In this document: piece by piece, positions 1 through 64,000 of the stretch | How positions within the stretch are numbered: position 1 is the first letter of the stretch | Layout of the letters: every line of letters begins with the position of its first letter | DNA from: Plumapathes pennacea | Lineage: Eukaryota > Cnidaria > Anthozoa > Antipatharia > Myriopathidae | Assembly (NCBI GenBank): GCA_964036295.1 | Contig: OZ038468.1 | Location: 2,511,501-2,575,500, forward strand | Reading direction: 5' to 3' | DNA: 64,000 nucleotides | Position numbers and translations under genes: made by a program | The notes under the pieces: model-generated | The model's database searches: none | Told to the model about the DNA's origin: nothing | The model's input: only the letters and a program-made list of their open reading frames with translations

Positions 1-3000
1 AATTAAATCCAAAGGGGGTACCCTTACAAAATAAATCCTAAGGGGGGACCCTTACGAAATCAATCCAAAGGGGGGACCCTTACGAAATAAATCCAAAGGG
101 GGGACCCTTATGAAGAAATCCAAAGTGGGGACCCTTACGAAATAAACCCAAAGGGGGGACCCTTACGAAATAAATCCAAAGGGGGGACCCTTACGAAATA
201 AATCCAAAGGGGGGACCCTTACGAAATAAATCCAAAGGGGGGACTCTTACGAAATCAATCCAAAGGGGGGACCCTTTCGAAATAAATCCAAATGGGGGAC
301 CCTTACAAAAAAAATCCAAAGGGGGGACCCTTACGAAATAAATCGAAAGGGGGGACCCTTATGAAAAAAATCCAAAGGGGGGACCCTTATGAAAAAAATC
401 CAAAGGGGGGACCCTTACGAAATAAATACAAAGGGGGGACCCTGACAAAATAAATCGTAAGGGGGGACCCTTACAAGATAAATCCAAAGGGGGGACCCTT
501 ACGAAATAAATCCAAAGGGGGGACCCTTATGAAGAAATCCAAAGGGGGGACCCTTACGAAATAAATCCAAAGGGGGGACCCTTACGAAATAAATCCAAAG
601 GGGGGACCCTTACGAAATAAATCCAAAGGGGGGACCCTTACGAAATAAATCCAAAGGGGGGACCCTTACGAAATCAATCCAAAGGGGTGACTTTTACGAA
701 AAAAATTAAAAGGGGGGACCCTTACGAAATAAATCAAAAGGGGGGACCCTTACAAATAAATCCAAAGGGGGGACTTTTACGAAATAAATCCAAAGGGGGG
801 ACCCTTACGAAAAAAATACAAAGGGGGACCCTTACGAAATAAATCCAAAGGGGGACCCTTATAAAAAAAATCCAAAGAGGGGACCCTTATGAAAAAAATC
901 CAAAGGGGGGACCCTTACAAAATAAATCCAAAGGGGGGACCCTTACGAAATAAATCCAAAGGGGGGACCCTTACAAAATAAATCCAAAGAGGGGACCTTT
1001 ACGAAATCAATCCAAAGGGGGGACCCTTACGAAATCAATCCAAAGGGGGACCCTTACGAAATAAATCCAAAGGGGGGACCCTTACAAAATAAATCCAAAG
1101 GGGGGACCCTTACAAAATAGATCCAAAAGGGGGACCCTTACGAAATAAATCCAAAGGGGGGACCCTTATGAAGAAATCCAAAGGGGGGACCCTTACGACA
1201 TAAATCCAAAGGGGGGACCCTTACGAAATAAATCCAAAGGGGGGACCCTTACGAAAAAAATCCAAAGGGGGGACCCTTACGAAATAAATCCAAAGGGGGG
1301 ACCCGTATGAAAAAAATCCAAAGGGGGGACCCTTAAAAAATAAATCCATAGGGGGGACCAATTCGAAATCAATCCAAAGGGGGGACCCTTACGAAATAAA
1401 TCCAAAGGGGGGACCCTTACGAAAAAAATACAAAGGGGGGACCCTTACGAAATAAATCGTAAGGGGGGACTTTTACGAAATAAATCCAAAGGGGGGACCC
1501 TTACGAAAAAAATCCAAAGGGGGGACCCTTACCAAAAAAATCCAAAGGGGGGACCCTTACGAAATCAATCCAAAGGGGGGACCCTTACGATATAAATCCA
1601 AAGGGGGGACCCTTACAAAAAAAATCCAAAGGGGGGACAATTACGAAATAAATCCAAAGGGGGGACCCTTATGAAAAAAATCCAAAGGGGGGACTCTTAT
1701 GAAAAAAATCCAAAGGGGGGACCCTTACGAAATAAATCCAAAGGGGGGACCCTTACAAAATAAATCCTAAGGGGGGACCCTTACGAAATATATCCAAAGG
1801 GGGGACCCTTACGAAATAAATCCAAAGGGGGGACCCTTATGAAGAAATCCAAAGGGGGGACCTTTACGAAATAAATCCAAAGGGGGGACCCTTACGAAAT
1901 ACATCCAAAGGGGTGACCCTTACGAAATAAATCCAAAGGGGGGACCCTTATGAAATAAATCCAAAGGGGGGACCCTTACAAAATAAATCCAAAGGGGGGA
2001 CCTTTACGAAATACATCCAAAGGGGGACCCTTATGAAGAAATCCAAAGGGGGGACCCTTACGAAAAAAATCCAAAGGGGGGACCCTTACGAAATACATCC
2101 AAAGGGGTGACCCTTACGAAATAAATCCAATGGGGGGACCCTTACGAAATAAATCCAAAGGGGGGACCCTTACAAAATAAATCCAAAGGGGGGACCCTTA
2201 CGAAATACATCCAAAGGGGGGACCCTTATGAAAAAATCCAAATGGGGGACCCTTACGAAATAAATCCAAAGGGGGGACCCTTACGAAATAAATCCAAAGG
2301 GGGGACCCTTTCGAAATAAATCCAAAGGGGGGACCCTTACGAAATAAATCCAAAAGGGGGACCCTTACGAAAAAAATACAAAGGGGGGACCCTTACGAAG
2401 TAAATCCAAAGAGGGGACTTTTACGAAATAAATCCAAAGGGGGGACCCTTACGAAAAAAATTGAAAGGGGGGACCCTTACCAAAAAAATCCAAATGGGGG
2501 GACCCTTACGAAATCAATCCAAAGGGGGGACCCTTACGAAATATATCCAAAGGGGGGACCCTTACAAAATAAATCCAAAGGGGGGACCCTTACGAAATAA
2601 ACCCAAAGGGGGGACCCTTATGAAAAAAATCCAAAGGGGGGACCCTTACGAAATAAATCCAAAGGGGGGACCCTTACAAAATTAATCCTAAGGGGGGACC
2701 CTTACGAAATAAATCCAAAAGGGGGACCCTTACGAAATAAATCCAAAGGGGGGACCCTTATGAAGAAATCCAAAGTGGGGACCCTTACGAAATAAATCCA
2801 AAGGGGGGACCCTTACGAAATCAATCCAAAGGGGGGACCCTTACGAAATAAATCCAAAGGGGGGACCCTTACGAAATAAATCCAAAGGGGGGACTCTTAC
2901 GAAATCAATCCAAAGGGGGGACCCTTACGAAATAAATCCAAAGGGGGGACCCTTACAAAATAAATCCAAAGGGGGGACCCTTACGAAATAAATCCAAAGG

Positions 3001-4757
3001 GGGGACCCTTATGAAAAAAATCCAAAGGGGGGACCCTTATGAAAAAAATCCAAAGGGGGGATCCTTACGAAATAAATCCAAAGGGGGGACCCTTACAAAA
3101 TAAATCCTAAGGGGGGACCCTTACAAGATAAATCCAAAGGGGGGACCCTTACGAAATAAAACCAAAGGGGGGACCCTTATGAAGAAATTCAAAGGGGGGA
3201 CCTTTACGAAATAAATCCAAAGGGGGGACCCTTACGAAATAAATCCAAAGGGGGGACCCTTACGAAATAAATCCAAAGGGGGGACCCTTACGAAATAAAT
3301 CCAAAGGGGGGACCCTTACGAAATAAATCCAAAGGGGGGACCCTTATGAAGAAATCCAAAGGGGGGACCCTTACGAAATAAATCCAAAGGGGGGAACCTA
3401 ACGAAATAAATCCAAAGGGGGGACCCTTACGAAATAAATCCAAAGGGGGGACCCTTACGAAAAAAATCCAAAGGGGGGACCCTTACAAAAAAAATCCAAA
3501 GGGGGGACCCTTACGAAAAAAATACAAAGGGGGGACCCTTACGAAAAAAATCCAAAGGGGGACCCTTACAAAATGAATCCAAAGGGGGGACCCTTATGAA
3601 AAAAATCCAAAGGGGGGACCCTTGCGAAAAAAATTCAAAGGGGGGACCCTTACGAAATAAATCCAAAGGGGGGACCCTTACGAAATAAATCCAAAGGGGG
3701 ATCCTTAAAAAATAAATCCAAAGGGGGGACCCTTACGAAATAAATCCAAAGGGGGGACCCTTACGAAATAAATCCAAAGGGGGGACCCTTATGAAGAAAT
3801 CCAAAGGGGGGACCCTTACGAAATAAATCCAAAGGGGGGACCCTAACGAAATAAATCCAAAGGGGGGACCCTTACGAAATAAATCCAAAGGGGGGACCCT
3901 TACGAAAAAAATACAAAGGGGGACCCTTACGAAATAATTCCAAAGGGGGGACCCTTATAAAAAAAATCCAAAGAGGGGACCCTTATGAAAAAAATCCAAA
4001 GGGGGGACCCTTACAAAATAAATCCAAAGGGGGGACCCTTACGAAATAAATCCAAAGGGGGGACCCTTACAAAATAAATCCAAAAGGGGGACTTTTACGA
4101 AATCAATCCAAAGGGGGGACCGTTACAAAATCAATCCAAAGGGGGGACCCTTACGAAATAAATCCAAAGGGGGGACCCTTACAAAATAAATCCAAAGGGG
4201 GGACCCTTACGAAATAGATCCAAAAGGGGGACCCTTACGAAATAAATCCAAAGGGGGGACCCTTACAATATGAATCCAAAGGGGGGACCCTTATGAAAAA
4301 AATCCAAAGAGGGGACCCTTACGAAAAAAATTCAAAGGGGGGACCCTTACGAAATAAATGCAAAGGGGGGACCCTTACGAAATAAATCCAAAGGGGGGAC
4401 CCTTACAAAATAAATCCAAAGGGGGGACCCTTACGAAATAAATCCAAAGGGGGGACCCTTACGAAAAAAAATCCAAAGGGGGGACTTTTACGAAATAAAT
4501 CCAAAGGGGGGACCCTTACGAAATAAATCCAAAGGGGGGACCCTTATAAAAAAAATCCAAAGGGGGGACCCTTACGAGAAAAATTCAATCGGGGCGACCT
4601 TTACGAAATAAATGGAAAGGGGGGCCCTTTACGAAATAAATCCAAAGGGTGGACCCTTACGAAATAAATCCAAAGGGGGGACCCTTACGAAATAAATCCA
4701 AAGGGGGGACTTTTACGAAATAAATCCAAAGGGGGGACCCTGAGGAAAAAAATCCTT
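1..4757. repeat. 28-bp satellite array with higher-order structure
   Basis: A head-to-tail array of about 170 copies of a 28-bp unit whose core is AAGGGGGGACCCTTACG followed by an A/T-rich spacer. Some units are 26-27 bp, such as those with TTATGAAGAAATCC. Variant units recur at a fixed offset of 2,650 bp: AAAGTGGGG at 119 and 2769, ACTCTTACG at 243 and 2893, ACAAGATA at 473 and 3123. The left edge lies outside the window and the right edge decays after about 4740. Strand asymmetry is strong (G runs and A-rich spacer on plus). No gene is supported inside it. Confidence 0.97.
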
Positions 4758-5474
4758 TACTAAAAATCATAAGGGGGTACCTTTACTAAAAATTTACAAG
4801 TGGGACCATTACTAAAAATTGATAAGGGGGGCAATCTTATTAAAAAAATTATAATTCCGTTACTACTTAGCCAAGAAAAATCCCTTACTACAGGCATTAA
4901 AATAAAATGTTTCCACACCGCTTGGACGTGAACATTATCCAATGAAATTAAAGTATATTGCTTGCACGTCAATCAAACTTCAAAATCCTAGAAGGGGGAT
5001 GTATTTTACCAATTGCCATGATACCTACACTTGGCTCTCGGGTAAAAACAATTATATGCTGGACCCTTAGGCCCAGCATAAAAGAAAACAGATCAATCAC
5101 ATTAACGACAAGAGAATTAGATACAGTCAGCTTCCTCTAAGACAGACACCCTCGGGACCAGCCCCAACTGTCTACCTTAAACAGGTGTCCGTCTCAAAGA
5201 GAGTTCAGTTAGAGTGACGTGGACCACTCTTATACTAAGTGTCCGTCTTAGAGGGGTGTCCGTTAAGAGTAAATTGACTGGCCACCCTCTGACGAAAGTG
5301 CGTCAGTTGACTCTGAAGATGACTTCTACTCAGGTCATTAGTCGAAACGTCAGTCACCAACAACAGTCTTCCTAAAGACTACCCTCACCCAGACGATCAC
5401 CACCAACGTGCATCTGCGTAATTTGTACTGTTTGGTTTGTATCCCAATAAGTCTCCTTTATCAGTTCACTAAGT
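4758..5474. other. Satellite edge, dispersed repeat and 3' flank of the cadherin gene
   Basis: To about 4850 the sequence is decayed satellite (TTTACTAAAAAT spacing). 5140-5290 carries a dispersed repeat built on GTCCGTCTTAGAG-type words that recurs at 6395-6530, 6845-6880, 7225-7300, 7555-7610 and 18800-18960. This stretch should contain the 3' UTR of the minus-strand gene ending at 5475, but I see no clear AATAAA signal for the minus strand here, so the transcript end is not called. Confidence 0.6.
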
Positions 5475-7099
5475 CTAATCAATACCTGGATCATTGATCG
5501 CAGCATATAAAGGGTTTATAGATCCTTTTGCTCTTGGCTCTGGTGACCCGGCCCCATCTTCAGCTGGACTGGTGTCGCCTCCATCTTGCATTGCAGTAAA
5601 CAGTTGGTTTTCAAAACCCTTATCACCAGGTTTCTTTGCAATCCTGGGTGTTTGATAAGCATGCATCTTCTGCAAAAAATCGAAGATGCTTTAGAACACA
5701 ATATAGACAACTTATGTTACCTGTGTTCATGGGAGAATGCTGACAGAAAACAAGCCCGGAGCTGCTGTCCCCCGTGAAACAGTTGATCCAAGGCAACAGG
5801 ATAGTAAAGACCCTGTTTACTTGAAAGGAGGCTGACTCTCTTGGCTGAAAAATGGGCCGTAATTGTGAGCTGGCCTTTATATTTAGTAGATGAACTTACT
5901 TCATTCTTGTCAGCACCAAATAAAGGGTTTACTCTGCCTGCAGCTTGCGAGCTCGCAAACAAGTCATCTGTCTGAGTTGTTCCGTCTGAAATCAAAACAA
6001 AAAACAACCATAAATAACAAAAGTCATCTGCCCTCCCCCCTTTTATTTCGGGGCTTCCAAACTAAATCGTGAAGCCCAAATTAAACTTCCGACAGTGACA
6101 AACTTCACCTATCTTTGTCGTGTGAATGATATTTAGGGTAAAACCTTCATTGACTGTTTATCCAGTAAATCAAACACGTGTTTAACAATACCTGGATCGT
6201 TCAGTGCAGCATACAAGGGATTGATCTGTGATTCAGGTGTTTCCGGCTCATCAGATGAATTGGAATCGTCTTCTGTTTGTTTAGAAAATAGTGGATTCCC
6301 AAACCCCTTGTTTGCTGGGGTCTTGGAGCTCGTGGGCGTTTGATAAACTGGAGTTTCCTAAACAAAAAACAAAACAAAAAAAAGAGAGAAAGATACAGTC
6401 AGCTGGAACTGTCCGTTCTAGAGAGGTATCCGTCTTACAGAAAATTTGATTTAGAGTAAATGACTAAAAAAACGGCAGGGAACACTCATACTAAGTGTCC
6501 ATCTGTATCTGAACTATCTGTAAGACTGACACCTACAATCAAATGCAAATGTTTGAGACACTGTGCATATTTTGAGTAATTTATTGGCTTTTAAGTATTG
6601 TTCATTTCTGCCCACTCTCCCCCACCCTCTCCCCCTCGCCCCACCCTCCCTCTGTTTTAATGTTGTTCGGGCTTGAAATCTCGTTGCGCGATATTGGATA
6701 CTCAACATTGAAAACGGGGAAGGGAGGGGGGAGGGGGTAGGTGCTGAAATGAAATTCAGATGAGAATGTGGAAATAAAAGAGAATAATGGGTCATTTTCT
6801 GTGAGTGTCTCAACCATTTTTGCATTTGATTGTAGACCAGGTTCCAAGGGTGTCTGTCTTAGAGAGAGTTCAGTGTAGAAGCAAAGACATCCATATCAAC
6901 AACAACAACAACAACAAAAGGTCCTTGAGTAAAGGTCTGAAATATTTACCTTAGGTTTTTCTTTTGATATACGAGGATCCAGGGCTCCTTTTGCTTTAAA
7001 AGATGAATACATGGGATTCTCGATTCCTGCTTCCACAACAACTTGCCTCCCGGTGGCACTCGCTGGAGCCTCGTACACAGGGTTTTCCTGCATGCTCAA
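5475..7099 (-). CDS. Exons 32-35: cytoplasmic tail with repeated NPxY/NPxF motifs
   Basis: Exons 6950-7099, 6192-6357, 5900-5985 and 5475-5669 (stop TAG at 5475-5477). With the NPLY in exon 31 they give NPVY, NPMY, NPLF, NPLY, NPLF, a degenerate NQLF and a final NPLY. NPxY/F peptides are known ligands of PTB/FERM adaptors and endocytic adaptors. Exons 33 and 35 are paralogous (YQTP, NPLF/NQLF, INPLYAAxNDPG), and exon 34 is paralogous to the end of exon 31 (NPLxGAD), so the tail grew by exon duplication. The last exon reads through a copy of the splice donor used in exon 33 (CCAG then GTATTG) and terminates three codons later. Confidence 0.83.
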
Positions 7100-10000
7100 C
7101 TAAAGAGGAAAAGAACAAAGGGTACGTGACGTCAATCATGCGGACTGCAACTCTCCATGTTTTGACTAAACTAGAGTTCAATCCCTTCTAATACAAACAT
7201 GAAAGGGCCAGAAATTAGTGTCAGTACAGTCGACTCTTCTTAAGAGACACCCCTCTAATACGGACACCTCTCTAAAACGGACACCTGGTACAGCGGTACC
7301 TGCCGTTTCTTCAGTCATTCACTCCAGCTGAACAGCTCTATTTAACCCTTTCACTCCCAAGAGTGATCAACTTCAATTTTCTCTTTTCAGTCTCCTATCA
7401 GAGATATATCATACAGAATGGGGAATTTGGCATTTGATTCCTCGCTCAAATGACAGCTGATTAAAACATAAATTCTCTTTTCATCACTCATACATTTCCT
7501 TATTTCATGGTTGGGAGAATTTGTATTTTGAGCTCGGGAGTGAAAGGGTTAGGACGGACACCTCTCTAAAACGGACAGTTGGAGCTGGTCCCAAGGGTGT
7601 CCGTCTTAAACACGAAGGCGCGCTATAAAAGGCCGTTGGCCCCGCCTCTTTCGACACCAAATTTGCATAACGTTTGCTGAATCGCATGTGCGCCTGCAGC
7701 GTTCAGAAGTCGCGCTACCCATAATAAAATTTCTCTGCAGCTTGGCGACTGAAAGTATACCTAAAAGTAAACACATGCGGGCAACTTCAATGTGGAGTTC
7801 TGGGCGGAAGGATTTGAAACAAAACATTGCTTTTGGCTGCCAAAATACATTTGGAATTTCGCGGTGCAATGCGACGCATGGCTGCGCACCAAGAATATTT
7901 AATTTCTTGCTTTGAAGATTATTCTTGGATTTTACACAAGTTGCACTCAAAATGAATGTTTATGTGATGGAAAATTGGTGAGGCAACATCTTGTTTTGTG
8001 TGGTATTCAAGTAAAAGGAAAAACAAAATTTGTAAAATTTGGGCGTTTTACTAATTAGGAGCTGTTGTCTAGGTCGCTGTTGATTGACAAGTGGCTCTGC
8101 GCTTCCCTGGGAAGCACCCTTTTATAGTGTGCCCTCGTGTTTAAGTGAGTTGACTGTATTAGTGTGCGTATCATAGAGGACATTCACATGACGTCATTCT
8201 AAAGAAGTTTATTATCATAACAAGGTCAAGACAATTTTCTCTAAAATAGAGGTGTTCGTAAGGAGGTTTGACAGTAATCAGGCTAACATAAATTGCTTTT
8301 TCTAAACCAGAACCTCATTTGTCCTTCATCACAGTGTTCCGACAAAAGTCTGATGCTCAAAACATTGTTGAAGACGTTCAGTACATCAACATCAAAACCT
8401 TAAGTTGACACATGACTGTGACATAAACTGAGTGTCGCCTTTTTCCGAGGGGGAGAGGGGAGGGGAACTTACCTCAGTCTCATCAGCACCATATAAGGGG
8501 TTCATCTTGCCTTCCTGCTCATTGGACAGTTGATGACGCATCATTGCATCGGTGGGAAATTCCTCCTCTTGGTTTTGCAGCGGAGTGTGAAGTGCGGCAA
8601 GCCGTTTTTTAGCGTTGACTGTGTTTCTACGACACAACGCCACGCTCACAATGATAACCAACAACATGACCCCAACTAAGCCGGCGATGACGTAATAAAT
8701 TTTTGAGAGGGATCCGTGCCTGTTGTCTGACAATGGCGCGTCTCTTCCCCCGTTTGTAGATCGAGCCGTGATACCTGAGACAAATGGAACACAACTACTA
8801 ACACATTTCTTTTCACGCCAATCTCTTAGTATTTTAGGCTTAAAGATGAAACTATCGCATGGTCGGGGGGGAGGGGGGGGGGGGGGTGACTCCCACATAA
8901 AAATGAAGGGGATGCTCGTCGGGAATTTTGTTGACCACTAAGAGGTAATAAAATGGACGTGGCTTAAGTTTGTTTTTGCTCCTAAAAGGTACCAATAAAA
9001 GTATACCAATACAATAAAAGTTCATTCGACTGTACCACGTCAAATAAGAGTTAGCGATTGATGTTGAGCACCCTAAGCGGTACCAAAACCTGTGATTTTG
9101 ACCCCTAAGAGGTACGACGATCATCTCCGTCCTTTCTTATATGGGAGTCCCCACCCCGCCGGTCGCATGGCTGTAGGTTTTCGATAAAGAACGTACCTTT
9201 CCTTTGTATCATGTCATAACCAGCTCGGCAGATTTTGCACTCAAACGTGGCATTCGAAGCGTCATTGCAAATGTATGATTGACAGGTCTTGTTCAACGCC
9301 CGGAAGAAGCTAACTTCTGGTACGCCATAGACATAACCGTCATCACTGGCCACGACAACAAAATGTATTGCCGTGTACAAAGTCGCACCACCTTCCTCGC
9401 TTCTTTTTGTTCTTGTCTCTTCCTTCTCCTTCTCCTTTTCACTCTCCTTCTCGCTTTGCAAACCATGGCTCGTGACAACCACATCGTCTATAGGAACCGT
9501 GCGGTCTTCATCATCTGTTTCGTCTGTGAGGTCACCAGAACGAATCTTGACGTCACGTTTCAAAACTGCCTCCAGGCGCCACTGCCAGTGGACGTCCGCT
9601 ACTTCAGCGACTGTGATCTTGCGTCGGTCGAAGAGAAGTGCGATAACGTTATCACTCTTGGAGAAACATTTCTTTCTTTTCTCTCTTTTCTCTTTTGAGA
9701 CATCAGGCTGGATGCAGATCTGATCTTCATCACAAGGATTTGGTTCGCAGGCATCGATCTCACGTTGACATAGCGTTCCCGTGTAACCTTCATCACATTT
9801 GCAAGTGAAACTAGCAATTCCATCCCGGCATTGACCCTTGACGCATTCTATCTTCTCGCAGTCATCAATGTTTGTTTCGCAGCTATTTCCTTCAAACCCA
9901 ACCGCACAAAAGCAAGTATAGTTATTGGGCAACACACTACACGAGCCGTTGTTCTGACATGGCGATGATTGACAGGTGTCAATTATGTTGCAGTCTGATT

Positions 10001-12713
10001 GGTTGTCATATCCTGCAGGACATGCGCATGTGTAGCTGTTCAATGCATCGAAGCACGTGCCATTATGCAGACAGGGATTAGATAAGCATTCGTCTATTTC
10101 AACGCAGTCGCTCCCACGCTCCCCTTTGCCAGTAAAACCTGGGATACATGGACACGTGTAGTTCTGCCTATCAACCCGGCTGCACGTGGAATTCGCGTGG
10201 CAGTCACGCACTCCAGCGTGACACGGGTCCACCTTTCCCACACGAACTATCACGGAACCGTTAAATGACTGTGGGGGTATCCCATTGTCCATGGCGTTGA
10301 TCAGTAAGGAATAAGACGGAAATTCATTGAAACTGAGTTGAGACTCCAGTTGAAGGTATGGTAACCCGTTTGCAGCTTTTACAGAAGCGTTGCCACATTG
10401 CTTCGCTACTTTAAAAGTGTCCTGGAAATTCAACAAAGAGAATTCCACCGTCTGCCCAGGTTCTGGGTTCTTTGACGTAATCTGTGCGATACACTGGCCA
10501 ATAGCAGCGTCTTCTCTGACGCTCGCGTTGAAAGGCACCAAACTAATGCCGTCCGGAGGTTCATTGACGTCCATTAGCTTGATAGTGACGTCAGTGGTGA
10601 CGTCAAGCGGGGGTGAACCGCTATCCGTGGCTTTGATGGTGAGAGTTAAAGAATTGCGGTGCTCGTAGTTGAGGTGTGATGGATCCAGGACGGTGAGTAC
10701 GGAGGAGATAACCTGGAGAAAAAGAAAAGATATTATATCACGCCCAGACGATTACGTAGAGTATTGAAGGTTTGTCCACAGTCCTTTGCGCGCCAAAAAC
10801 CTCTATTCGCCACTTTTAGGGCCCCGAAAGTCGAAGGATAATTATTAGCAATCCATTTCGATCGGACTCGATCTTGAAAAGAATATTAGTTTCTTTCTTC
10901 CGAAAAGTGCTGCTTAGGAAACGCTTTTAAATAATGATGAGTCACCACAAACCACAAACCACAAACAACAAAACACAATGCGTATGTATGTTGGTGTGAA
11001 TGAGTGTTTGCTTGTCTATAACAAGAACGAAATGTGTGTACATTCCAATTACCGGCATGAAAAACTATAAATATACTGAAGTCTTCATTTGAAGGGTTTA
11101 AAAAGTTACTAAGAACAAAATATACGTAGGGGTACACGTATTTTCCATAGAAAAGCCAAAAATCTACCTGAAACGAAGATGAATAATTTCCTATCACAGT
11201 AAACACGTGTGCCTGCCCAATATCCGGGTCCTCACAGGTTAATCCTCCGATGACGTAACCTGGTGCAGCATTTTCCTGCAGTATTGCTGAGCCGTTGAAC
11301 GAGATGTTCAGCGGAGCCTCGTTTACATCACCAATGGAGACGTTGAACTGCCGCTGGACGGAATACTGCGGGCTTCCATTGTCTGTGCATATTATATGAA
11401 CTGGGGGAGGAAAGTTTGTTGGATATCAGCACGGCAAACAACAAGTGGTCATGCACTCACACACTTACAGAACAGAATCGTATGTAAAGACACCGTGCAC
11501 CGCCAGGTAATTCATTGTGAGGACAAAACCCTAACCATGCGCCCATGCGCAGTGCTTCGTATAATACCAGCGCGCAACTCAACGTCATTCCCAGACTCTT
11601 TCATCTCCCGAGGGGCGGGGGGCGACTGGCGACCGGCTTAAACTCAAGAAGAAAAGAGGCAATTCCTTTTCCTTTTTCTTTTTCTTGTTCTTACCCTTTC
11701 TTTTTTTACATCTACTGATTTCGGACGTAATTGTGTTTGCATCTTCTTAATATTTCTGAACTTTAAAATATTGCCAAATTCGATCTGTACACCTATCAGC
11801 CTGATATTTATTAGTGCTACATATATTTTCACGCTCTTTCTAATTCTGGCACTCAAAAAAGCCACGGGTGACGAATTTTCAGTCACGAGGTGGATTTTTG
11901 GTCAAGTACTCAGCCTGATACAAAGGGCATATTCTATAATTACCTGGAATGAGGATATCCTGCATTGTCTCGTAGTCCAATCCGACGTTCTTCAACACTA
12001 TCTCAGCTGACACTTCAGAAACTTTGCGAACAATGAAATACGTCCCGCCTTCCATCAGAGAGCAAACATGGTCCTGACCAGCATCGTCATCCTTGACAGT
12101 CAAGTTCGCTAGCAATGTTCCCCCGACACTATTCTCGGGCATGACGAAAGAGTTCGTTTGGGGCTCGGTCGCTAGCGACGAGGACACGACTATCTCCGAC
12201 GGGGGATCGTTACTGTCGAGAATGGCCACCGTGATAATTCTCTGGAAAGCAAAACGAAAAGAGACGTTTTCAACGTCCTGAGTGGAGGCCTACAGCAGTT
12301 GATCAGTCACTCGCAATAAGCACCTTTATTACACGACTTCACATTTTCGAGTGCAAATACGGGCCAAAACGAGTGCAAAGATGGGAGCGTATTGCACTCG
12401 TCAGGAACCAGATCAACTGGTTTATTAGCTTACGTGATCGGTTTTCGCAAGCAGTTTACGGACGCGCCATTTTTTTGTTCCATTTTGCGCGCGGCGAGAA
12501 TGTTTGCCCTGCTTCGTTTGTCGTGTAATAAACAATTTATTACACGAAAAGTCGTGCAATACGGCTGTATTTTTACTCGTCAGTTTTACTTTTTCTCGCC
12601 CGAAGCAGGCTCGAAAAAATAAAACCGACTCGTAAAAATACTTCGCCGTAATGCACTCCTTCCCGCGTAATAACCTCTTTGTAGGCTACAGTCATGAGCG
12701 TTTTCTGTGGCAC

Positions 12714-12757
<44 letters not shown>

Positions 12758-15700
12758 ATACTTTTTTCATCCCGCATAAGCGAGTGGCTATGAAGTAAAT
12801 ATCTTGCTCAGCCTGATTATGTTTTTATACATAATTGAATTATGACCAACAGAGCGGTTGCAAGCTTTGCCCGCCAAGTGGTACGTCAGAGTCGGTTCAG
12901 CCTCAAAAAATGTGCATTTTGTTTTCTTACCTCTACGGATAAAGGTGGTTTCCCGTTATCTGTCGCATTTACTGTCATATTAACGACAGGTTCAGTTTCG
13001 TAATTCAAATCATTAGACGCCAGGATCAAGTTGCTTCCACGGATCTCAAAAGTACCTGTTAAAAATAAAAGGTGAAATTTTCAATAATAATCGACCACAG
13101 GATGTACACAAAACTGTTTTATATTCTTGAAACTGAAATTTTGATGCAGTAACACAAAAGAGCGGCGAAGTGACACACAAAGGACAAAATGTTGGCAAAG
13201 AATTTCCAGCAATCTGCCATGCAATGCTGGAGCGGTGGAAAGCTTACATCTTCTACGTTTTATGTTTTTGGTTTCTTCGCTCCACTTTTTTTTTTTTTTT
13301 TTTTTGGCGCTTTACATTTCATCATCTTGTAACAACATATTCTACAAACCGACCTTGCACACCGACAATAGCGAAGGCGTGTGACTGACGATTGTCCTCG
13401 TCCTCCGCTCGCAAACTTCCAACTACTGTCCCAGTAGTCGAATTCTCATACACACCACTCGAGGTTAAGATGACAGCACTTGGAAAGTCGTTCACATCAA
13501 TCACCTGCAAAATGTAAAAGGTACTCATTAGGACGCAACGCTGTTGCGAGACAAGTTTGAAGAAGAAATTGCGCGTGCAACACTCCCTCTTTGCAACTTA
13601 AAACGCAACAAAAAATGCGAGACAAGTTGCAGAAGTTGAACAGTCTTCTACTTTTCGCAACGTTCCGTGGTCTTGTTGCACCGTGCGACATGTACTTTGC
13701 AACTTGCCTCGCAATGCTGTCGGCAGAGTTGCGAGACAAGTTTCAGAGAAAATTGCCTCGTGTGACAAGGCCTTGAGAACGCTATTACCGTAAAAGCGGG
13801 AAATCAATCAATATGGTTACATCATGAAGTTATATGAACGCCATTTACCAGGCCAATGCCACACTCAATTGACAAAGGAGACCTCAAAAACCGGCCAAAA
13901 GTTCTCCGACTCATCCGTCGAACCAAATATGGTCAATTTACAACCACAACGGCAATAGCAACCAAGAAAATAATCTTATCTTCCTGAGCAATTTCATCCT
14001 TGGGATCAATCTACTAATTCTCTCAACCATATCAAGCAAAATAGACAAGTGATGTAGAGATAATCTATAGTTCAATCAGCCTTCATCTGAGCAAGCTATC
14101 AAATACCAAGTTCTCCTTACTATAGTGAGAAAACGAAGGGAGAAATTTGAAGTTGATCAACTGACTTTAACACTGCTGCTTCTTCCTCACCTCGACTGTA
14201 AACAGTAGGCTGGTACTCTGAGGGGGATTACCGCTGTCTTGTGCGACCACCGTCACGTTGTACCAACTCTGCTTCTCATAATTTAGGCTTGCAGTTGTTA
14301 ACAGTCTACTGCCTACCAGTTTAAACATGGCAGAGGGGGTCTGAGTTTGAATGCTAAAGGAAATGTTTGCAAAACTGCTTCCCTGTGGACAAGAAGAACG
14401 AAGCAATGTTTAGCGCTACTGATGAGAATATGAGATTACAGCTTTATGTCATACAGCTAGTTGTAACAAAAATATTTCACTGGGCCGAATATTACAGAGA
14501 TTATATAATTCTATCGAGAGCTTTTCCTGAAACAATTCGACACAGCTTGGTGTGCAGACGCCATATTGGTCACCAACATGGCGGTCCATAACTTGCAACA
14601 CAAACTAAAAAACCTGAAGTGTGTCTTGGTTTGATTCTATGTAAATTAAAAGCTTTGTTGGTCTTACTTTTCAATGGTTTCTATGAGAAGAATCACTTTC
14701 TACTTCAGACACAATGGTTGATTGTCTCAAACGCCCAAAGCTCCTGGTAGTAGGTTGGTATTGACCCACAAATTTGCACGAAGGAATTTACATAAACTGT
14801 AAAAATATGTGTTGAAAAGTCTAATGAAAATTGTCAATGAAAAACCACAAATATTATGGCCCTCTTACTGGTGTATCGGGGTCTTGCACTGAAAGATCGC
14901 CCACAAACTCGGCAGGGTAACCATTTTCTTTCACGGTGTTTCCTGAGATGGTTAAGTTGAACGGTGCTTCATTTACATCTGTTACAGTGACTGTAAACGT
15001 TTCCGTCAGGGACAGGGGGTTGGAAATATCTTCAGAGCAGTTCACCTGTGAAAGAAAACGAACAAAGACAACGTAGTGAGGCTTTGATTTAACCCTTCAA
15101 CTCCCAAGCTCAAAATAACAATTCTCCTAACCATATAATAAGAAAACGTATGAGTGATAAAGAGTTGTTGAATTTGGCATTTGATACCTTGCTCAAATGA
15201 CAGTTGATTAAAACATTAATTCTCATTTCATCACTCATACATTTTCTTATTTTATGTTTGGGAGAATTTGTATTTTGAGCTTGGGAGTGAAAGGGGTAAA
15301 ATGGGACAACAAAAAATAAAGCTGGAAAGTCAATCAAACGCTCACCTCGACAGTATACGTATCCAGAGTTTCGTAATCCAGAACTTGTGATCCAACTACC
15401 AGGGATATGTCATTCGTTACCTAAAGCAAAGAAACAAAAGTGTCAGTTTTAAGAAAACACAAAGTTTATTGCATTACGTCACTAAATAACGGCTGTAACC
15501 TAAACATTGATGCACATGACAAAAAACCCATGATTCTTTGCGTGCGAGCTCGCACTGATCGTTGCGTACGAAGTTCGATGCGGAGTAGTACTGCAGGTTT
15601 CCTATGTCGCATCTCGTCGTATTTTTCTGAAATAATACCAAGAGCAACTGTATTTTTGCCTTTTGAGTCCATTCATTGAAGTCTTTATCGAACTAAAATT

Positions 15701-18466
15701 AACACAATGGTGAAATACACAAATTCGGCTCTAATCCAACATGGCCGACACATCTTGAGCTGCGAAGCACGCAAAGACTTGTGGAAATTTTATTACCGAT
15801 TATACTTTTTGCGTGCTGACGAAATAATACTCAATCACATGATAGTTATTTGCTCTTAGGAAGAGTTTCGAAACCTCGATTGTTTACTAATTGCTGTAGT
15901 TACAGCAGCTTTCATTACGTGGGCCGCAGTGTGTACGAGATTTCTCGACTTTACCTTAAAAGGAACTTGTTCAGAGTTTACAATAAAGCAGACAAACTTC
16001 TGGTGAGCGATGTTCAGGTTGTCTGGATCAAACACCGAGAGGTTGCCGATAAATGAGCCAACCAAGCTGTTTTCTTCGACCTGAAAAATCAGAAATATTT
16101 AATATCAAATAATATGTTGTGTCCGGCTATTTTGAGTCATCATGGTGTAGAACACGTCGCCCAGTTAAAAACACATTCACCACAACTCATTAGGTTCTCG
16201 CTATCTGATTGGTCGATTTACCCGCCTCGTGAGTCCACAACATTTTGACCATGTGATGACGTTAATGTGATGACGTAAATCGTGGTAAATTAGAGTCCAC
16301 ACCACAGAAAACCAGTGGAAACTTGTTAAATTCATATTAACGTTCCCATCTACTTGCTAAGACGTTATAACACCAATAACAGCCAGATATAAAGTCAAAG
16401 TCATCATCGTAGTTTGCCATTTGTTTGATCTTGAAGCAGTAACTTGTACTCAAAATCCAGGCAAGTTGCCCAGGCAAGAAATTAAATTGCCTTGCACGTC
16501 CGTACTGAAAATCTTCATGCAACGCGTCAGATTAAAGTGATCATAAAGTGGCAGCAATTTAAGCGCTTTTCAGTTTAATTCATCTTACCTTGTTGCTACT
16601 GATCGAGATGTTGTAAGGAACTTCATTCACATCCTTCACCGCAATCACAAAAGAATCTACCACGGAATATGGCGGGAAACCGCTGTCTGTAGAATTCACG
16701 GTCACCGTGTAGCGCGCAAACTGTTCGTAGTCTAGCCCAGACTTCTGTACTGTCACCCGACCGGAAGGAGACTCCACCGAGAAAAGGCTGAGCAAATCAC
16801 TTCCATTTCTAAAGCAGGAAGAAAGATAGTAACGGTTTACGGACGGTCACTCTGATTGGTTAAAACATATCGATATAACTAACATCCTGAAATATAATAA
16901 ATGCGACACTCTATACATTAACCCTTTCACTCCCAAAAGTGACCAACTTCAATTTTCTCCTTCAGTTTCTCACCAGAAATATCGTACAGAAAGGAGAACT
17001 TGGCTTTTGATAACTTCCTCAGATGAAAGGAGATTAAAAGATCAATTCTCGCTACATCATTCATACAGTTTCTTCTTAAAAAGTTGGCAGAATCTGTATT
17101 TTGAGTTTGAGAGTGGTTTGAGAGTGCACAGATTTTTTTAAACAACACAAAACCAATTCCAAACGACAAGCACAACACTCGATAGAAATTGCAGTTTCTT
17201 ACTTCTTTTTACTGTGCCCTTCGGCTAGGACATTGATAATTTGGTACTGGTGCGTCTGCTGTACATCCTGGTCTGCGGTCACAAGAGTTCCCACGTCATC
17301 ACCGGCCAAATTATTTTCTGTAACCATTAGTAAGCCGCTGGCATTTATGGCCGTGGGAGCGTCATTTTTATCTGTAACGGTGATCGTGAAGTTTCTTGTA
17401 ACAGAGAGACCTACAAGAAGAAGCACAACAAAGAATGATTTGGTGGATATAGCAAGTGGCGTCAGAAGAATCAGGTAATCTTAGGAAATAGAGACAAACT
17501 CGAGATTCGTGTTCGTACAACGCTTACAAGACCTACTTGAAAACTTCACAGCAAACATTCAATAATAATTTAGCGTAGACTGGCGATTACCAGTCTTCTT
17601 CAAAGCCATGCACCAAATCGACGTCAATTTTTTGTGTCTGTCCTCTTATCGATAATGAAACGCACCTGAGGAATGTCGCTTTCGCAAGAATTGAGGTAAA
17701 ATTAAAGTTGAGTTTACACTCTTCGTCCAAGTCACTGTCGTCGGCGCTCGATTTTTTGTGTCTGTCCTTTTACTAATGATAAAAATTAGCCAATATCAAA
17801 GCGAGAAACTGACGTCTTCTTGTGAAATCTCACCTTTGCTATCTGTCGATTTAATCAGTACAACCCATGATGCAGTGGATTCGTAGTCCAAACTTCGCGT
17901 CGTGTTTAACTTGTCTCCGTCCACAACAAAAGGCACCACCTTGCCATCGCTCACAACGCTGTACGTAAACGTTTGCCAAACGCTGCGAACGTTGTCCGGA
18001 TCTTCCGTTGCGAACGTTCCGATGGTAACTATTCCGGCATTTTCCTCGACCACTGAATTCGACAGAGTGATTCTTGTCGGTTGCTCGTTCACATCCAAGA
18101 CATTCACGCGGATAACTTTATCGAAAAACAATGGAGGCGACCCGTCGTCATGACAACGCAAAGTGACGTCATACGAAGTAAACTTTTCGTAGTTTAGATT
18201 TCCCGCCACATAAAGTGCGCTAGCGGTGACGTTGACGATGAATGGGATACTTGCAGTGTTCAGGACCAAACATATGTGTCGTTGCCAGGGACCTCGTGGC
18301 CCGTTATTGTCGGGGTCTACCACAGAGAAGTTTCCAACTAATGTGTTCAAGGGGCTGTTTTCGGGTACACCACCAGAGGTAAAGATAATGTCCGTCGGTT
18401 GCTCATTGACGTCCCGGATCTAAAAAAAGACAGAGACGCAAACAGTCAACAAACAAACAAACAAAA

Positions 18467-18517
<51 letters not shown>

Positions 18518-21500
18518 ATACACAAATGTATGAGGCCTTTACCCCGGAAGTTGCTTAACATCACTTCGCAATAATGCTTTAACCCTTCGACTCCCAAGAG
18601 TAACCAACATCAATATTGTCCTTCAGTTTCTCACCAGAGATATAACATACAGTACGGAAAACTTGGCTTTTGATACCTTTGCTCACATGATGGCTGATTA
18701 ATCTATAAATTCTCACTACATCACTCATACATTTTCATATCAAAAGGTAAGGAGAATCTGCATTTTGATCTTGGGTGATAAAGGGTTAATTTCCCTCTCT
18801 CTGTAAAACGGACACCCTCGGGACCAGCTCCAACTGTCCGTTTTAGAGTAGTGTCTGTTTTAAAGAGAGTTCAGTTAGAGGAAATGACTGAAGAAACGGC
18901 AGGGACAGCTCCCACAAGGTGTCCTCTTTAAAAAAATGTCCCTCTTAGAGTTTACTGTTTATCTTATCACTCACCTGAATAGTAAAGTTCTGGTCCAAAG
19001 AAAGCGCGGGTTGCCCACTATCGAGCGTCCTCACTTTAATGGAATACACAGATTGACTTTCATAGTCCAACGTCTTAAACCAAGAGGTTTTTATCTCGTT
19101 TCCGCGGAGTATAAAGGACCAGCCGCCATTATCAATCAACGAATAGCGATGCGTCTGTCCTGCGTCTTCGTCGACCGTCGCAAGTTTTCCCACGAGAGCG
19201 GACCTGCTATTTTCATCCACGTAACCAACTGTCCCTCCCGCCAACGTGACGTCACGTGGACGGTCATTGACATTAAATATTGAGACACTGAACTGCTGAG
19301 TGTGGAATAAACCGTTGTTGTCCGTCACTCGCACAATCATGTCCCAGCTTTGGCGGCTTTCGTAGTTCAGTTTACCGCTGACCAGCAGGAGTGCCGAACA
19401 AGTAGTCTTTACACCAGGGATATTTGTTTGGTTGTGGCACGTGACTTCGGAGCCCACGCTAAAGCGGCCAGCAGCGTCATCATCCAGACTAAATCGCAAG
19501 GCTTGCACGGCATCATGGTCGTAGGAGATGAGAGTTCCTATTGTAGTGTTGATGGCGGAGTTTTCGTTTATTTGGGGAGAGTTTTCTGGGAATGACTGCT
19601 GACCATCTTGTGATGTAATCGTGATGTTCACTGGGGCCTCGTTGATGTTTTCGACAACTATAGTGAATGTCTGGTTCACCTAAATAAATAAAAAATACGA
19701 TGCTGTACTTTATATTGAGGTGACTTCGTAGAAATCCAAACAAATCAGTAGTAGTAATAGTAATAGGGACTTTAAGATACAGGACGGGAGAGGACGACAG
19801 CAACGTCGGTGAAACAATAAAACTTATCACAGAAGACAAAAGAAGCACGTGAACATCTGAAATCGACATGATCTTGAGGTCGTCGTGCTCTCGCGTGCGA
19901 CTTCAAATCCTTCCTTTTTACGTCGTTGTCAGGATGGGGACGACATTTCAAGAAATTACAACAGTCGTTCTTTTTAGTAGGAGACGAGAATAGGCAAAGT
20001 TACAAAGACGTAAGGAATATATAGACACTTTTTTTGGTTCCTCGCGTTGCCGTCGCCGTCCCAGTTTTCTTAAACTCCCTAATAGTGGTAGTAGCAGTAG
20101 CAGTGGTAGTGGTATTAGTGAGGGTGTACTAGTATCTAGTAGAGAGTATTTGTCTATATCTTTGATTCGAAACAAAATGTCGCGATATTGGGAAATTGAA
20201 TATCCGAAGTGGCCGCGATCCGACCGCTAGCAAGTGTTAATGTCCGCGACGATACAAATATATTGAAGGCATATCTACGGAATGTCACTAAAAGCATGCG
20301 AGTCGACGTCAACTCAAGGCAATTTCTTGTCCTTTCACCGACCAAATGCCAGTAGTGCATGCAGGCTCATTAGTTTTGTAAATTACGCGGAAAATGACAA
20401 TTCTAGGCTCCTCTCGCACAGCTCAACACGCCAATCAAGTGCCCACATTGTTTCCTAACATTAGATGGGCAAGAGTCTAGTTTACTGTGAGTTTTGTGTA
20501 GGAGTTTTTGAGAAGAATTTCCGGTGGCAAATAAACATAGTTCATTGCCGTATCGTCTGACATCTACTTGGAGTGTGTACGTGTCTCTAATAGTCTCTAA
20601 TAGTCTAGTATCTGTTTCACGGGTTTATTGAAATCACTCTAGTAGTATCAGCAGTAGCAATTGAGTAGTAACAGTAGCTGTTGTAGTTACCTTCATTGCA
20701 ACTTTTCCATTATCACGCACACACGCGGTGATCACGTGGGTGGTACTGGTCTCGTAATCCGTGTCCTTCGCTTTATACAAGTTCCCGGATGAATTCACGG
20801 CAAACCGGCCTTTGTCATCGTCAACCAATGAGAACGACAAAACTTGGGAGGCATCTTCATCAGACGCAGAGAATCTACCAATCAGAGCTCCAATCGAGGC
20901 GTTTTCTCTGACTGTGTAACCAGACAGCTTAAAGTCACGTGGTCTGTCGTTGACGTCATTAAGGTAGATGGTAAGATTTGATTCTAAGCTCTGTTGCGGG
21001 ATTCCGTTATCTGTGACACGCACGGTAATTACGTGTTGTTGCTGTTGCTCGAAGTTCAGCTTACAGAAGTTCCCGCCATATTGCAAGCAGTTGCCGTTCG
21101 ACAATGCCACTTGAATCGTGTTTCCGGTGAGTTTAAATCGTCCTGACGCCCCGTCGACCAGAGTGTATGAGTGGGTCTGGGACGAGTCTGGTTCTTGTGA
21201 TGCCAGCTTTCCGACCAGCGTGCCTTGCGCACTGTTCTCATCGACAAAGTAATTTGACAGGCTGAGGTTGAAGGGCGGTTCGTTGACGTCTAAAATATAA
21301 AAGGAGAAATTACTCTGGTTCACTAAAAAGCCGACATAAAAGGAGGATGTAACAAGAGAGTAGAAACAATGGATAAAGAAAAAAAGTGAAAGAAAAAAAT
21401 GAAGGAAAAAAAGATGGAAGGAAGGAAAAAAGGAAGTAAAGAAATAGCAAAAGACAGAAAAAATAAACAAACAGCAACAAAAAGGAGGTATGTAAGAAAG

Positions 21501-24500
21501 AAAAGAAGCGAACAAAATCTAGGGCAACACCAAGATCAAGTTGCTTTTTTTCCATTAGTATGCCGCCAACGAAAACAATGTAAAACATAATTGCAGGAAA
21601 AACACCAGATTAGTTTTTAAATTAGTTTCTTATCCTATATGTAAACATATATGTAATAAAAAGAAGGAAGACCAAAACAACAAGACGAACCTGTTACTAC
21701 AATCTGAAACGTCTTCACAATGCTGAATGGTGGATTTACACTGTCACGTGACTGGACTGTCAGGTTCCAAGAAGCCTCGGTCTCGTAGTCTAGACTCCGT
21801 GTTGATTTCAAAGCGTCCCCGCTGATCACAAAAGGAATGCCAGCGGTATCCCCTTGTAGAGTGTACGTGAACGTCTGTTTGGCTGGGGACTGGTTGTTGT
21901 TGTCTGGATCAATGGTACTGAAAGTACCTGAAAAATCACATTCAAACAATGCCCAATTTGAAAAATGAACTACAAGCATCTCTACGAAATTGAAGCAAGA
22001 AAAAGAATAACTGGAATGCAGCAGAACTACACATCAGAAGGCTACAGGTAGGAGGGGTAAATTTTGACTGAACATACAGTAAATGCTTTAATAAGCACTT
22101 TGGTGCTCCAAATCAACTTTAAGTTTGTCAGTTGAAAAATGCAGCGGAATTAAAATCACTTGCACATCGAACAGGCCTTACAATAACTATTTACCAGGCG
22201 AATTGCACATTTATTCAGTGTAAGAAATAGGAAAAGATAATGTCATATTTAAGCTTACCTATGAGCGTGGAAGGCAGATTTTCCGCCAGCTTGTTACTGC
22301 TTAACAACAAATTAGTGGGAGCTTCGTTTAAATCCAGCACAGTGATCTTCAACATTTGCTCAAGGTACAACGAGGGAGACCCGCTATCAGTGCACTTAAT
22401 CTGTACATCAATACTCGAGGCCATCTCGAAGTCCAAGGTAGCTGAACCCACGGAGAGCGTGTTGCTATTCACAACAAATGCTCCGACTTGCTGCCCAGTG
22501 ACGTCACACACGTGTGTCTGCCAAGCACCACGCGGACCAAGGTTATCGGGGTCCGAAACGTTAAACTGACCAATCACAGTACCAGCTGGGCTGTTCTCTT
22601 GGACGTTCGCGTTTGACAGAGTGAAGTTTGTTGGCAATTCGTTTACATCGGTTACTTGAATCTGGAAGTTCTGAGTTATTGCTAGCGAGGGAGTTCCACT
22701 GTCATTGGATTGAACGTTCACTGTATAGTCACGGTTGCTTTCAAAATCCAAATTCGCTGAAGAAGAAACGTACAGCTTGCCTGAAGAAAGTACAAAACGG
22801 CCGGCGGCATCGTCCAGGAGTTTGTAAACATGCGTCTGCGCAGGGTCCTGGTCCGTCGTCACCAGCTCCCCGACTAGCGCCCCGTTGGCGTTTTCAGCCA
22901 CCGTTGCTAGGTAACTGCCCGCAATAGTTACATTAGTTGGCCGGTCATTTTGATCCGCAACTCGAATTCGAAATTGCTGTGTGGAGAACAACCCATGCTC
23001 ATCCGTAACGCGGGCGACGATGTAGTGCTCAGCGGCTTCCTCGTAGTCTAGGCTACCGCTGGCTTGAAGGACAACGGTACACTTGGTTTTGATTCCAGGG
23101 GTGTTACTTACGTGTTGACAAGTTGGTGATGAACTCAAGGCGAACTTGCCTCCTGCATCATCGTCTAGCTTGAAAGTTAACTTCTGGACGGTGTCTTGGT
23201 CTAACGCTTCTATGGTTCCCACGGCTGTCCCGCTTAGGGAGTTCTCGTTTATAAGAGGGTCACCTGTCGGGAAAGTCAGCTGTCCCCCTTGGGATGTGAT
23301 GTTCAAGTTGACAGGGGCTTCATTGATGTCCAGAACCTCGATTGTAAAGGCCTTCTCCATCTATAGAATGAGAGAAATGTTTGTTGTAGTTATGAAAAAG
23401 TGACTTTGGAAATTCTAAAGTATATATATTTTTCCTAGTTCAAGGGCGCTTTCTATTTGACTATCGGTCATTCCGGAATTTTCGAAGAATGAGGACACTG
23501 ACCTCAAGAGGTTGTCGACAATTTCTGAAATATCCTTAACGCAAATTTTTTAATTCATTTGATTTCTTCCCAGAATTATTGGTTTTCCTTCCAGATGAAA
23601 AGCGCCCAAGCTATTACAAAAACTTTCTCACACAATCCTGGCTTTCTACTACTTCATAGAGTATCATGTACTGAAAAGCTGACCTTTTACAAAAACTGCA
23701 ATAACTACTTTAGGTGAACTAATGCTGCATTTGTCGCATAAAGACATTTTGGTTTGCTCTCACGACACATACCTTCAGGCCAGGAGAGCCATTGTCCTGC
23801 ACAACAGCGCGAACGGTGTGTTTTGTTTGGGTTTCATAATTCAAGTCTTTCGCTTTGGAAAGCGTTCCCTTTGAGTCGACTCGGAACCGACCGCTGTCGT
23901 CATCAGACAGTGAGTACGTCATCACTTGCCCGTTGTCTTCGTCACGTGATGTGAATCTGCCAATCACAGTGCCACTCGTTGCATTCTCTTTGACTCTGTT
24001 ACTGGACAACTGTAGTTCGCGAGGTTTGTCATTCACGTTCCGAACGCTGATCACGAAGTCTTTTTCGTAGCTCATCGGCGGGTTTCCGTTGTCCGTCGTA
24101 CGCAGTCGGATCTTGTGCTGCTTTTGGGCTTCGTAATTCAGGAGACAAGAACTTCCGCCTTGTTTAAGACACTGCACGTTTGATGCAGCAACCTAAAAGA
24201 TAAAAGTTTTATAAATAACTCCCACCGGCCTTTTTAGACAGGTGACATCAGTAGTAGGTATCTAACATTGAAAAACAATAATAAACTTAAATGGACACCT
24301 AATAATCGTTCAAAAAGAAAGACTGTTGAAATTTACTAAAGAGACTAAGCATCCACACAAACAAAGAAGGAGTTACGTTGAGCTACAAAATATACGAACA
24401 CTGTCTTTTTTCATTAGATGCTCCTTTTTATTGTTGAAAAACCTCTAACAATATTGATAAATATTTCTTATCTTCAAAGAACTGAAAGAACCTTCACATC

Positions 24501-27500
24501 TCTATTTCTGTGTTTGTGTTGTGTTTGTTTTGCACTTTCTGTCTATCTTACTGTATGTGTCTTTGTACACAAAACGAGCTAAAATCCAGGCAGTACTTAT
24601 AGCGAAAAGGGTTTTAACTTAAAACAAGCTATAATCCTGGTAAAAAGTCATGGTACACTTAGCCTTTTATCTGAAAATTATGACACGTTCACCATTCTCG
24701 CCCCCCTCCTCTATACAATGTTGACTGAGTGTGCTCAAAGTGCACTCTCTTGTACATTGTATTGGGGGAGGAGGGAGCCACTTTTGTGGCCGAACAAGGA
24801 GTGATGGTTAAAAAATAACATTTTTTTCAGTGTCTCACATACATGTGACCAGGATTGTAGATACTCAATACATTGCACTCTACATATCTTCCACACACCT
24901 CCCCTGCTAGTAGTCTCCTCTCCCCAGTGCACCTTGTTTAGCTTACCTTCACTACATTCGTATCGATCTTGAACCTTCCTCCAGCACTATCCAGTAAGAG
25001 ATAGGAGTGGGCCTGGGTTGAGTCCTGATCTAATGAACTCAGTTGTCCAACTGAAGTGTCCTGTGCACTGTTTTCGTCCACTGCATTCTGGGAAAGCTAA
25101 AGGAAAACAAAAAACATTCGATAAGCTCCAGAATGGTATAACGTCTCATACTTCTAACTTTCCTTTAGTCTCTCATCAAGCAGTGTGGAGAATTTATTTT
25201 GGTAGCTTACTCAGATAGCAGCTGATCAAACTACTGTATCAATTCTCACTACAGCACTCATTCAATGCCTTTTTAAATGGTTGGGAGAATTTGCAGTACA
25301 AGCTCAAAATCTTCAGCTTCTCAAGGGCATACCTTGAACACTATACGGCCATCTTCCTCCCTTTGCAGTTTTTAATCCAGAGCTTACATAAGTGAATTTT
25401 ACGATCAATCGACAAAGTCATAGCGATGATTTGTATGATGTCAGTTAATTAAAAATAGTGATAGGGAAATCCACAATTAGGTCAATTTCGTCCGTCATTT
25501 TTCTCCTCGCTCAAAATAAAAATTTCAGTTCGCCTTTTATCAAAATCCTGCGATATTTTTCGTCAAGTGAAAAAACTTGCAGATCTTAACTACCTAAAAC
25601 GGTGCTTAAGGTGATTCCATCGAAATAGAATTTGAAATGGAAATTTTTTAAAACTTTGCATAAACACTAACTACGTCTAGTAAATTGAAAAAATAAAATA
25701 AAAATAGGGGGTCACCATGCTTGTTTTCACGCTACAGGGCTTTAGTATGCAACTACTTTGCTATATAAAAACAGTGTAATAATATTCAAATGGGAATATT
25801 TCAAAATTGTGAAATGGAAAATTATTTAAATTGGGATATATTATGGAGAATCGTATTTACTTAAAATACGTGAAATAAAACAGGGGGGTCTCCATGCTCG
25901 TTTTTGCGCAATTGTTCGGGAAAGGGCAAATTTTCACTTCAAAATACCTCTTTCCGAGAGGGGACTGGAACGAGTTTCCACTTTGAAGGTGGCTGCTCCC
26001 ACATTGAACGACGAAAAATATAACTTATTTGCGTAAAGAGTATAAAGAACTTTCGATCTTGAAATTTCGGTGGTTCTCAATGTCCACCATCTCAAAAGTG
26101 TTATGCGCACTAAAGATGCGCAATGCAAAACTAGGGAATCACCTTAATGATTGGCACATCAAAATTACAGTTGCAATGTCTCTAAACACAAAAATCTCTA
26201 TATAGTAAACAAATACTAACCACAATTCCACTTGGCTTGTCATTTGCGTCAAGAACTTGCACCTTAAATGTCTCTGTGCGTGACAAAGGTGGGCTACCGC
26301 TGTCCACTGCTTTGACTCGTACGGTCCACTGACTGTTGGACTCATAGTCGAGCAGACGAGTCGTAACCAGGCGACCATTTTGAACGCGGAATGGAACGCT
26401 GGACGCAGATTTGACGACCGAATAGCTGAATGTTTGAACCGCGGATTGCTTGTTGTCCGGATCTACAACGCTTAATCGTCCAACGATGCTTCCAGCCTGC
26501 AAATTTTCTTTAACGTTTGTATTTGAAAGAGCAACACTGGTTGGGACTTCATTCACATCTGTGATGTTTATGGTGAAATATTTAGTCAAGCTAAGACCAC
26601 CTTTGTCAGTACACTGGACTGCAACTTTAACAGAGGCGTTTTCTTCAAAGTTGACGCCCGCACCACCAACGGTCAGCTGATTCTTACTGACAGCTATCTT
26701 CCCATTGGCTGAGTCCGTCAGGATACAAGTATGACTCTGCACCACCCCCAGCGGGCCAAGATTGTCAGGGTCGGTGACATTCAAATCGCCAATCACACCG
26801 CCTGTAGGCGTGTTTTCTAACACGGTGTTTTTCGACAACTGAATGTCGGTGGGGTATTCATTGGCGTCTTGAACTACAACTGTGAGAGTCTGTTCAATTG
26901 ATAAAGGCCCGGCTCCGCTGTCCGTTGATTTGACGCGGATGTTGTAGCTGGAAACGCGTTCGTAGTCCAATCGAGCGTTCTTGGAAACGAAGAGTTTGTC
27001 ACCGCGAATTTCAAAGTTTCCTCCGCCATTGTCGGTTAAGACGTACGTAAACGTTTGCCCGACGTCTTCATCTTCTGTTAACAGCTCGTCGATTTGTACG
27101 TTCTTGCTGTTTTCCTGAACGAATCCCGTCAGACTTCCATCAATCGTGACGTTAGTGGGCGGATCATTCACGTCAATCACGGCGATGCTCAACTTTTGCG
27201 CGCGAAATAGTCCTTTATCATCTGTCACTCTCGCAATGACGTCAATGCTGGACGTTTCCTCAAAGTTGATAGCACCGCTGACCATAAGCTTCTCAGTGCA
27301 CGTCGTCCCATTCTGGCTGTTTGTCTTACATGAAGTACTTCCCTGAAGTGAAAACGTTCCGTTGCCGTCATCGTCCAGACTAAACGTCAACGTTTGAACG
27401 GCGTCCACGTCCGTAGCTGTGACTGTTCCCACAACTGTTCCAGTCTTAGAGTTTTCTGGAACTGTACTGTTATCGATTGTTATTGACACGGGGGCTTCGT

Positions 27501-30500
27501 TGACGTTCAAGACAACGATGGAGAAACGTTTCGTCATCTGCAAACAAAAATAAAGAATTTACGTTTTGAATCGTATAGGGCGGATCCTACTTGACTTGCG
27601 CAGGCTGAAATCCGAAATAATTAAGGCGGTCATCACAAATGCTGTAAGAAAACACTTTCAATAAACCAACTTCTCCTTACTGAATGTGATATATCGCATG
27701 AGAAACTGAAGGAGAAAATTGAAGATGATCAATCTTAGGAGTGAAAGGATTAAACTTTTAATTTCTCTTTACTGACTGTGATATATCGCATGAGAAACTG
27801 AAGGAGAAAATTGAAGATGATCAATCTTAGGAGTGAAAGGATTAAATTTTCAACGGCGTTTGGTTTTCCCACTTCATTTTTAAGTTGATTTACCAGACGT
27901 TCTATCTCCACGCCGAAGCATTCAAAGCTTCGTTTTCACAAGACATACTAGCATATCACTACTTACAAATAAACGAGGGTTCCCATTGTCTGTCACTCTT
28001 GCTGTGATGTAATGCACTTTGTTGCTCTCGTAATCGGTCTGTTTAGCTCGCAGTAGTTGTCTGTTCTTGTTAACCACGAAACGACCGCTGTCATCATCGT
28101 CCAAAGAATAACTTAACGTCTGCCCAGAATCCTCATCGGTCGCGGAGAAGGTTCCAATGACGTAATTCAGCGGTGCATTCTCCTTCATTGTGTAATTGGA
28201 CAATGAAAGACCACGTGGTTGGTCGTTCACATTGTTGACGGAAATTGTAATGGACGTAATGACGGACTTTGACGGTGAGCCGCTGTCCGCACTGCGGATT
28301 CGAATCACGTGGCTTTTTTGCTGCTCAAAGTTGATTTTGCAGTTGCTGCCGCCCGTTTGTAAACAAGCTTTGTTGGATTGGGCCAACTAAAATGAAACAA
28401 GTATCGTTTCGTTAGGTCACAAAGTCTATGTAACAAATTGTTTTTTCTTTTGTGACGTGTTCACTTCCTGTTTATGTTCAATAGTTTATTTCGCTGTCAC
28501 TTTACCAGCACTTTTACAATTTGTTAATCTATATTTCTGGGTTATTTGTGCTATAGTGCTGCCTTGTGCTATGCTGTGATGTTCTGTGCTGAGATGTTCT
28601 GTGCTGACTGTGCTGTTCTGTTATGTGCTGTTCTGTTCTGTTCTGTTCTGTTCTGTTCTGTGCTGTGCTGTGCTGTACTGTGGTGTGGTGTGGTGTGGTG
28701 TTCTGTGGTGTTCTGTTCTGTTCTGTTCTGTTCTGTTCTGTTCTGTGGTGTACTGTGCTGTGCTGTGCTGTGCTGTGCAGTGAAGTGCAGTGAAGTGCTG
28801 TGCTGTGCTGTGCTTTTCTGTGCAGTGCTGTGCAGTGCTGTTCTTTTCTCTTCTGTGGTGTGGTGTACTGTGCTGTGCTGTGCAGTGAAGTGCTGTGCTG
28901 TGCTTTTCTGTGCAGTGCTGTGCTGTGCTGTTCTGTTCTGTTCTGTGTTGTGCTTTGGTATGCTGTGCAGTGCTGTACTAAGCTATGCTACGCTGTTATG
29001 CTGTGCTGTTATATGCTGTGCTGTGTGTACTGAGCTGTTCTTGCTTTGTGTTGCCTTGTACTATGTTTTGCTGTGTTGCGTTGTAATATAATGTAATATA
29101 TTGTATTTTATTACACGACTTCACATTTTCGAGTGCAAATACGGGCCAAAACGAGTGCAAATATGGGAGCGTATTGCACTCGTCAGGAACCAGATCAACT
29201 GGTTTATTAACTTACGTCATCAATTTTCGCAAGCAAAGTTTACGAACGCGTCATTTTTTGTTCCATTTTGCGCGCGGCGAGAACGTTTGCCCTGCTTCGT
29301 TTGTCGTATAATAAACAATTTATTACACGAAAAGTCGTGCAATACGGCTGTATTTCTACTCGTCAGTTTTATTTTTTCTCGCCTGAAGCAGGCTCGAAAA
29401 AATAAAACCGAATCGTAAAAATACTCCGCCGTATTGCACTCCTTCCCGTGTAATAACCTCTTTTTATTGTAGAAATATATTGGAATTTCTTTCTTTCCTG
29501 TTGAGGTAACCTATTGCGTCGTGTAAGGTTAACTTTATCATCGTCCTGCCTACACTTACCTTCACTTGCTGCCCTGTTATCTTGAACCTCCCCCCGGCGC
29601 TGTCCAGCATCGTGTACAGATATGTTTGTCCGTTGTCAGGGTCCACAGTACTCAACATGCCAACAGTGGTATCCACGTCACTGTTTTCATCCACTGACAG
29701 TGAAGAGAGCTGGGGGAAAGGTCGAAAGATAACCATGAGTTAAAGAGACAGTGTCATGAGATGCGCATGCGCGCGCGTTTGGTCGAATCTTGAAAACCTT
29801 CGCCCAATGTTTTCAAGTTTGAAATCCAAGATGGCGTCTACAACGGCGGTGGATCTGTCGCTCGATCGCAGCTTCACAAGTTGAAAGCGACGAAATATAA
29901 AGAAGTAAATGATGAAGAAGGGAAACAAACAATAGAAAACATAGCTCGACTAATGGCTAATGGATGGGATGATAGAATGCAGAGAAAAAACGCAAGCAGA
30001 ACAATGGTCAGAACAAACAAATAAGTAAGCGTGCAAAAAACTCGAGAGAAAGGTGAAGGATGTAGGTAGGCAATATATACATACATACATGAAGATGTAA
30101 CAAGGTGTAGTGAAAGTGGGGTGGGGTGGGTAGGAAGGTAAGCCGGTGTATATATGGATGCGTACAGTACATTAGTAATTGTTTGGTTGGTTGGTAGGTT
30201 TGTAGGTATGTAGTTAGTTAGGCAGCCTGACCTGAATAGCTGTTGGAGCCTCGTTAACGTCTGTTACAGATATGGTGAAGGTCTTTTCAAGGAATAATGA
30301 CGGTTTGCCGTTATCAGTGCTACGAACGACGATGGAATACCTAACAAGAGACAAAAACGATGCAATAGTCAGTATTCTTCGCTGAGTTACTTTGTCAGAG
30401 AGCAGATTTTGTAGAGCTATAAAGGATAATGGCTCAAGAGGAAAACAAGATGTTCAGTGTAATTTCATTGTCTCCTAACCAACGTATATTAACGACACGT

Positions 30501-32312
30501 CGAACAAAACGTTCACAGACTTAAGTTAAGTTTAAGTATATCACTACATGAAAGAGCTTTAGCAGGATCCAGAAAAGTTATATTCCAACAGGTCTCTTAC
30601 TTATTCGGAGAAGTCTCGAAGTCAAACACAGCCAAGGTAAACAGGTCTGCGCCACGGATCTCAAAGTTGCCGTTGCCGCCGCTGCGGATTGTGTACGTGT
30701 GTTTGTCTTTCGAGTTTGGATCGACGGAGCTAAAGGTACCAAGTTTTGTACCCCGTGGTTGGTTTTCAGGAACGGTTCCAGAACCAGAAAGGACTATCTG
30801 AAAAAGACAATGACAAAATCCAGTTATTAACAGCTAGGTAGCTATTAGCACCCAAGAAATAACGAAAAACAAAGAGAGGATACGAAGATATTGGTCTTGA
30901 TTCTTTCTCACACTGTCCTGCACAAAATGTGTGGATTTTCTTAGATAATTTGGAGGCTTCACATGGTTGAGAGTTGAATAAGCAAACGATTCGACAGAAA
31001 TCGCATTAGGAAAGGATTCACTTCGAACATTAGGGTGCTGCTTCTAAAACATCGCCATCTTCTAATTTTGAGTCGTGTAATTCACTCCTTAAATCCATTT
31101 TGTTGTTCCCTACACTCAGCTAACGTTTCTTTCAATATTTTCTCACCTGAGTGGGTGGGTCATTAATCCTTCGGCAAAAGGAATTTCCATACGACGTCCA
31201 CTGTCCTGAAGTCTGACACGTGATTGAGCTAGCTCCATTTATGACGTAATACTGAGGACACGACAGTGAACACCGGACAGGGTATTTGTTAGAACCTCCA
31301 GGACACGTGACAATGGCATGCTTGCACGTGCTGCCCAGCTGAGTCCCTGCAGGGGGACATAACAAGCTATATATCAAACTAAAGACAAATATGGGACAAG
31401 GAAATGAAATGGCACAGATAGGAGGAAGGTGCAGTGAGGTTACGGGTAAAAAAGAGCCTCATTCTCAGGCTCTTTTTCCCTACCCCGCCAACAGAACCTG
31501 GGGACGAGGATGGTAAGACCAAGAACTAAGGAGTGAGATAAGACCCCCTGGGATGAGGGGGAGGGGGGAGGGGGGGGGGGGTGAGAGGGGCAGCAATGAG
31601 GTATAACAACAGAGAAAAGATAAGGACAGAAAAGAAAAGAAAAACAGGAGATGAACCTAGACAGGGGAATAACAGGCTACAGTCAGAAGTAACGAAAGGG
31701 TAATAGAAGAAACGGTAAGACGTCAGCATTGACAAAGACAAATACAGAAAGAAAAAGAGGTAAAAAGGCAAGTTAATCAGAACAACAACAAAAAAGGAAA
31801 AGCCCATTGGTACAATGATGAAACAAGATGCATGGAGAACAGCACTAAACTGTATAAAAAGGCAACTAATCCTTTCAGTCCCATGATCAAACTGCAGATT
31901 CTTCCAGCGTTTTAAGAAGAAAATGTGTGAGTGATTTAATGAGAACAAAGAGTTCAATCAGCTTTCATTACATGCACAAAGAATTGTTTGAAAAATGCAG
32001 TGAGAATCAATCGTTCAGCCAGGATTCATCCTAGCAAGCAATCAAACGCCACGTTCTCCATACTAACGCCACGTTCTCCAAACTAGATACGAGATAGGTG
32101 AAAGAGAACATTGAAGTTAATCACCCTTAAGTGTCACGTGATTCTTACCTGGTCCACAATACCGAGGCGTGGGTTTCCCACAATCCTTAGCAACACAGTT
32201 CTTCTTGTTGGCAGCCAAGTTGTACCCAGGCCTACAAGAGCACACGCCATTAGCACAGATGTGCTCGCAACCATTGTTTGCGGTTCCGCACTGCGATGTC
32301 TCCTAGAAACGA

Positions 32313-32352
<40 letters not shown>

Positions 32353-34302
32353 TGGTCAAGTCACTTGTTAAAAGAGGTATTAAATTAATCCAGGACTAAT
32401 TTAATTTGTTCCCCCAACTTGCTGACCACGTGGTTATGGTGAAATCAAAAGCTTAAAAAATGTCAAGGAACTTGTGCTCTGAGAAAAACTATTCCGTTTC
32501 CATACAAAAAAATAAAAACAAGGTTTTTTTCTCAATCTAAAATTAGCTAGATCTGCTTTGAACAACTTGATATGTGCTTGATATGAGATAACATTGCTGT
32601 AGGAACAAAGATATCATATCTTGATCGCTTTTTATGATTGAGAGATTAAAAGACTACATTAGTGGGTCATTGTTTCGTTTTGTTTGTTTTGTTTGTTTGT
32701 TTGTTTGTTTGTTTGTTTTTTCCTTTTCTTTCCGTCAGTTGTGTGGGCCGCATTTACAAATCAAAGTAAATCTGGGCTGGGTTTTTCAAAGCCCGGTTAA
32801 GCTAACCTGGGGTTAACTAAATTCCTTCCCTCTTGTTTGTGGCTAACAAACTGCAGAGTTTTGATCATAGACTAGCTAAAAAGTTTGTCCTTGCTCAAAA
32901 CATAGCGACGGAGTCCTTTTTGTAATCAAACGCTTTTGTTTTTAGGCTTAAAAAAATGACAGCAAAGTTTAGGCTTAACCCAGGGTTAGCTTAACCTTGC
33001 TTCGAACAACCGGTCCCTGAAGTCTAAAGTCTGCATCTAAACGTGCAATAGGGCAGAAGGAAAACAAGGCCAGACTTAATTACAAACCTTGAGTGCGGGA
33101 CAGGCTTTGCCTCGACAGCGTTTAGAGACCTGAATCGTTCGCGTTCTTGCTCTTGTACCCACAGCACACTTTTCACTACAAGCTCCCCATGCGCTCCACC
33201 CGCTCACCTAAAACGCGGACATGCAATAGAAATACAAAGCTGTTAGAGACGCGAATCGTTCGCGTTCTCGTACATGCACCTAAAGCACACTTTTCACTAC
33301 AAGATCCCCATGCATTCAGCTAAAGACGCGGACATGCAATAGAAATGCAAAGCTGTTAAAGACGCGAATCGTTTGCGTTCTCGTGCTTGCACCAACAGCA
33401 CACTTCTCATTACAAGTTCCCCATGCTTTCACCTAAAGACGCGGACATGCAATAGAAACGCAAAGCTGTTAGAGACGCGAATCGTTCGCGTTCTCGTGCA
33501 TGCACCTAAAGCACACTTTTCACTACAATATCCCCATGCATTCAGCTAAAGACGCGAACATGCAATAGAAATGCAAAGCTGTTAAAGACGCGAATCGTTC
33601 GCGTTCTCGTGCTTGCACCAACAGCACACTTCTCAATGCAAGTTCCCCATGATACAGTAGGGAGAACATGGCTAAGACAAAAGCTGATGAAACTATCAAT
33701 TCTCACTACATTTCTCATACATTTTACTTTTAAAAGGTTGGGAGAATCTGCATTTTGAGCTTGGGAGTGAAAGGGTTAATCTCCGCGATCTAATCTCCCA
33801 GTCTGCCCTAAACAATACGTTATGTAATGTGAACATAATAGAAAACCTAAGTATGTAAATTTGAGCTGATCTTGGGGTTGCCGAGCTTTCGTGTGAGGCT
33901 TCATATGCGTCTTGTTTAGGTGGCTGTTAGAACGACACTTGGAAAACTGGAGACAGTAGTTCTTCTTAGATCTTAGTAAATGATTATGATGCCATAATAG
34001 GCCATTTTCGAGATGCCTGTTGATTCTGTTCTAAACCGAGGTCTAGTGCGAAACCTTGCTTATAGAAAAAAGAATTTACATGAAAGTGAAAACTAATTTT
34101 CATAAGAAAGGTTTCGCACTTGACCTCGTTTTGCAACAGAGGCAACAGGCATCTCGGAAATGGCCTATTATAATGATGATTATGAATGACTTGTGATGAC
34201 GACGACGACAATGATGATGATGATGGCAGTGATAACGATTGTAAATGCTAGTGACGATAACAATTATGATGACGATGGTGATGCATGGTGACAACGATGG
34301 CA

Positions 34303-34336
<34 letters not shown>

Positions 34337-37300
34337 CGATGATGATGACGATGATGATGATGATAAATAAATAAATAATGAAATGTTAGCAAATAAAATC
34401 TTCTCACCACACAGTCTCTATTATCAGCATAGCTCGTGCATTGCTTCTTTGACACAAGAGGCCCACATGCCTTCCCGCGGCAAACCGCTGGCTTGACAAT
34501 CTTGCGTGTTTTCTCCGTCCAGCCGTTGCCACATCTACTACTGCAGGGGTTGTACGCTGACCACGATGACATCACGCAGTCCTGGTTCAGATACTGTGCG
34601 CATGACGTTGTGTTTTTCAACGCTGGACAGGAAGCGCCATTACAATAGGGCTGAGTTTTAACGGTACGAGTGCGGGTTTTAGTGCCTGGAGAAAAAAAGA
34701 TTAAAACGCACTATACTTGTGACGATCATTCTACACTGACGTTGCGCATGCTATGGGGGAATTGGTTTCCAAATTTTCGCGGGAGTTTAATTTCGCGGAT
34801 TGCCGACTTTTTGCGTTTCGTGAGAACAAATTAAAAGTTTTTGCAAATTTGGATTTCAGACTTTACTGTTAGGAACACTTTTTCGCGAATCTCGGGCAAG
34901 TTCCTGTCGAAGAAAGTCGAAATATGTACTTGCAGTCAATTTAATTGAAATTTAGTAATGTAAACAAATGGAGTAAATTTTCTTTTTTTGCCGAAGTTCA
35001 TTTTACGGGACTTAATTTTCGCGGATCGCTGGAAAATCCGCGAAAGTCGCGAAAATTTGAACCCGCGAAAATTTCATGCCACACAATAGCAATACTTTGT
35101 TGACCATGAACTCACCCGTCCCACAGGTTGCTGTACAAGAGCTGTACGCTGACCAGCTAGACACCACGCAGTTGACAGGGCAGCAACTGTGAGTACAGGC
35201 CTGGGTCTCATTCAGTGTAGGACATACACTGCTGCAGTACGGTTGCCTAGTAACATTACGGGTTCGTGATCTGGATCCTTTTCCGCATTTCCCATTGGTT
35301 GGTGAGCACGTGCTCCACAAAGCCCAACTGCTCACCTGCAAAACAATGGTAGCTTCGTTTTAACCAATAGAATGCTTTGTTGTTTTGCGTCAACTTTACG
35401 AGACAAACGATAAATTGCATCAACTTTAGTTGTCGTGGCACACTAAATGCCATGACTGCTAACCGCTGTTGAGGATTCTGACATAACTTGATGCTTTACA
35501 GATTGACCTGTTCTGTACCAGAGCGCCTACCAGGCTTAGCCGTCAGTCAGTTGTCAAAAGCGACCGAGACTAGAGTTCGTTATTAGCGAAAAGCCAAAAC
35601 ATTTCAAGGCTTTTTTTTCTGCGCAGCTGAACATCACTTAAAACAGAATGTATCACAAATTTTCAAAAATACTGCATACTTGATGTCCAAGGAGGGAAAG
35701 CTTCCCCCCTTATTGGTCGTCGAAGTTATGTCTACGCTCTTTAGTACATGTAGGCAAACTTCCGACAATCTCCTGTCTTTTAGCACTATTTTATAGTCGC
35801 ATAATGTTAATTTTATGCTACAATCTACACTCCTGTATACCCAGGCACAACATGCGAATTAAAAGTGCACTCATGGCAAAAAAACTCTACTCTTACCTGA
35901 CAGGTAATTGGCACGGGAGTACACCGCTGACTCTCAGTTTTCGACGGGCACGAACTACCGCCACAGGAAGCTGGCCGCGTGATGGTACGTGACCTTGACC
36001 TTGAGCCGCTGTTCGCACTACAATTTCCAGCCGAAGCATTGCATTTTCCCCAGGAGCCCCAGTTGGACACTAAACAATCACGTCTGCAACAGCCACCGCG
36101 ACAAGCTTTAGTCTCCCTCAATGTTGGGCAGGCGCTTCCACCACAGGATGGTGAAGTTGTGCGTTGTCGCGTACGGACTTGTGTACCAGCTGACTCACAT
36201 TTTGCGTTGCAGCTTCCCCAGCTTGTCCAAGAACCGACCACACAGTTGACAGGACAACAACTAAAGCAAACAAACAAACAAACAACGAATGCTTTTTCAT
36301 GTACAGTATGATGGAATGCCCTTAATAGCTAATGATGGTCTTCATGGCTGATCAGTTTGTCGTTTTGCTCTGGCAAAATGCTTCCTACGGCCAAGACACT
36401 CTTCGTTTCGCTTCATACGTACCATGGGTTCTGTTCGCGATAAAGAATGATTATTGAATATATATTTATACGGATTTTACTCCTGTTTGAGCCACCCTTC
36501 GTCCTGGTAAGCTATCACTAACCAAAACGAGAGACTTTAACCCGCTTCTGAGAATGACTGCAATTTCCTTCTTTAGCTCACTAACAGAAGTATCGTACGG
36601 CATCATGGCTGATTAACTCTTTCACTACCAAGATCAAAATGCAGATTCTCTCAAATATTATAGAAAAAAATGGATGAGTGATGTAGTGAGAAGTGATAGT
36701 TTAAATCTGCTGTCATCTCAACAAGCTATCAAAAGCCAAGTTCTCCTTCCAGTATGATATGTTTCTAGTGAGAAACTGCAGGAGAAAATTGAAGTTGATC
36801 ACTCTTGGGAGTGAAAGGGTTAAACTATGACCCATACTGTTTCTTCTTGAATAGTTGGAATTATTTGTGTGATGAGCTCAGGAGTGAACGGATTGAAGCA
36901 TTCACACGCTGATTTACACGTGACATAAGCCCCGCACGCAGGCGCAGTGCTCATCCTCAGCGCGTAGTCTGGGAACGAGCATACATTTCAAAATGGCCGA
37001 AAAGAGTTCAAGTGTGATTTTTCTTGTAGTTGCACATTTAAGGCTGGTTCACACGGTAAAGCAAGCGCAAACGCAAGCGCAAGAGAATGAAAACTTTTCT
37101 ATTCTCTTGCGCTTGCGTTTGCGCTTGCTTCACAAATTTTACTGTGTGAACCGGTCGCTTGTGCTTGCGTTTGCGTTTGCGCTTGCTTTACTCGTGTGAA
37201 CCAGGCTTTAAGGTTTATACGAGCGTCCTACAACCCCATGCAGTCAAGCATAACACAGCGTGGCAACGAGCTTCTTAACCCTTTCACTCCCAAGTTCAAA

Positions 37301-39947
37301 ATACAAATTCTCCCAACCATAAAATAAGGAAATGTATGAGTAATGAAAAGAGAATTCATTTTTTAATCAGCTGTCATTTGAGCAAGGTATCAAATGCCAA
37401 ATTCTCAATACTTTATGATATATCTCTGGTGGGAGACTGAAGTTGATCACTCTTGCGAGTGAAAGGGTTAAACTGAAAACGTGACATGAAAGTTAATTAA
37501 AGCAACTTTGTTAGATCCTGTCTTAACGTGAACTTGAACGTACCGACGATGATTACAGTTACACAAAATTATTTCAGTCAACCTGAAATGCTAAAATGTT
37601 GATCAAATGTCCATGCATTTTGATTTTATGAATTTTCAAACGACTGAATGACTTTGATTGCGTATAATCCTGCGTATGGAAAAACGTCAAAGGTCAAAGG
37701 TCAAGAACCTTCTTAGCAGTGCTACATCCGCTTACTAATTTAGAATCTCAATAACCAATAAAATATGTACACGGCTCCACTGCACACGACGTCTCCATTT
37801 CGGTTTGTTTATACAAAACACTTCTACCTAGTCAGGTAACTGGTTGTTAGTGCCTTGCGTTTCCCTTCGGAAATGGACAGTAAAGCTTATTAATAACTGC
37901 GTGTGGAAGTTTTATACCTCAAACATGCCTTTGTTTAAACACCTTGACCTCGCTGTAACTGATCTACGTGTTGCAAAAGACCACCAAGACCGACTGCATT
38001 TAGTCACCGTTGTAATAACATTATTAGACCCTAATTCGCACTGCATTATCAACACTAAACACACCAAACGACGAAGCCAGCAACAACGTTTCTCTTCGCC
38101 TGATTGTTCACTGAAAAGCAATTATAAAGTTGCTGTTTCTGCCAGTATATAGAGTTATATTTCAACGGAAATGAAAGTGATGACGGATGCATAATACCTC
38201 AAGCATGCTTACGTCTAAATAATACCTTGACCTATAACTAATCTAACTTTCAAAGTAACTAACTCGCACGTCTTAATCTAACTTTCCGGAAAAAAAATTC
38301 ACAAACAAAAAAAGAAAACAAAGAGACGATTCCGGCACGTGGACAAGTGTTTTCTACTAATAGTCTTCAGTTCTTCGTAATAGGTTCAAGACGCGTCTAA
38401 ACACACAAAACAATGATTTCCTGACTTCAGTGGCAATTCTACTGTTAAAATTTAGTGTTTGGCAATTCACCTCAGATCACACACAAACATGCACTTATAT
38501 CATATTCTAACGAACACGGATTGGGTATTTAATGAAAGCCAAGGACAGCTTATCGTTGAAAAATCAAACGGTGCATTAGATTATGCCATATCCCCTGCCG
38601 AGCGAAACCGGAACTCGAGACGTGTGCTAAAGCAACTGAATCACAGATTTCGCAAAATAAACTAAACTCTACTTCTACTTAATGCATGTTCCAGTGCCAA
38701 AAGGCATCTTTCCAAACAAGTCTTTATCTTTGGAAAGACATTGGTATCTTTGCTGGTGACTGTCTCCATGAATACTAAACAGATGGCGTCACACATAGAT
38801 AAAGGTCTACAAAAATTTAAAAATGTTTAAAGTTTAGGAATTGAGCAAATGACAATAGAAATTCATACTAAATCGATTGATTATCAGGCCAGTACCTGTT
38901 ATTTTCAAACCATTTTAATGGGTTAAATACTTAAAATTGTTCACATGCAGAGAATAGTCCTGAAGTGATCCTAAGATAAATGTAAAGAGGGTCCCTAAAC
39001 TGCACTTAGTCACGGTTCGTTTACACATAAACGTATTGTTTAATTTTAAAAACGTACACTTCAAGAAGCCAAAAAAAAAAAAAAAAAAAGTATGAATAAA
39101 AGAATGATGGAAAAAGAAGCCTGCTGTGAACATCCGTTTATATGTTGACCTGTTTTTAGAAATACTTATGGATGCTGATTGCACAAATTCTAAATGACTG
39201 CTTAAAAAAGATATACGACTTATTCAGAATAGGTTTGGTTAAAGTTCTAAAGTTTGTCCATCAGGTAATTGATTAAGCTCAAAGAATTTTTCGATTCTTG
39301 CGAGTTCTAACTTGTATGAGTAAAAAAATGCCACAAACCACATATTGCTCAAACTACTCGAATGACAAAAGGAGAACTGAATTGATTTGTATCGACAGCA
39401 GAAAACGGAACTGAAAAGGAACAAGAAAGTGAAAGGAAAAAAACAATACGGAGAGAGTAGAAAAAAGAAAAAAATATACGAAGTCCGGAAAGTATTACCA
39501 CAAAATCTTGATAAAACTGAAAACGTACTTGCCAGTGTTACAAGATCGGCTCTGAGTTCTAGAACTTTGACAAGGTGTTCCACCACAACTGGAATACTTG
39601 GAGATAGAAAGCGTTCTCCTTTGCGTGGAATATCCACACCCGCGAAAAGGGCTCCACGAACCCCAGCTAGACTGACAATCAACACGGCAACATTTATGAC
39701 ACCATTTACAAACCGATTTTGGTAAAACACAACTGCCACCGCACGATGCCGGCACATCGACTTTATGTTGACTACAAGTAATACCCCATCCGCATGACTT
39801 CGAACAGGTCGACCAGGTTGTTATATACGTACAAGGCCGAGGGCTGCACGATCGCCGTCTTCTATTTAAACCTGCTCGACGTCGCCAAGAGTAGGACGGG
39901 ATTATCAAGAAAAAAGCCAGCAAAAATAAAAATATGTGAAGTCGCAT
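5475..39947 (-). CDS. Giant TSP1/EGF/sushi/26-cadherin-repeat transmembrane receptor (35-exon model)
   Basis: Probable cell-surface adhesion receptor. Exons in transcript order: 39529-39947, 35897-36260, 35116-35335, 34408-34685, 33088-33207, 32149-32302, 31147-31346, 30601-30797, 30232-30340, 29560-29709, 27967-28386, 26221-27537, 24947-25096, 23773-24192, 22259-23360, 21691-21927, 20691-21289, 18975-19679, 17834-18419, 17203-17410, 16589-16808, 15955-16080, 15346-15420, 14869-15045, 14191-14382, 13354-13504, 12931-13055, 11944-12241, 11168-11400, 9197-10712, 8473-8774, 6950-7099, 6192-6357, 5900-5985, 5475-5669. Every junction is GT-AG and phase-compatible; the joined frame is 11,967 nt and ends TAG. 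Exon 1 here is cassette A, the nearest of several candidate first exons. The order TSP1-EGF-sushi-cadherin-EGF-TM matches no standard cadherin class I can name. Calcium-dependent adhesion is inferred from cadherin motifs (DxNExP linkers, DPDN, LDYE). Single exon edges could shift by a few bases, and alternative exons are not excluded. Confidence 0.82.
7342..7551. mobile_element. TTAACCC-family MITE
   Basis: About 210 bp, with ends TTAACCCTTTCACTCCCAA and GGGAGTGAAAGGGTTA in inverted orientation. It lies in the intron between exons 31 and 32. Confidence 0.8.
8473..8774 (-). CDS. Exon 31: transmembrane helix and first cytoplasmic segment
   Basis: The exon codes a short extracellular stem, a hydrophobic helix from IYYVIAGLVG to VIIVSVAL (about 22 residues), then the stop-transfer CRRNTVNAKKR and a cytoplasmic segment ending MNPLYGADETE, with an NPLY motif. 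Type I topology follows from the N-terminal signal peptide. If the donor at 8472 is not used, the frame reads on 27 codons to a stop at 8392, a possible short-tail isoform. Confidence 0.88.
9197..10712 (-). CDS. Exon 30: cadherin repeats 25C-26, EGF modules, membrane-proximal region
   Basis: A single 1,516-nt exon, phase 0 in and phase 1 out. It finishes repeat 25 (LNYEHRNS, LMDVNEPPDG) and contains a degenerate repeat 26 lacking the DPDN and LDYE motifs. Then come EGF modules beginning DPCHAGVRDC, IDECLSNPC, IDTCQSSPC, NIDDCEKIEC and an incomplete IDACEPNPC. After these lies about 180 residues without EGF character: an aliphatic segment, an acidic stretch (DETDDED), a Lys/Glu run, RTKR followed by SEEGG, and a second folded-looking half (FVVVASDDGYVYG) with four cysteines. 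RxKR is the consensus of furin-type proteases. The region resembles in position the autoproteolytic or furin-cut modules near the membrane in other large adhesion receptors, but I cannot assign a family. Confidence 0.85.
11168..17410 (-). CDS. Exons 20-29: end of cadherin repeat 19 to start of repeat 25
   Basis: Ten small exons: 17203-17410, 16589-16808, 15955-16080, 15346-15420, 14869-15045, 14191-14382, 13354-13504, 12931-13055, 11944-12241, 11168-11400. They encode more divergent cadherin repeats, with linkers VTDKNDAP, VKDVNEVP, VTDVNEAP, VIDVNDFP, ILDSNDPP and IGDVNEAP. Unlike repeats 2-19, most repeats here span two or three exons. For the exon ending at 11400 I chose the acceptor CCCCCAG over a CACAG 25 bases further on, because only the former restores VHIICTDNGSP after LDYETMQDILIP. 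Repeat 24 begins with a longer leader than the others. Confidence 0.83.
12325..12675. mobile_element. About 350-bp inverted-end element, copy 1
   Basis: Begins TTTATTACACGACTTCACAT and ends CGCGTAATAA. The second copy at 29107-29460 is colinear and nearly identical. Intronic, between exons 27 and 28. Confidence 0.8.
12714..12756. repeat. TAG trinucleotide microsatellite
   Basis: Continuous (TAG)n followed by TAATACTTT. Intronic. Confidence 0.95.
15089..15300. mobile_element. TTAACCC-family MITE
   Basis: Same inverted ends as the copy at 7342 (left TTAACCCTTCAACTCCCAA, right TTGGGAGTGAAAGGGGTAA). Intronic, between exons 23 and 24. Confidence 0.8.
16918..17120. mobile_element. TTAACCC-family MITE
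   Basis: Left end TTAACCCTTTCACTCCCAA intact; right end degraded (GAGTTTGAGAGTGGTTTGAG). Intronic, between exons 20 and 21. Confidence 0.7.
17834..21289 (-). CDS. Exons 17-19: cadherin repeats 14-19 (block 3)
   Basis: Exons 20691-21289 (599 nt), 18975-19679 (705 nt) and 17834-18419 (586 nt). Exon 17 corresponds to the 150-nt plus 420-nt exon pair of blocks 1 and 2 fused into one, with the preceding linker DVNEPPFN attached. The split of the block also moves: repeats 15-17 share one exon and 18-19 another. Diagnostic loops are CLQYGGNFC (repeat 14), TCHNQTNIPGVKTTC (16) and HICLV with RCHD (18). Repeat 19 finishes in the next exon. Confidence 0.88.
18463..18520. repeat. AAAT microsatellite
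   Basis: About 14 uninterrupted AAAT units in the intron between exons 18 and 19. Confidence 0.95.
18579..18789. mobile_element. TTAACCC-family MITE
   Basis: Ends TTAACCCTTCGACTCCCAA and GGGTGATAAAGGGTTAA. Intronic, between exons 18 and 19, next to an AAAT microsatellite (18463-18520). Confidence 0.78.
21360..21510. repeat. Purine-rich tract in intron 16
   Basis: About 150 bp almost purely A and G on the plus strand (GGAAGGAAAAAAGG type), so a long polypyrimidine stretch on the transcribed sense strand just upstream of exon 17. Confidence 0.8.
21691..25096 (-). CDS. Exons 13-16: cadherin repeats 8-13 (block 2)
   Basis: Exons 24947-25096 (150 nt), 23773-24192 (420 nt), 22259-23360 (1,102 nt) and 21691-21927 (237 nt). 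The first two have exactly the sizes and phase of the first two exons of block 1. Repeat 8 has the loop CLKQGGSSC, repeat 10 CQHVSNTPGIKTKC, repeat 12 HVCDV with KCTD. The last repeat is split by a phase-1 intron and its DVNEPPFN linker starts the next exon. Calcium-binding cadherin ectodomain; extracellular. Confidence 0.88.
26221..29709 (-). CDS. Exons 10-12: cadherin repeats 2-7 (block 1)
   Basis: Exons 29560-29709 (150 nt), 27967-28386 (420 nt) and 26221-27537 (1,317 nt), all phase 0. They encode six extracellular cadherin repeats with PEN/KEN starts, DEDxGQ or DPDN calcium motifs, LDYE/NFEE and DxNExP linkers. Repeat 2 carries an extra loop with two cysteines (CLQTGGSNC), repeat 4 another pair (SCKTNSQNGTTC), and repeat 6 a pair at HTCIL and QCTD. 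These loops recur in the same places in repeats 8/10/12 and 14/16/18, so this is the first copy of a six-repeat module. Confidence 0.88.
27660..27850. repeat. Tandemly duplicated half of a TTAACCC-family element
   Basis: A segment with GATATATCGCATGAGAAACT and GGAGTGAAAGGATTAAA is present twice in direct order, about 98 bp apart. It lies in the intron between exons 11 and 12. Confidence 0.75.
28545..29095. repeat. Degenerate pentanucleotide array (TGTGC/TGTTC)
   Basis: About 550 bp of alternating TTCTG, TGCTG and TGGTG pentamers. Because 5 and 3 are coprime, all three plus frames stay open for long stretches and read Val/Leu/Cys-rich peptides; these are not genes. Intronic, between exons 10 and 11. 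Confidence 0.92.
29107..29460. mobile_element. About 350-bp inverted-end element, copy 2
   Basis: Same element as at 12325, ending CGTGTAATAACCTC. Intronic, between exons 10 and 11, directly after the pentanucleotide array. Confidence 0.8.
30232..31346 (-). CDS. Exons 7-9: sushi domain completion and cadherin repeat 1
   Basis: Exon 31147-31346 completes the sushi/CCP module (CKHAIVTCPGG, CSLSCPQYYV, ITCQTSGQWT, SFC) and ends INDPPTQ, the start of a cadherin linker. Exon 30601-30797 gives IVLSGSGTVPENQPRG, SSVDPNSKDKHTY and FDFETSPNK. Exon 30232-30340 gives YSIVVRSTDNGKP and VTDVNEAPTAIQ. Together they form cadherin repeat 1. Phases 1, 0, 2, 0 are consistent across these joins. Sushi modules mediate protein contacts in complement and adhesion proteins; the partner here is unknown. 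Confidence 0.85.
32149..32302 (-). CDS. Exon 6: EGF-like module and start of sushi domain
   Basis: Minus-strand exon between TTTCTAG and GTAAGAAT. It codes ETSQCGTANNGCEHIC, then CSCRPGYNL and NCV, a calcium-binding-type EGF pattern, followed by KDCGKPTPRYC, which opens a sushi/CCP module continued in the next exon. It ends in phase 1, matching the exon at 31346. It lies between the TSP1 tip and the cadherin stalk. The following intron side (32319-32352 on the upstream flank) carries an AAC microsatellite. Confidence 0.85.
32319..32352. repeat. AAC microsatellite
   Basis: Eleven CAA units about 17 bp upstream of exon 6, within its polypyrimidine-tract region on the minus strand (TTG units there). 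Confidence 0.9.
32770..33015. mobile_element. MITE-like inverted repeat element
   Basis: Left part CCCGGTTAAGCTAACCTGGG is complementary to right part CCCAGGGTTAGCTTAACCTTG. About 245 bp, no coding capacity, in the intron between exons 5 and 6. Confidence 0.7.
33088..36260 (-). CDS. Constant exons 2-5: six TSP1 repeats
   Basis: Exons 35897-36260, 35116-35335, 34408-34685 and 33088-33207. They encode six thrombospondin type-1 repeats of the form WxxW, CxxxC, RxR, CGGxxCP. Exon 2 begins with one base completing a phase-2 codon, then CCPVNCVVGSWTSWGSC, with a second repeat LVSNWGSWGKC. Exon 3 holds VSSWALWSTC and the start of a fourth repeat, split by a phase-1 intron. Exon 4 completes it and adds MSSWSAYNPC. 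Exon 5 is a compact repeat, VSGWSAWGAC. WxxW and CxxTCG are established signals for C-mannosylation and O-fucosylation of TSP1 modules. Exon 2 is the only acceptor seen downstream of the first-exon cassettes, so it probably marks the start of the constant region. Confidence 0.85.
33241..33656 (-). repeat. 113-bp tandem array of decayed copies of TSP1 exon 5
   Basis: Just upstream (transcript sense) of exon 33088-33207 are about 3.6 copies of a 113-bp unit with starts at 33242, 33355, 33468 and 33581. Each is derived from the 3' two-thirds of exon 5 plus adjoining intron. Copies alternate between two subtypes (A-B-A-B), so the last expansion was of a dimer. The exon itself begins the series with a 122-bp spacing. 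In one copy a TTTAG acceptor and the residues NEKCAVG remain readable, but the donor and the WSAW motif are lost, so these are pseudo-exons. Confidence 0.85.
34188..34365. repeat. GAT/GAC-rich microsatellite
   Basis: Mostly ATG and ACG triplets, continuous from about 34299. It lies just after the donor of exon 4 (transcript sense). Confidence 0.9.
36613..36823. mobile_element. TTAACCC-family MITE
   Basis: Inverted relative to the 7342 copy: left end TTAACTCTTTCACTACCAA, right end GGGAGTGAAAGGGTTAA. In the intron before constant exon 2. Confidence 0.78.
37037..37210. mobile_element. 174-bp MITE-like foldback element
   Basis: Terminal inverted repeats read TAAGGCTGGTTCACAC at the left and GTGTGAACCAGGCTTTA at the right. 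The interior is itself palindromic, with arms AAGCAAGCGCAAACGCAAG and their complement around AACTTTTCT. It has no coding capacity. It lies in the first intron of the receptor gene. Confidence 0.75.
37275..37471. mobile_element. TTAACCC-family MITE
   Basis: Ends TTAACCCTTTCACTCCCAA and GCGAGTGAAAGGGTTAA. Second copy within the same intron as 36613-36823. Confidence 0.78.
39529..39947 (-). CDS. First-exon cassette A: signal peptide, Arg tract, two TSP1 repeats
   Basis: Starts at MRLHIFLFLLAFFLIIPSYS, a clear signal peptide. WRRRAGLNRRRRSC follows, then two TSP1 repeats (TTWSTCSKSCGWG with CGGSC; SSWGSWSPFRGCGYS with CGGTPC). The open frame reaches GGCAA then GTACGT, a good donor, leaving phase 2. 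The acceptor at 36260 supplies T, giving GN-CCPVNC and an unbroken TSP1 series. It is the cassette nearest the constant exons (3.3-kb intron). An in-frame ATG lies 18 bases upstream, but the MRLHIF start is the one shared with cassette B. TATATAAG lies 46 bp upstream of the ATG. Confidence 0.87.
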
Positions 39948-39992
39948 TTTTCGCTTGCCAAACATAATGCTTTGAATGGAGAAGCTCATCCA

Positions 39993-40000
39993 CTTATATA
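39993..40000 (-). promoter_or_regulatory. TATA box of cassette A
   Basis: TATATAAG on the minus strand, 46-53 bp upstream of the cassette A start codon. Cassette B has the same octamer at the same distance, and the sequence between (TGAGCTTCTCC) is also conserved. This supports separate core promoters rather than one distant promoter. Confidence 0.6.
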
Positions 40001-40031
40001 CGTTACGTGTTACGTTTGAGAAACAAGACAT

Positions 40032-41111
40032 TGATCACCGTATAAGCAGTATGTTTCATAACAAGCTTTGGTAGATGAATTTCTAAATTCTCTTTATGAA
40101 AAGTGACGTCGTGAGTTGTAAAGTAATACAGGATTTTGCCTCAATACTAAATTCTCTTTTAACTGATTGCAACATTACCTCATTAAGTGTTGGGAGAATA
40201 TACATTAACAGATCTAAAACATTTGTCTGGTCGTGTCTTCACTCAACACCAAATGGAATGTACTATAGTAACTCCCTGCTTCACAGAAAATATAACTAAA
40301 TGAACCTAAAACCTAAGCACCATTTTAAAACGATTACATTGCTTGCGTATATCTTCTACTGCGAAAAGGACAAATTGAAGTAACGGATACTTCAAAGGGG
40401 TGAACTCTGCCTAAGCATCACCGCCTGTCAGTAATATGTCAACTAACTAATTTGAGTTGCTTTAACTCCTTGACCTTGCAATTGATCGTAGTGATCTATG
40501 TAAAAAGACCACCACGACTAACCGCATCTGGTCACGTATTTCGTTACATTCAACGCATGTCGAAACATATAAAAAACCAAGTAAGTAACAAAGTTTTCCA
40601 TGGTCTGATATTTGATGGGGAAAACTCGCGATCAAAGGTAGCTCTTTGGATTGCCTTAAAGGATATACCGCATGTCTTTCTATGGAAATGGAAGTAAAAA
40701 TTGAGGCATTTGTGTGTAAAAGATACATAAAATATTATACCCAAAATATCCATTATCTGAACACTTTTAGCTTGTTACTGATATAAAGTAATCATAAAAA
40801 TATCGCCGGATGAAAATTATCGCGCAAGCTTTATTCCAAATTTCTGAAAAGCAATAAAAAGGAATAAAGGAAAAAAAGGTCCGGACAGTGCCAAATTTGG
40901 AATACGCAACTTTCTAAAATGGAAGTCACTTATTGACACAGAAAGAATGACTGACTGACGGACTGACGAAGTGAACTCTTAATGCAATAAGCTCGCTTTC
41001 TGCTTAGGTGGGATGACAAGCTTAAAAAGAAGAAGCATGACGACGAAGCAGAACGGTATCAAGAATATTTAGAACATACATGGAACAATATAAAGTAAAA
41101 AAATAACGTAC
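40032..41111. other. Spacer between cassettes A and B
   Basis: A/T-rich DNA without a supported gene. Short open frames on both strands overlap one another and lack domain features. Part of the 5' flank of cassette A is similar to the flank of B (decreasing similarity away from the start codon). Confidence 0.5.
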
Positions 41112-41509
41112 TTGCCAGTGTAGCAGGATCGGCTTTGAGGACTTGGGCAAGATGTTCCCCCACAACTGGGATATCTAGAAACAGACGCCGTTCTTCTTTT
41201 TGTGGAATATCCACACCCGCTACAAGAGTTCCATGAACCCCAACTATACTGACAATTTTCGCGAACATACATATAACAGGTATGGCCGTGTGAATTACTC
41301 GGGCAATCTGTACCACCGCAAGAGGGTTTCCTGTAGATTTGGTATATTATAGACCTTGTTCCCCGTCCGCAAGAACTCGAGCATTTTGTATAGTAACCAC
41401 GATAATAACAATCTACACGACTGCATCGTCTTCGCCTTCGCCTTAGCCAAGAGTTGGACGGGATTATCAGGCAAAGGAACAGCAAAAACCAAAAAATGTG
41501 AAGTCGCAT
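41112..41509 (-). CDS. First-exon cassette B
   Basis: MRLHIFWFLLFLCLIIPSNS signal peptide, then WLRRRRRRCSRVDC. The first TSP1 repeat (YTKCSSSCGRGTRS, CGGTDCP) and second (YSWGSWNSCSGCGYS, CGGTSCP) follow, ending SRSCYTGK. The donor GGCAA/GTACGT leaves phase 2, as in cassette A. It differs widely from A in the first repeat but keeps the leader, the CGYSTxRRT core and the donor. Predicted product if spliced to 36260: the same receptor with another N-terminal tip. As an independent gene it would lack any downstream exons. Confidence 0.85.
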
Positions 41510-41554
41510 CCTTTGCTTGCCAAATGTAATGTTCTTCTCGGAGAAGCTCACCGA

Positions 41555-41562
41555 CTTATATA
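41555..41562 (-). promoter_or_regulatory. TATA box of cassette B
   Basis: TATATAAG on the minus strand, 46 bp upstream of the start codon, the same spacing as in cassette A. Cassettes C and E carry CATAACA-like sequence at the equivalent position (44986-44993, 48478-48485), so the box has diverged there. Confidence 0.6.
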
Positions 41563-42729
41563 CCTTTCTTTGAAAACTAAATTATTTAATATTCAGAGAA
41601 GCTAGACATTGATCAATGTATAATCACGCGGTTTACACCAGATTTAAAGGACGATGAATTTCTGAATTCTCTTCCATGTAAAGAGGCGTATAAACATTAG
41701 CTGTAAAATGATACAATTTTTGTTCCAAAACTAAATTCTCTTTAACTGATTGTACATTTCCACAAAAATGTTAGAAGAAAATATACGAGCAGGTCTAAAA
41801 CGATTTGCCTGGTCTTGTCTTAATGTGACACCAACCGTGGTGTTTCAAGGTAACTTCCTACTTCACAGAAAATATTAATAACAGCCCAAAAAACTCAAAT
41901 TTCATAACAATTCATTCAGATATTCGTACTTTTGAACGAATAGTTGGCTTGCATATCTTTAAATGCGCCCAAATCCTAAAGCATATCACGGGAGTTCAAA
42001 ATGAACTTTGACCTGGTATCACATATTACCACGTACGCAGTATTTTATCACATTAAACAAATGTTTTGATTGTTCCTTTTCACTGGTGAAAAAGACAATT
42101 ATAACCGCAAAACTATATAGACAACTAAACAGTGTTTTTCTCCCAACTAGTAACACGCCTTCTTTCAAAACCTATGCGATAAGACATGTCTAAATACATA
42201 AGGCACTTACGTCAGGAGAAAATATTTTTTTGGTTTTGCATTTTCAATTTTACTGTTAGAATCGACAGTACTTCTTCACTGTAGACAATCCAGCACAAAT
42301 ATGGAGCATTAATATATGTCTGTATTCTATAAAACAAGAATAGGTGTATCTTATAGCTGAAGATCAAACGGTGTGGTCTTCACTTACAACATGATTGTTA
42401 TACATTATATCCGCATGCTGGGTTAATTATTCATATTCCTATTACACAGATTCCAAAGAGCACCGTTCCCCATTGGGGGTGCGCATGCAAAGGCATTGGC
42501 AAATGACCTGCGGTCAAAACAACGACGAAGAATCACATATACTATCAACATATACTATCAAGTTCGAGGTCTCATCGTAACAATGTTTCCTGATTCAAAA
42601 CGAAAGGTATGGCTCAAGGTAAGTGACGTTTGCCTGAGAAATCGCGTTGTTTCATGCGTCAGCAATTGAGGTTTTACCACAGTAACTTCCTGTATCACAG
42701 ACTGTGTAAAACTAATGGCCCTAAAAACT

Positions 42730-42763
<34 letters not shown>

Positions 42764-44524
42764 CATAAAAACAAATGTGCATGTTTGTAACGTCAAACGA
42801 CTAGATACCTTACAAATTTACTTTTGAGTAAGCACAAGCCTACATGTAAAAAATATTCATGGACGTTTAGAGTAAACGTTGACCAAACTTAAGCGTGTTT
42901 CAGCAATACTACACATTAAATTTAAGCTTTATCAGTTCTGTATTACAACATGTGCGAACGAACCTGAAAACATGTCAGAGCAATTATATCTTTTTTTGTG
43001 CAAGAACGATATATGGAAAATTTATGCCCCATGCATGCCTTTTGTCTAAATACCTTGACCCTACAACTGATCTACCTGTTACGAGATAATTATTACACAA
43101 TTTTTCTTCATCTTAAAAAATAGACAATGAAACACAACGAGAAAAATGGACGACTCTAGCACAGAACACCAAAACAATTGAACACTGCTTTCGGCTAACA
43201 TGCGTTCTTTCGCAATGCATCTTCTTCAGCATATTAGTTTCAGTTACTTAAGCTCATCAGGCGAAGCGCTCGAAATTTTTGATATTTGCAAGTTCTGACT
43301 TGTACAAAGAAACAGATATCAGAAAACCACAGCTCGCCCAAACTGAATGGTAAGAAAAGAACTCTCTTACATTTATAAATGCACTGAACTTCTGGTAGTG
43401 AATTATCTTGAGCTTAGTAGCTAAACATGAGCAGGCAAAGAGGACGATTCAGCATTTGAAACATCTTAGAAAGAAACTGATCCCCAGAATAGCTAATCCT
43501 ATTTCGGAATAGGTCCAAAAGGTTGGCCTTGAATGACAGCTGATAGAACTGTGAACTCGAAAACGCCAAAAAGCATTGACAAAACTGAGAAATTTCTGAA
43601 ATTTCAAATAGCAATCAACGGATGAGTATTCTTTAGAGTTGTATTGCAGCCATGTATAAATAGAGCGTTTTCTCATGTTCAAAACGTACTGTTTTATGAA
43701 AACAGTTTGCAAGAAAAGCAGTACTGGGTCTCATGCATTTCTCGGCTTGCCAGTATAACGTAATTTCTAGATTTCTTTTATGCAGTCGACATCTTTTTGT
43801 CAAAAATAATAAATGGAACAAAAGACAACGGAAGGGAGTAACTTTTCAACTTGGAACTTGTATCCGTTCACTTCCAAGCTCAGAATACGAATTCTTCCAA
43901 CATTTTAACAAGAAATTGCACAAGTGATATAGTGAGAATTGATATCTCAATCAGCCTTCAACAAAAAGCAAGATATCGGAGGTCAAGTTCTCCATTTGGA
44001 TGATACATATATCTGGTTAGAAATAAAAAAGAGAACATTGAAGTTGATCGCCCTTGTGAGGAGAACGTCCCGGAAAAAAACTCAAAGCAACTTGAAACCA
44101 AGTGGCGAAAGCCAACCGGTTCTAATCCGGCTTTGAATGGTTTGGAGAATGTACATTATGAACTTTGGAGTGAAAGTGTTAAGTGACAGCAGATTAAATT
44201 TTAACCCCTAAAACGGCAACATTATTGACAGCTCAGAGATAAATATTAAATGACAACAAAGAGTGGAGTAAAGTTTGCTCCACAAACTACGGCTCTTTGT
44301 CGCCAACGAATATGTCGCGTGACAGCATGTAACGTCATAAAAAAATTATCTCAGAAGTTATGCATTCCACCAGTTCTTTTATATTTTCAGGAAGACTGTT
44401 AATTTTATCTTCAAGCAAAATTCTGGGTAGATTTAAAGCTTGTATTAGGAGTTATCGCGCTCGTATCTTGGCGAGGTCTAGAAAACAATTAAGAAAGCCA
44501 AATACACATCAAATGGAAACATAC
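41563..44524. other. Spacer between cassettes B and C
   Basis: No gene supported. It contains a T-run at 42731-42763 and a low-copy duplicated segment at about 42590-42730 (core CACAGTAACTTCCTGTATCA) that recurs at 45180-45260, with part of it again at 50190-50240. 43860-44180 resembles the TTAACCC/GGGTTAA element family in decayed form. Confidence 0.5.
42731..42763. repeat. Homopolymer T run
   Basis: About 33 consecutive T in the spacer between cassettes B and C; the length is likely to be unreliable in any assembly. Confidence 0.9.
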
Positions 44525-44940
44525 TTGCCAGTGTAACAAGATCGGCTTTGAGTTCGAGAAATTGGACAAGATGTTCCTCCACAACTGGAATACTTGGAGA
44601 TAGATAGCGTTCTCCTTTGCGTGGAATATCCGCACCCGCGACAAGCGCTCCACGAACCCCAACTAGACTGACAATTAATTCTTCCACAAGATCTCGTTAT
44701 CTTCTTGGCAGGACAAGAAGCCCCACCGCATATTGCCGCTACCCTAACTCGAAGATCACACGATTGTTGGCAACCTATGCATCCGCTCCAGTCGTACGAG
44801 TAACGACAGTATGTATAACGTTTGCAAGGTATGGGCGTACATGGAGGCGGTCTTCGTCTCCGACGTCTTCGTCTCCACCAGGAGTCGGAAGTAGGTATCG
44901 AGAAAAGAGCTAGCAAAACTACAAAAACGCAAAACTGCAT
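44525..44940 (-). CDS. First-exon cassette C
   Basis: MQFCVFVVLLALFSIPTSDS signal peptide, then WWRRRRRRRRPPPC. The first TSP1 module is unusual (YDWSGCIGCQQSC, CGGASCP); the second is nearly that of cassette A (SSWGSWSACRGCGYSTQRRT, CGGTSCP). The donor GGCAA/GTATGT leaves phase 2. It forms a subfamily with cassette E, sharing leader, flanks and the sequence around the donor. The similarity to A is concentrated in the second module, which suggests gene conversion or exon shuffling between subfamilies. Confidence 0.85.
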
Positions 44941-44993
44941 CCTTTGCTTGTCAAAATGTAATGTTGTGTCTGGAGAAACCTATCGATGTTATG

Positions 44994-47900
44994 CCTTCCG
45001 TGAACAATTCCTCTGTTATATTCCAATATACTTGAGAAAATAGACATCGATCACCAAACTACTAGCCTGTTTTGTAACCAGCTTTGAAAGATGAATGTCT
45101 AAGTTCTCTTTGTGAAAAGTGACTTACACGTCAGCATGCAAACATTCCTAAACAGACTCGCCTGGTCTTAACTTCAAGCGTCAGCAATTGAGGTTTACCA
45201 CAGTAACTTCCTGTATCACAGACTGTATAAAACTAACGGCCCTAACAACTGAATTTTTTCATAAAAAGCAAATTTGGACGTCTGTAACGACTAGTTGGCT
45301 TACAAATTTACTTTTGAGTAAGCACAAGCCCACATGTAAAATATATTAACGGATGTTTAGTGACTGTGAACTTTGACCAAACTTAAGCTTGCTTCAGCAA
45401 TACCACGCATTAACTGTGAGGTTAACTTGGGTGAACGAAAACAAAAGTATTTATGCTGTCCCTTTTCTACCAACTTTCAAACATAAGTGACGAACGACAG
45501 CTTGCCCAAACTAAATGGTAAGAAGAGATTTTTTTTACACAATATAGTCCTAGAATTCACAGTAAGTGCTATATCCGCATGCCAAATGAGCTTAAATCCT
45601 GAGTCATGTATTGAACCACAATTTTAAGATCGAGCCAGAGCGAGGAACCTCTGGCACCCAGGGTATTTATGGTCTTATAACGCAGATGCAAAAGACTAGA
45701 ACAATTCCTGGTGTCACCAGGAAAGTGAAGATAAATCAATCACACTTCAAATCAAATCAAAGTCCTCTGAGTCGACGTTTCCTGTTCTGAAATGAAAGGT
45801 AAGATGCAAAGATGCAAGGTATATTTTAATTGCCTGTTCAAGATATATAACAGCTTTCTGTAAATTTGCGTAGGCCCAGCATTTCCCCAAAAATTCGTAC
45901 AGTGAATATCCTGAACTAGAGCATAGCGTGTGTTCTGTACGATTGTTCGCGACTAATTTTGAGAGATTGGAAGCTGAGTTAGGAAAGCGGCTCAAGATTT
46001 ATCAGTGCACAAGTTCTGCCATTCACACAATAGTCATATATAACGTTGTACAACAGTTCACATCTTGTAAACGGGTGTTATACGTTTCAAAATGCGTACA
46101 TGAATACGTAGGTTTGGATAAAATGTATCCCTAGACAGCTCTAAAGATCCAATAATTACTTTTGCGTGAAATACAAGGGATCCGATTTTCCAATTTTCTA
46201 CAAATAGTCAAATTGGCTTCACATCCTAGGGAATTTGTTCTAAATATTGTCGCAATGGTTGTCATTTTAAATGAAACGCTAGAGGCGGAAGGAGATGAAT
46301 AACATCCAATATAAAACCAGCTTTAAACCTTCTACCCAAACTCTAAACCTTCTAACCCAAACTCTAAACCTTCTAACCCCAACCTAAGCCTAAAAGAAAA
46401 ACCTATCTAATAAGTTAGGTGTAAGGGCTTGGTTAGTTCATGCTCTAAATTGGAGAACTTAGGTTATCAAACAATAGGTGGCATTCAGCAATCGTCACCA
46501 ACCCCCTATAACGAGCACGCGATAAAAACATTGTAATCTATACTTTTTATACATAATCAGAAGAAAATATAAAAGAACAATTATTTGGATTTCTATTTGG
46601 TTTCCTGTTCAAAACAGACTATTTTATGCAAAGCGTTCGCACGTTGTATTTCTCAACTCGCCGATTTCTAGAATGCAGTCGAACATCTTTTCGTCAAAAA
46701 GCTAGACTGACAATCGACGCGGCAACATGTATGACACCATTTACAAACCGATTTTGGTAAAACACAACTGCCACCGCACGATGCCGGACATCGACTTTAT
46801 GTTGACTACAGGTAATACCCCATCCGCATGTCTTCGAACAGGTCGACCAGGTTGTTATATACGTACAAGGCCGAGGGCTACACGATCGCCGTCTTCTAGA
46901 TATACCTTGTTCTACGTTGCCAAGAGTAGGACGAGATTATCAAGGAAAACGCCAGCAAAAATAGAAATATGTGAAGTCGCATTTTTCGCTTACCAAATTA
47001 AACGTTTTCTTTGGATAAGCTCATCAATATATGTAGTACGGCTCCCTTGAACAACTATACTCTATTACAATTGAGAAACTGTGCATTGATCATCGTGTAA
47101 CCAGCCTGTTTTAGAACCAGCTTTGAAAGATGAATTCCTGCATTCTCTTTCTGAAAATTGACATGTAACCTTAGCTGTAAACTAATACAATGTTTCGTCC
47201 CAAAGCTAAATTCTCATTCACTGACTGCAACATCACCTCCACAAATGTTAGGAGAATATGTATTAGCAGATTCTAAAACCTTTGCCTGATCGTGTTTTCA
47301 CGTGACAACACATGGAATCTACTAATGTAACTTTCCACTTCACAAAAAAAGCCTAAAATTAAAGTCGAAGTAACAGTTTCACAGTCAAGCTAATTTGGGT
47401 TTTGCAATTGGAAACGGCTACTTGGCTTGGGTATCTGAAGCTCAAATAATAACGGATGTTTAAAGTGAACTTTGGCCAAGCTCAAGTGCCTGTCAGCAAC
47501 GTATCAAATTAAATTCGGACTGTATTGAGACTGTATCACACACAGTTTTAACACAACATAAGTTTACCACCGTCCTGGTAGACTAAAATACCATGTATAA
47601 AATAACATGAACGAAACTTGGAAATATGTTTTTCACTTTTTCGTTTTGTTTTACTAAATTTACTGTCGTTACCGAAGTTTGTATCGAATTTCCGTGTGTC
47701 TCTACACTTACAGTTTCCATTCGCATAAACGGACCCTTTAAACATACATGGTTTATCTGTCGCGTGTCCTATGTTACCATTTGTGTTGAATGTTTCTACA
47801 GCTCTTGCACCTGATCTATGTGTTATAAAACGATCACCAAGACTAACTGGATCTGTCTAAACACATCCACCTACAGAGCCAAAAACAACGTGCAGTAGTA

Positions 47901-48010
47901 CATTAAGCAAAGTGCAGAGAACTAACCGAGATATAATGCTTAGCTCTCGTATCTTGGCGAGGTCTAGAATACAATTATGAAAGCCAAATACACATCAAAT
48001 GGAAACATAC
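44994..48010. other. Spacer between cassettes C and E, containing pseudogene D
   Basis: Apart from cassette D I see no gene. At 46323-46380 a short tandem repeat of about 20 bp (CTTCTAACCCAAACTCTAAA) occurs about three times. Segments flanking cassettes C and E are shared, including the last 55 bp before each donor's downstream side. Confidence 0.5.
46700..46982 (-). pseudogene. Cassette D: frameshifted and truncated copy related to cassette A
   Basis: The minus strand starts MRLHIFLFLLAFSLII, then a one-base insertion near the Arg tract brings an in-frame TAG. The rest of the first TSP1 repeat is still recognisable in another frame, close to cassette A (same poly-basic and CSPRPCTYITTWST region). 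Similarity stops abruptly after the CCRVDCQSS equivalent at about 46700, so the second TSP1 repeat and the donor are missing. Confidence 0.85.
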
Positions 48011-48432
48011 TTGCCAGTGTAACAAGATCGGCTTTGAGTTCGAGAACTTGGACAAGATGTTCCACCACAACTGGAATATCTGTAGATAGAAAGCCTTCTG
48101 CTTTGCGTGGAATATCCGCACCCTTGACAAGCGCTCCACGAACCCCAGCTAGATCGACAATTAACACGGCAACAGTGAGTGTTACACGATCTTGTGATAG
48201 TCTTTGTCGGACAACTCCCACCACAACTTGCCGACGACTTAACTCTTAGACTACAGGATTGCTCTCCTCCTCCGCAATATTGGCTGCAGCTGCCCCAATC
48301 CGAGCTGTAATAACAGTATGTATATCGTGTGCAACTACTGGGCCAACATGATCTTCTACGCCGTCTCCACCATGAGTCGGACAGAGGTATCGAGAACAAA
48401 AACAGCAAAACTACAAACACACGAAACTGCAT
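48011..48432 (-). CDS. First-exon cassette E
   Basis: MQFRVFVVLLFLFSIPLSDS signal peptide, then WWRRRRRSC and two TSP1 repeats (SDWGSCSQYCGGG, CGGSCP; SSWGSWSACQGCGYS, CGGTSCP), ending SRSCYTGK. The donor GGCAA/GTATGT leaves phase 2. The first repeat ends CNTHCCRVNC, the canonical inter-repeat linker of the array, so it may be nearer the ancestral form than cassette C, where this linker is disrupted. Flanks on both sides match those of cassette C, showing duplication of a unit of about 3.5 kb. Confidence 0.86.
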
Positions 48433-49616
48433 CCTTTGCTTGCCAAACCTAATGTTGTATCTGGAGAAGTTTATCGATGTTATGCCTTCCCTGAACAATT
48501 CCTCTGTTCAATATACTTGAGAAAATAGACATCGATCACCGAACTACTAGCCTCTTTTATAGCCAGCTTTGAAAGATGAATGTCTAAGATTTCTTTGTGA
48601 AAAGTGACTTATACGTCAGCTGTGAAATGACACAATTTTTGTTCAACAGCTAACTTCTCTTTCACTAATTGCAACATCGACTATAAAAAGTTTAGGAGAA
48701 TACATATGATCAGATCTAAAATATTTGCCTGGGCGTGTCTAAGAGTGACATTGTACCAAGGTAACTTCCGGTTTCACAGTAAATAATAACAGCCCAAAAA
48801 GCTGCAACTTTCATAATAATTCATCTGGACATTTGTAACCGCAAACGAATAAATGACTTTAATTGTGCATAAAGCCTACACGAGGAAAATATAACATGGA
48901 TGTTTAGAGTGAACTGTGACCTACAGCAAAGCATATTTCAACAATTACCAACACACTACATAGTATTTTATTTCAAGGAACAGCTTTTTGGTTGTTCCTT
49001 TTCACTGTGTGTGTGAGCGAAATATAGAAATATATAACTGATTTAAATATAATATTTCGTCTTTTATGTTTGTCTCTATACCTCTACACCTTCGTTTAAG
49101 TTTAACCTGTAGTGTATCTTCACGCCTATACATTCAAATAAAAATGAATTCCTCTATCGTTGTCTCATACAGCTTATCTATTTTTGCAAAACCGGAAGTG
49201 TTGCGCGTAAAGGAAACATGAAAGCTGTTGTGCTTCTGAAACACTTTGCCTCGGTAAGTGATCTATGTGTTATGACCACCACGACTAAACCATCGTGAAC
49301 ATTTTATATAAACGTTTAGAAAAACACACAAAACATGAAAAGAAAATTGGACAACTATAGTACAGTAAAACAATGAAAGACACTTAAAAAAAAAAAACAG
49401 TATTTTTAACTAATACACCTTCTTCCGAATTCCATGGACTGATAAGCATGTCTAAACAGATAGTTCGGCATTAACATCAATAGAAAATATATTCCTGGTT
49501 TGGTATTTATAATTTTAGTGTTAAAATTGACACTCTTCTTTACTATACACAATCCATAAAAGAAAATGAGACCTGAATAAACTTTTATATGCTTCAAAAC
49601 AAGAACAGGTGTATCT

Positions 49617-49935
49617 TAGAGCCGTTTTCGGATGACTGTCGAAAACCAAAACCAAAGTAATCACACAGGCCAATCACAGAGACTGAGAGAAAACAGTTCA
49701 GCCAATCAGAAGCCAAAGTAATTCACGTTTGGTCTTGCGTTTGGCTTTACTTTCCAATCGGCAATGCGAGTACACGCCATCGCGTGCGTGAGAAGTGTTT
49801 GGTTTTGATTTTGGTTTTGTTCCTGATTGGTTGAGAAGGCTGCCAAACTTGTTTGGACCAATCAGAAAGCGTAGCAAACTCAAAACCAAAGCAATCACAC
49901 GATTACTTTCGACAGTCATCCGAAAACCGCTCTAT
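49617..49935. mobile_element. About 315-bp MITE-like element
   Basis: Terminal inverted repeats share TTTTCGGATGACTGTCGAAA: left copy at about 49625, right copy inverted at about 49908-49927. The second layer is also inverted (AAAACCAAAGTAATCAC versus GTGATTGCTTTGGTTTT). No coding capacity. Confidence 0.8.
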
Positions 49936-51051
49936 AGCTGAGATCAAACGGCGCAGTCTTCAATTGCAGGATATTACCTTATATCCGCATGCTGGGTAAG
50001 CCTAAATGTCGAGACATGAATTGAAACAAAATTTTAAGATTGTCATTCGTATGTCTATTACACAGATTCCAAAGAGAATTGTTCCATATTGTGGTGCGCA
50101 TTGGCAAATGGCCCGCGGTGAACACCAAGAAAACGACGGTAAATCACATATTAACTTTTAAACCAATTCAAGGTCTCACTGTAACGATGTTTTCTGATCC
50201 TAAACGAAAGGTATGGCCCAAGGTAAGTGACGTTTGCCTAACATATCGCAACGCTTGTTATGACCCGCGCACAGTATTCCCAAAAAATGCAAAGAGAGAA
50301 TGAAAAACGCGTACAGTGAATTTCTTAAACTTGTGTCTATTTTGTGCTTTCAATAATCGTTGGTGAGCAATCTTGAGTAATTATTAGTACAGATTCAGGA
50401 GAGTGGTTCAAAATTCATCATCGCCAAAGTACTGCAATTCACCGCTCATCGTGTATTAGATTACTCAAATTGTATATTTCGTCGGTTCTGTCAACATGTG
50501 ATTAAATATAACCGCAACGGGTCCGGCTTTCTCAAATTAGTGCTTATGCGGTTCAGTGAAGAAATTATCCGACAAAAAGGAGGTTTCTAAAACAAAATGT
50601 TTTCAAAGGTAACACTCCCTAACAGAGTTTATCGCTGCATAAAACAATAGAACATTAGCTTGACTCTGTTTGGGATTACAAATTTAACAAACTCGAAACG
50701 ACTAGAAAGTCTACCGAACGAACAATAGGTCAGTTTTAAATCGTCGCTCATCTCACGCCCGCACGGATCACAAACAGCACGTAATAACAAAGAAATGTAG
50801 AAGGAACAGTTTACCTGGATTTCTGTCTGTTTAGTCAAGTAAAGAGCGGTTTTTGTTCAATATTCGTTCAATTGAAAGCCGTTTCAAGTTCTATACAGGT
50901 TTAAACTTGTCAGCCTTGCGCAATTTTGAGTTCTCTCATACAGCCTTTATCTCTTTACAAAATTTAAAGGAACAAAAAAAAGGTCTTCTTAACAGCTAAC
51001 CTTCAAAAAAAGCCAAAAATTAAAATCAATTCGATGTGAACCTCAACCGAA

Positions 51052-51258
51052 TTTACTTTCACCCCCAAGAGTGATCAACTTCAATTTTCTCCTTCAGTTT
51101 CTCACTAAAAATATATCATACAGTAAGGAGAACTTGGTATTTAATACCTTGCTCATATGAAAGCCGATCCAAGTATCAATTCTCACTACATCACCCATAC
51201 AATTTGTTCTTAAAAGGTTGGGAGAGTTTGTATTTTGAGCTTGGGGTCAAAGGGTTAA
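51052..51258. mobile_element. TTAACCC-family MITE
   Basis: Left end slightly degraded (TTTACTTTCACCCCCAAG), right end GGGTCAAAGGGTTAA; the interior matches the other copies (CTTCAATTTTCTCCTTCAG). Confidence 0.75.
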
Positions 51259-52161
51259 ACTGCGTAATTTTTTTCTTTAACTGTATCTGCTTTTCTCCTC
51301 TCTTCTTCCAGTGTCCCATTCTCCCACTCTGCCTGCCCGTCTGTCTGTCTGTGGCCTTTTTCTTTGTGCTTCTTATCTCTTTCCCTCTGTACCTGTTTCT
51401 CACTTTCTCTCTCTGTCATGACTATCACCTAAGTGTCTCTCGACCATGTGATCGGATATCTATCGCCGTACTCCAAGGTCTAAATAAGAGTATTTAATGC
51501 AGTCGCTGCCACTCTATAACGTTCTTTCTGATACTGAGACGACCGTTTAAATGGCTTTACAAAGAACAGAGTCCTATAAACGAGAATTAGTCAGCCCATA
51601 TCATGCCTCTTAACGATGATAAACTAACACACCATGGGCTAGCCTGCACAACAGAAGCTTTAATTTCTTTATGGGGAGCGCGCGCGAATGGGGAGCGAGC
51701 TTGTCGCCTGGTACGAGACTTCAAGTCACACAGATGACAAGCCGTGTGGACAAGCACGAGGGCCTGTTGCGCAGGCTAACCATAGGACAGTACAATAACA
51801 TTTGCCTGTCTTTTCTGCGAGTTGGACCATTTCTCTAAGAGCACCACTAAACTTCCTTTAATCTCATGAAAGTCTGTATATGTTATGGGTACAAGTCTCA
51901 AATGCATAGCTGTATTTGGCAGTGGTTTTTTGTTTGGGAAATTGGCCATTTGCACTTGTAAAATTAAGTGATTTCTTAAATTGGCGCACTGCACAGATAT
52001 GTTACCGCCGTGAAGCCACGAGAAAGAGTCACTCACTTGTACGGTACACTTTTCAACAAGATTACCTGTCTAAGCACGTAGAGTAGAACTAATTAGTTTT
52101 ATTTCGACTGTTGACATATTTACGCACCACTTGAGTATCATTATCAACCTCCACTGTTGAA

Positions 52162-52776
52162 ACTAGGCTCAGACACAAATATCACGTAAAATCGCCTAAA
52201 TATCTTTCCGGAAATTCCCGAAAAAAGCTCTAAATATCTAAAAAATATATAAATATCCCGGACATTTTTCTAAATATCTCGAGAAATTTTTCAAATATTT
52301 CCCTCTCTTGCTCATAAAAATGACAGTAACCCAATCACAACAACAACTTGATTTATAATTATGGTCACCAAATCGATGAAATACACGCCAGAGGATCACT
52401 AGCGTCCGGCTTTGCCTGCATAGCAGGTTATGACCACACGTGGTAAAGATAAAGAAACCAAACATGAACATGAAGTAGTATCTTCAGAAGAACCAGCACT
52501 TCCAGCATCCGCCATCTTGGCCACCACTGGCCTACACAAGACTTATGGGATACATTATTCAAGGAGGAAACCGCTGAATTAGATTACTGGTGGCACCAAT
52601 TGAATAAAAAAGGTTCAAACGTTAAAGAAAATAAAGCCTAGATTGCATAAAGACTGAAAACTATTCTAAATATCTCCCCCCAAATTTTTTTTTCTAAATA
52701 TCTCGAAGTTTTCTAAATATCCCTAAAACCTCTAAATATCTCAAAAAATATCCAGATATTTGTGTCTGAGCCTAGT
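52162..52776. mobile_element. 615-bp inverted-repeat transposon with subterminal CTAAATATC motifs
   Basis: Ends are perfect inverted repeats of at least 20 bp beginning ACTAGGCTCAGACACAAAT, flanked by TGAA on both sides, a likely target-site duplication. The subterminal zones carry many copies of CTAAATATCTC and close variants on both sides, a pattern known for transposase-binding sites. There is no transposase frame, so it is non-autonomous. Confidence 0.82.
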
Positions 52777-54219
52777 TGAAACCGTACTTAATAACTTAAC
52801 TTCATCAAATCCATTTGACCTTGTTTAACACAAGCAATCTTTGTTAGACTAAACTTTAAAGAAAAATTAAGTTGAGGACTTCTCGTTTTTATTACATGCA
52901 TTGATAAATCATATTATTTGGTTTAGGCAAACGGATCAAAGTGAAAAAAATACTAAATCTGTAACAGACATTTATGTGAAATGTAATTCAAAGAGTCGAA
53001 ATCTTGTCCGGTCTGCTTCAAAATGGATTGCGTGACTGCTGATGTCGACTGCATCTGACCTTGGACAATTAAAAAAGCGTCTTGCTTAGGCTTGTTCCGG
53101 AATGTGATACTGTAGATCATCTATGTTTTAGTGCCTGCATCGCTTTTAATACGTTCGTCTTGTACAAAAAGTTGCTACAAACTGAAAGATTTTACCAATC
53201 TGCCGAGCTACATATTACAGAATTGTGAAAAAAAAAAAAGAAAAAAAAAAGGTACGGTTTCAACTTCAATGATGACGAAAGTGGTAAAATGGTTGAAGAT
53301 ATCTCGTTGTCAGTTTGGCCTCAACATGATGCAACAAATTAATGATTAAAAATAAACCGTTTGCAATATTGAATTCAGCAGTGTTTGTTTTTAAACATGT
53401 AAACTGAACTAGATATTTAGCAGGAAATATCTCTGGATTCACGGTCTTTAAAACACAAAATCACAGCAAAACCTACTGACTAATCTTCTTGAAGCAATAA
53501 TCTGCCCTCGAACAGAATGTCCAAGCCCTTTAAATGGATATTATTGTCTCATAAAGATCTGGTAGGATGTCCATGTGTCTAAACAGCTACAATATACACA
53601 TCATCTTAAGGTGGTACTGGAGGCTAAAGGGGACTGACCCTCTCGGATTTACATAACTTTTACAACTTCGACTTTTCTTACAACGAGGAAACTTGTGTGC
53701 CAGGTTTTGTGTTCATGCGCCAAGCCATGTTGGAGATATACGTGAGTCACTATATTGCCTTTGGTTGTTTCAATTTCTGTAAATATATTGCTTCTGTGAT
53801 ACGTCCAAATTGAACAGTCAAGAAAAATAGTTTAATGAGCTTACAGAGTAAATATCGGTTACTGGATTTCCAATTGAGCCATTGTTTTTCCTTCAAATGA
53901 GCAGAACATGACAACAAACGTTTACTTAGAAAACTCTATCGTTGTACACTGAACTTTGTATCTTCTCCACCCCAATATGACACGTTCTAATTTGCCATAA
54001 TAAAGCCATTACTATGATGACATTGGAGAATGACACCACAGAAGATAATTCGAGAACAACAAAATGAGAGAAGTCTTAGTGGGATGTGCGAAAAAAAATG
54101 CAATACCGTTTGTTCCTACCTGTGTCTAGCACGCAAGCACAAACACGTCATATTTCATTTCACATAAAACCAGTCGAAATCTCTAGAAGTAAAAAAATAA
54201 AACTCGGAATCGTACTCAC

Positions 54220-54635
54220 ACGCCGGTGTTACAACGCTGTGTCTGAGAGCTCGGGCCCGTGCAAGCAGCCCCACCACAGCTTGGGGCGCGATACGTACGA
54301 ACCCTTTTCTGGGTAGACATTCCACAACCGGTGCATCTACTCCAGGAGCCCCACTGCAGCCAATAACAGTTAATAGGGCAGCAGTTCGTATTGCAGTAGC
54401 GGGTTTGTCTCATGCTGTAAGAACAGGATCCCCCGCACTGTTCCCACACTGTTCTTTGTCGTGTGCGGTATTGCGCGCCTCTCCCGCACGTTCTAGTACA
54501 GGCGCTCCAAGAGCTCCAACCGCCGACGGAGCAGTTGCGATAACATCGGCGCCTTCGTCTTCGACGCCACGCCAACGATGGCGAAAGCAAAGCGAAAAAC
54601 GCCGACAAATAAAGAACTAACACTGTTAACCGCAT
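54220..54635 (-). CDS. First-exon cassette F
   Basis: MRLTVLVLYLSAFFALLSPS signal peptide, then AWRRRRRRRCYRNC and two well-formed TSP1 repeats (GGWSSWSACTRTCGRG, CGGSCS; LQWGSWSRCTGCGMS, CGGAACT), ending QRCNTG. Exon end GGCGT/GTGAGT leaves phase 2; if unspliced, the frame stops directly after. Splicing to 36260 would give CNTGV-CCPVNC. WSSW and CTRTCG fit C-mannosylation and O-fucosylation. A minus-strand TATTTTAAAA lies 44-53 bp upstream of the ATG (54679-54688), at about the TATA position of cassettes A and B. Confidence 0.87.
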
Positions 54636-54689
54636 TACTGTGGGCCTCGTAGTGACATCTCGGACACCAAACTGCTAGTTTTAAAATAG

Positions 54690-55778
54690 AGGTCATACGA
54701 TTGGCCTGACCAATGAGAAAGCATCTGGCGCCATCTCGAGTTACATAACATGCAACAATGGGATCTTAGACGACGTACGACTCGGATCTGTCGCAAGCTA
54801 AAGTGCTGATCGACAAATTTAGTTTCTATAGTTGAGTACTTCTGTTCGAGTCTTTTACGCGAATCCGAGCGGGGTGTTAGCACTCGTAAATGTCGACGAT
54901 TACATTTGAATGCGTAAATTCTTGACTTCATCGAGCATCCGGAGGTGAGGTCAACTAATTTGAACTCCCGCTTCGGTTTGAATTGGGCTTGAACTCTTGC
55001 CTTGTGTTGCAAAAACGGTGACCACAATGAATGATACGAAAACAAGATTGTTTACATGACGTTGATCTCGCATTTGACTAGACCACGCATTTGTTACAAG
55101 GAGTTTTGTGCTTGATGTGTGTTACTGCGTAAGGTAATGCGGACAATTTTGTTGCCTACGAAATTCGCCATAATCATAACACCCAGGAAAATCACATGGA
55201 ATATATCATTTTGTATTAGTGTCTTGAACAGGGTCCAATTTTTGATTCAGTCTTGAACAGGCTCACAAATTATAGCACCTTATCTTAGCCAGCATAGCAA
55301 AAATTAACATTTTTTTGTCTTGAATAGGGTCAGGGTTTGATATGGTCAGCGGGACCCCCCTACCTAATTTCCTATTAAGTATCCCCCCACCCCCGGTAGT
55401 AGAACCTTGACAACTCGAACCCTGGATAACCTCGCTAACCTGAACTAATTTCTATGTACCACTAAGTCACTCTCGATATATCGAACTCCCAATAACTTGA
55501 ATTATTTTCCGTTCCATGTGCCGCCGCAAAGGGTATCATTTTCAGCATTGTAGTCTCAAATGGCGTATAGAATTTGAGCCTTTGGTCTGGAATAGGCTAG
55601 AAGATTTTGATATTTAGTCTGAAATAGGGTCAAAAACTGACAAAAATCGCATATTTTGGTCTGACACAGGGTGAGGGTTTTCAGTCTTAGGTGGCACACC
55701 CCACACAAGATTTTGAATAGTACCTCCCACCCCCTGGGGAAATAATCAGCGCACGAAAACAAAGTTGTTTCTACTCAC
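54690..55778. other. Spacer between cassettes F and G
   Basis: No gene supported. 55200-55750 consists of a dispersed A/T-rich repeat rich in TTGAACAGGGTC-type words, related to the stretch upstream of cassettes G and I (56290-56720 and 61690-62130). Confidence 0.5.
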
Positions 55779-56191
55779 ACGCCCGTGTTACAGCGTCGAG
55801 ATTGGGACGTCGTAGTTGGACAAGCCGTCCCGCCACAGATCGGTCGACGGCGAATCTGAATCGATCTACTCTGCGTAGAAATTCCGCAACCGGAGCATCG
55901 ACTCCACGAGCCCCACTGCCACTGACAGTCAAGTTTGGAGTTTACGACGCAGTAAACCGTATTCCGAAGACTGTAAGAGCATGAACCGCCGCACTGTTCC
56001 GACACTGTTTTGTACCTCGTGCGGTAACGCGTGCCGTAGCCGCACGTTCGCGTGCACGAGCTCCAAGAACTCCAGCTACTGACCGAACAGTTACGGTAAC
56101 ACCTTCGTCTTCGTCTTCGTCTCCACCCCAAAGAGGGCGAAAGCAACATGAAAAACGCAGTCAACTCGAGCACCAACAGTGTTAAGCGCAT
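55779..56191 (-). CDS. First-exon cassette G
   Basis: MRLTLLVLELTAFFMLLSPS leader, then GWRRRRRRRCYRNC and two TSP1 repeats (SSWSSWSSCTRTCGYG, CGGSCS; WQWGSWSRCSGCGIS, CGGTACP), ending RRCNTG. The donor GGCGT/GTGAGT leaves phase 2. A start two codons upstream (MTMRL, 56197) is equally open; I chose MRL by comparison with F. In the linker the usual CNTxCCxxNC is replaced by CVVNSKLDC. G and H together form the block duplicated as I and J. Confidence 0.86.
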
Positions 56192-56229
56192 AGTCACACG
56201 TCTGTTCTCTATGTGACAGCGATAATTTT

Positions 56230-57775
56230 CTCGACCCCGCTCAAATGTTGAAGTAGATTTATCGCATCTTCAGAGACCCAGGGGCCCGGGGGGTGTACTC
56301 GATAGGATTTTGGGTAGGGGGGTTTCGCTGACTCTATAAAACCCTGACCATATTCAAGGCATAAAAATGTAAAGTTTGCTACCCTGTCTAAGACAAAGTG
56401 TTCTAATTTGATACCCTATTTTTAATATTCCAGTCAGTGAGATACGTTAGCCTGCGTTGCGTGCGTTTCCACTGGAGCATACGAAGAAATCACGTGAAAA
56501 AATGGCGAGTGCAAAAAATGTGGTCGAGGGGGGAGGGGAGGAGGAGAAGATCTTCGAAAAAAAACCACCCTGTTTAAGACACGAAAATGTAAAATTTGAT
56601 ACCCTGTCAGAGGACCCTAAAAATATTATTCTATTGGGCGGGCGAAACGTCCCAATATAGGAATATATATGGGAGTAATCCCCCTCCCCTCTCCGGCGGA
56701 CCCAGGGGCTTATCGCCATGTCCTCTTCTTTACAATGTACTATATTTCCGGAGTTAGGTATCACAAACGTGATTAATTTTGACCTCAAGCCGGATATGCC
56801 CAGACATGTTTCATTTATTCTGGTTGAAAACGAATATTTCCGATAAGAACAAGTGGAGTGTACGTTAACAGAAAGTTACGTTAAAAATACAAATATTGCC
56901 TGTGATTGCTCAAAACTGTGGATTCAAGAGCAGATTTTATAGTTCAGTGTTACGTTCGTAAAACTTCAAGACTTCGACAAGAAACTCAAATATTGGATTC
57001 GATACTCAACTATAAGTGAGTTCAAAGAAGTTTCTATAACATAAGTTGTTAAGCACAAGGAAAACGAGGCTTGTACACGAAGTGAATATTTTACCTAGTT
57101 ACATATTAATGGCGACGGGCGTAGACTATTAACGGAAAGGAACGTCATTAACGTATTTCCGCACATAACCAAACGTGAATCGATGGTTTGTCATCAATCA
57201 ACGTCTTGTGAATTGACACTTCTCTCGATCGTTGGTCCGAAGAATGACATTCGCCTTAAACAATTTCACAATCGTGATCTTAAACTCTCTTTAAAAAATC
57301 CAGAAAAAAATATTCCACCCATCAAAAGTTCCTCAGCGAAAAACCGATTGAACTATTACGTCTCACTACATCTTTCCTACATTTTCTTCTTAAATGGTTT
57401 GAGAGAATCTAATACGCCATCAACTCAGGAAAAACCAAATTTCTTCTGACACGCCTGTCTTTTATATTTGGACTAGATACCACCAAGAGAGGATGCTCTC
57501 TTGATATCACTCGATGTCAATCACGCACATACCCAAAGAAGTAGACTTATCATTCACTTAGCTATTCTTCTGAAACACCAAGTTAAATACCCCTTGCAAG
57601 CACTTCTAATCCTGGTTATAACTCCGTTAACGAGACAACACGATGAGAAAGCAACTGGCACTCAAAAACCACACAATAACAGCCGGGGATTACAGTACCT
57701 TACCGCTATTTCCGTACATGCAGGGGCACGAAACGTTGATTAAAAAACCAGACGAAAGAAATAGTGACAACTCAC
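56230..57775. other. Spacer between cassettes G and H
   Basis: No gene supported. It carries the dispersed repeat at 56290-56720 and is colinear with 61650-63158 in the duplicated block, with small indels. A decayed TTAACCC-family fragment may lie near 57280-57440. Confidence 0.55.
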
Positions 57776-58197
57776 ACATTCGCATTGCAGCTCCTGGTTT
57801 GTGATCCGGGACAACTCCTGCCTCCACAAGATGCTTGTGTTCTAACCACAGCATTTCTCCGCTGAGTTGATCCTCCGCATGTCGCTCCACAAGCACTCCA
57901 CGCGGCCCAGCTGAAGACACAGTTGACCGGACAGCATTGGGTGTTACACGTGCGAGAGTCTATTAAACTGGGACAACTGCCGCCGCAGCTTTCGGCCGAA
58001 ATTCTGGCGCGAGTTCGAGTTTGCTTTCCACCACCGCATCTCACGGAACAACCACTCCAGCTTCCCCACTTGGAGAGTCTGCAATCTTTAGGACTACAAC
58101 GATAACGTCGTCGCCTTCTTCTTCTCCACGTTTCGGCTGAACGCAGCATGGACAGGACAACGCATAAAATGAATGTGCTTTGAATAATACGCCTCAT
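57776..58197 (-). CDS. First-exon cassette H
   Basis: MRRIIQSTFILCVVLSMLRS leader, then AETWRRRRRRRYRCSPKDC and two TSP1 repeats (SKWGSWSGCSVRCGGG, CGGSCP; FSWAAWSACGATCGGS, CGGRSCP), joined by CNTQCCPVNC, the same linker the constant exon begins with. The end GAATGT/GTGAGT leaves phase 2. A start eight codons upstream exists (58221), but paralogue J supports MRRI. An LTR retroelement starts at 58224, only 27 bp upstream of the ATG, so any native promoter has been displaced. Confidence 0.87.
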
Positions 58198-58223
58198 ATT
58201 ACGCCGAAAAGTTTTATGCAACC

Positions 58224-58880
58224 TGTTACATTAGGTATCAATTAGGGCATATATCAAACTCGTGACCTAATATACATATTTATGACCCATCAAATATTTC
58301 CTCCCGCGCGTGATTGGTAGAATCGTGACACGTGACCGAATAACGTCCGCTCGTGAGCGGACGTTATCAGCGAATAACCCCCGCCTGGCGAACTAACGCT
58401 GTTTATTGGCAATATCCGAACACAGTTTTATACATTTAATCACAAAAATCATTACAAGACGACTACTGAGGAGGACATCAATTTATTGGTCGAAAAAGCA
58501 GTTCCAGAAAGCACTAAAAAGCTTCACAGTTTCCGCGCCGTTATTTGCGCTGCGGGAGGATTTCCTCCATTTGAAGGATAATAAAGACAATATTCGGAAA
58601 TATGCACAAATAATTTTCCTTGGACATTATCTGTTCCTCGAAGCTCACAGTTGCCCTCGAGCTTCGCTCTCGGGCAACTGTTCGCTTCTCGGAACAGATA
58701 ATATCCTCGGACAATTATCCGTGCATATTTCCTCGCCAAAAGTAGTTTATTGTTTATATAACGGACTCGCAACATGATATTCTTGAGCTGACGATTGTAC
58801 TAGAAGCGTACACATTAAAACCTGTGAGCTGAGGCGAGACTGGGAGTGTTGCGTTCCCTGATAGTGAAGCACACTTAACA
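58224..58880 (+). repeat. 5' LTR with about 470-bp internal insertion
   Basis: Compared with the 183-bp 3' LTR, this copy carries extra sequence between ATACATAT and ATATAACGGACTCGC. The extra part holds a 28-bp palindrome (58340-58367) and a long hairpin (58595-58733). LTR ends are TGTTA and TAACA. Confidence 0.8.
58595..58733. repeat. Long near-perfect hairpin nested in the LTR
   Basis: Left arm begins GGAAATATGCAC and continues through ATTATCTGTTCC and AGTTGCCCTCGAG; the right arm is its complement, with the turn at about 58665-58672. Both strands therefore read similar spurious peptides. Confidence 0.85.
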
Positions 58881-58919
58881 TGGTGGCAGCGGTTCTCTAG
58901 ATCTCATCTAGACCCCAGA

Positions 58920-59181
58920 ATGGACCCATCAACATCAAAGGGACCCACGAGCGCGACCCCACCCGCGGTGCCTGTTATTTCCATTCCGGGCATGCCCCCC
59001 GAGCAACTTGGAAATCACAACCAACACCGCGGAAAATTGGAGATCTTATAAACAGAGGTGGGAAAACTTACTCTGTTGTTAGTAATCTAGAAGCTCAGTC
59101 AGAAGAGTACAAAGTGGCATTGTTTTTATATTGTGTGGGCAATGACGCATTTAAGGTCTACAATGGTCTGCCATCGACATC
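58920..59181 (+). pseudogene. gag remnant of the LTR element
   Basis: An ATG at 58920 opens MDPSTSKGPTSATPP and then PGMPPEQLGN, typical of the start of metazoan gypsy-type gag. The frame breaks soon after, and a second segment in another frame (NLEAQSEEYK, FLYCVGNDAF) ends abruptly where RNase H sequence begins at about 59182. This marks the internal deletion. Confidence 0.65.
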
Positions 59182-59457
59182 CAGTGCGATGCCAGCCAGA
59201 AGGGCTTAGGCGCAGCATTAATGCAACGTGGTAAGCCGATTGCATACATCAGTCGTTCCCTGACCGAGACTGAACAACGCTATGCACAGATCGAGAAAGA
59301 GATGCTCGCCATCGTCTTTTCCCTGGAGAAGTTCCATCACTACACGTTTGGACGACGTGTTCAAGTCCACAGTGACCACAAGCCCCTGGAGTCGATCTTG
59401 AAGAAGCCGCTTGCACGCGCACCAAGGCGTCATGATGATGCGTCTCCAGAAGTGTGA
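59182..59457 (+). pseudogene. RNase H fragment of the LTR element
   Basis: In frame from CDASQKGLGAAL through PIAYISRSLTETEQRY, IEKEMLAIVF and VHSDHKPLESI, the RNase H region attached to gypsy-type reverse transcriptase. The reverse transcriptase itself is absent. The frame is lost near 59430 and continues in the neighbouring frame to about 59525 (CDVEVCYQRGKDMLIADLLS), so the polyprotein is broken. Confidence 0.8.
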
Positions 59458-59466
59458 CGTGGAAGT

Positions 59467-60945
59467 ATGCTACCAGCGTGGCAAGGACATGCTCATCGCC
59501 GACCTGCTGTCAAGAGCATACCGTGTACTGGGAGCCCACATGACAAGGATTTTGAATCTGTCAACATGGCCAGTACTGTCCCAATTGCTGACCCAAGACT
59601 TGATGAGATAAGGCATGAGACGAAGCGTGACGAAGCGCTTCAGATGCTGAAGGCGACAATACTCAAGGGATGGCCTACCGACAAGCAGTTAATCTCGACC
59701 GAAATTACGCCATATTTCAGCGTCCGAGATGAGCTCACCGTCCAAGATGACCTCATCTACAGAGGCGAGAGAGTTGTTATTCCTACCGCTCTGCGCCAAA
59801 GTATGAAACAGAAGATACACTCCTCACACATGGTAATCGACCCATGTTTGAGAAGAGCTAGAGAATGTCTCTTTTGGCCCGGTATGTCTACGGAGATCAC
59901 GCAGATGGGAGAAGCGTGCGAAACATGCAGAAAGTTTGCACAGGCCCAGTCCAAAGAAACCCTGATGAGCCACGAGGTTCCATACCGCCCTTGGGAGAAG
60001 GTCGCGGTAGATTTGTTCACGTATCGAGGAAAAGAGTATCTCATAACCGTGGACTATTACAGTAACTTCTGGGAGTTCGACGCACTCCCAGATACGAAGG
60101 CCAATACAGTGATACAGAAGCTGAAGTATCATTTTGCCAGGTACGGCTGCCCAGACGTGCTCGTTAGCGATAACGGCCCACAGTTCGCCTGCAACGAGTT
60201 TGCTCAGTTCGCGAAGTCATGGCAGTTCCAACATCACACAATCAGTCCTGGCAACAGCAAGGCCAATGGCAAGATTGAGTCCGCAGTAGGTACAGCCAAG
60301 ATGCTGCTGCGGAAAGCAGACGACAGCGGTAGCGACCCATACCTAGGTCTGCTGGATCGGAGGAACACGATCACCCAGGGCATGGGCACCAGTCCAGCCC
60401 AACGCCTCATGAGTAGGAGAACCAAGACCCTGCTCCCTGCGACGAATTCGCAACTGAAACCACGCGTGCCCGATACAGACCAACAGAGGGAACAGATGAT
60501 GAAACGCCAAGAAACGCAAGTGCGTTATTACAACAGATCAGCCAAGGACTTACTGAAGCTGAAGAGCGGCGACATCGTCAGAATCAAGCCCATCGTGAAA
60601 GGGAAACGGATTTGGCGAAAGGCAACAGTCACCAAGCAGCTGGATGACAGATCATACACCGTTGAAACGCCTGACGGTAGAACCTATCAGCGAAATCGCT
60701 ATCATCTCCGGAAGACACGCGAGTTGCCTTCACCTCAATCCCCTGACAGCAACGAGGTGCAGGACCAGGATCAAACTCCGCAAGGCCAAGCACCAGACGT
60801 GGAAGCGACACCTGGACCACTACCACAGGCGGAACTCGCTGCAACACACGAACCACTGAAACAGTCGAGACCCGTTCGGGAAAGAAGACCACCTGCGTAC
60901 CTGAAGGACTATGAAGTGTCGAACTTCGGACTGTTCTGCTTCTAA
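59467..60945 (+). CDS. Integrase region of the LTR element
   Basis: The open frame ends at TTCTAA, 60945. The first roughly 30 codons are out of the ancestral frame; true homology begins about ESVNMASTVP. An H-H-C-C zinc-binding module (HSSHMVID, CETC) is followed by the catalytic core with VDLF/VDYYSN, SDNGPQF and NGKIESAVG (the D, D and E residues), then an SH3-like C-terminal part (LKSGDIVRIKP, YTVETPDGRTYQRNRYHLRK). It resembles integrases of the Ty3/gypsy family often labelled K02A2.6-like. It lacks its upstream partners, so the element is not autonomous. Confidence 0.85.
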   Translation: MLPAWQGHAHRRPAVKSIPCTGSPHDKDFESVNMASTVPIADPRLDEIRHETKRDEALQMLKATILKGWPTDKQLISTEITPYFSVRDELTVQDDLIYRGERVVIPTALRQSMKQKIHSSHMVIDPCLRRARECLFWPGMSTEITQMGEACETCRKFAQAQSKETLMSHEVPYRPWEKVAVDLFTYRGKEYLITVDYYSNFWEFDALPDTKANTVIQKLKYHFARYGCPDVLVSDNGPQFACNEFAQFAKSWQFQHHTISPGNSKANGKIESAVGTAKMLLRKADDSGSDPYLGLLDRRNTITQGMGTSPAQRLMSRRTKTLLPATNSQLKPRVPDTDQQREQMMKRQETQVRYYNRSAKDLLKLKSGDIVRIKPIVKGKRIWRKATVTKQLDDRSYTVETPDGRTYQRNRYHLRKTRELPSPQSPDSNEVQDQDQTPQGQAPDVEATPGPLPQAELAATHEPLKQSRPVRERRPPAYLKDYEVSNFGLFCF

Positions 60946-61035
60946 TTTGATTTGACTTGATTATGATATGTTGAGCATTGGACTGCATGTTCCATTTCTA
61001 GTTTGATTAGTTTTTATTTTCAGAAAAAGGAGGGA

Positions 61036-61218
61036 TGCTACATTAGGTATCAATTAGGGCATATACATATCAAACTCGTGACCTAATATACATATATAAT
61101 GGACTCGCAACATGATTTTCTTGAGTTGACGATTGTTCTAAAAGCGTACACATTAAAACCCGAGAGCTGAGACGAGACTGGGAGTGTTGCGTTCCCTGAT
61201 AGTGAAGCACACTTAATA
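61036..61218 (+). repeat. 3' LTR
   Basis: 183 bp, preceded by the purine tract and sharing both ends with the 5' LTR. It lacks the inserted hairpin segment. It abuts a 21-bp stretch (61219-61239) that also occurs at 63663-63683 upstream of cassette J. Confidence 0.85.
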
Positions 61219-61620
61219 GGTTCCAGGCTTGGCGTACGTTGGGCAAGCCGTTCCTCCACAGATCGGTCGACGGCGAATCTGAATCGATCTACTCTGCGTA
61301 GAAATTCCGCAACCGGAACATCGACTCCACGAGCCCCACTGCCACTGACGGTCAAGTTTGGAGTTTACGACGCAGTAAACCGTATTCCGAAGACTGTAAG
61401 AGCATGAAACGCCGCACTGTTCCGACACTGTTTTGTACCTCGTGCGGTACCGTGTGCCGTAGCCGCACGTTCGCGAGCACGAGCTCCAAGAACTCCAGCT
61501 ACTGACCGAACAGTTACGGTAACACCTTCGTCTTCGTCTTCGTCTTCGTCTCCACCCCAAAGAGGGCGAAAGCAACATGAAAAACGCAGTCAACTCGAGC
61601 ACCAACAGTGTTAAGCGCAT
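61213..61620 (-). pseudogene. Cassette I: truncated duplicate of cassette G
   Basis: Nearly identical to G from MRLTLLVLEL to CGGTACP, but the last codons and the normal GGCGT/GTGAGT donor are replaced by junction sequence reading TYAKPGTY and a stop. Two conserved residues have also changed: CGG to CGV in the first repeat and the linker cysteine LDC to LDR. Its Arg tract is nine residues against seven in G. A GTACGC at the junction (61237) would be a phase-2 donor after CP, so some residual use cannot be excluded. Confidence 0.8.
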
Positions 61621-63603
61621 AGTCACACGTCTGTTCTCTATGTGACAGCGATAATTTTCGACCCCGCTTTGAAGTAGATTTATCGCATCTTCAGAGACCC
61701 AGGGGCCCGGGGGATGTACTCGATAGGAATTTGGGTGGGGGGGATTCGCTGACTATATAAAAGCCTGACCCTATTCAAGGCATAAAAATGTAAAGTTTGC
61801 TACCCTGTCCAAGACAAAGTGTTCTAATTTGATACCCTGTTTTTAATATTCCAGTCAGTGAGATACGTTAGCCTGCGTTGCGTGCGTTTCTAACTGGAGC
61901 ATACGAAGAAATCGCGTGAAAAAATGACGAGTGCAAATAATGTGGTCGAGGGGGTAGGAGGAGAAAATCTTCGAAAAAAAAAACCCTGTTTAAGACACGA
62001 AAAGGTAAAATTTGATACCCTGTCACTGTCTTAAGACAGAGGACCCTGAAAATATTATAGGAAATATAGTCCAATATAGGAATATAAATGGGAGTAACCC
62101 CCTCCCCCCCCTCCCCGGCGGACCCAGGGGCTTATCGCCATGTCCTCTTCTTTACAATGTACTATATTTCCGGAGTTAGGTATCACAAACGTAATTAATT
62201 TTGACCTCAAGGCCGGATGAAAACGAAAATTTCCGATAAGAACAAGCGGAGTCTACGTTTATAGAAAGTTACGTTAAAAATACAAATATTGCCTGTGCAG
62301 TCACCTTATTTTAAAGTCAGCGGTAATTGCTCAAAACTGTGGATTCAATAGCAAATTTTGTAGTTCAATGTTACGTTCGTAAAACTTCAAGACTCCGACA
62401 AGAAACTCAAATATTGGATTCAATACTCAACTATAAGTGAGTTCAAAGAAGTTTCTATAACATAAGTTAAGCACAAGGAAAACGAGGCTTGTACACAAAG
62501 TGAATATTTTACCGAGTTACATATTAATGGCGACGGGCGTAGACTAACGGAAAGGAACGTCATTAACGTATTTCCGCACATAACCAAACGTGAATCGATG
62601 GTTTGTCATCAATCAACTTCTTGTGAATTGACACTTCTCTCGATCGTCGGTCCGAAGAATGACATTCGCCTTAAACAATTTCACAATCGTGATCTTAAAC
62701 TCTCTTTAAAAAATCCAGAAAAAAATATTCCACCCATCAAAAGTTCCTCAGATAAAAACCGATTGAACTATTAAATCTCACTACATCTTTTCTACATTTT
62801 CTTCTTGAATGGTTTGAGAGAATCTAATATGCCATCAACTCAGGAAAAACCAAATTTGTTCTGACACTCCTATCTTATTTGGACTAGATGTCACTTAATG
62901 TTAATCACGCACATACCCAAAGAAGTAGGCTTGTCATTGATTTAGCTATTCTTCTAAAACACCAAGTTAAATACCCCTTGTAAATACTTCTAATCCTGGT
63001 TATAACTCCGTTAACGAGACAACAAGCTGAGAAAGCAACCGGCACTCAAAAACCACATAATAACAGCCGGGGATTACAGTACCTTCCCGCTATTTCCGTA
63101 CATGCAGGGGCACGAAACGTTGATTAAAAAACCAGACGAAAGAAATATGATAACTCACACATTCGCATTGCAGATCCTGGTTTGTGATCCGGGACACCTT
63201 GTACCTCCACAAGATGCTTGTGTTCTAACCACAGCATTTCTCCGCTGAGTTGATCCTCCGCAAGTCGCTCCACAAGCACTCCACGCGGCCCAGCTGAACA
63301 CACAGTTGACCGGACAGCATTGGGTGTTACACGTGCGAGAGTCTATTAAACTGGGACAACTGCCGCCGCAGCTTTCGGCCGAAATTCTGGCGCGAGTTCG
63401 AGTTTGCTTTCCACCACCGCATCTCACGGAACAACCACTCCAGCTTCCCCACTTGGAGAGTCTGCAATCTTTAGGACTACAACGATAACGTCGTCGCCTT
63501 CTTCTTCTCCACGTTTCGGCTGAACGCAGCATGGACAGGACAACGCATAAAATGAATGTGCTTTGAAGAATACGCCTCATCTTAGCCGAGAAGTCTTATG
63601 CAA
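61238..63603. repeat. Second copy of the two-cassette duplicated block
   Basis: Colinear with 55816-58223. Both hold a G-type cassette, a spacer with the same dispersed repeat, and an H-type cassette. The breakpoint lies inside the end of cassette I (GTTGGGCAAGCCG against GTTGGACAAGCCG in G). Differences are scattered substitutions and short indels, so the duplication is fairly recent. Confidence 0.88.
63159..63580 (-). CDS. First-exon cassette J
   Basis: MRRILQSTFILCVVLSMLRS leader, Arg tract and two TSP1 repeats as in H, ending ICNANV. The donor GAATGT/GTGAGT leaves phase 2. Against H I count four amino-acid changes and two silent ones in the coding part. Three of the replacements lie within 11 codons at the end of the second repeat (GRS to GTR, RSC to RIC). 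Upstream it keeps the sequence that the LTR element interrupts at H. Confidence 0.87.
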
Positions 63604-64000
63604 CCCTTCCAGACGATTGTAAACGAAGCTTGGTTCGGATTTCTTGGCGCGCGCATTCAGAGGGTTCCAGGCTTGGCGTACGTGTGTGAAATTCCTGTGG
63701 GTCACACCATATGGGGTGACACAAGATTTACGTTGACAGTCAAAACATACCTTGTGTCGCGAAATGACAGTAACCATGCAACATATTAAAGCTGCAATCC
63801 GAATTTCAGACAATCGACGTACGTTTATACTCGATGTTTGATCACATTTGGGAGTAAAAGGGTTACAAATATAGTTTTGTTCCTGTTGGCGATAACCTCA
63901 GCTGATCATTTTTAACGAATAGTTCTCTCTTCCCATTGAGGTCACGACGACCTCGGCCTGTACTATTTTTAGTATCGTATGATCAAACTTTCACGAAAAC
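63604..64000. other. Upstream flank of cassette J to the window edge
   Basis: No gene supported. It includes the 21-bp stretch shared with 61219-61239 and a fragment ending GGGAGTAAAAGGGTTA, the end of a TTAACCC-family element. More cassettes may lie beyond the window. Confidence 0.5.

Follow-up and report, generated by a model that had tools for sequence, protein, structure and literature searches.

Do tandem copies of a short exon, each with its own start codon and splice donor, represent separate small genes, duplicated relics or alternative beginnings of a single gene? This question is raised by a 64,000-nucleotide stretch of Plumapathes pennacea DNA (contig OZ038468.1, positions 2,511,501 to 2,575,500; the window), in which an array of such exons, termed cassettes here, lies upstream of one cadherin-repeat receptor gene. 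The original prediction was that the cassettes are alternative first exons feeding that single constant gene. The sequence tests mostly favor this arrangement, and the locus is very probably a receptor gene with a variable first exon and a constant body. All features of the locus are on the minus strand and carry window numbering.

Anatomy of the cassette array

The window contains ten cassettes, eight of them intact, in agreement with the predicted number and strand. The intact cassettes are A (39529..39947) and B (41112..41509), both with the donor AA|GTACGT; C (44525..44940) and E (48011..48432), with AA|GTATGT; and F (54220..54635), G (55779..56191), H (57776..58197) and J (63159..63580), with GT|GTGAGT. 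Each is a single open exon of 398–422 nt that encodes, in order, the initiating ATG, a hydrophobic leader consistent with a signal peptide, a tryptophan, an Arg run and two TSP1 units, and ends with a phase-2 donor. The donor of each cassette was chosen by eye at the homologous place and a script then measured length and phase; all eight predicted donors, which are the lower coordinates of these intervals, match the exon ends to the base. Cassette D (46698..46982) is broken by stops and frame changes, and cassette I (61213..61620) has lost the donor and the end of the second TSP1 unit. The array had been predicted to end at 63580 but continues beyond the window with cassettes K, L and M (65405–70725), whose donors are placed at 64981, 68629 and 70725, giving array 1 a total of 13 cassettes, 11 intact and all on the minus strand. 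A second, partial array at 94–110 kb, either a true duplication or an uncollapsed haplotype, has five intact cassettes out of eight, and a partial copy of the first constant exons at about 80–91 kb, with open TSP1 and EGF exons and their splice sites and with its c1 counterpart at about 91.36 kb, precedes array 1 in the direction of transcription. The two arrays together hold 21 cassettes, 16 intact and 5 broken.

The donor is in phase 2 in 16/16 intact cassettes, although this common phase is partly inherited through duplication and the 16 are not independent observations. Four donor hexamers occur (GTACGT, GTATGT, GTGAGT and GTAAGT), so that the place and phase of the donor are kept while its sequence differs. 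The Arg run is encoded by a mixture of CGN and AGR codons and not by one repeated codon (15 cassettes read). The predicted pair of TSP1 repeats agrees with the anatomy of every intact cassette in the window, but profile support is uneven: F, G and H score above the Pfam TSP1 cut-offs, whereas A, B, C and E fall below them and were assigned through alignment to the other cassettes. An in-frame stop lies 5–46 codons upstream of the ATG in 16/16 intact cassettes, which fits a first exon, yet chance alone is expected to give a stop at such distances.

A TSP1 profile built from the cassette units was run on six-frame pieces of at least 20 residues over 144 kb and returned 70 stretches, 70/70 on the minus strand. 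These fall in cassettes (broken ones included), in the constant TSP1 exons and a small group of tandem exon fragments next to the fourth constant exon (c4), or in the partial copy of those exons. One stretch, in the leader of cassette M, has a negative score. This search revealed no additional TSP1 exon in the intervals separating the cassettes, and the predicted absence of another exon before the next cassette thus holds for TSP1 exons.

The upstream 170–290 bp of A, B, C and E are 73–92% identical in 6/6 pairs, well over shuffles. These conserved blocks are putative promoters and lie at 39948..40230 (A), 41510..41810 (B), 44941..45135 (C) and 48433..48732 (E); in A and B, TATATAAG precedes the ATG by about 50 bp. 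The intron just behind the donor is clearly alignable in 1/6 pairs of this group (C/E), and A/B is borderline. The homology between F and G spans the ATG to 7 nt beyond the exon end, and that between H and L begins 3 nt ahead of the ATG and likewise extends 7 nt beyond the exon end. Among the 17 pairs tested by local alignment for an upstream element, none of the 11 outside A/B/C/E exceeded shuffles. Conserved upstream sequence that may mark an own promoter covers 4/11 intact array-1 cassettes. Local alignment and a k-mer scan were also negative for a motif common to all cassettes like the protocadherin CSE; the best 9-mer was present in 7/10 cassettes compared with 5–6 in eight shuffled sets, a marginal result in which all candidates are AT-rich.

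The constant gene and its proposed junction with the cassettes

The downstream constant gene models as 35 phase-consistent exons encoding 3,803 residues. A purpose-written script produced the model, with acceptors picked by a simple home-made acceptor score and with c4 and the EGF exon set by hand from splice sites. The modeled order is TSP1 units, EGF, Sushi, about 20–24 cadherin repeats, EGF-like repeats, a membrane span and a tail with NPxY/F motifs. The first constant exon, c1 (35897..36260), carries two TSP1 units behind a phase-2 acceptor and is followed by the TSP1 exons c2 (35116..35335; phase 0 to 1), c3 (34408..34685; phase 1 to 0) and c4 (33088..33207; phase 0 to 0), the EGF-like exon (32149..32302; phase 0 to 1) and the Sushi exon (31147..31346; phase 1 to 0). 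The cadherin-repeat exons and then the EGF-like repeats occupy 24 exons in the model (9197..30797). The membrane-span exon (8473..8774) encodes the hydrophobic span and the first NPLY of the tail, and NPLF/NPLY motifs continue in the cytoplasmic-tail exons (5137..6357), the last four of the model, which are uncertain. Pfam PF00028 matched 7, 10 and 7 stretches across the three scanned pieces of the gene, and the model contains 20 DxN[DE]xP motifs. The constant gene thus has the tandem cadherin repeats that define the cadherin superfamily.

The cassettes and the constant gene would meet at acceptor 36260, TTTAG|TTGTTGTCC, the only phase-2 acceptor among the first six constant exons. The four junctions that were read (A, F, H and M) are all in register and the TSP1 series continues across them, as predicted for this acceptor; they recreate the C....CCPVNC linker that is present inside H-type cassettes. 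The constant gene had also been predicted to lack a signal peptide of its own. Inspection by eye of minus-strand frames of at least 30 residues between cassette A and 36260 found no alternative signal-peptide exon that continues into the TSP1 frame. A signal-peptide-like stretch that starts near 36300 is in a different frame.

The acceptor score used for the gene model was applied to the cassettes. In the 150 nt preceding each ATG, the top acceptor-like site reached the score of 36260 in 0/16 intact cassettes and the 95% level of random stretches in 0/16, the highest being F at the 88th percentile. By this simple score, all 16 intact cassettes are without a strong acceptor in that interval; weak in-phase AG sites occur inside 5/16.

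These features suggest a mechanism in which each intact cassette would serve as an alternative first exon that supplies the start codon, the signal peptide, the Arg run and the outermost pair of TSP1 units, probably under a promoter of its own. Transcription from the chosen cassette would pass through those lying between it and the constant gene. The latter cassettes, which lack strong acceptors, would be removed along with the first intron as the phase-2 donor of the chosen cassette is spliced to 36260. At about 3,940 residues, the predicted membrane receptor is in line with the roughly 4,000 originally proposed. It would have a swappable TSP1 tip on a common TSP1/EGF/Sushi collar, followed by about 20–24 cadherin repeats, EGFs, the membrane span and the NPxY/F tail. 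Promoter use, splicing and ligand recognition by the tip are inferred here from the DNA.

Selection, the paralogue and competing explanations

The strongest independent support for a first-exon role of the cassettes comes from a paralogue 0.9 Mb away (C7:1588895-1610144, plus strand), which carries one homologous first exon and shares the phase-2 junction. This signal-peptide/TSP1 exon is 47% identical to F over residues 1–83 (E 1.5e-15) and leads into receptor exons through the donor GG|GTAAGT and the acceptor AG|C, both in phase 2. A piece of the tail is 61% identical to that of the array-bearing gene. No other cassette was found within the 6.9 kb examined upstream of the paralogue first exon. 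The same genome offers in it a ready comparison for the array-less state.

Divergence among the cassettes bears on whether they are maintained. A finite dS was obtained for 37 of the 120 cassette pairs, and dN/dS was 0.17–0.49 in 36 of these; the exception, H'/J', had a ratio of 1.53 on 12 changes. These ratios indicate that the cassettes are under purifying selection. In A, B, C and E the first TSP1 unit, the alignment of which is uncertain, is saturated at synonymous sites (pS 0.78, pN 0.46), and these values do not demonstrate positive selection on the tip. The second unit is unsaturated (pS 0.30, pN 0.12). The pattern is read as mosaic evolution, in which the second unit and donor were homogenized and the first unit is old, and does not prove diversifying selection.

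Could cassette A, which adjoins the constant gene and is nearest to the acceptor, be the only working first exon, with the others as duplicated relics that are rarely or never transcribed? Decay does occur (5/21 cassettes broken), and chance could have left the youngest duplicates with open frames: simulated neutral substitution left the frame open in 111 (H/L), 466 (K/K') and 248 (L/L') of 4000 runs. For six diverged pairs, however, the frame stayed open in 5–12 of 4000 runs, which makes open frames improbable under neutral drift. The 11/13 intact cassettes of array 1, several of them preserved despite large synonymous divergence, the dN/dS values below 0.5 in all but one measurable pair and the conserved upstream blocks at B, C and E also argue against relics, making this explanation very unlikely. 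Less likely still is that the cassettes are separate small secreted proteins, composed of the signal peptide, Arg run and two TSP1 units, that end just past the second unit. In F, G, H, J, K, L and M the frame does close directly after the donor, but A, B, C and E have no such stop and yet keep the donor at the same place and phase. The homologies of F/G and H/L continue 7 nt into the intron, AATAAA or ATTAAA occurs within 400 nt after the donor in 4/11 array-1 cassettes, and the homologous exon of the paralogue leads into receptor exons with the identical junction phase. The stop is a by-product of a phase-2 GTGAGT or GTAAGT donor. A short secreted two-TSP1 product through intron retention is possible in those seven cassettes.

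Splicing to a site other than 36260, such as the TSP1/EGF exon copies that belong to the second array, or exons that went unrecognized, is the least probable of these alternatives. The partial copy does retain open exons with splice sites, but array 1 lies downstream of it in the direction of transcription, and 36260 belongs to the first TSP1 exon ahead of array 1, with no other detected between them when TSP1 exons were sought. The preferred reading remains a single constant gene fed by alternative first exons, supported by the phases, the junctions, the paralogue, purifying selection, the lack of strong acceptors and, in one subfamily, the conserved upstream blocks. An extension of this reading that we consider unlikely is that both arrays share the one cadherin body, array 1 through the near collar. 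Array-2 cassettes would be spliced to the TSP1/EGF collar copy that lies next to them. The last exon of this copy ends in phase 1, and the transcripts would bypass array 1 and continue with the phase-1 Sushi exon at 31346. Cells would choose one or a few tips, which would provide recognition identity (self, non-self or symbiont) for cells or individuals outside Bilateria.

Relation to known variable-first-exon systems

The locus has a tandem array of similar same-strand putative first exons upstream of one constant exon set. Every intact cassette begins with a start codon and ends in a donor that fits the shared acceptor (16/16 phase 2, as is 36260). The closest known layouts are the chelicerate sDscam 5' cassettes and UGT1, in which the N-terminal part varies and the rest is constant (PMC4835542, PMC1885805); both are closer than the protocadherins. 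In sDscam genes, tandem cassettes diversify the outer end of the ectodomain, which there consists of one or two Ig domains, and the remainder of the protein is constant (Yue et al. 2016, PMC4835542), a division that the sequence suggests here too. As a rule, each sDscam cassette reportedly has a promoter in front of it and an in-frame stop ahead of its ATG, and sDscam genes tend to cluster through duplication (PMC4835542). An sDscam is an arthropod Ig/FNIII receptor with cassettes of two or four exons, whereas the cnidarian locus would place a single-exon TSP1 tip on a cadherin body. The pieces scanned contain TSP1, EGF, Sushi and cadherin domains and no Ig or FNIII match, which places the gene outside sDscam as defined by those ectodomains. 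In UGT1 and GCNT2, tandem similar first exons are likewise spliced to common downstream exons, and the N-terminal domain of the UGTs is the part that the variable exon supplies; these clusters encode enzymes and were described as vertebrate-specific (PMC1885805). The original prediction knew of no TSP1-tip/cadherin-stalk system: the layout has these precedents, and the combination of TSP1 and cadherin differs from both sDscam and UGT1.

Clustered protocadherins are also cadherin-superfamily membrane receptors with tandem first exons and constant exons. In the alpha and gamma clusters, the variable exon contains the full set of six cadherin repeats together with the membrane span and the proximal part of the tail, so that only the distal tail is left to the constant exons (PMC7811963). 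The coding content of the cassettes is limited to a signal peptide, an Arg run and a pair of TSP1 units, whereas the cadherin repeats are in the constant part; the locus is thus not a clustered protocadherin, in line with the predicted inversion relative to that system.

TSP1 proteins are expanded in anthozoans, a likeness to the present array, and cnidarian TSR proteins are reported to promote symbiont colonization in an anemone (PMC5446238), which makes the TSP1 tip a plausible recognition surface by analogy. The passages on TSR proteins in PMC5446238 describe no variable-exon organization, and the word "cadherin" is absent from its main text. The layout resembles the means by which vertebrates and spiders diversify cell-recognition proteins. 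If the preferred reading is correct, an animal outside Bilateria would share a genomic trick with clustered protocadherins and chelicerate sDscams using other domains, with one body and many tips. A repeated origin of variable-first-exon diversification in surface receptors would then be suggested, and isoform choice in a cnidarian receptor would be directly testable.

Single-exon cassettes and the constant gene

The assembly is an animal genome of 290 Mb in 24 contigs, and the window corresponds to C7:2,511,501–2,575,500. Ten minus-strand TSP1 cassettes (A–J) lie in the window and eight of them are intact, as the original prediction held; all eight cassette donors that it named agree to the base with the exon ends read here. 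Stops and frame changes disrupt cassette D, and cassette I is missing its donor and the last part of its second TSP1 unit. Across the whole region, an intact cassette is a single exon of 398–425 nt in which an ATG is followed by a hydrophobic leader, a tryptophan, an arginine run, two TSP1 units and a donor. Cassettes F, G and H pass the Pfam TSP1 cut-offs; A, B, C and E fall below. The run spans 4 to 8 consecutive arginines in the 15 cassettes printed, and because CGN and AGR codons are mixed in order, with no single repeated codon, it looks to be maintained at the protein level. Lying beside the leader, it could serve for proprotein cleavage or give the protein a charged amino terminus.

The extent of the array emerged from searching the whole genome with F and A as queries and from scanning 144 kb comprising the window and its surroundings. 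The in-window members of the predicted array stand, but its end point at 63580 does not: cassettes K, L and M continue past the window at 65405–70725 (counted from the window start), giving 13 cassettes in this array (array 1), 11 of them intact. A Gypsy-like retroelement piece with an integrase core lies between cassettes H and I (window 59155–60945, plus strand), and most of this stretch also aligns in a second array (array 2) farther along the contig (C7).

The downstream constant gene was modeled from its first acceptor, 36260, as 35 phase-consistent exons encoding 3,803 residues; the exon chain is our own model, and its small exons and final four exons are uncertain. Pfam detects five TSP1 stretches in the first three exons (c1–c3), an EGF-like domain plus EGFs, and cadherin repeats in each of three pieces (7, 10 and 7 stretches), and the Sushi domain scores above the cut-off in one scan and just below it in another. 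The model contains 20 DxN[DE]xP motifs, and a membrane span and tail NPLY/NPLF motifs were identified by reading the sequence. A cassette plus the constant model totals ~3,940 residues, in line with the roughly 4,000 expected. Four tandem TSP1-exon fragments, ~113 bp apart, adjoin the fourth TSP1 exon (c4) at window 33179–33652.

Proposed joining of cassettes to acceptor 36260

The donor is in phase 2 in all 16 intact cassettes, with four different hexamers (GTACGT, GTATGT, GTGAGT and GTAAGT). Acceptor 36260 is also in phase 2, the sole such acceptor in the first six constant exons, and it continues a TSP1 series as predicted: cassettes A, F, H and M joined to it read C....CCPVNCVVGSW, the same linker found between the TSP1 units inside H-type cassettes. 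Shared phase alone is weak evidence because duplication passes phase on; the retention of place and phase despite differing donor sequences is stronger evidence. No strong acceptor was found ahead of the cassettes. In 16 of 16 cassettes, the best AG in the 150 nt ahead of the ATG scores lower than 36260 and does not reach the 95% level set by random stretches (highest for F, at the 88th percentile). Weak in-phase AG sites occur within 5 of the 16. The absence of strong upstream acceptors is compatible with first exons.

The cassettes might instead be stand-alone genes, and the arguments are mostly against this. The claim that no further exon lies between cassettes holds for TSP1 exons, the kind systematically searched for, none of which was detected. 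In F, G, H, J, K, L and M, the stop directly past the donor, which would suit a separate short gene, is a consequence of the phase-2 GTGAGT or GTAAGT donor, and AATAAA or ATTAAA is found in the first 400 nt past the donor in 4 of 11 array 1 cassettes (B, F, K and M). A short soluble form produced by intron retention is possible.

The strongest single argument for alternative first exons is independent of the array. A shorter paralogue lies at C7:1,588,895–1,610,144 on the plus strand; it is known from exon-by-exon reading, and its integrity as a gene is thus presumed. One exon encodes a signal peptide and one TSP1, lacks the arginine run and shares 47% identity with cassette F across residues 1–83 (E = 1.5e-15). 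Its donor, GG|GTAAGT in phase 2, is followed by a phase-2 acceptor before CCGSINC, and c3-like, c4-like, EGF, Sushi and cadherin frames lie past this junction; a tail piece is 61% identical. No other TSP1 frames were seen in the 6.9 kb fetched upstream. A related receptor gene thus has a homologue of the cassettes as its sole first exon. Between the TSP1 exons of this paralogue, a ~1.5 kb microsatellite (C7:1,595,182–1,596,719) has three open frames (poly-His, poly-Ser and poly-Ile).

Most likely, a promoter would be chosen at one cassette, transcription would proceed from there as far as the constant gene, and splicing would link the cap-proximal donor to 36260. Published work describes such a scheme for two known systems: promoter choice with transcription to the constant exons (PMC7811963) and a cap-proximal donor rule (PMC4835542) for protocadherins, and a similar mechanism, with exceptions, for sDscam (PMC4835542). 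A cnidarian TSP1-cadherin receptor with variable first exons appeared in no title or abstract among the matches listed, in which few subscription journals are covered; this is weak evidence of absence. The organization is already known in kind, and what is new is the domains and the host.

Selection, diversity and flanking sequence

A finite dS was obtained for 37 of 120 intact-cassette pairs, and dN/dS is 0.17–0.49 in 36 of these; the value of 1.53 for the array 2 pair H′/J′ rests on 12 changes. In a neutral simulation with the entire divergence placed on one lineage (4000 runs), six diverged pairs kept the frame open in 5–12 runs each, and the recent pairs H/L, K/K′ and L/L′ in 111, 466 and 248 runs, respectively; recent duplicates are therefore weakly informative. 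Among A, B, C and E, saturation affects the first TSP1 unit and not the second. Averaged over all pairs of 10 array 1 cassettes (J, a near copy of H, was omitted), identity is lower in the first unit (0.40) than in the second (0.53), which makes the tip-most unit the more variable one.

The 170–290 bp upstream of the ATG are 73–92% identical in all six pairs of A, B, C and E (scores of 52–150 versus a shuffled maximum of 27.5), and a clear alignment of the intron directly past the donor is seen in one of the six (C/E; A/B is borderline). Sequence ahead of broken cassette D aligns with the block ahead of A (76%), and TATATAAG occurs ~50 bp ahead of the ATG in A and B. Upstream likeness exceeded shuffles in none of 11 further pairs that were tested. 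The F/G homology starts at the ATG and the H/L homology 3 nt ahead of it; both extend 7 nt beyond the exon end. H and L are 91% alike within the exon and unrelated outside it, a pattern that looks like exon-wide gene conversion.

A partial tandem copy and other TSP1 loci

A partial tandem copy, with an array and TSP1/EGF exons and part of it in two copies, spans C7:2,582,660–2,621,991 (~71–110 kb in window numbering). Its array 2 (94–110 kb), ~92–96% identical in DNA to the stretch that it copies over blocks above 1 kb, holds eight cassettes. Five of these, H′, J′, K′, L′ and M′, are intact; A′ has a frame change ahead of the donor, the start of B′ was not seen and the end of G′ is gone. Exons copied from the constant gene (TSP1 and EGF) are open with splice sites present, some occur twice, and c2′ lacks one cysteine pair. 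The tandem fragments adjoining c4 are present here too.

The copy ends ~14 bp ahead of the Sushi exon, and Sushi, cadherin and tail exons were not found within it. A blastn comparison of C7:2,582,655–2,605,700 (pieces above 150 nt) aligned satellite and intron repeats only and no exon from Sushi onward; a tail search had no hits beyond the window's gene and the paralogue. No additional cassettes were seen as far as C7:2,635,500. A 28-bp-type satellite abuts the truncation point (C7:2,591,085–2,591,397) and is also present past the far end of the constant gene (window 1–4850); it may have mediated the exon loss. The copy may be a real duplication or an uncollapsed haplotype.

Additional TSP1 frames occur on C7 at 10.64 Mb, 13.62–13.69 Mb and 19.1–19.35 Mb, several of which align with cassette F over its leader and first TSP1 unit. 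A second contig carries a further large gene of TSP1 repeats, with 33 matches of near-equal score mostly ~460 bp apart (C4:12,173,258–12,189,682). The finding of 17 nuclear-receptor DNA-binding domains and a split COX1 is consistent with a hexacoral, and probably with a sea anemone. Contig C24 is mitochondrial by its COX1, which, with TGA read as Trp, is interrupted by a ~0.85 kb gap holding a LAGLIDADG endonuclease reading frame.
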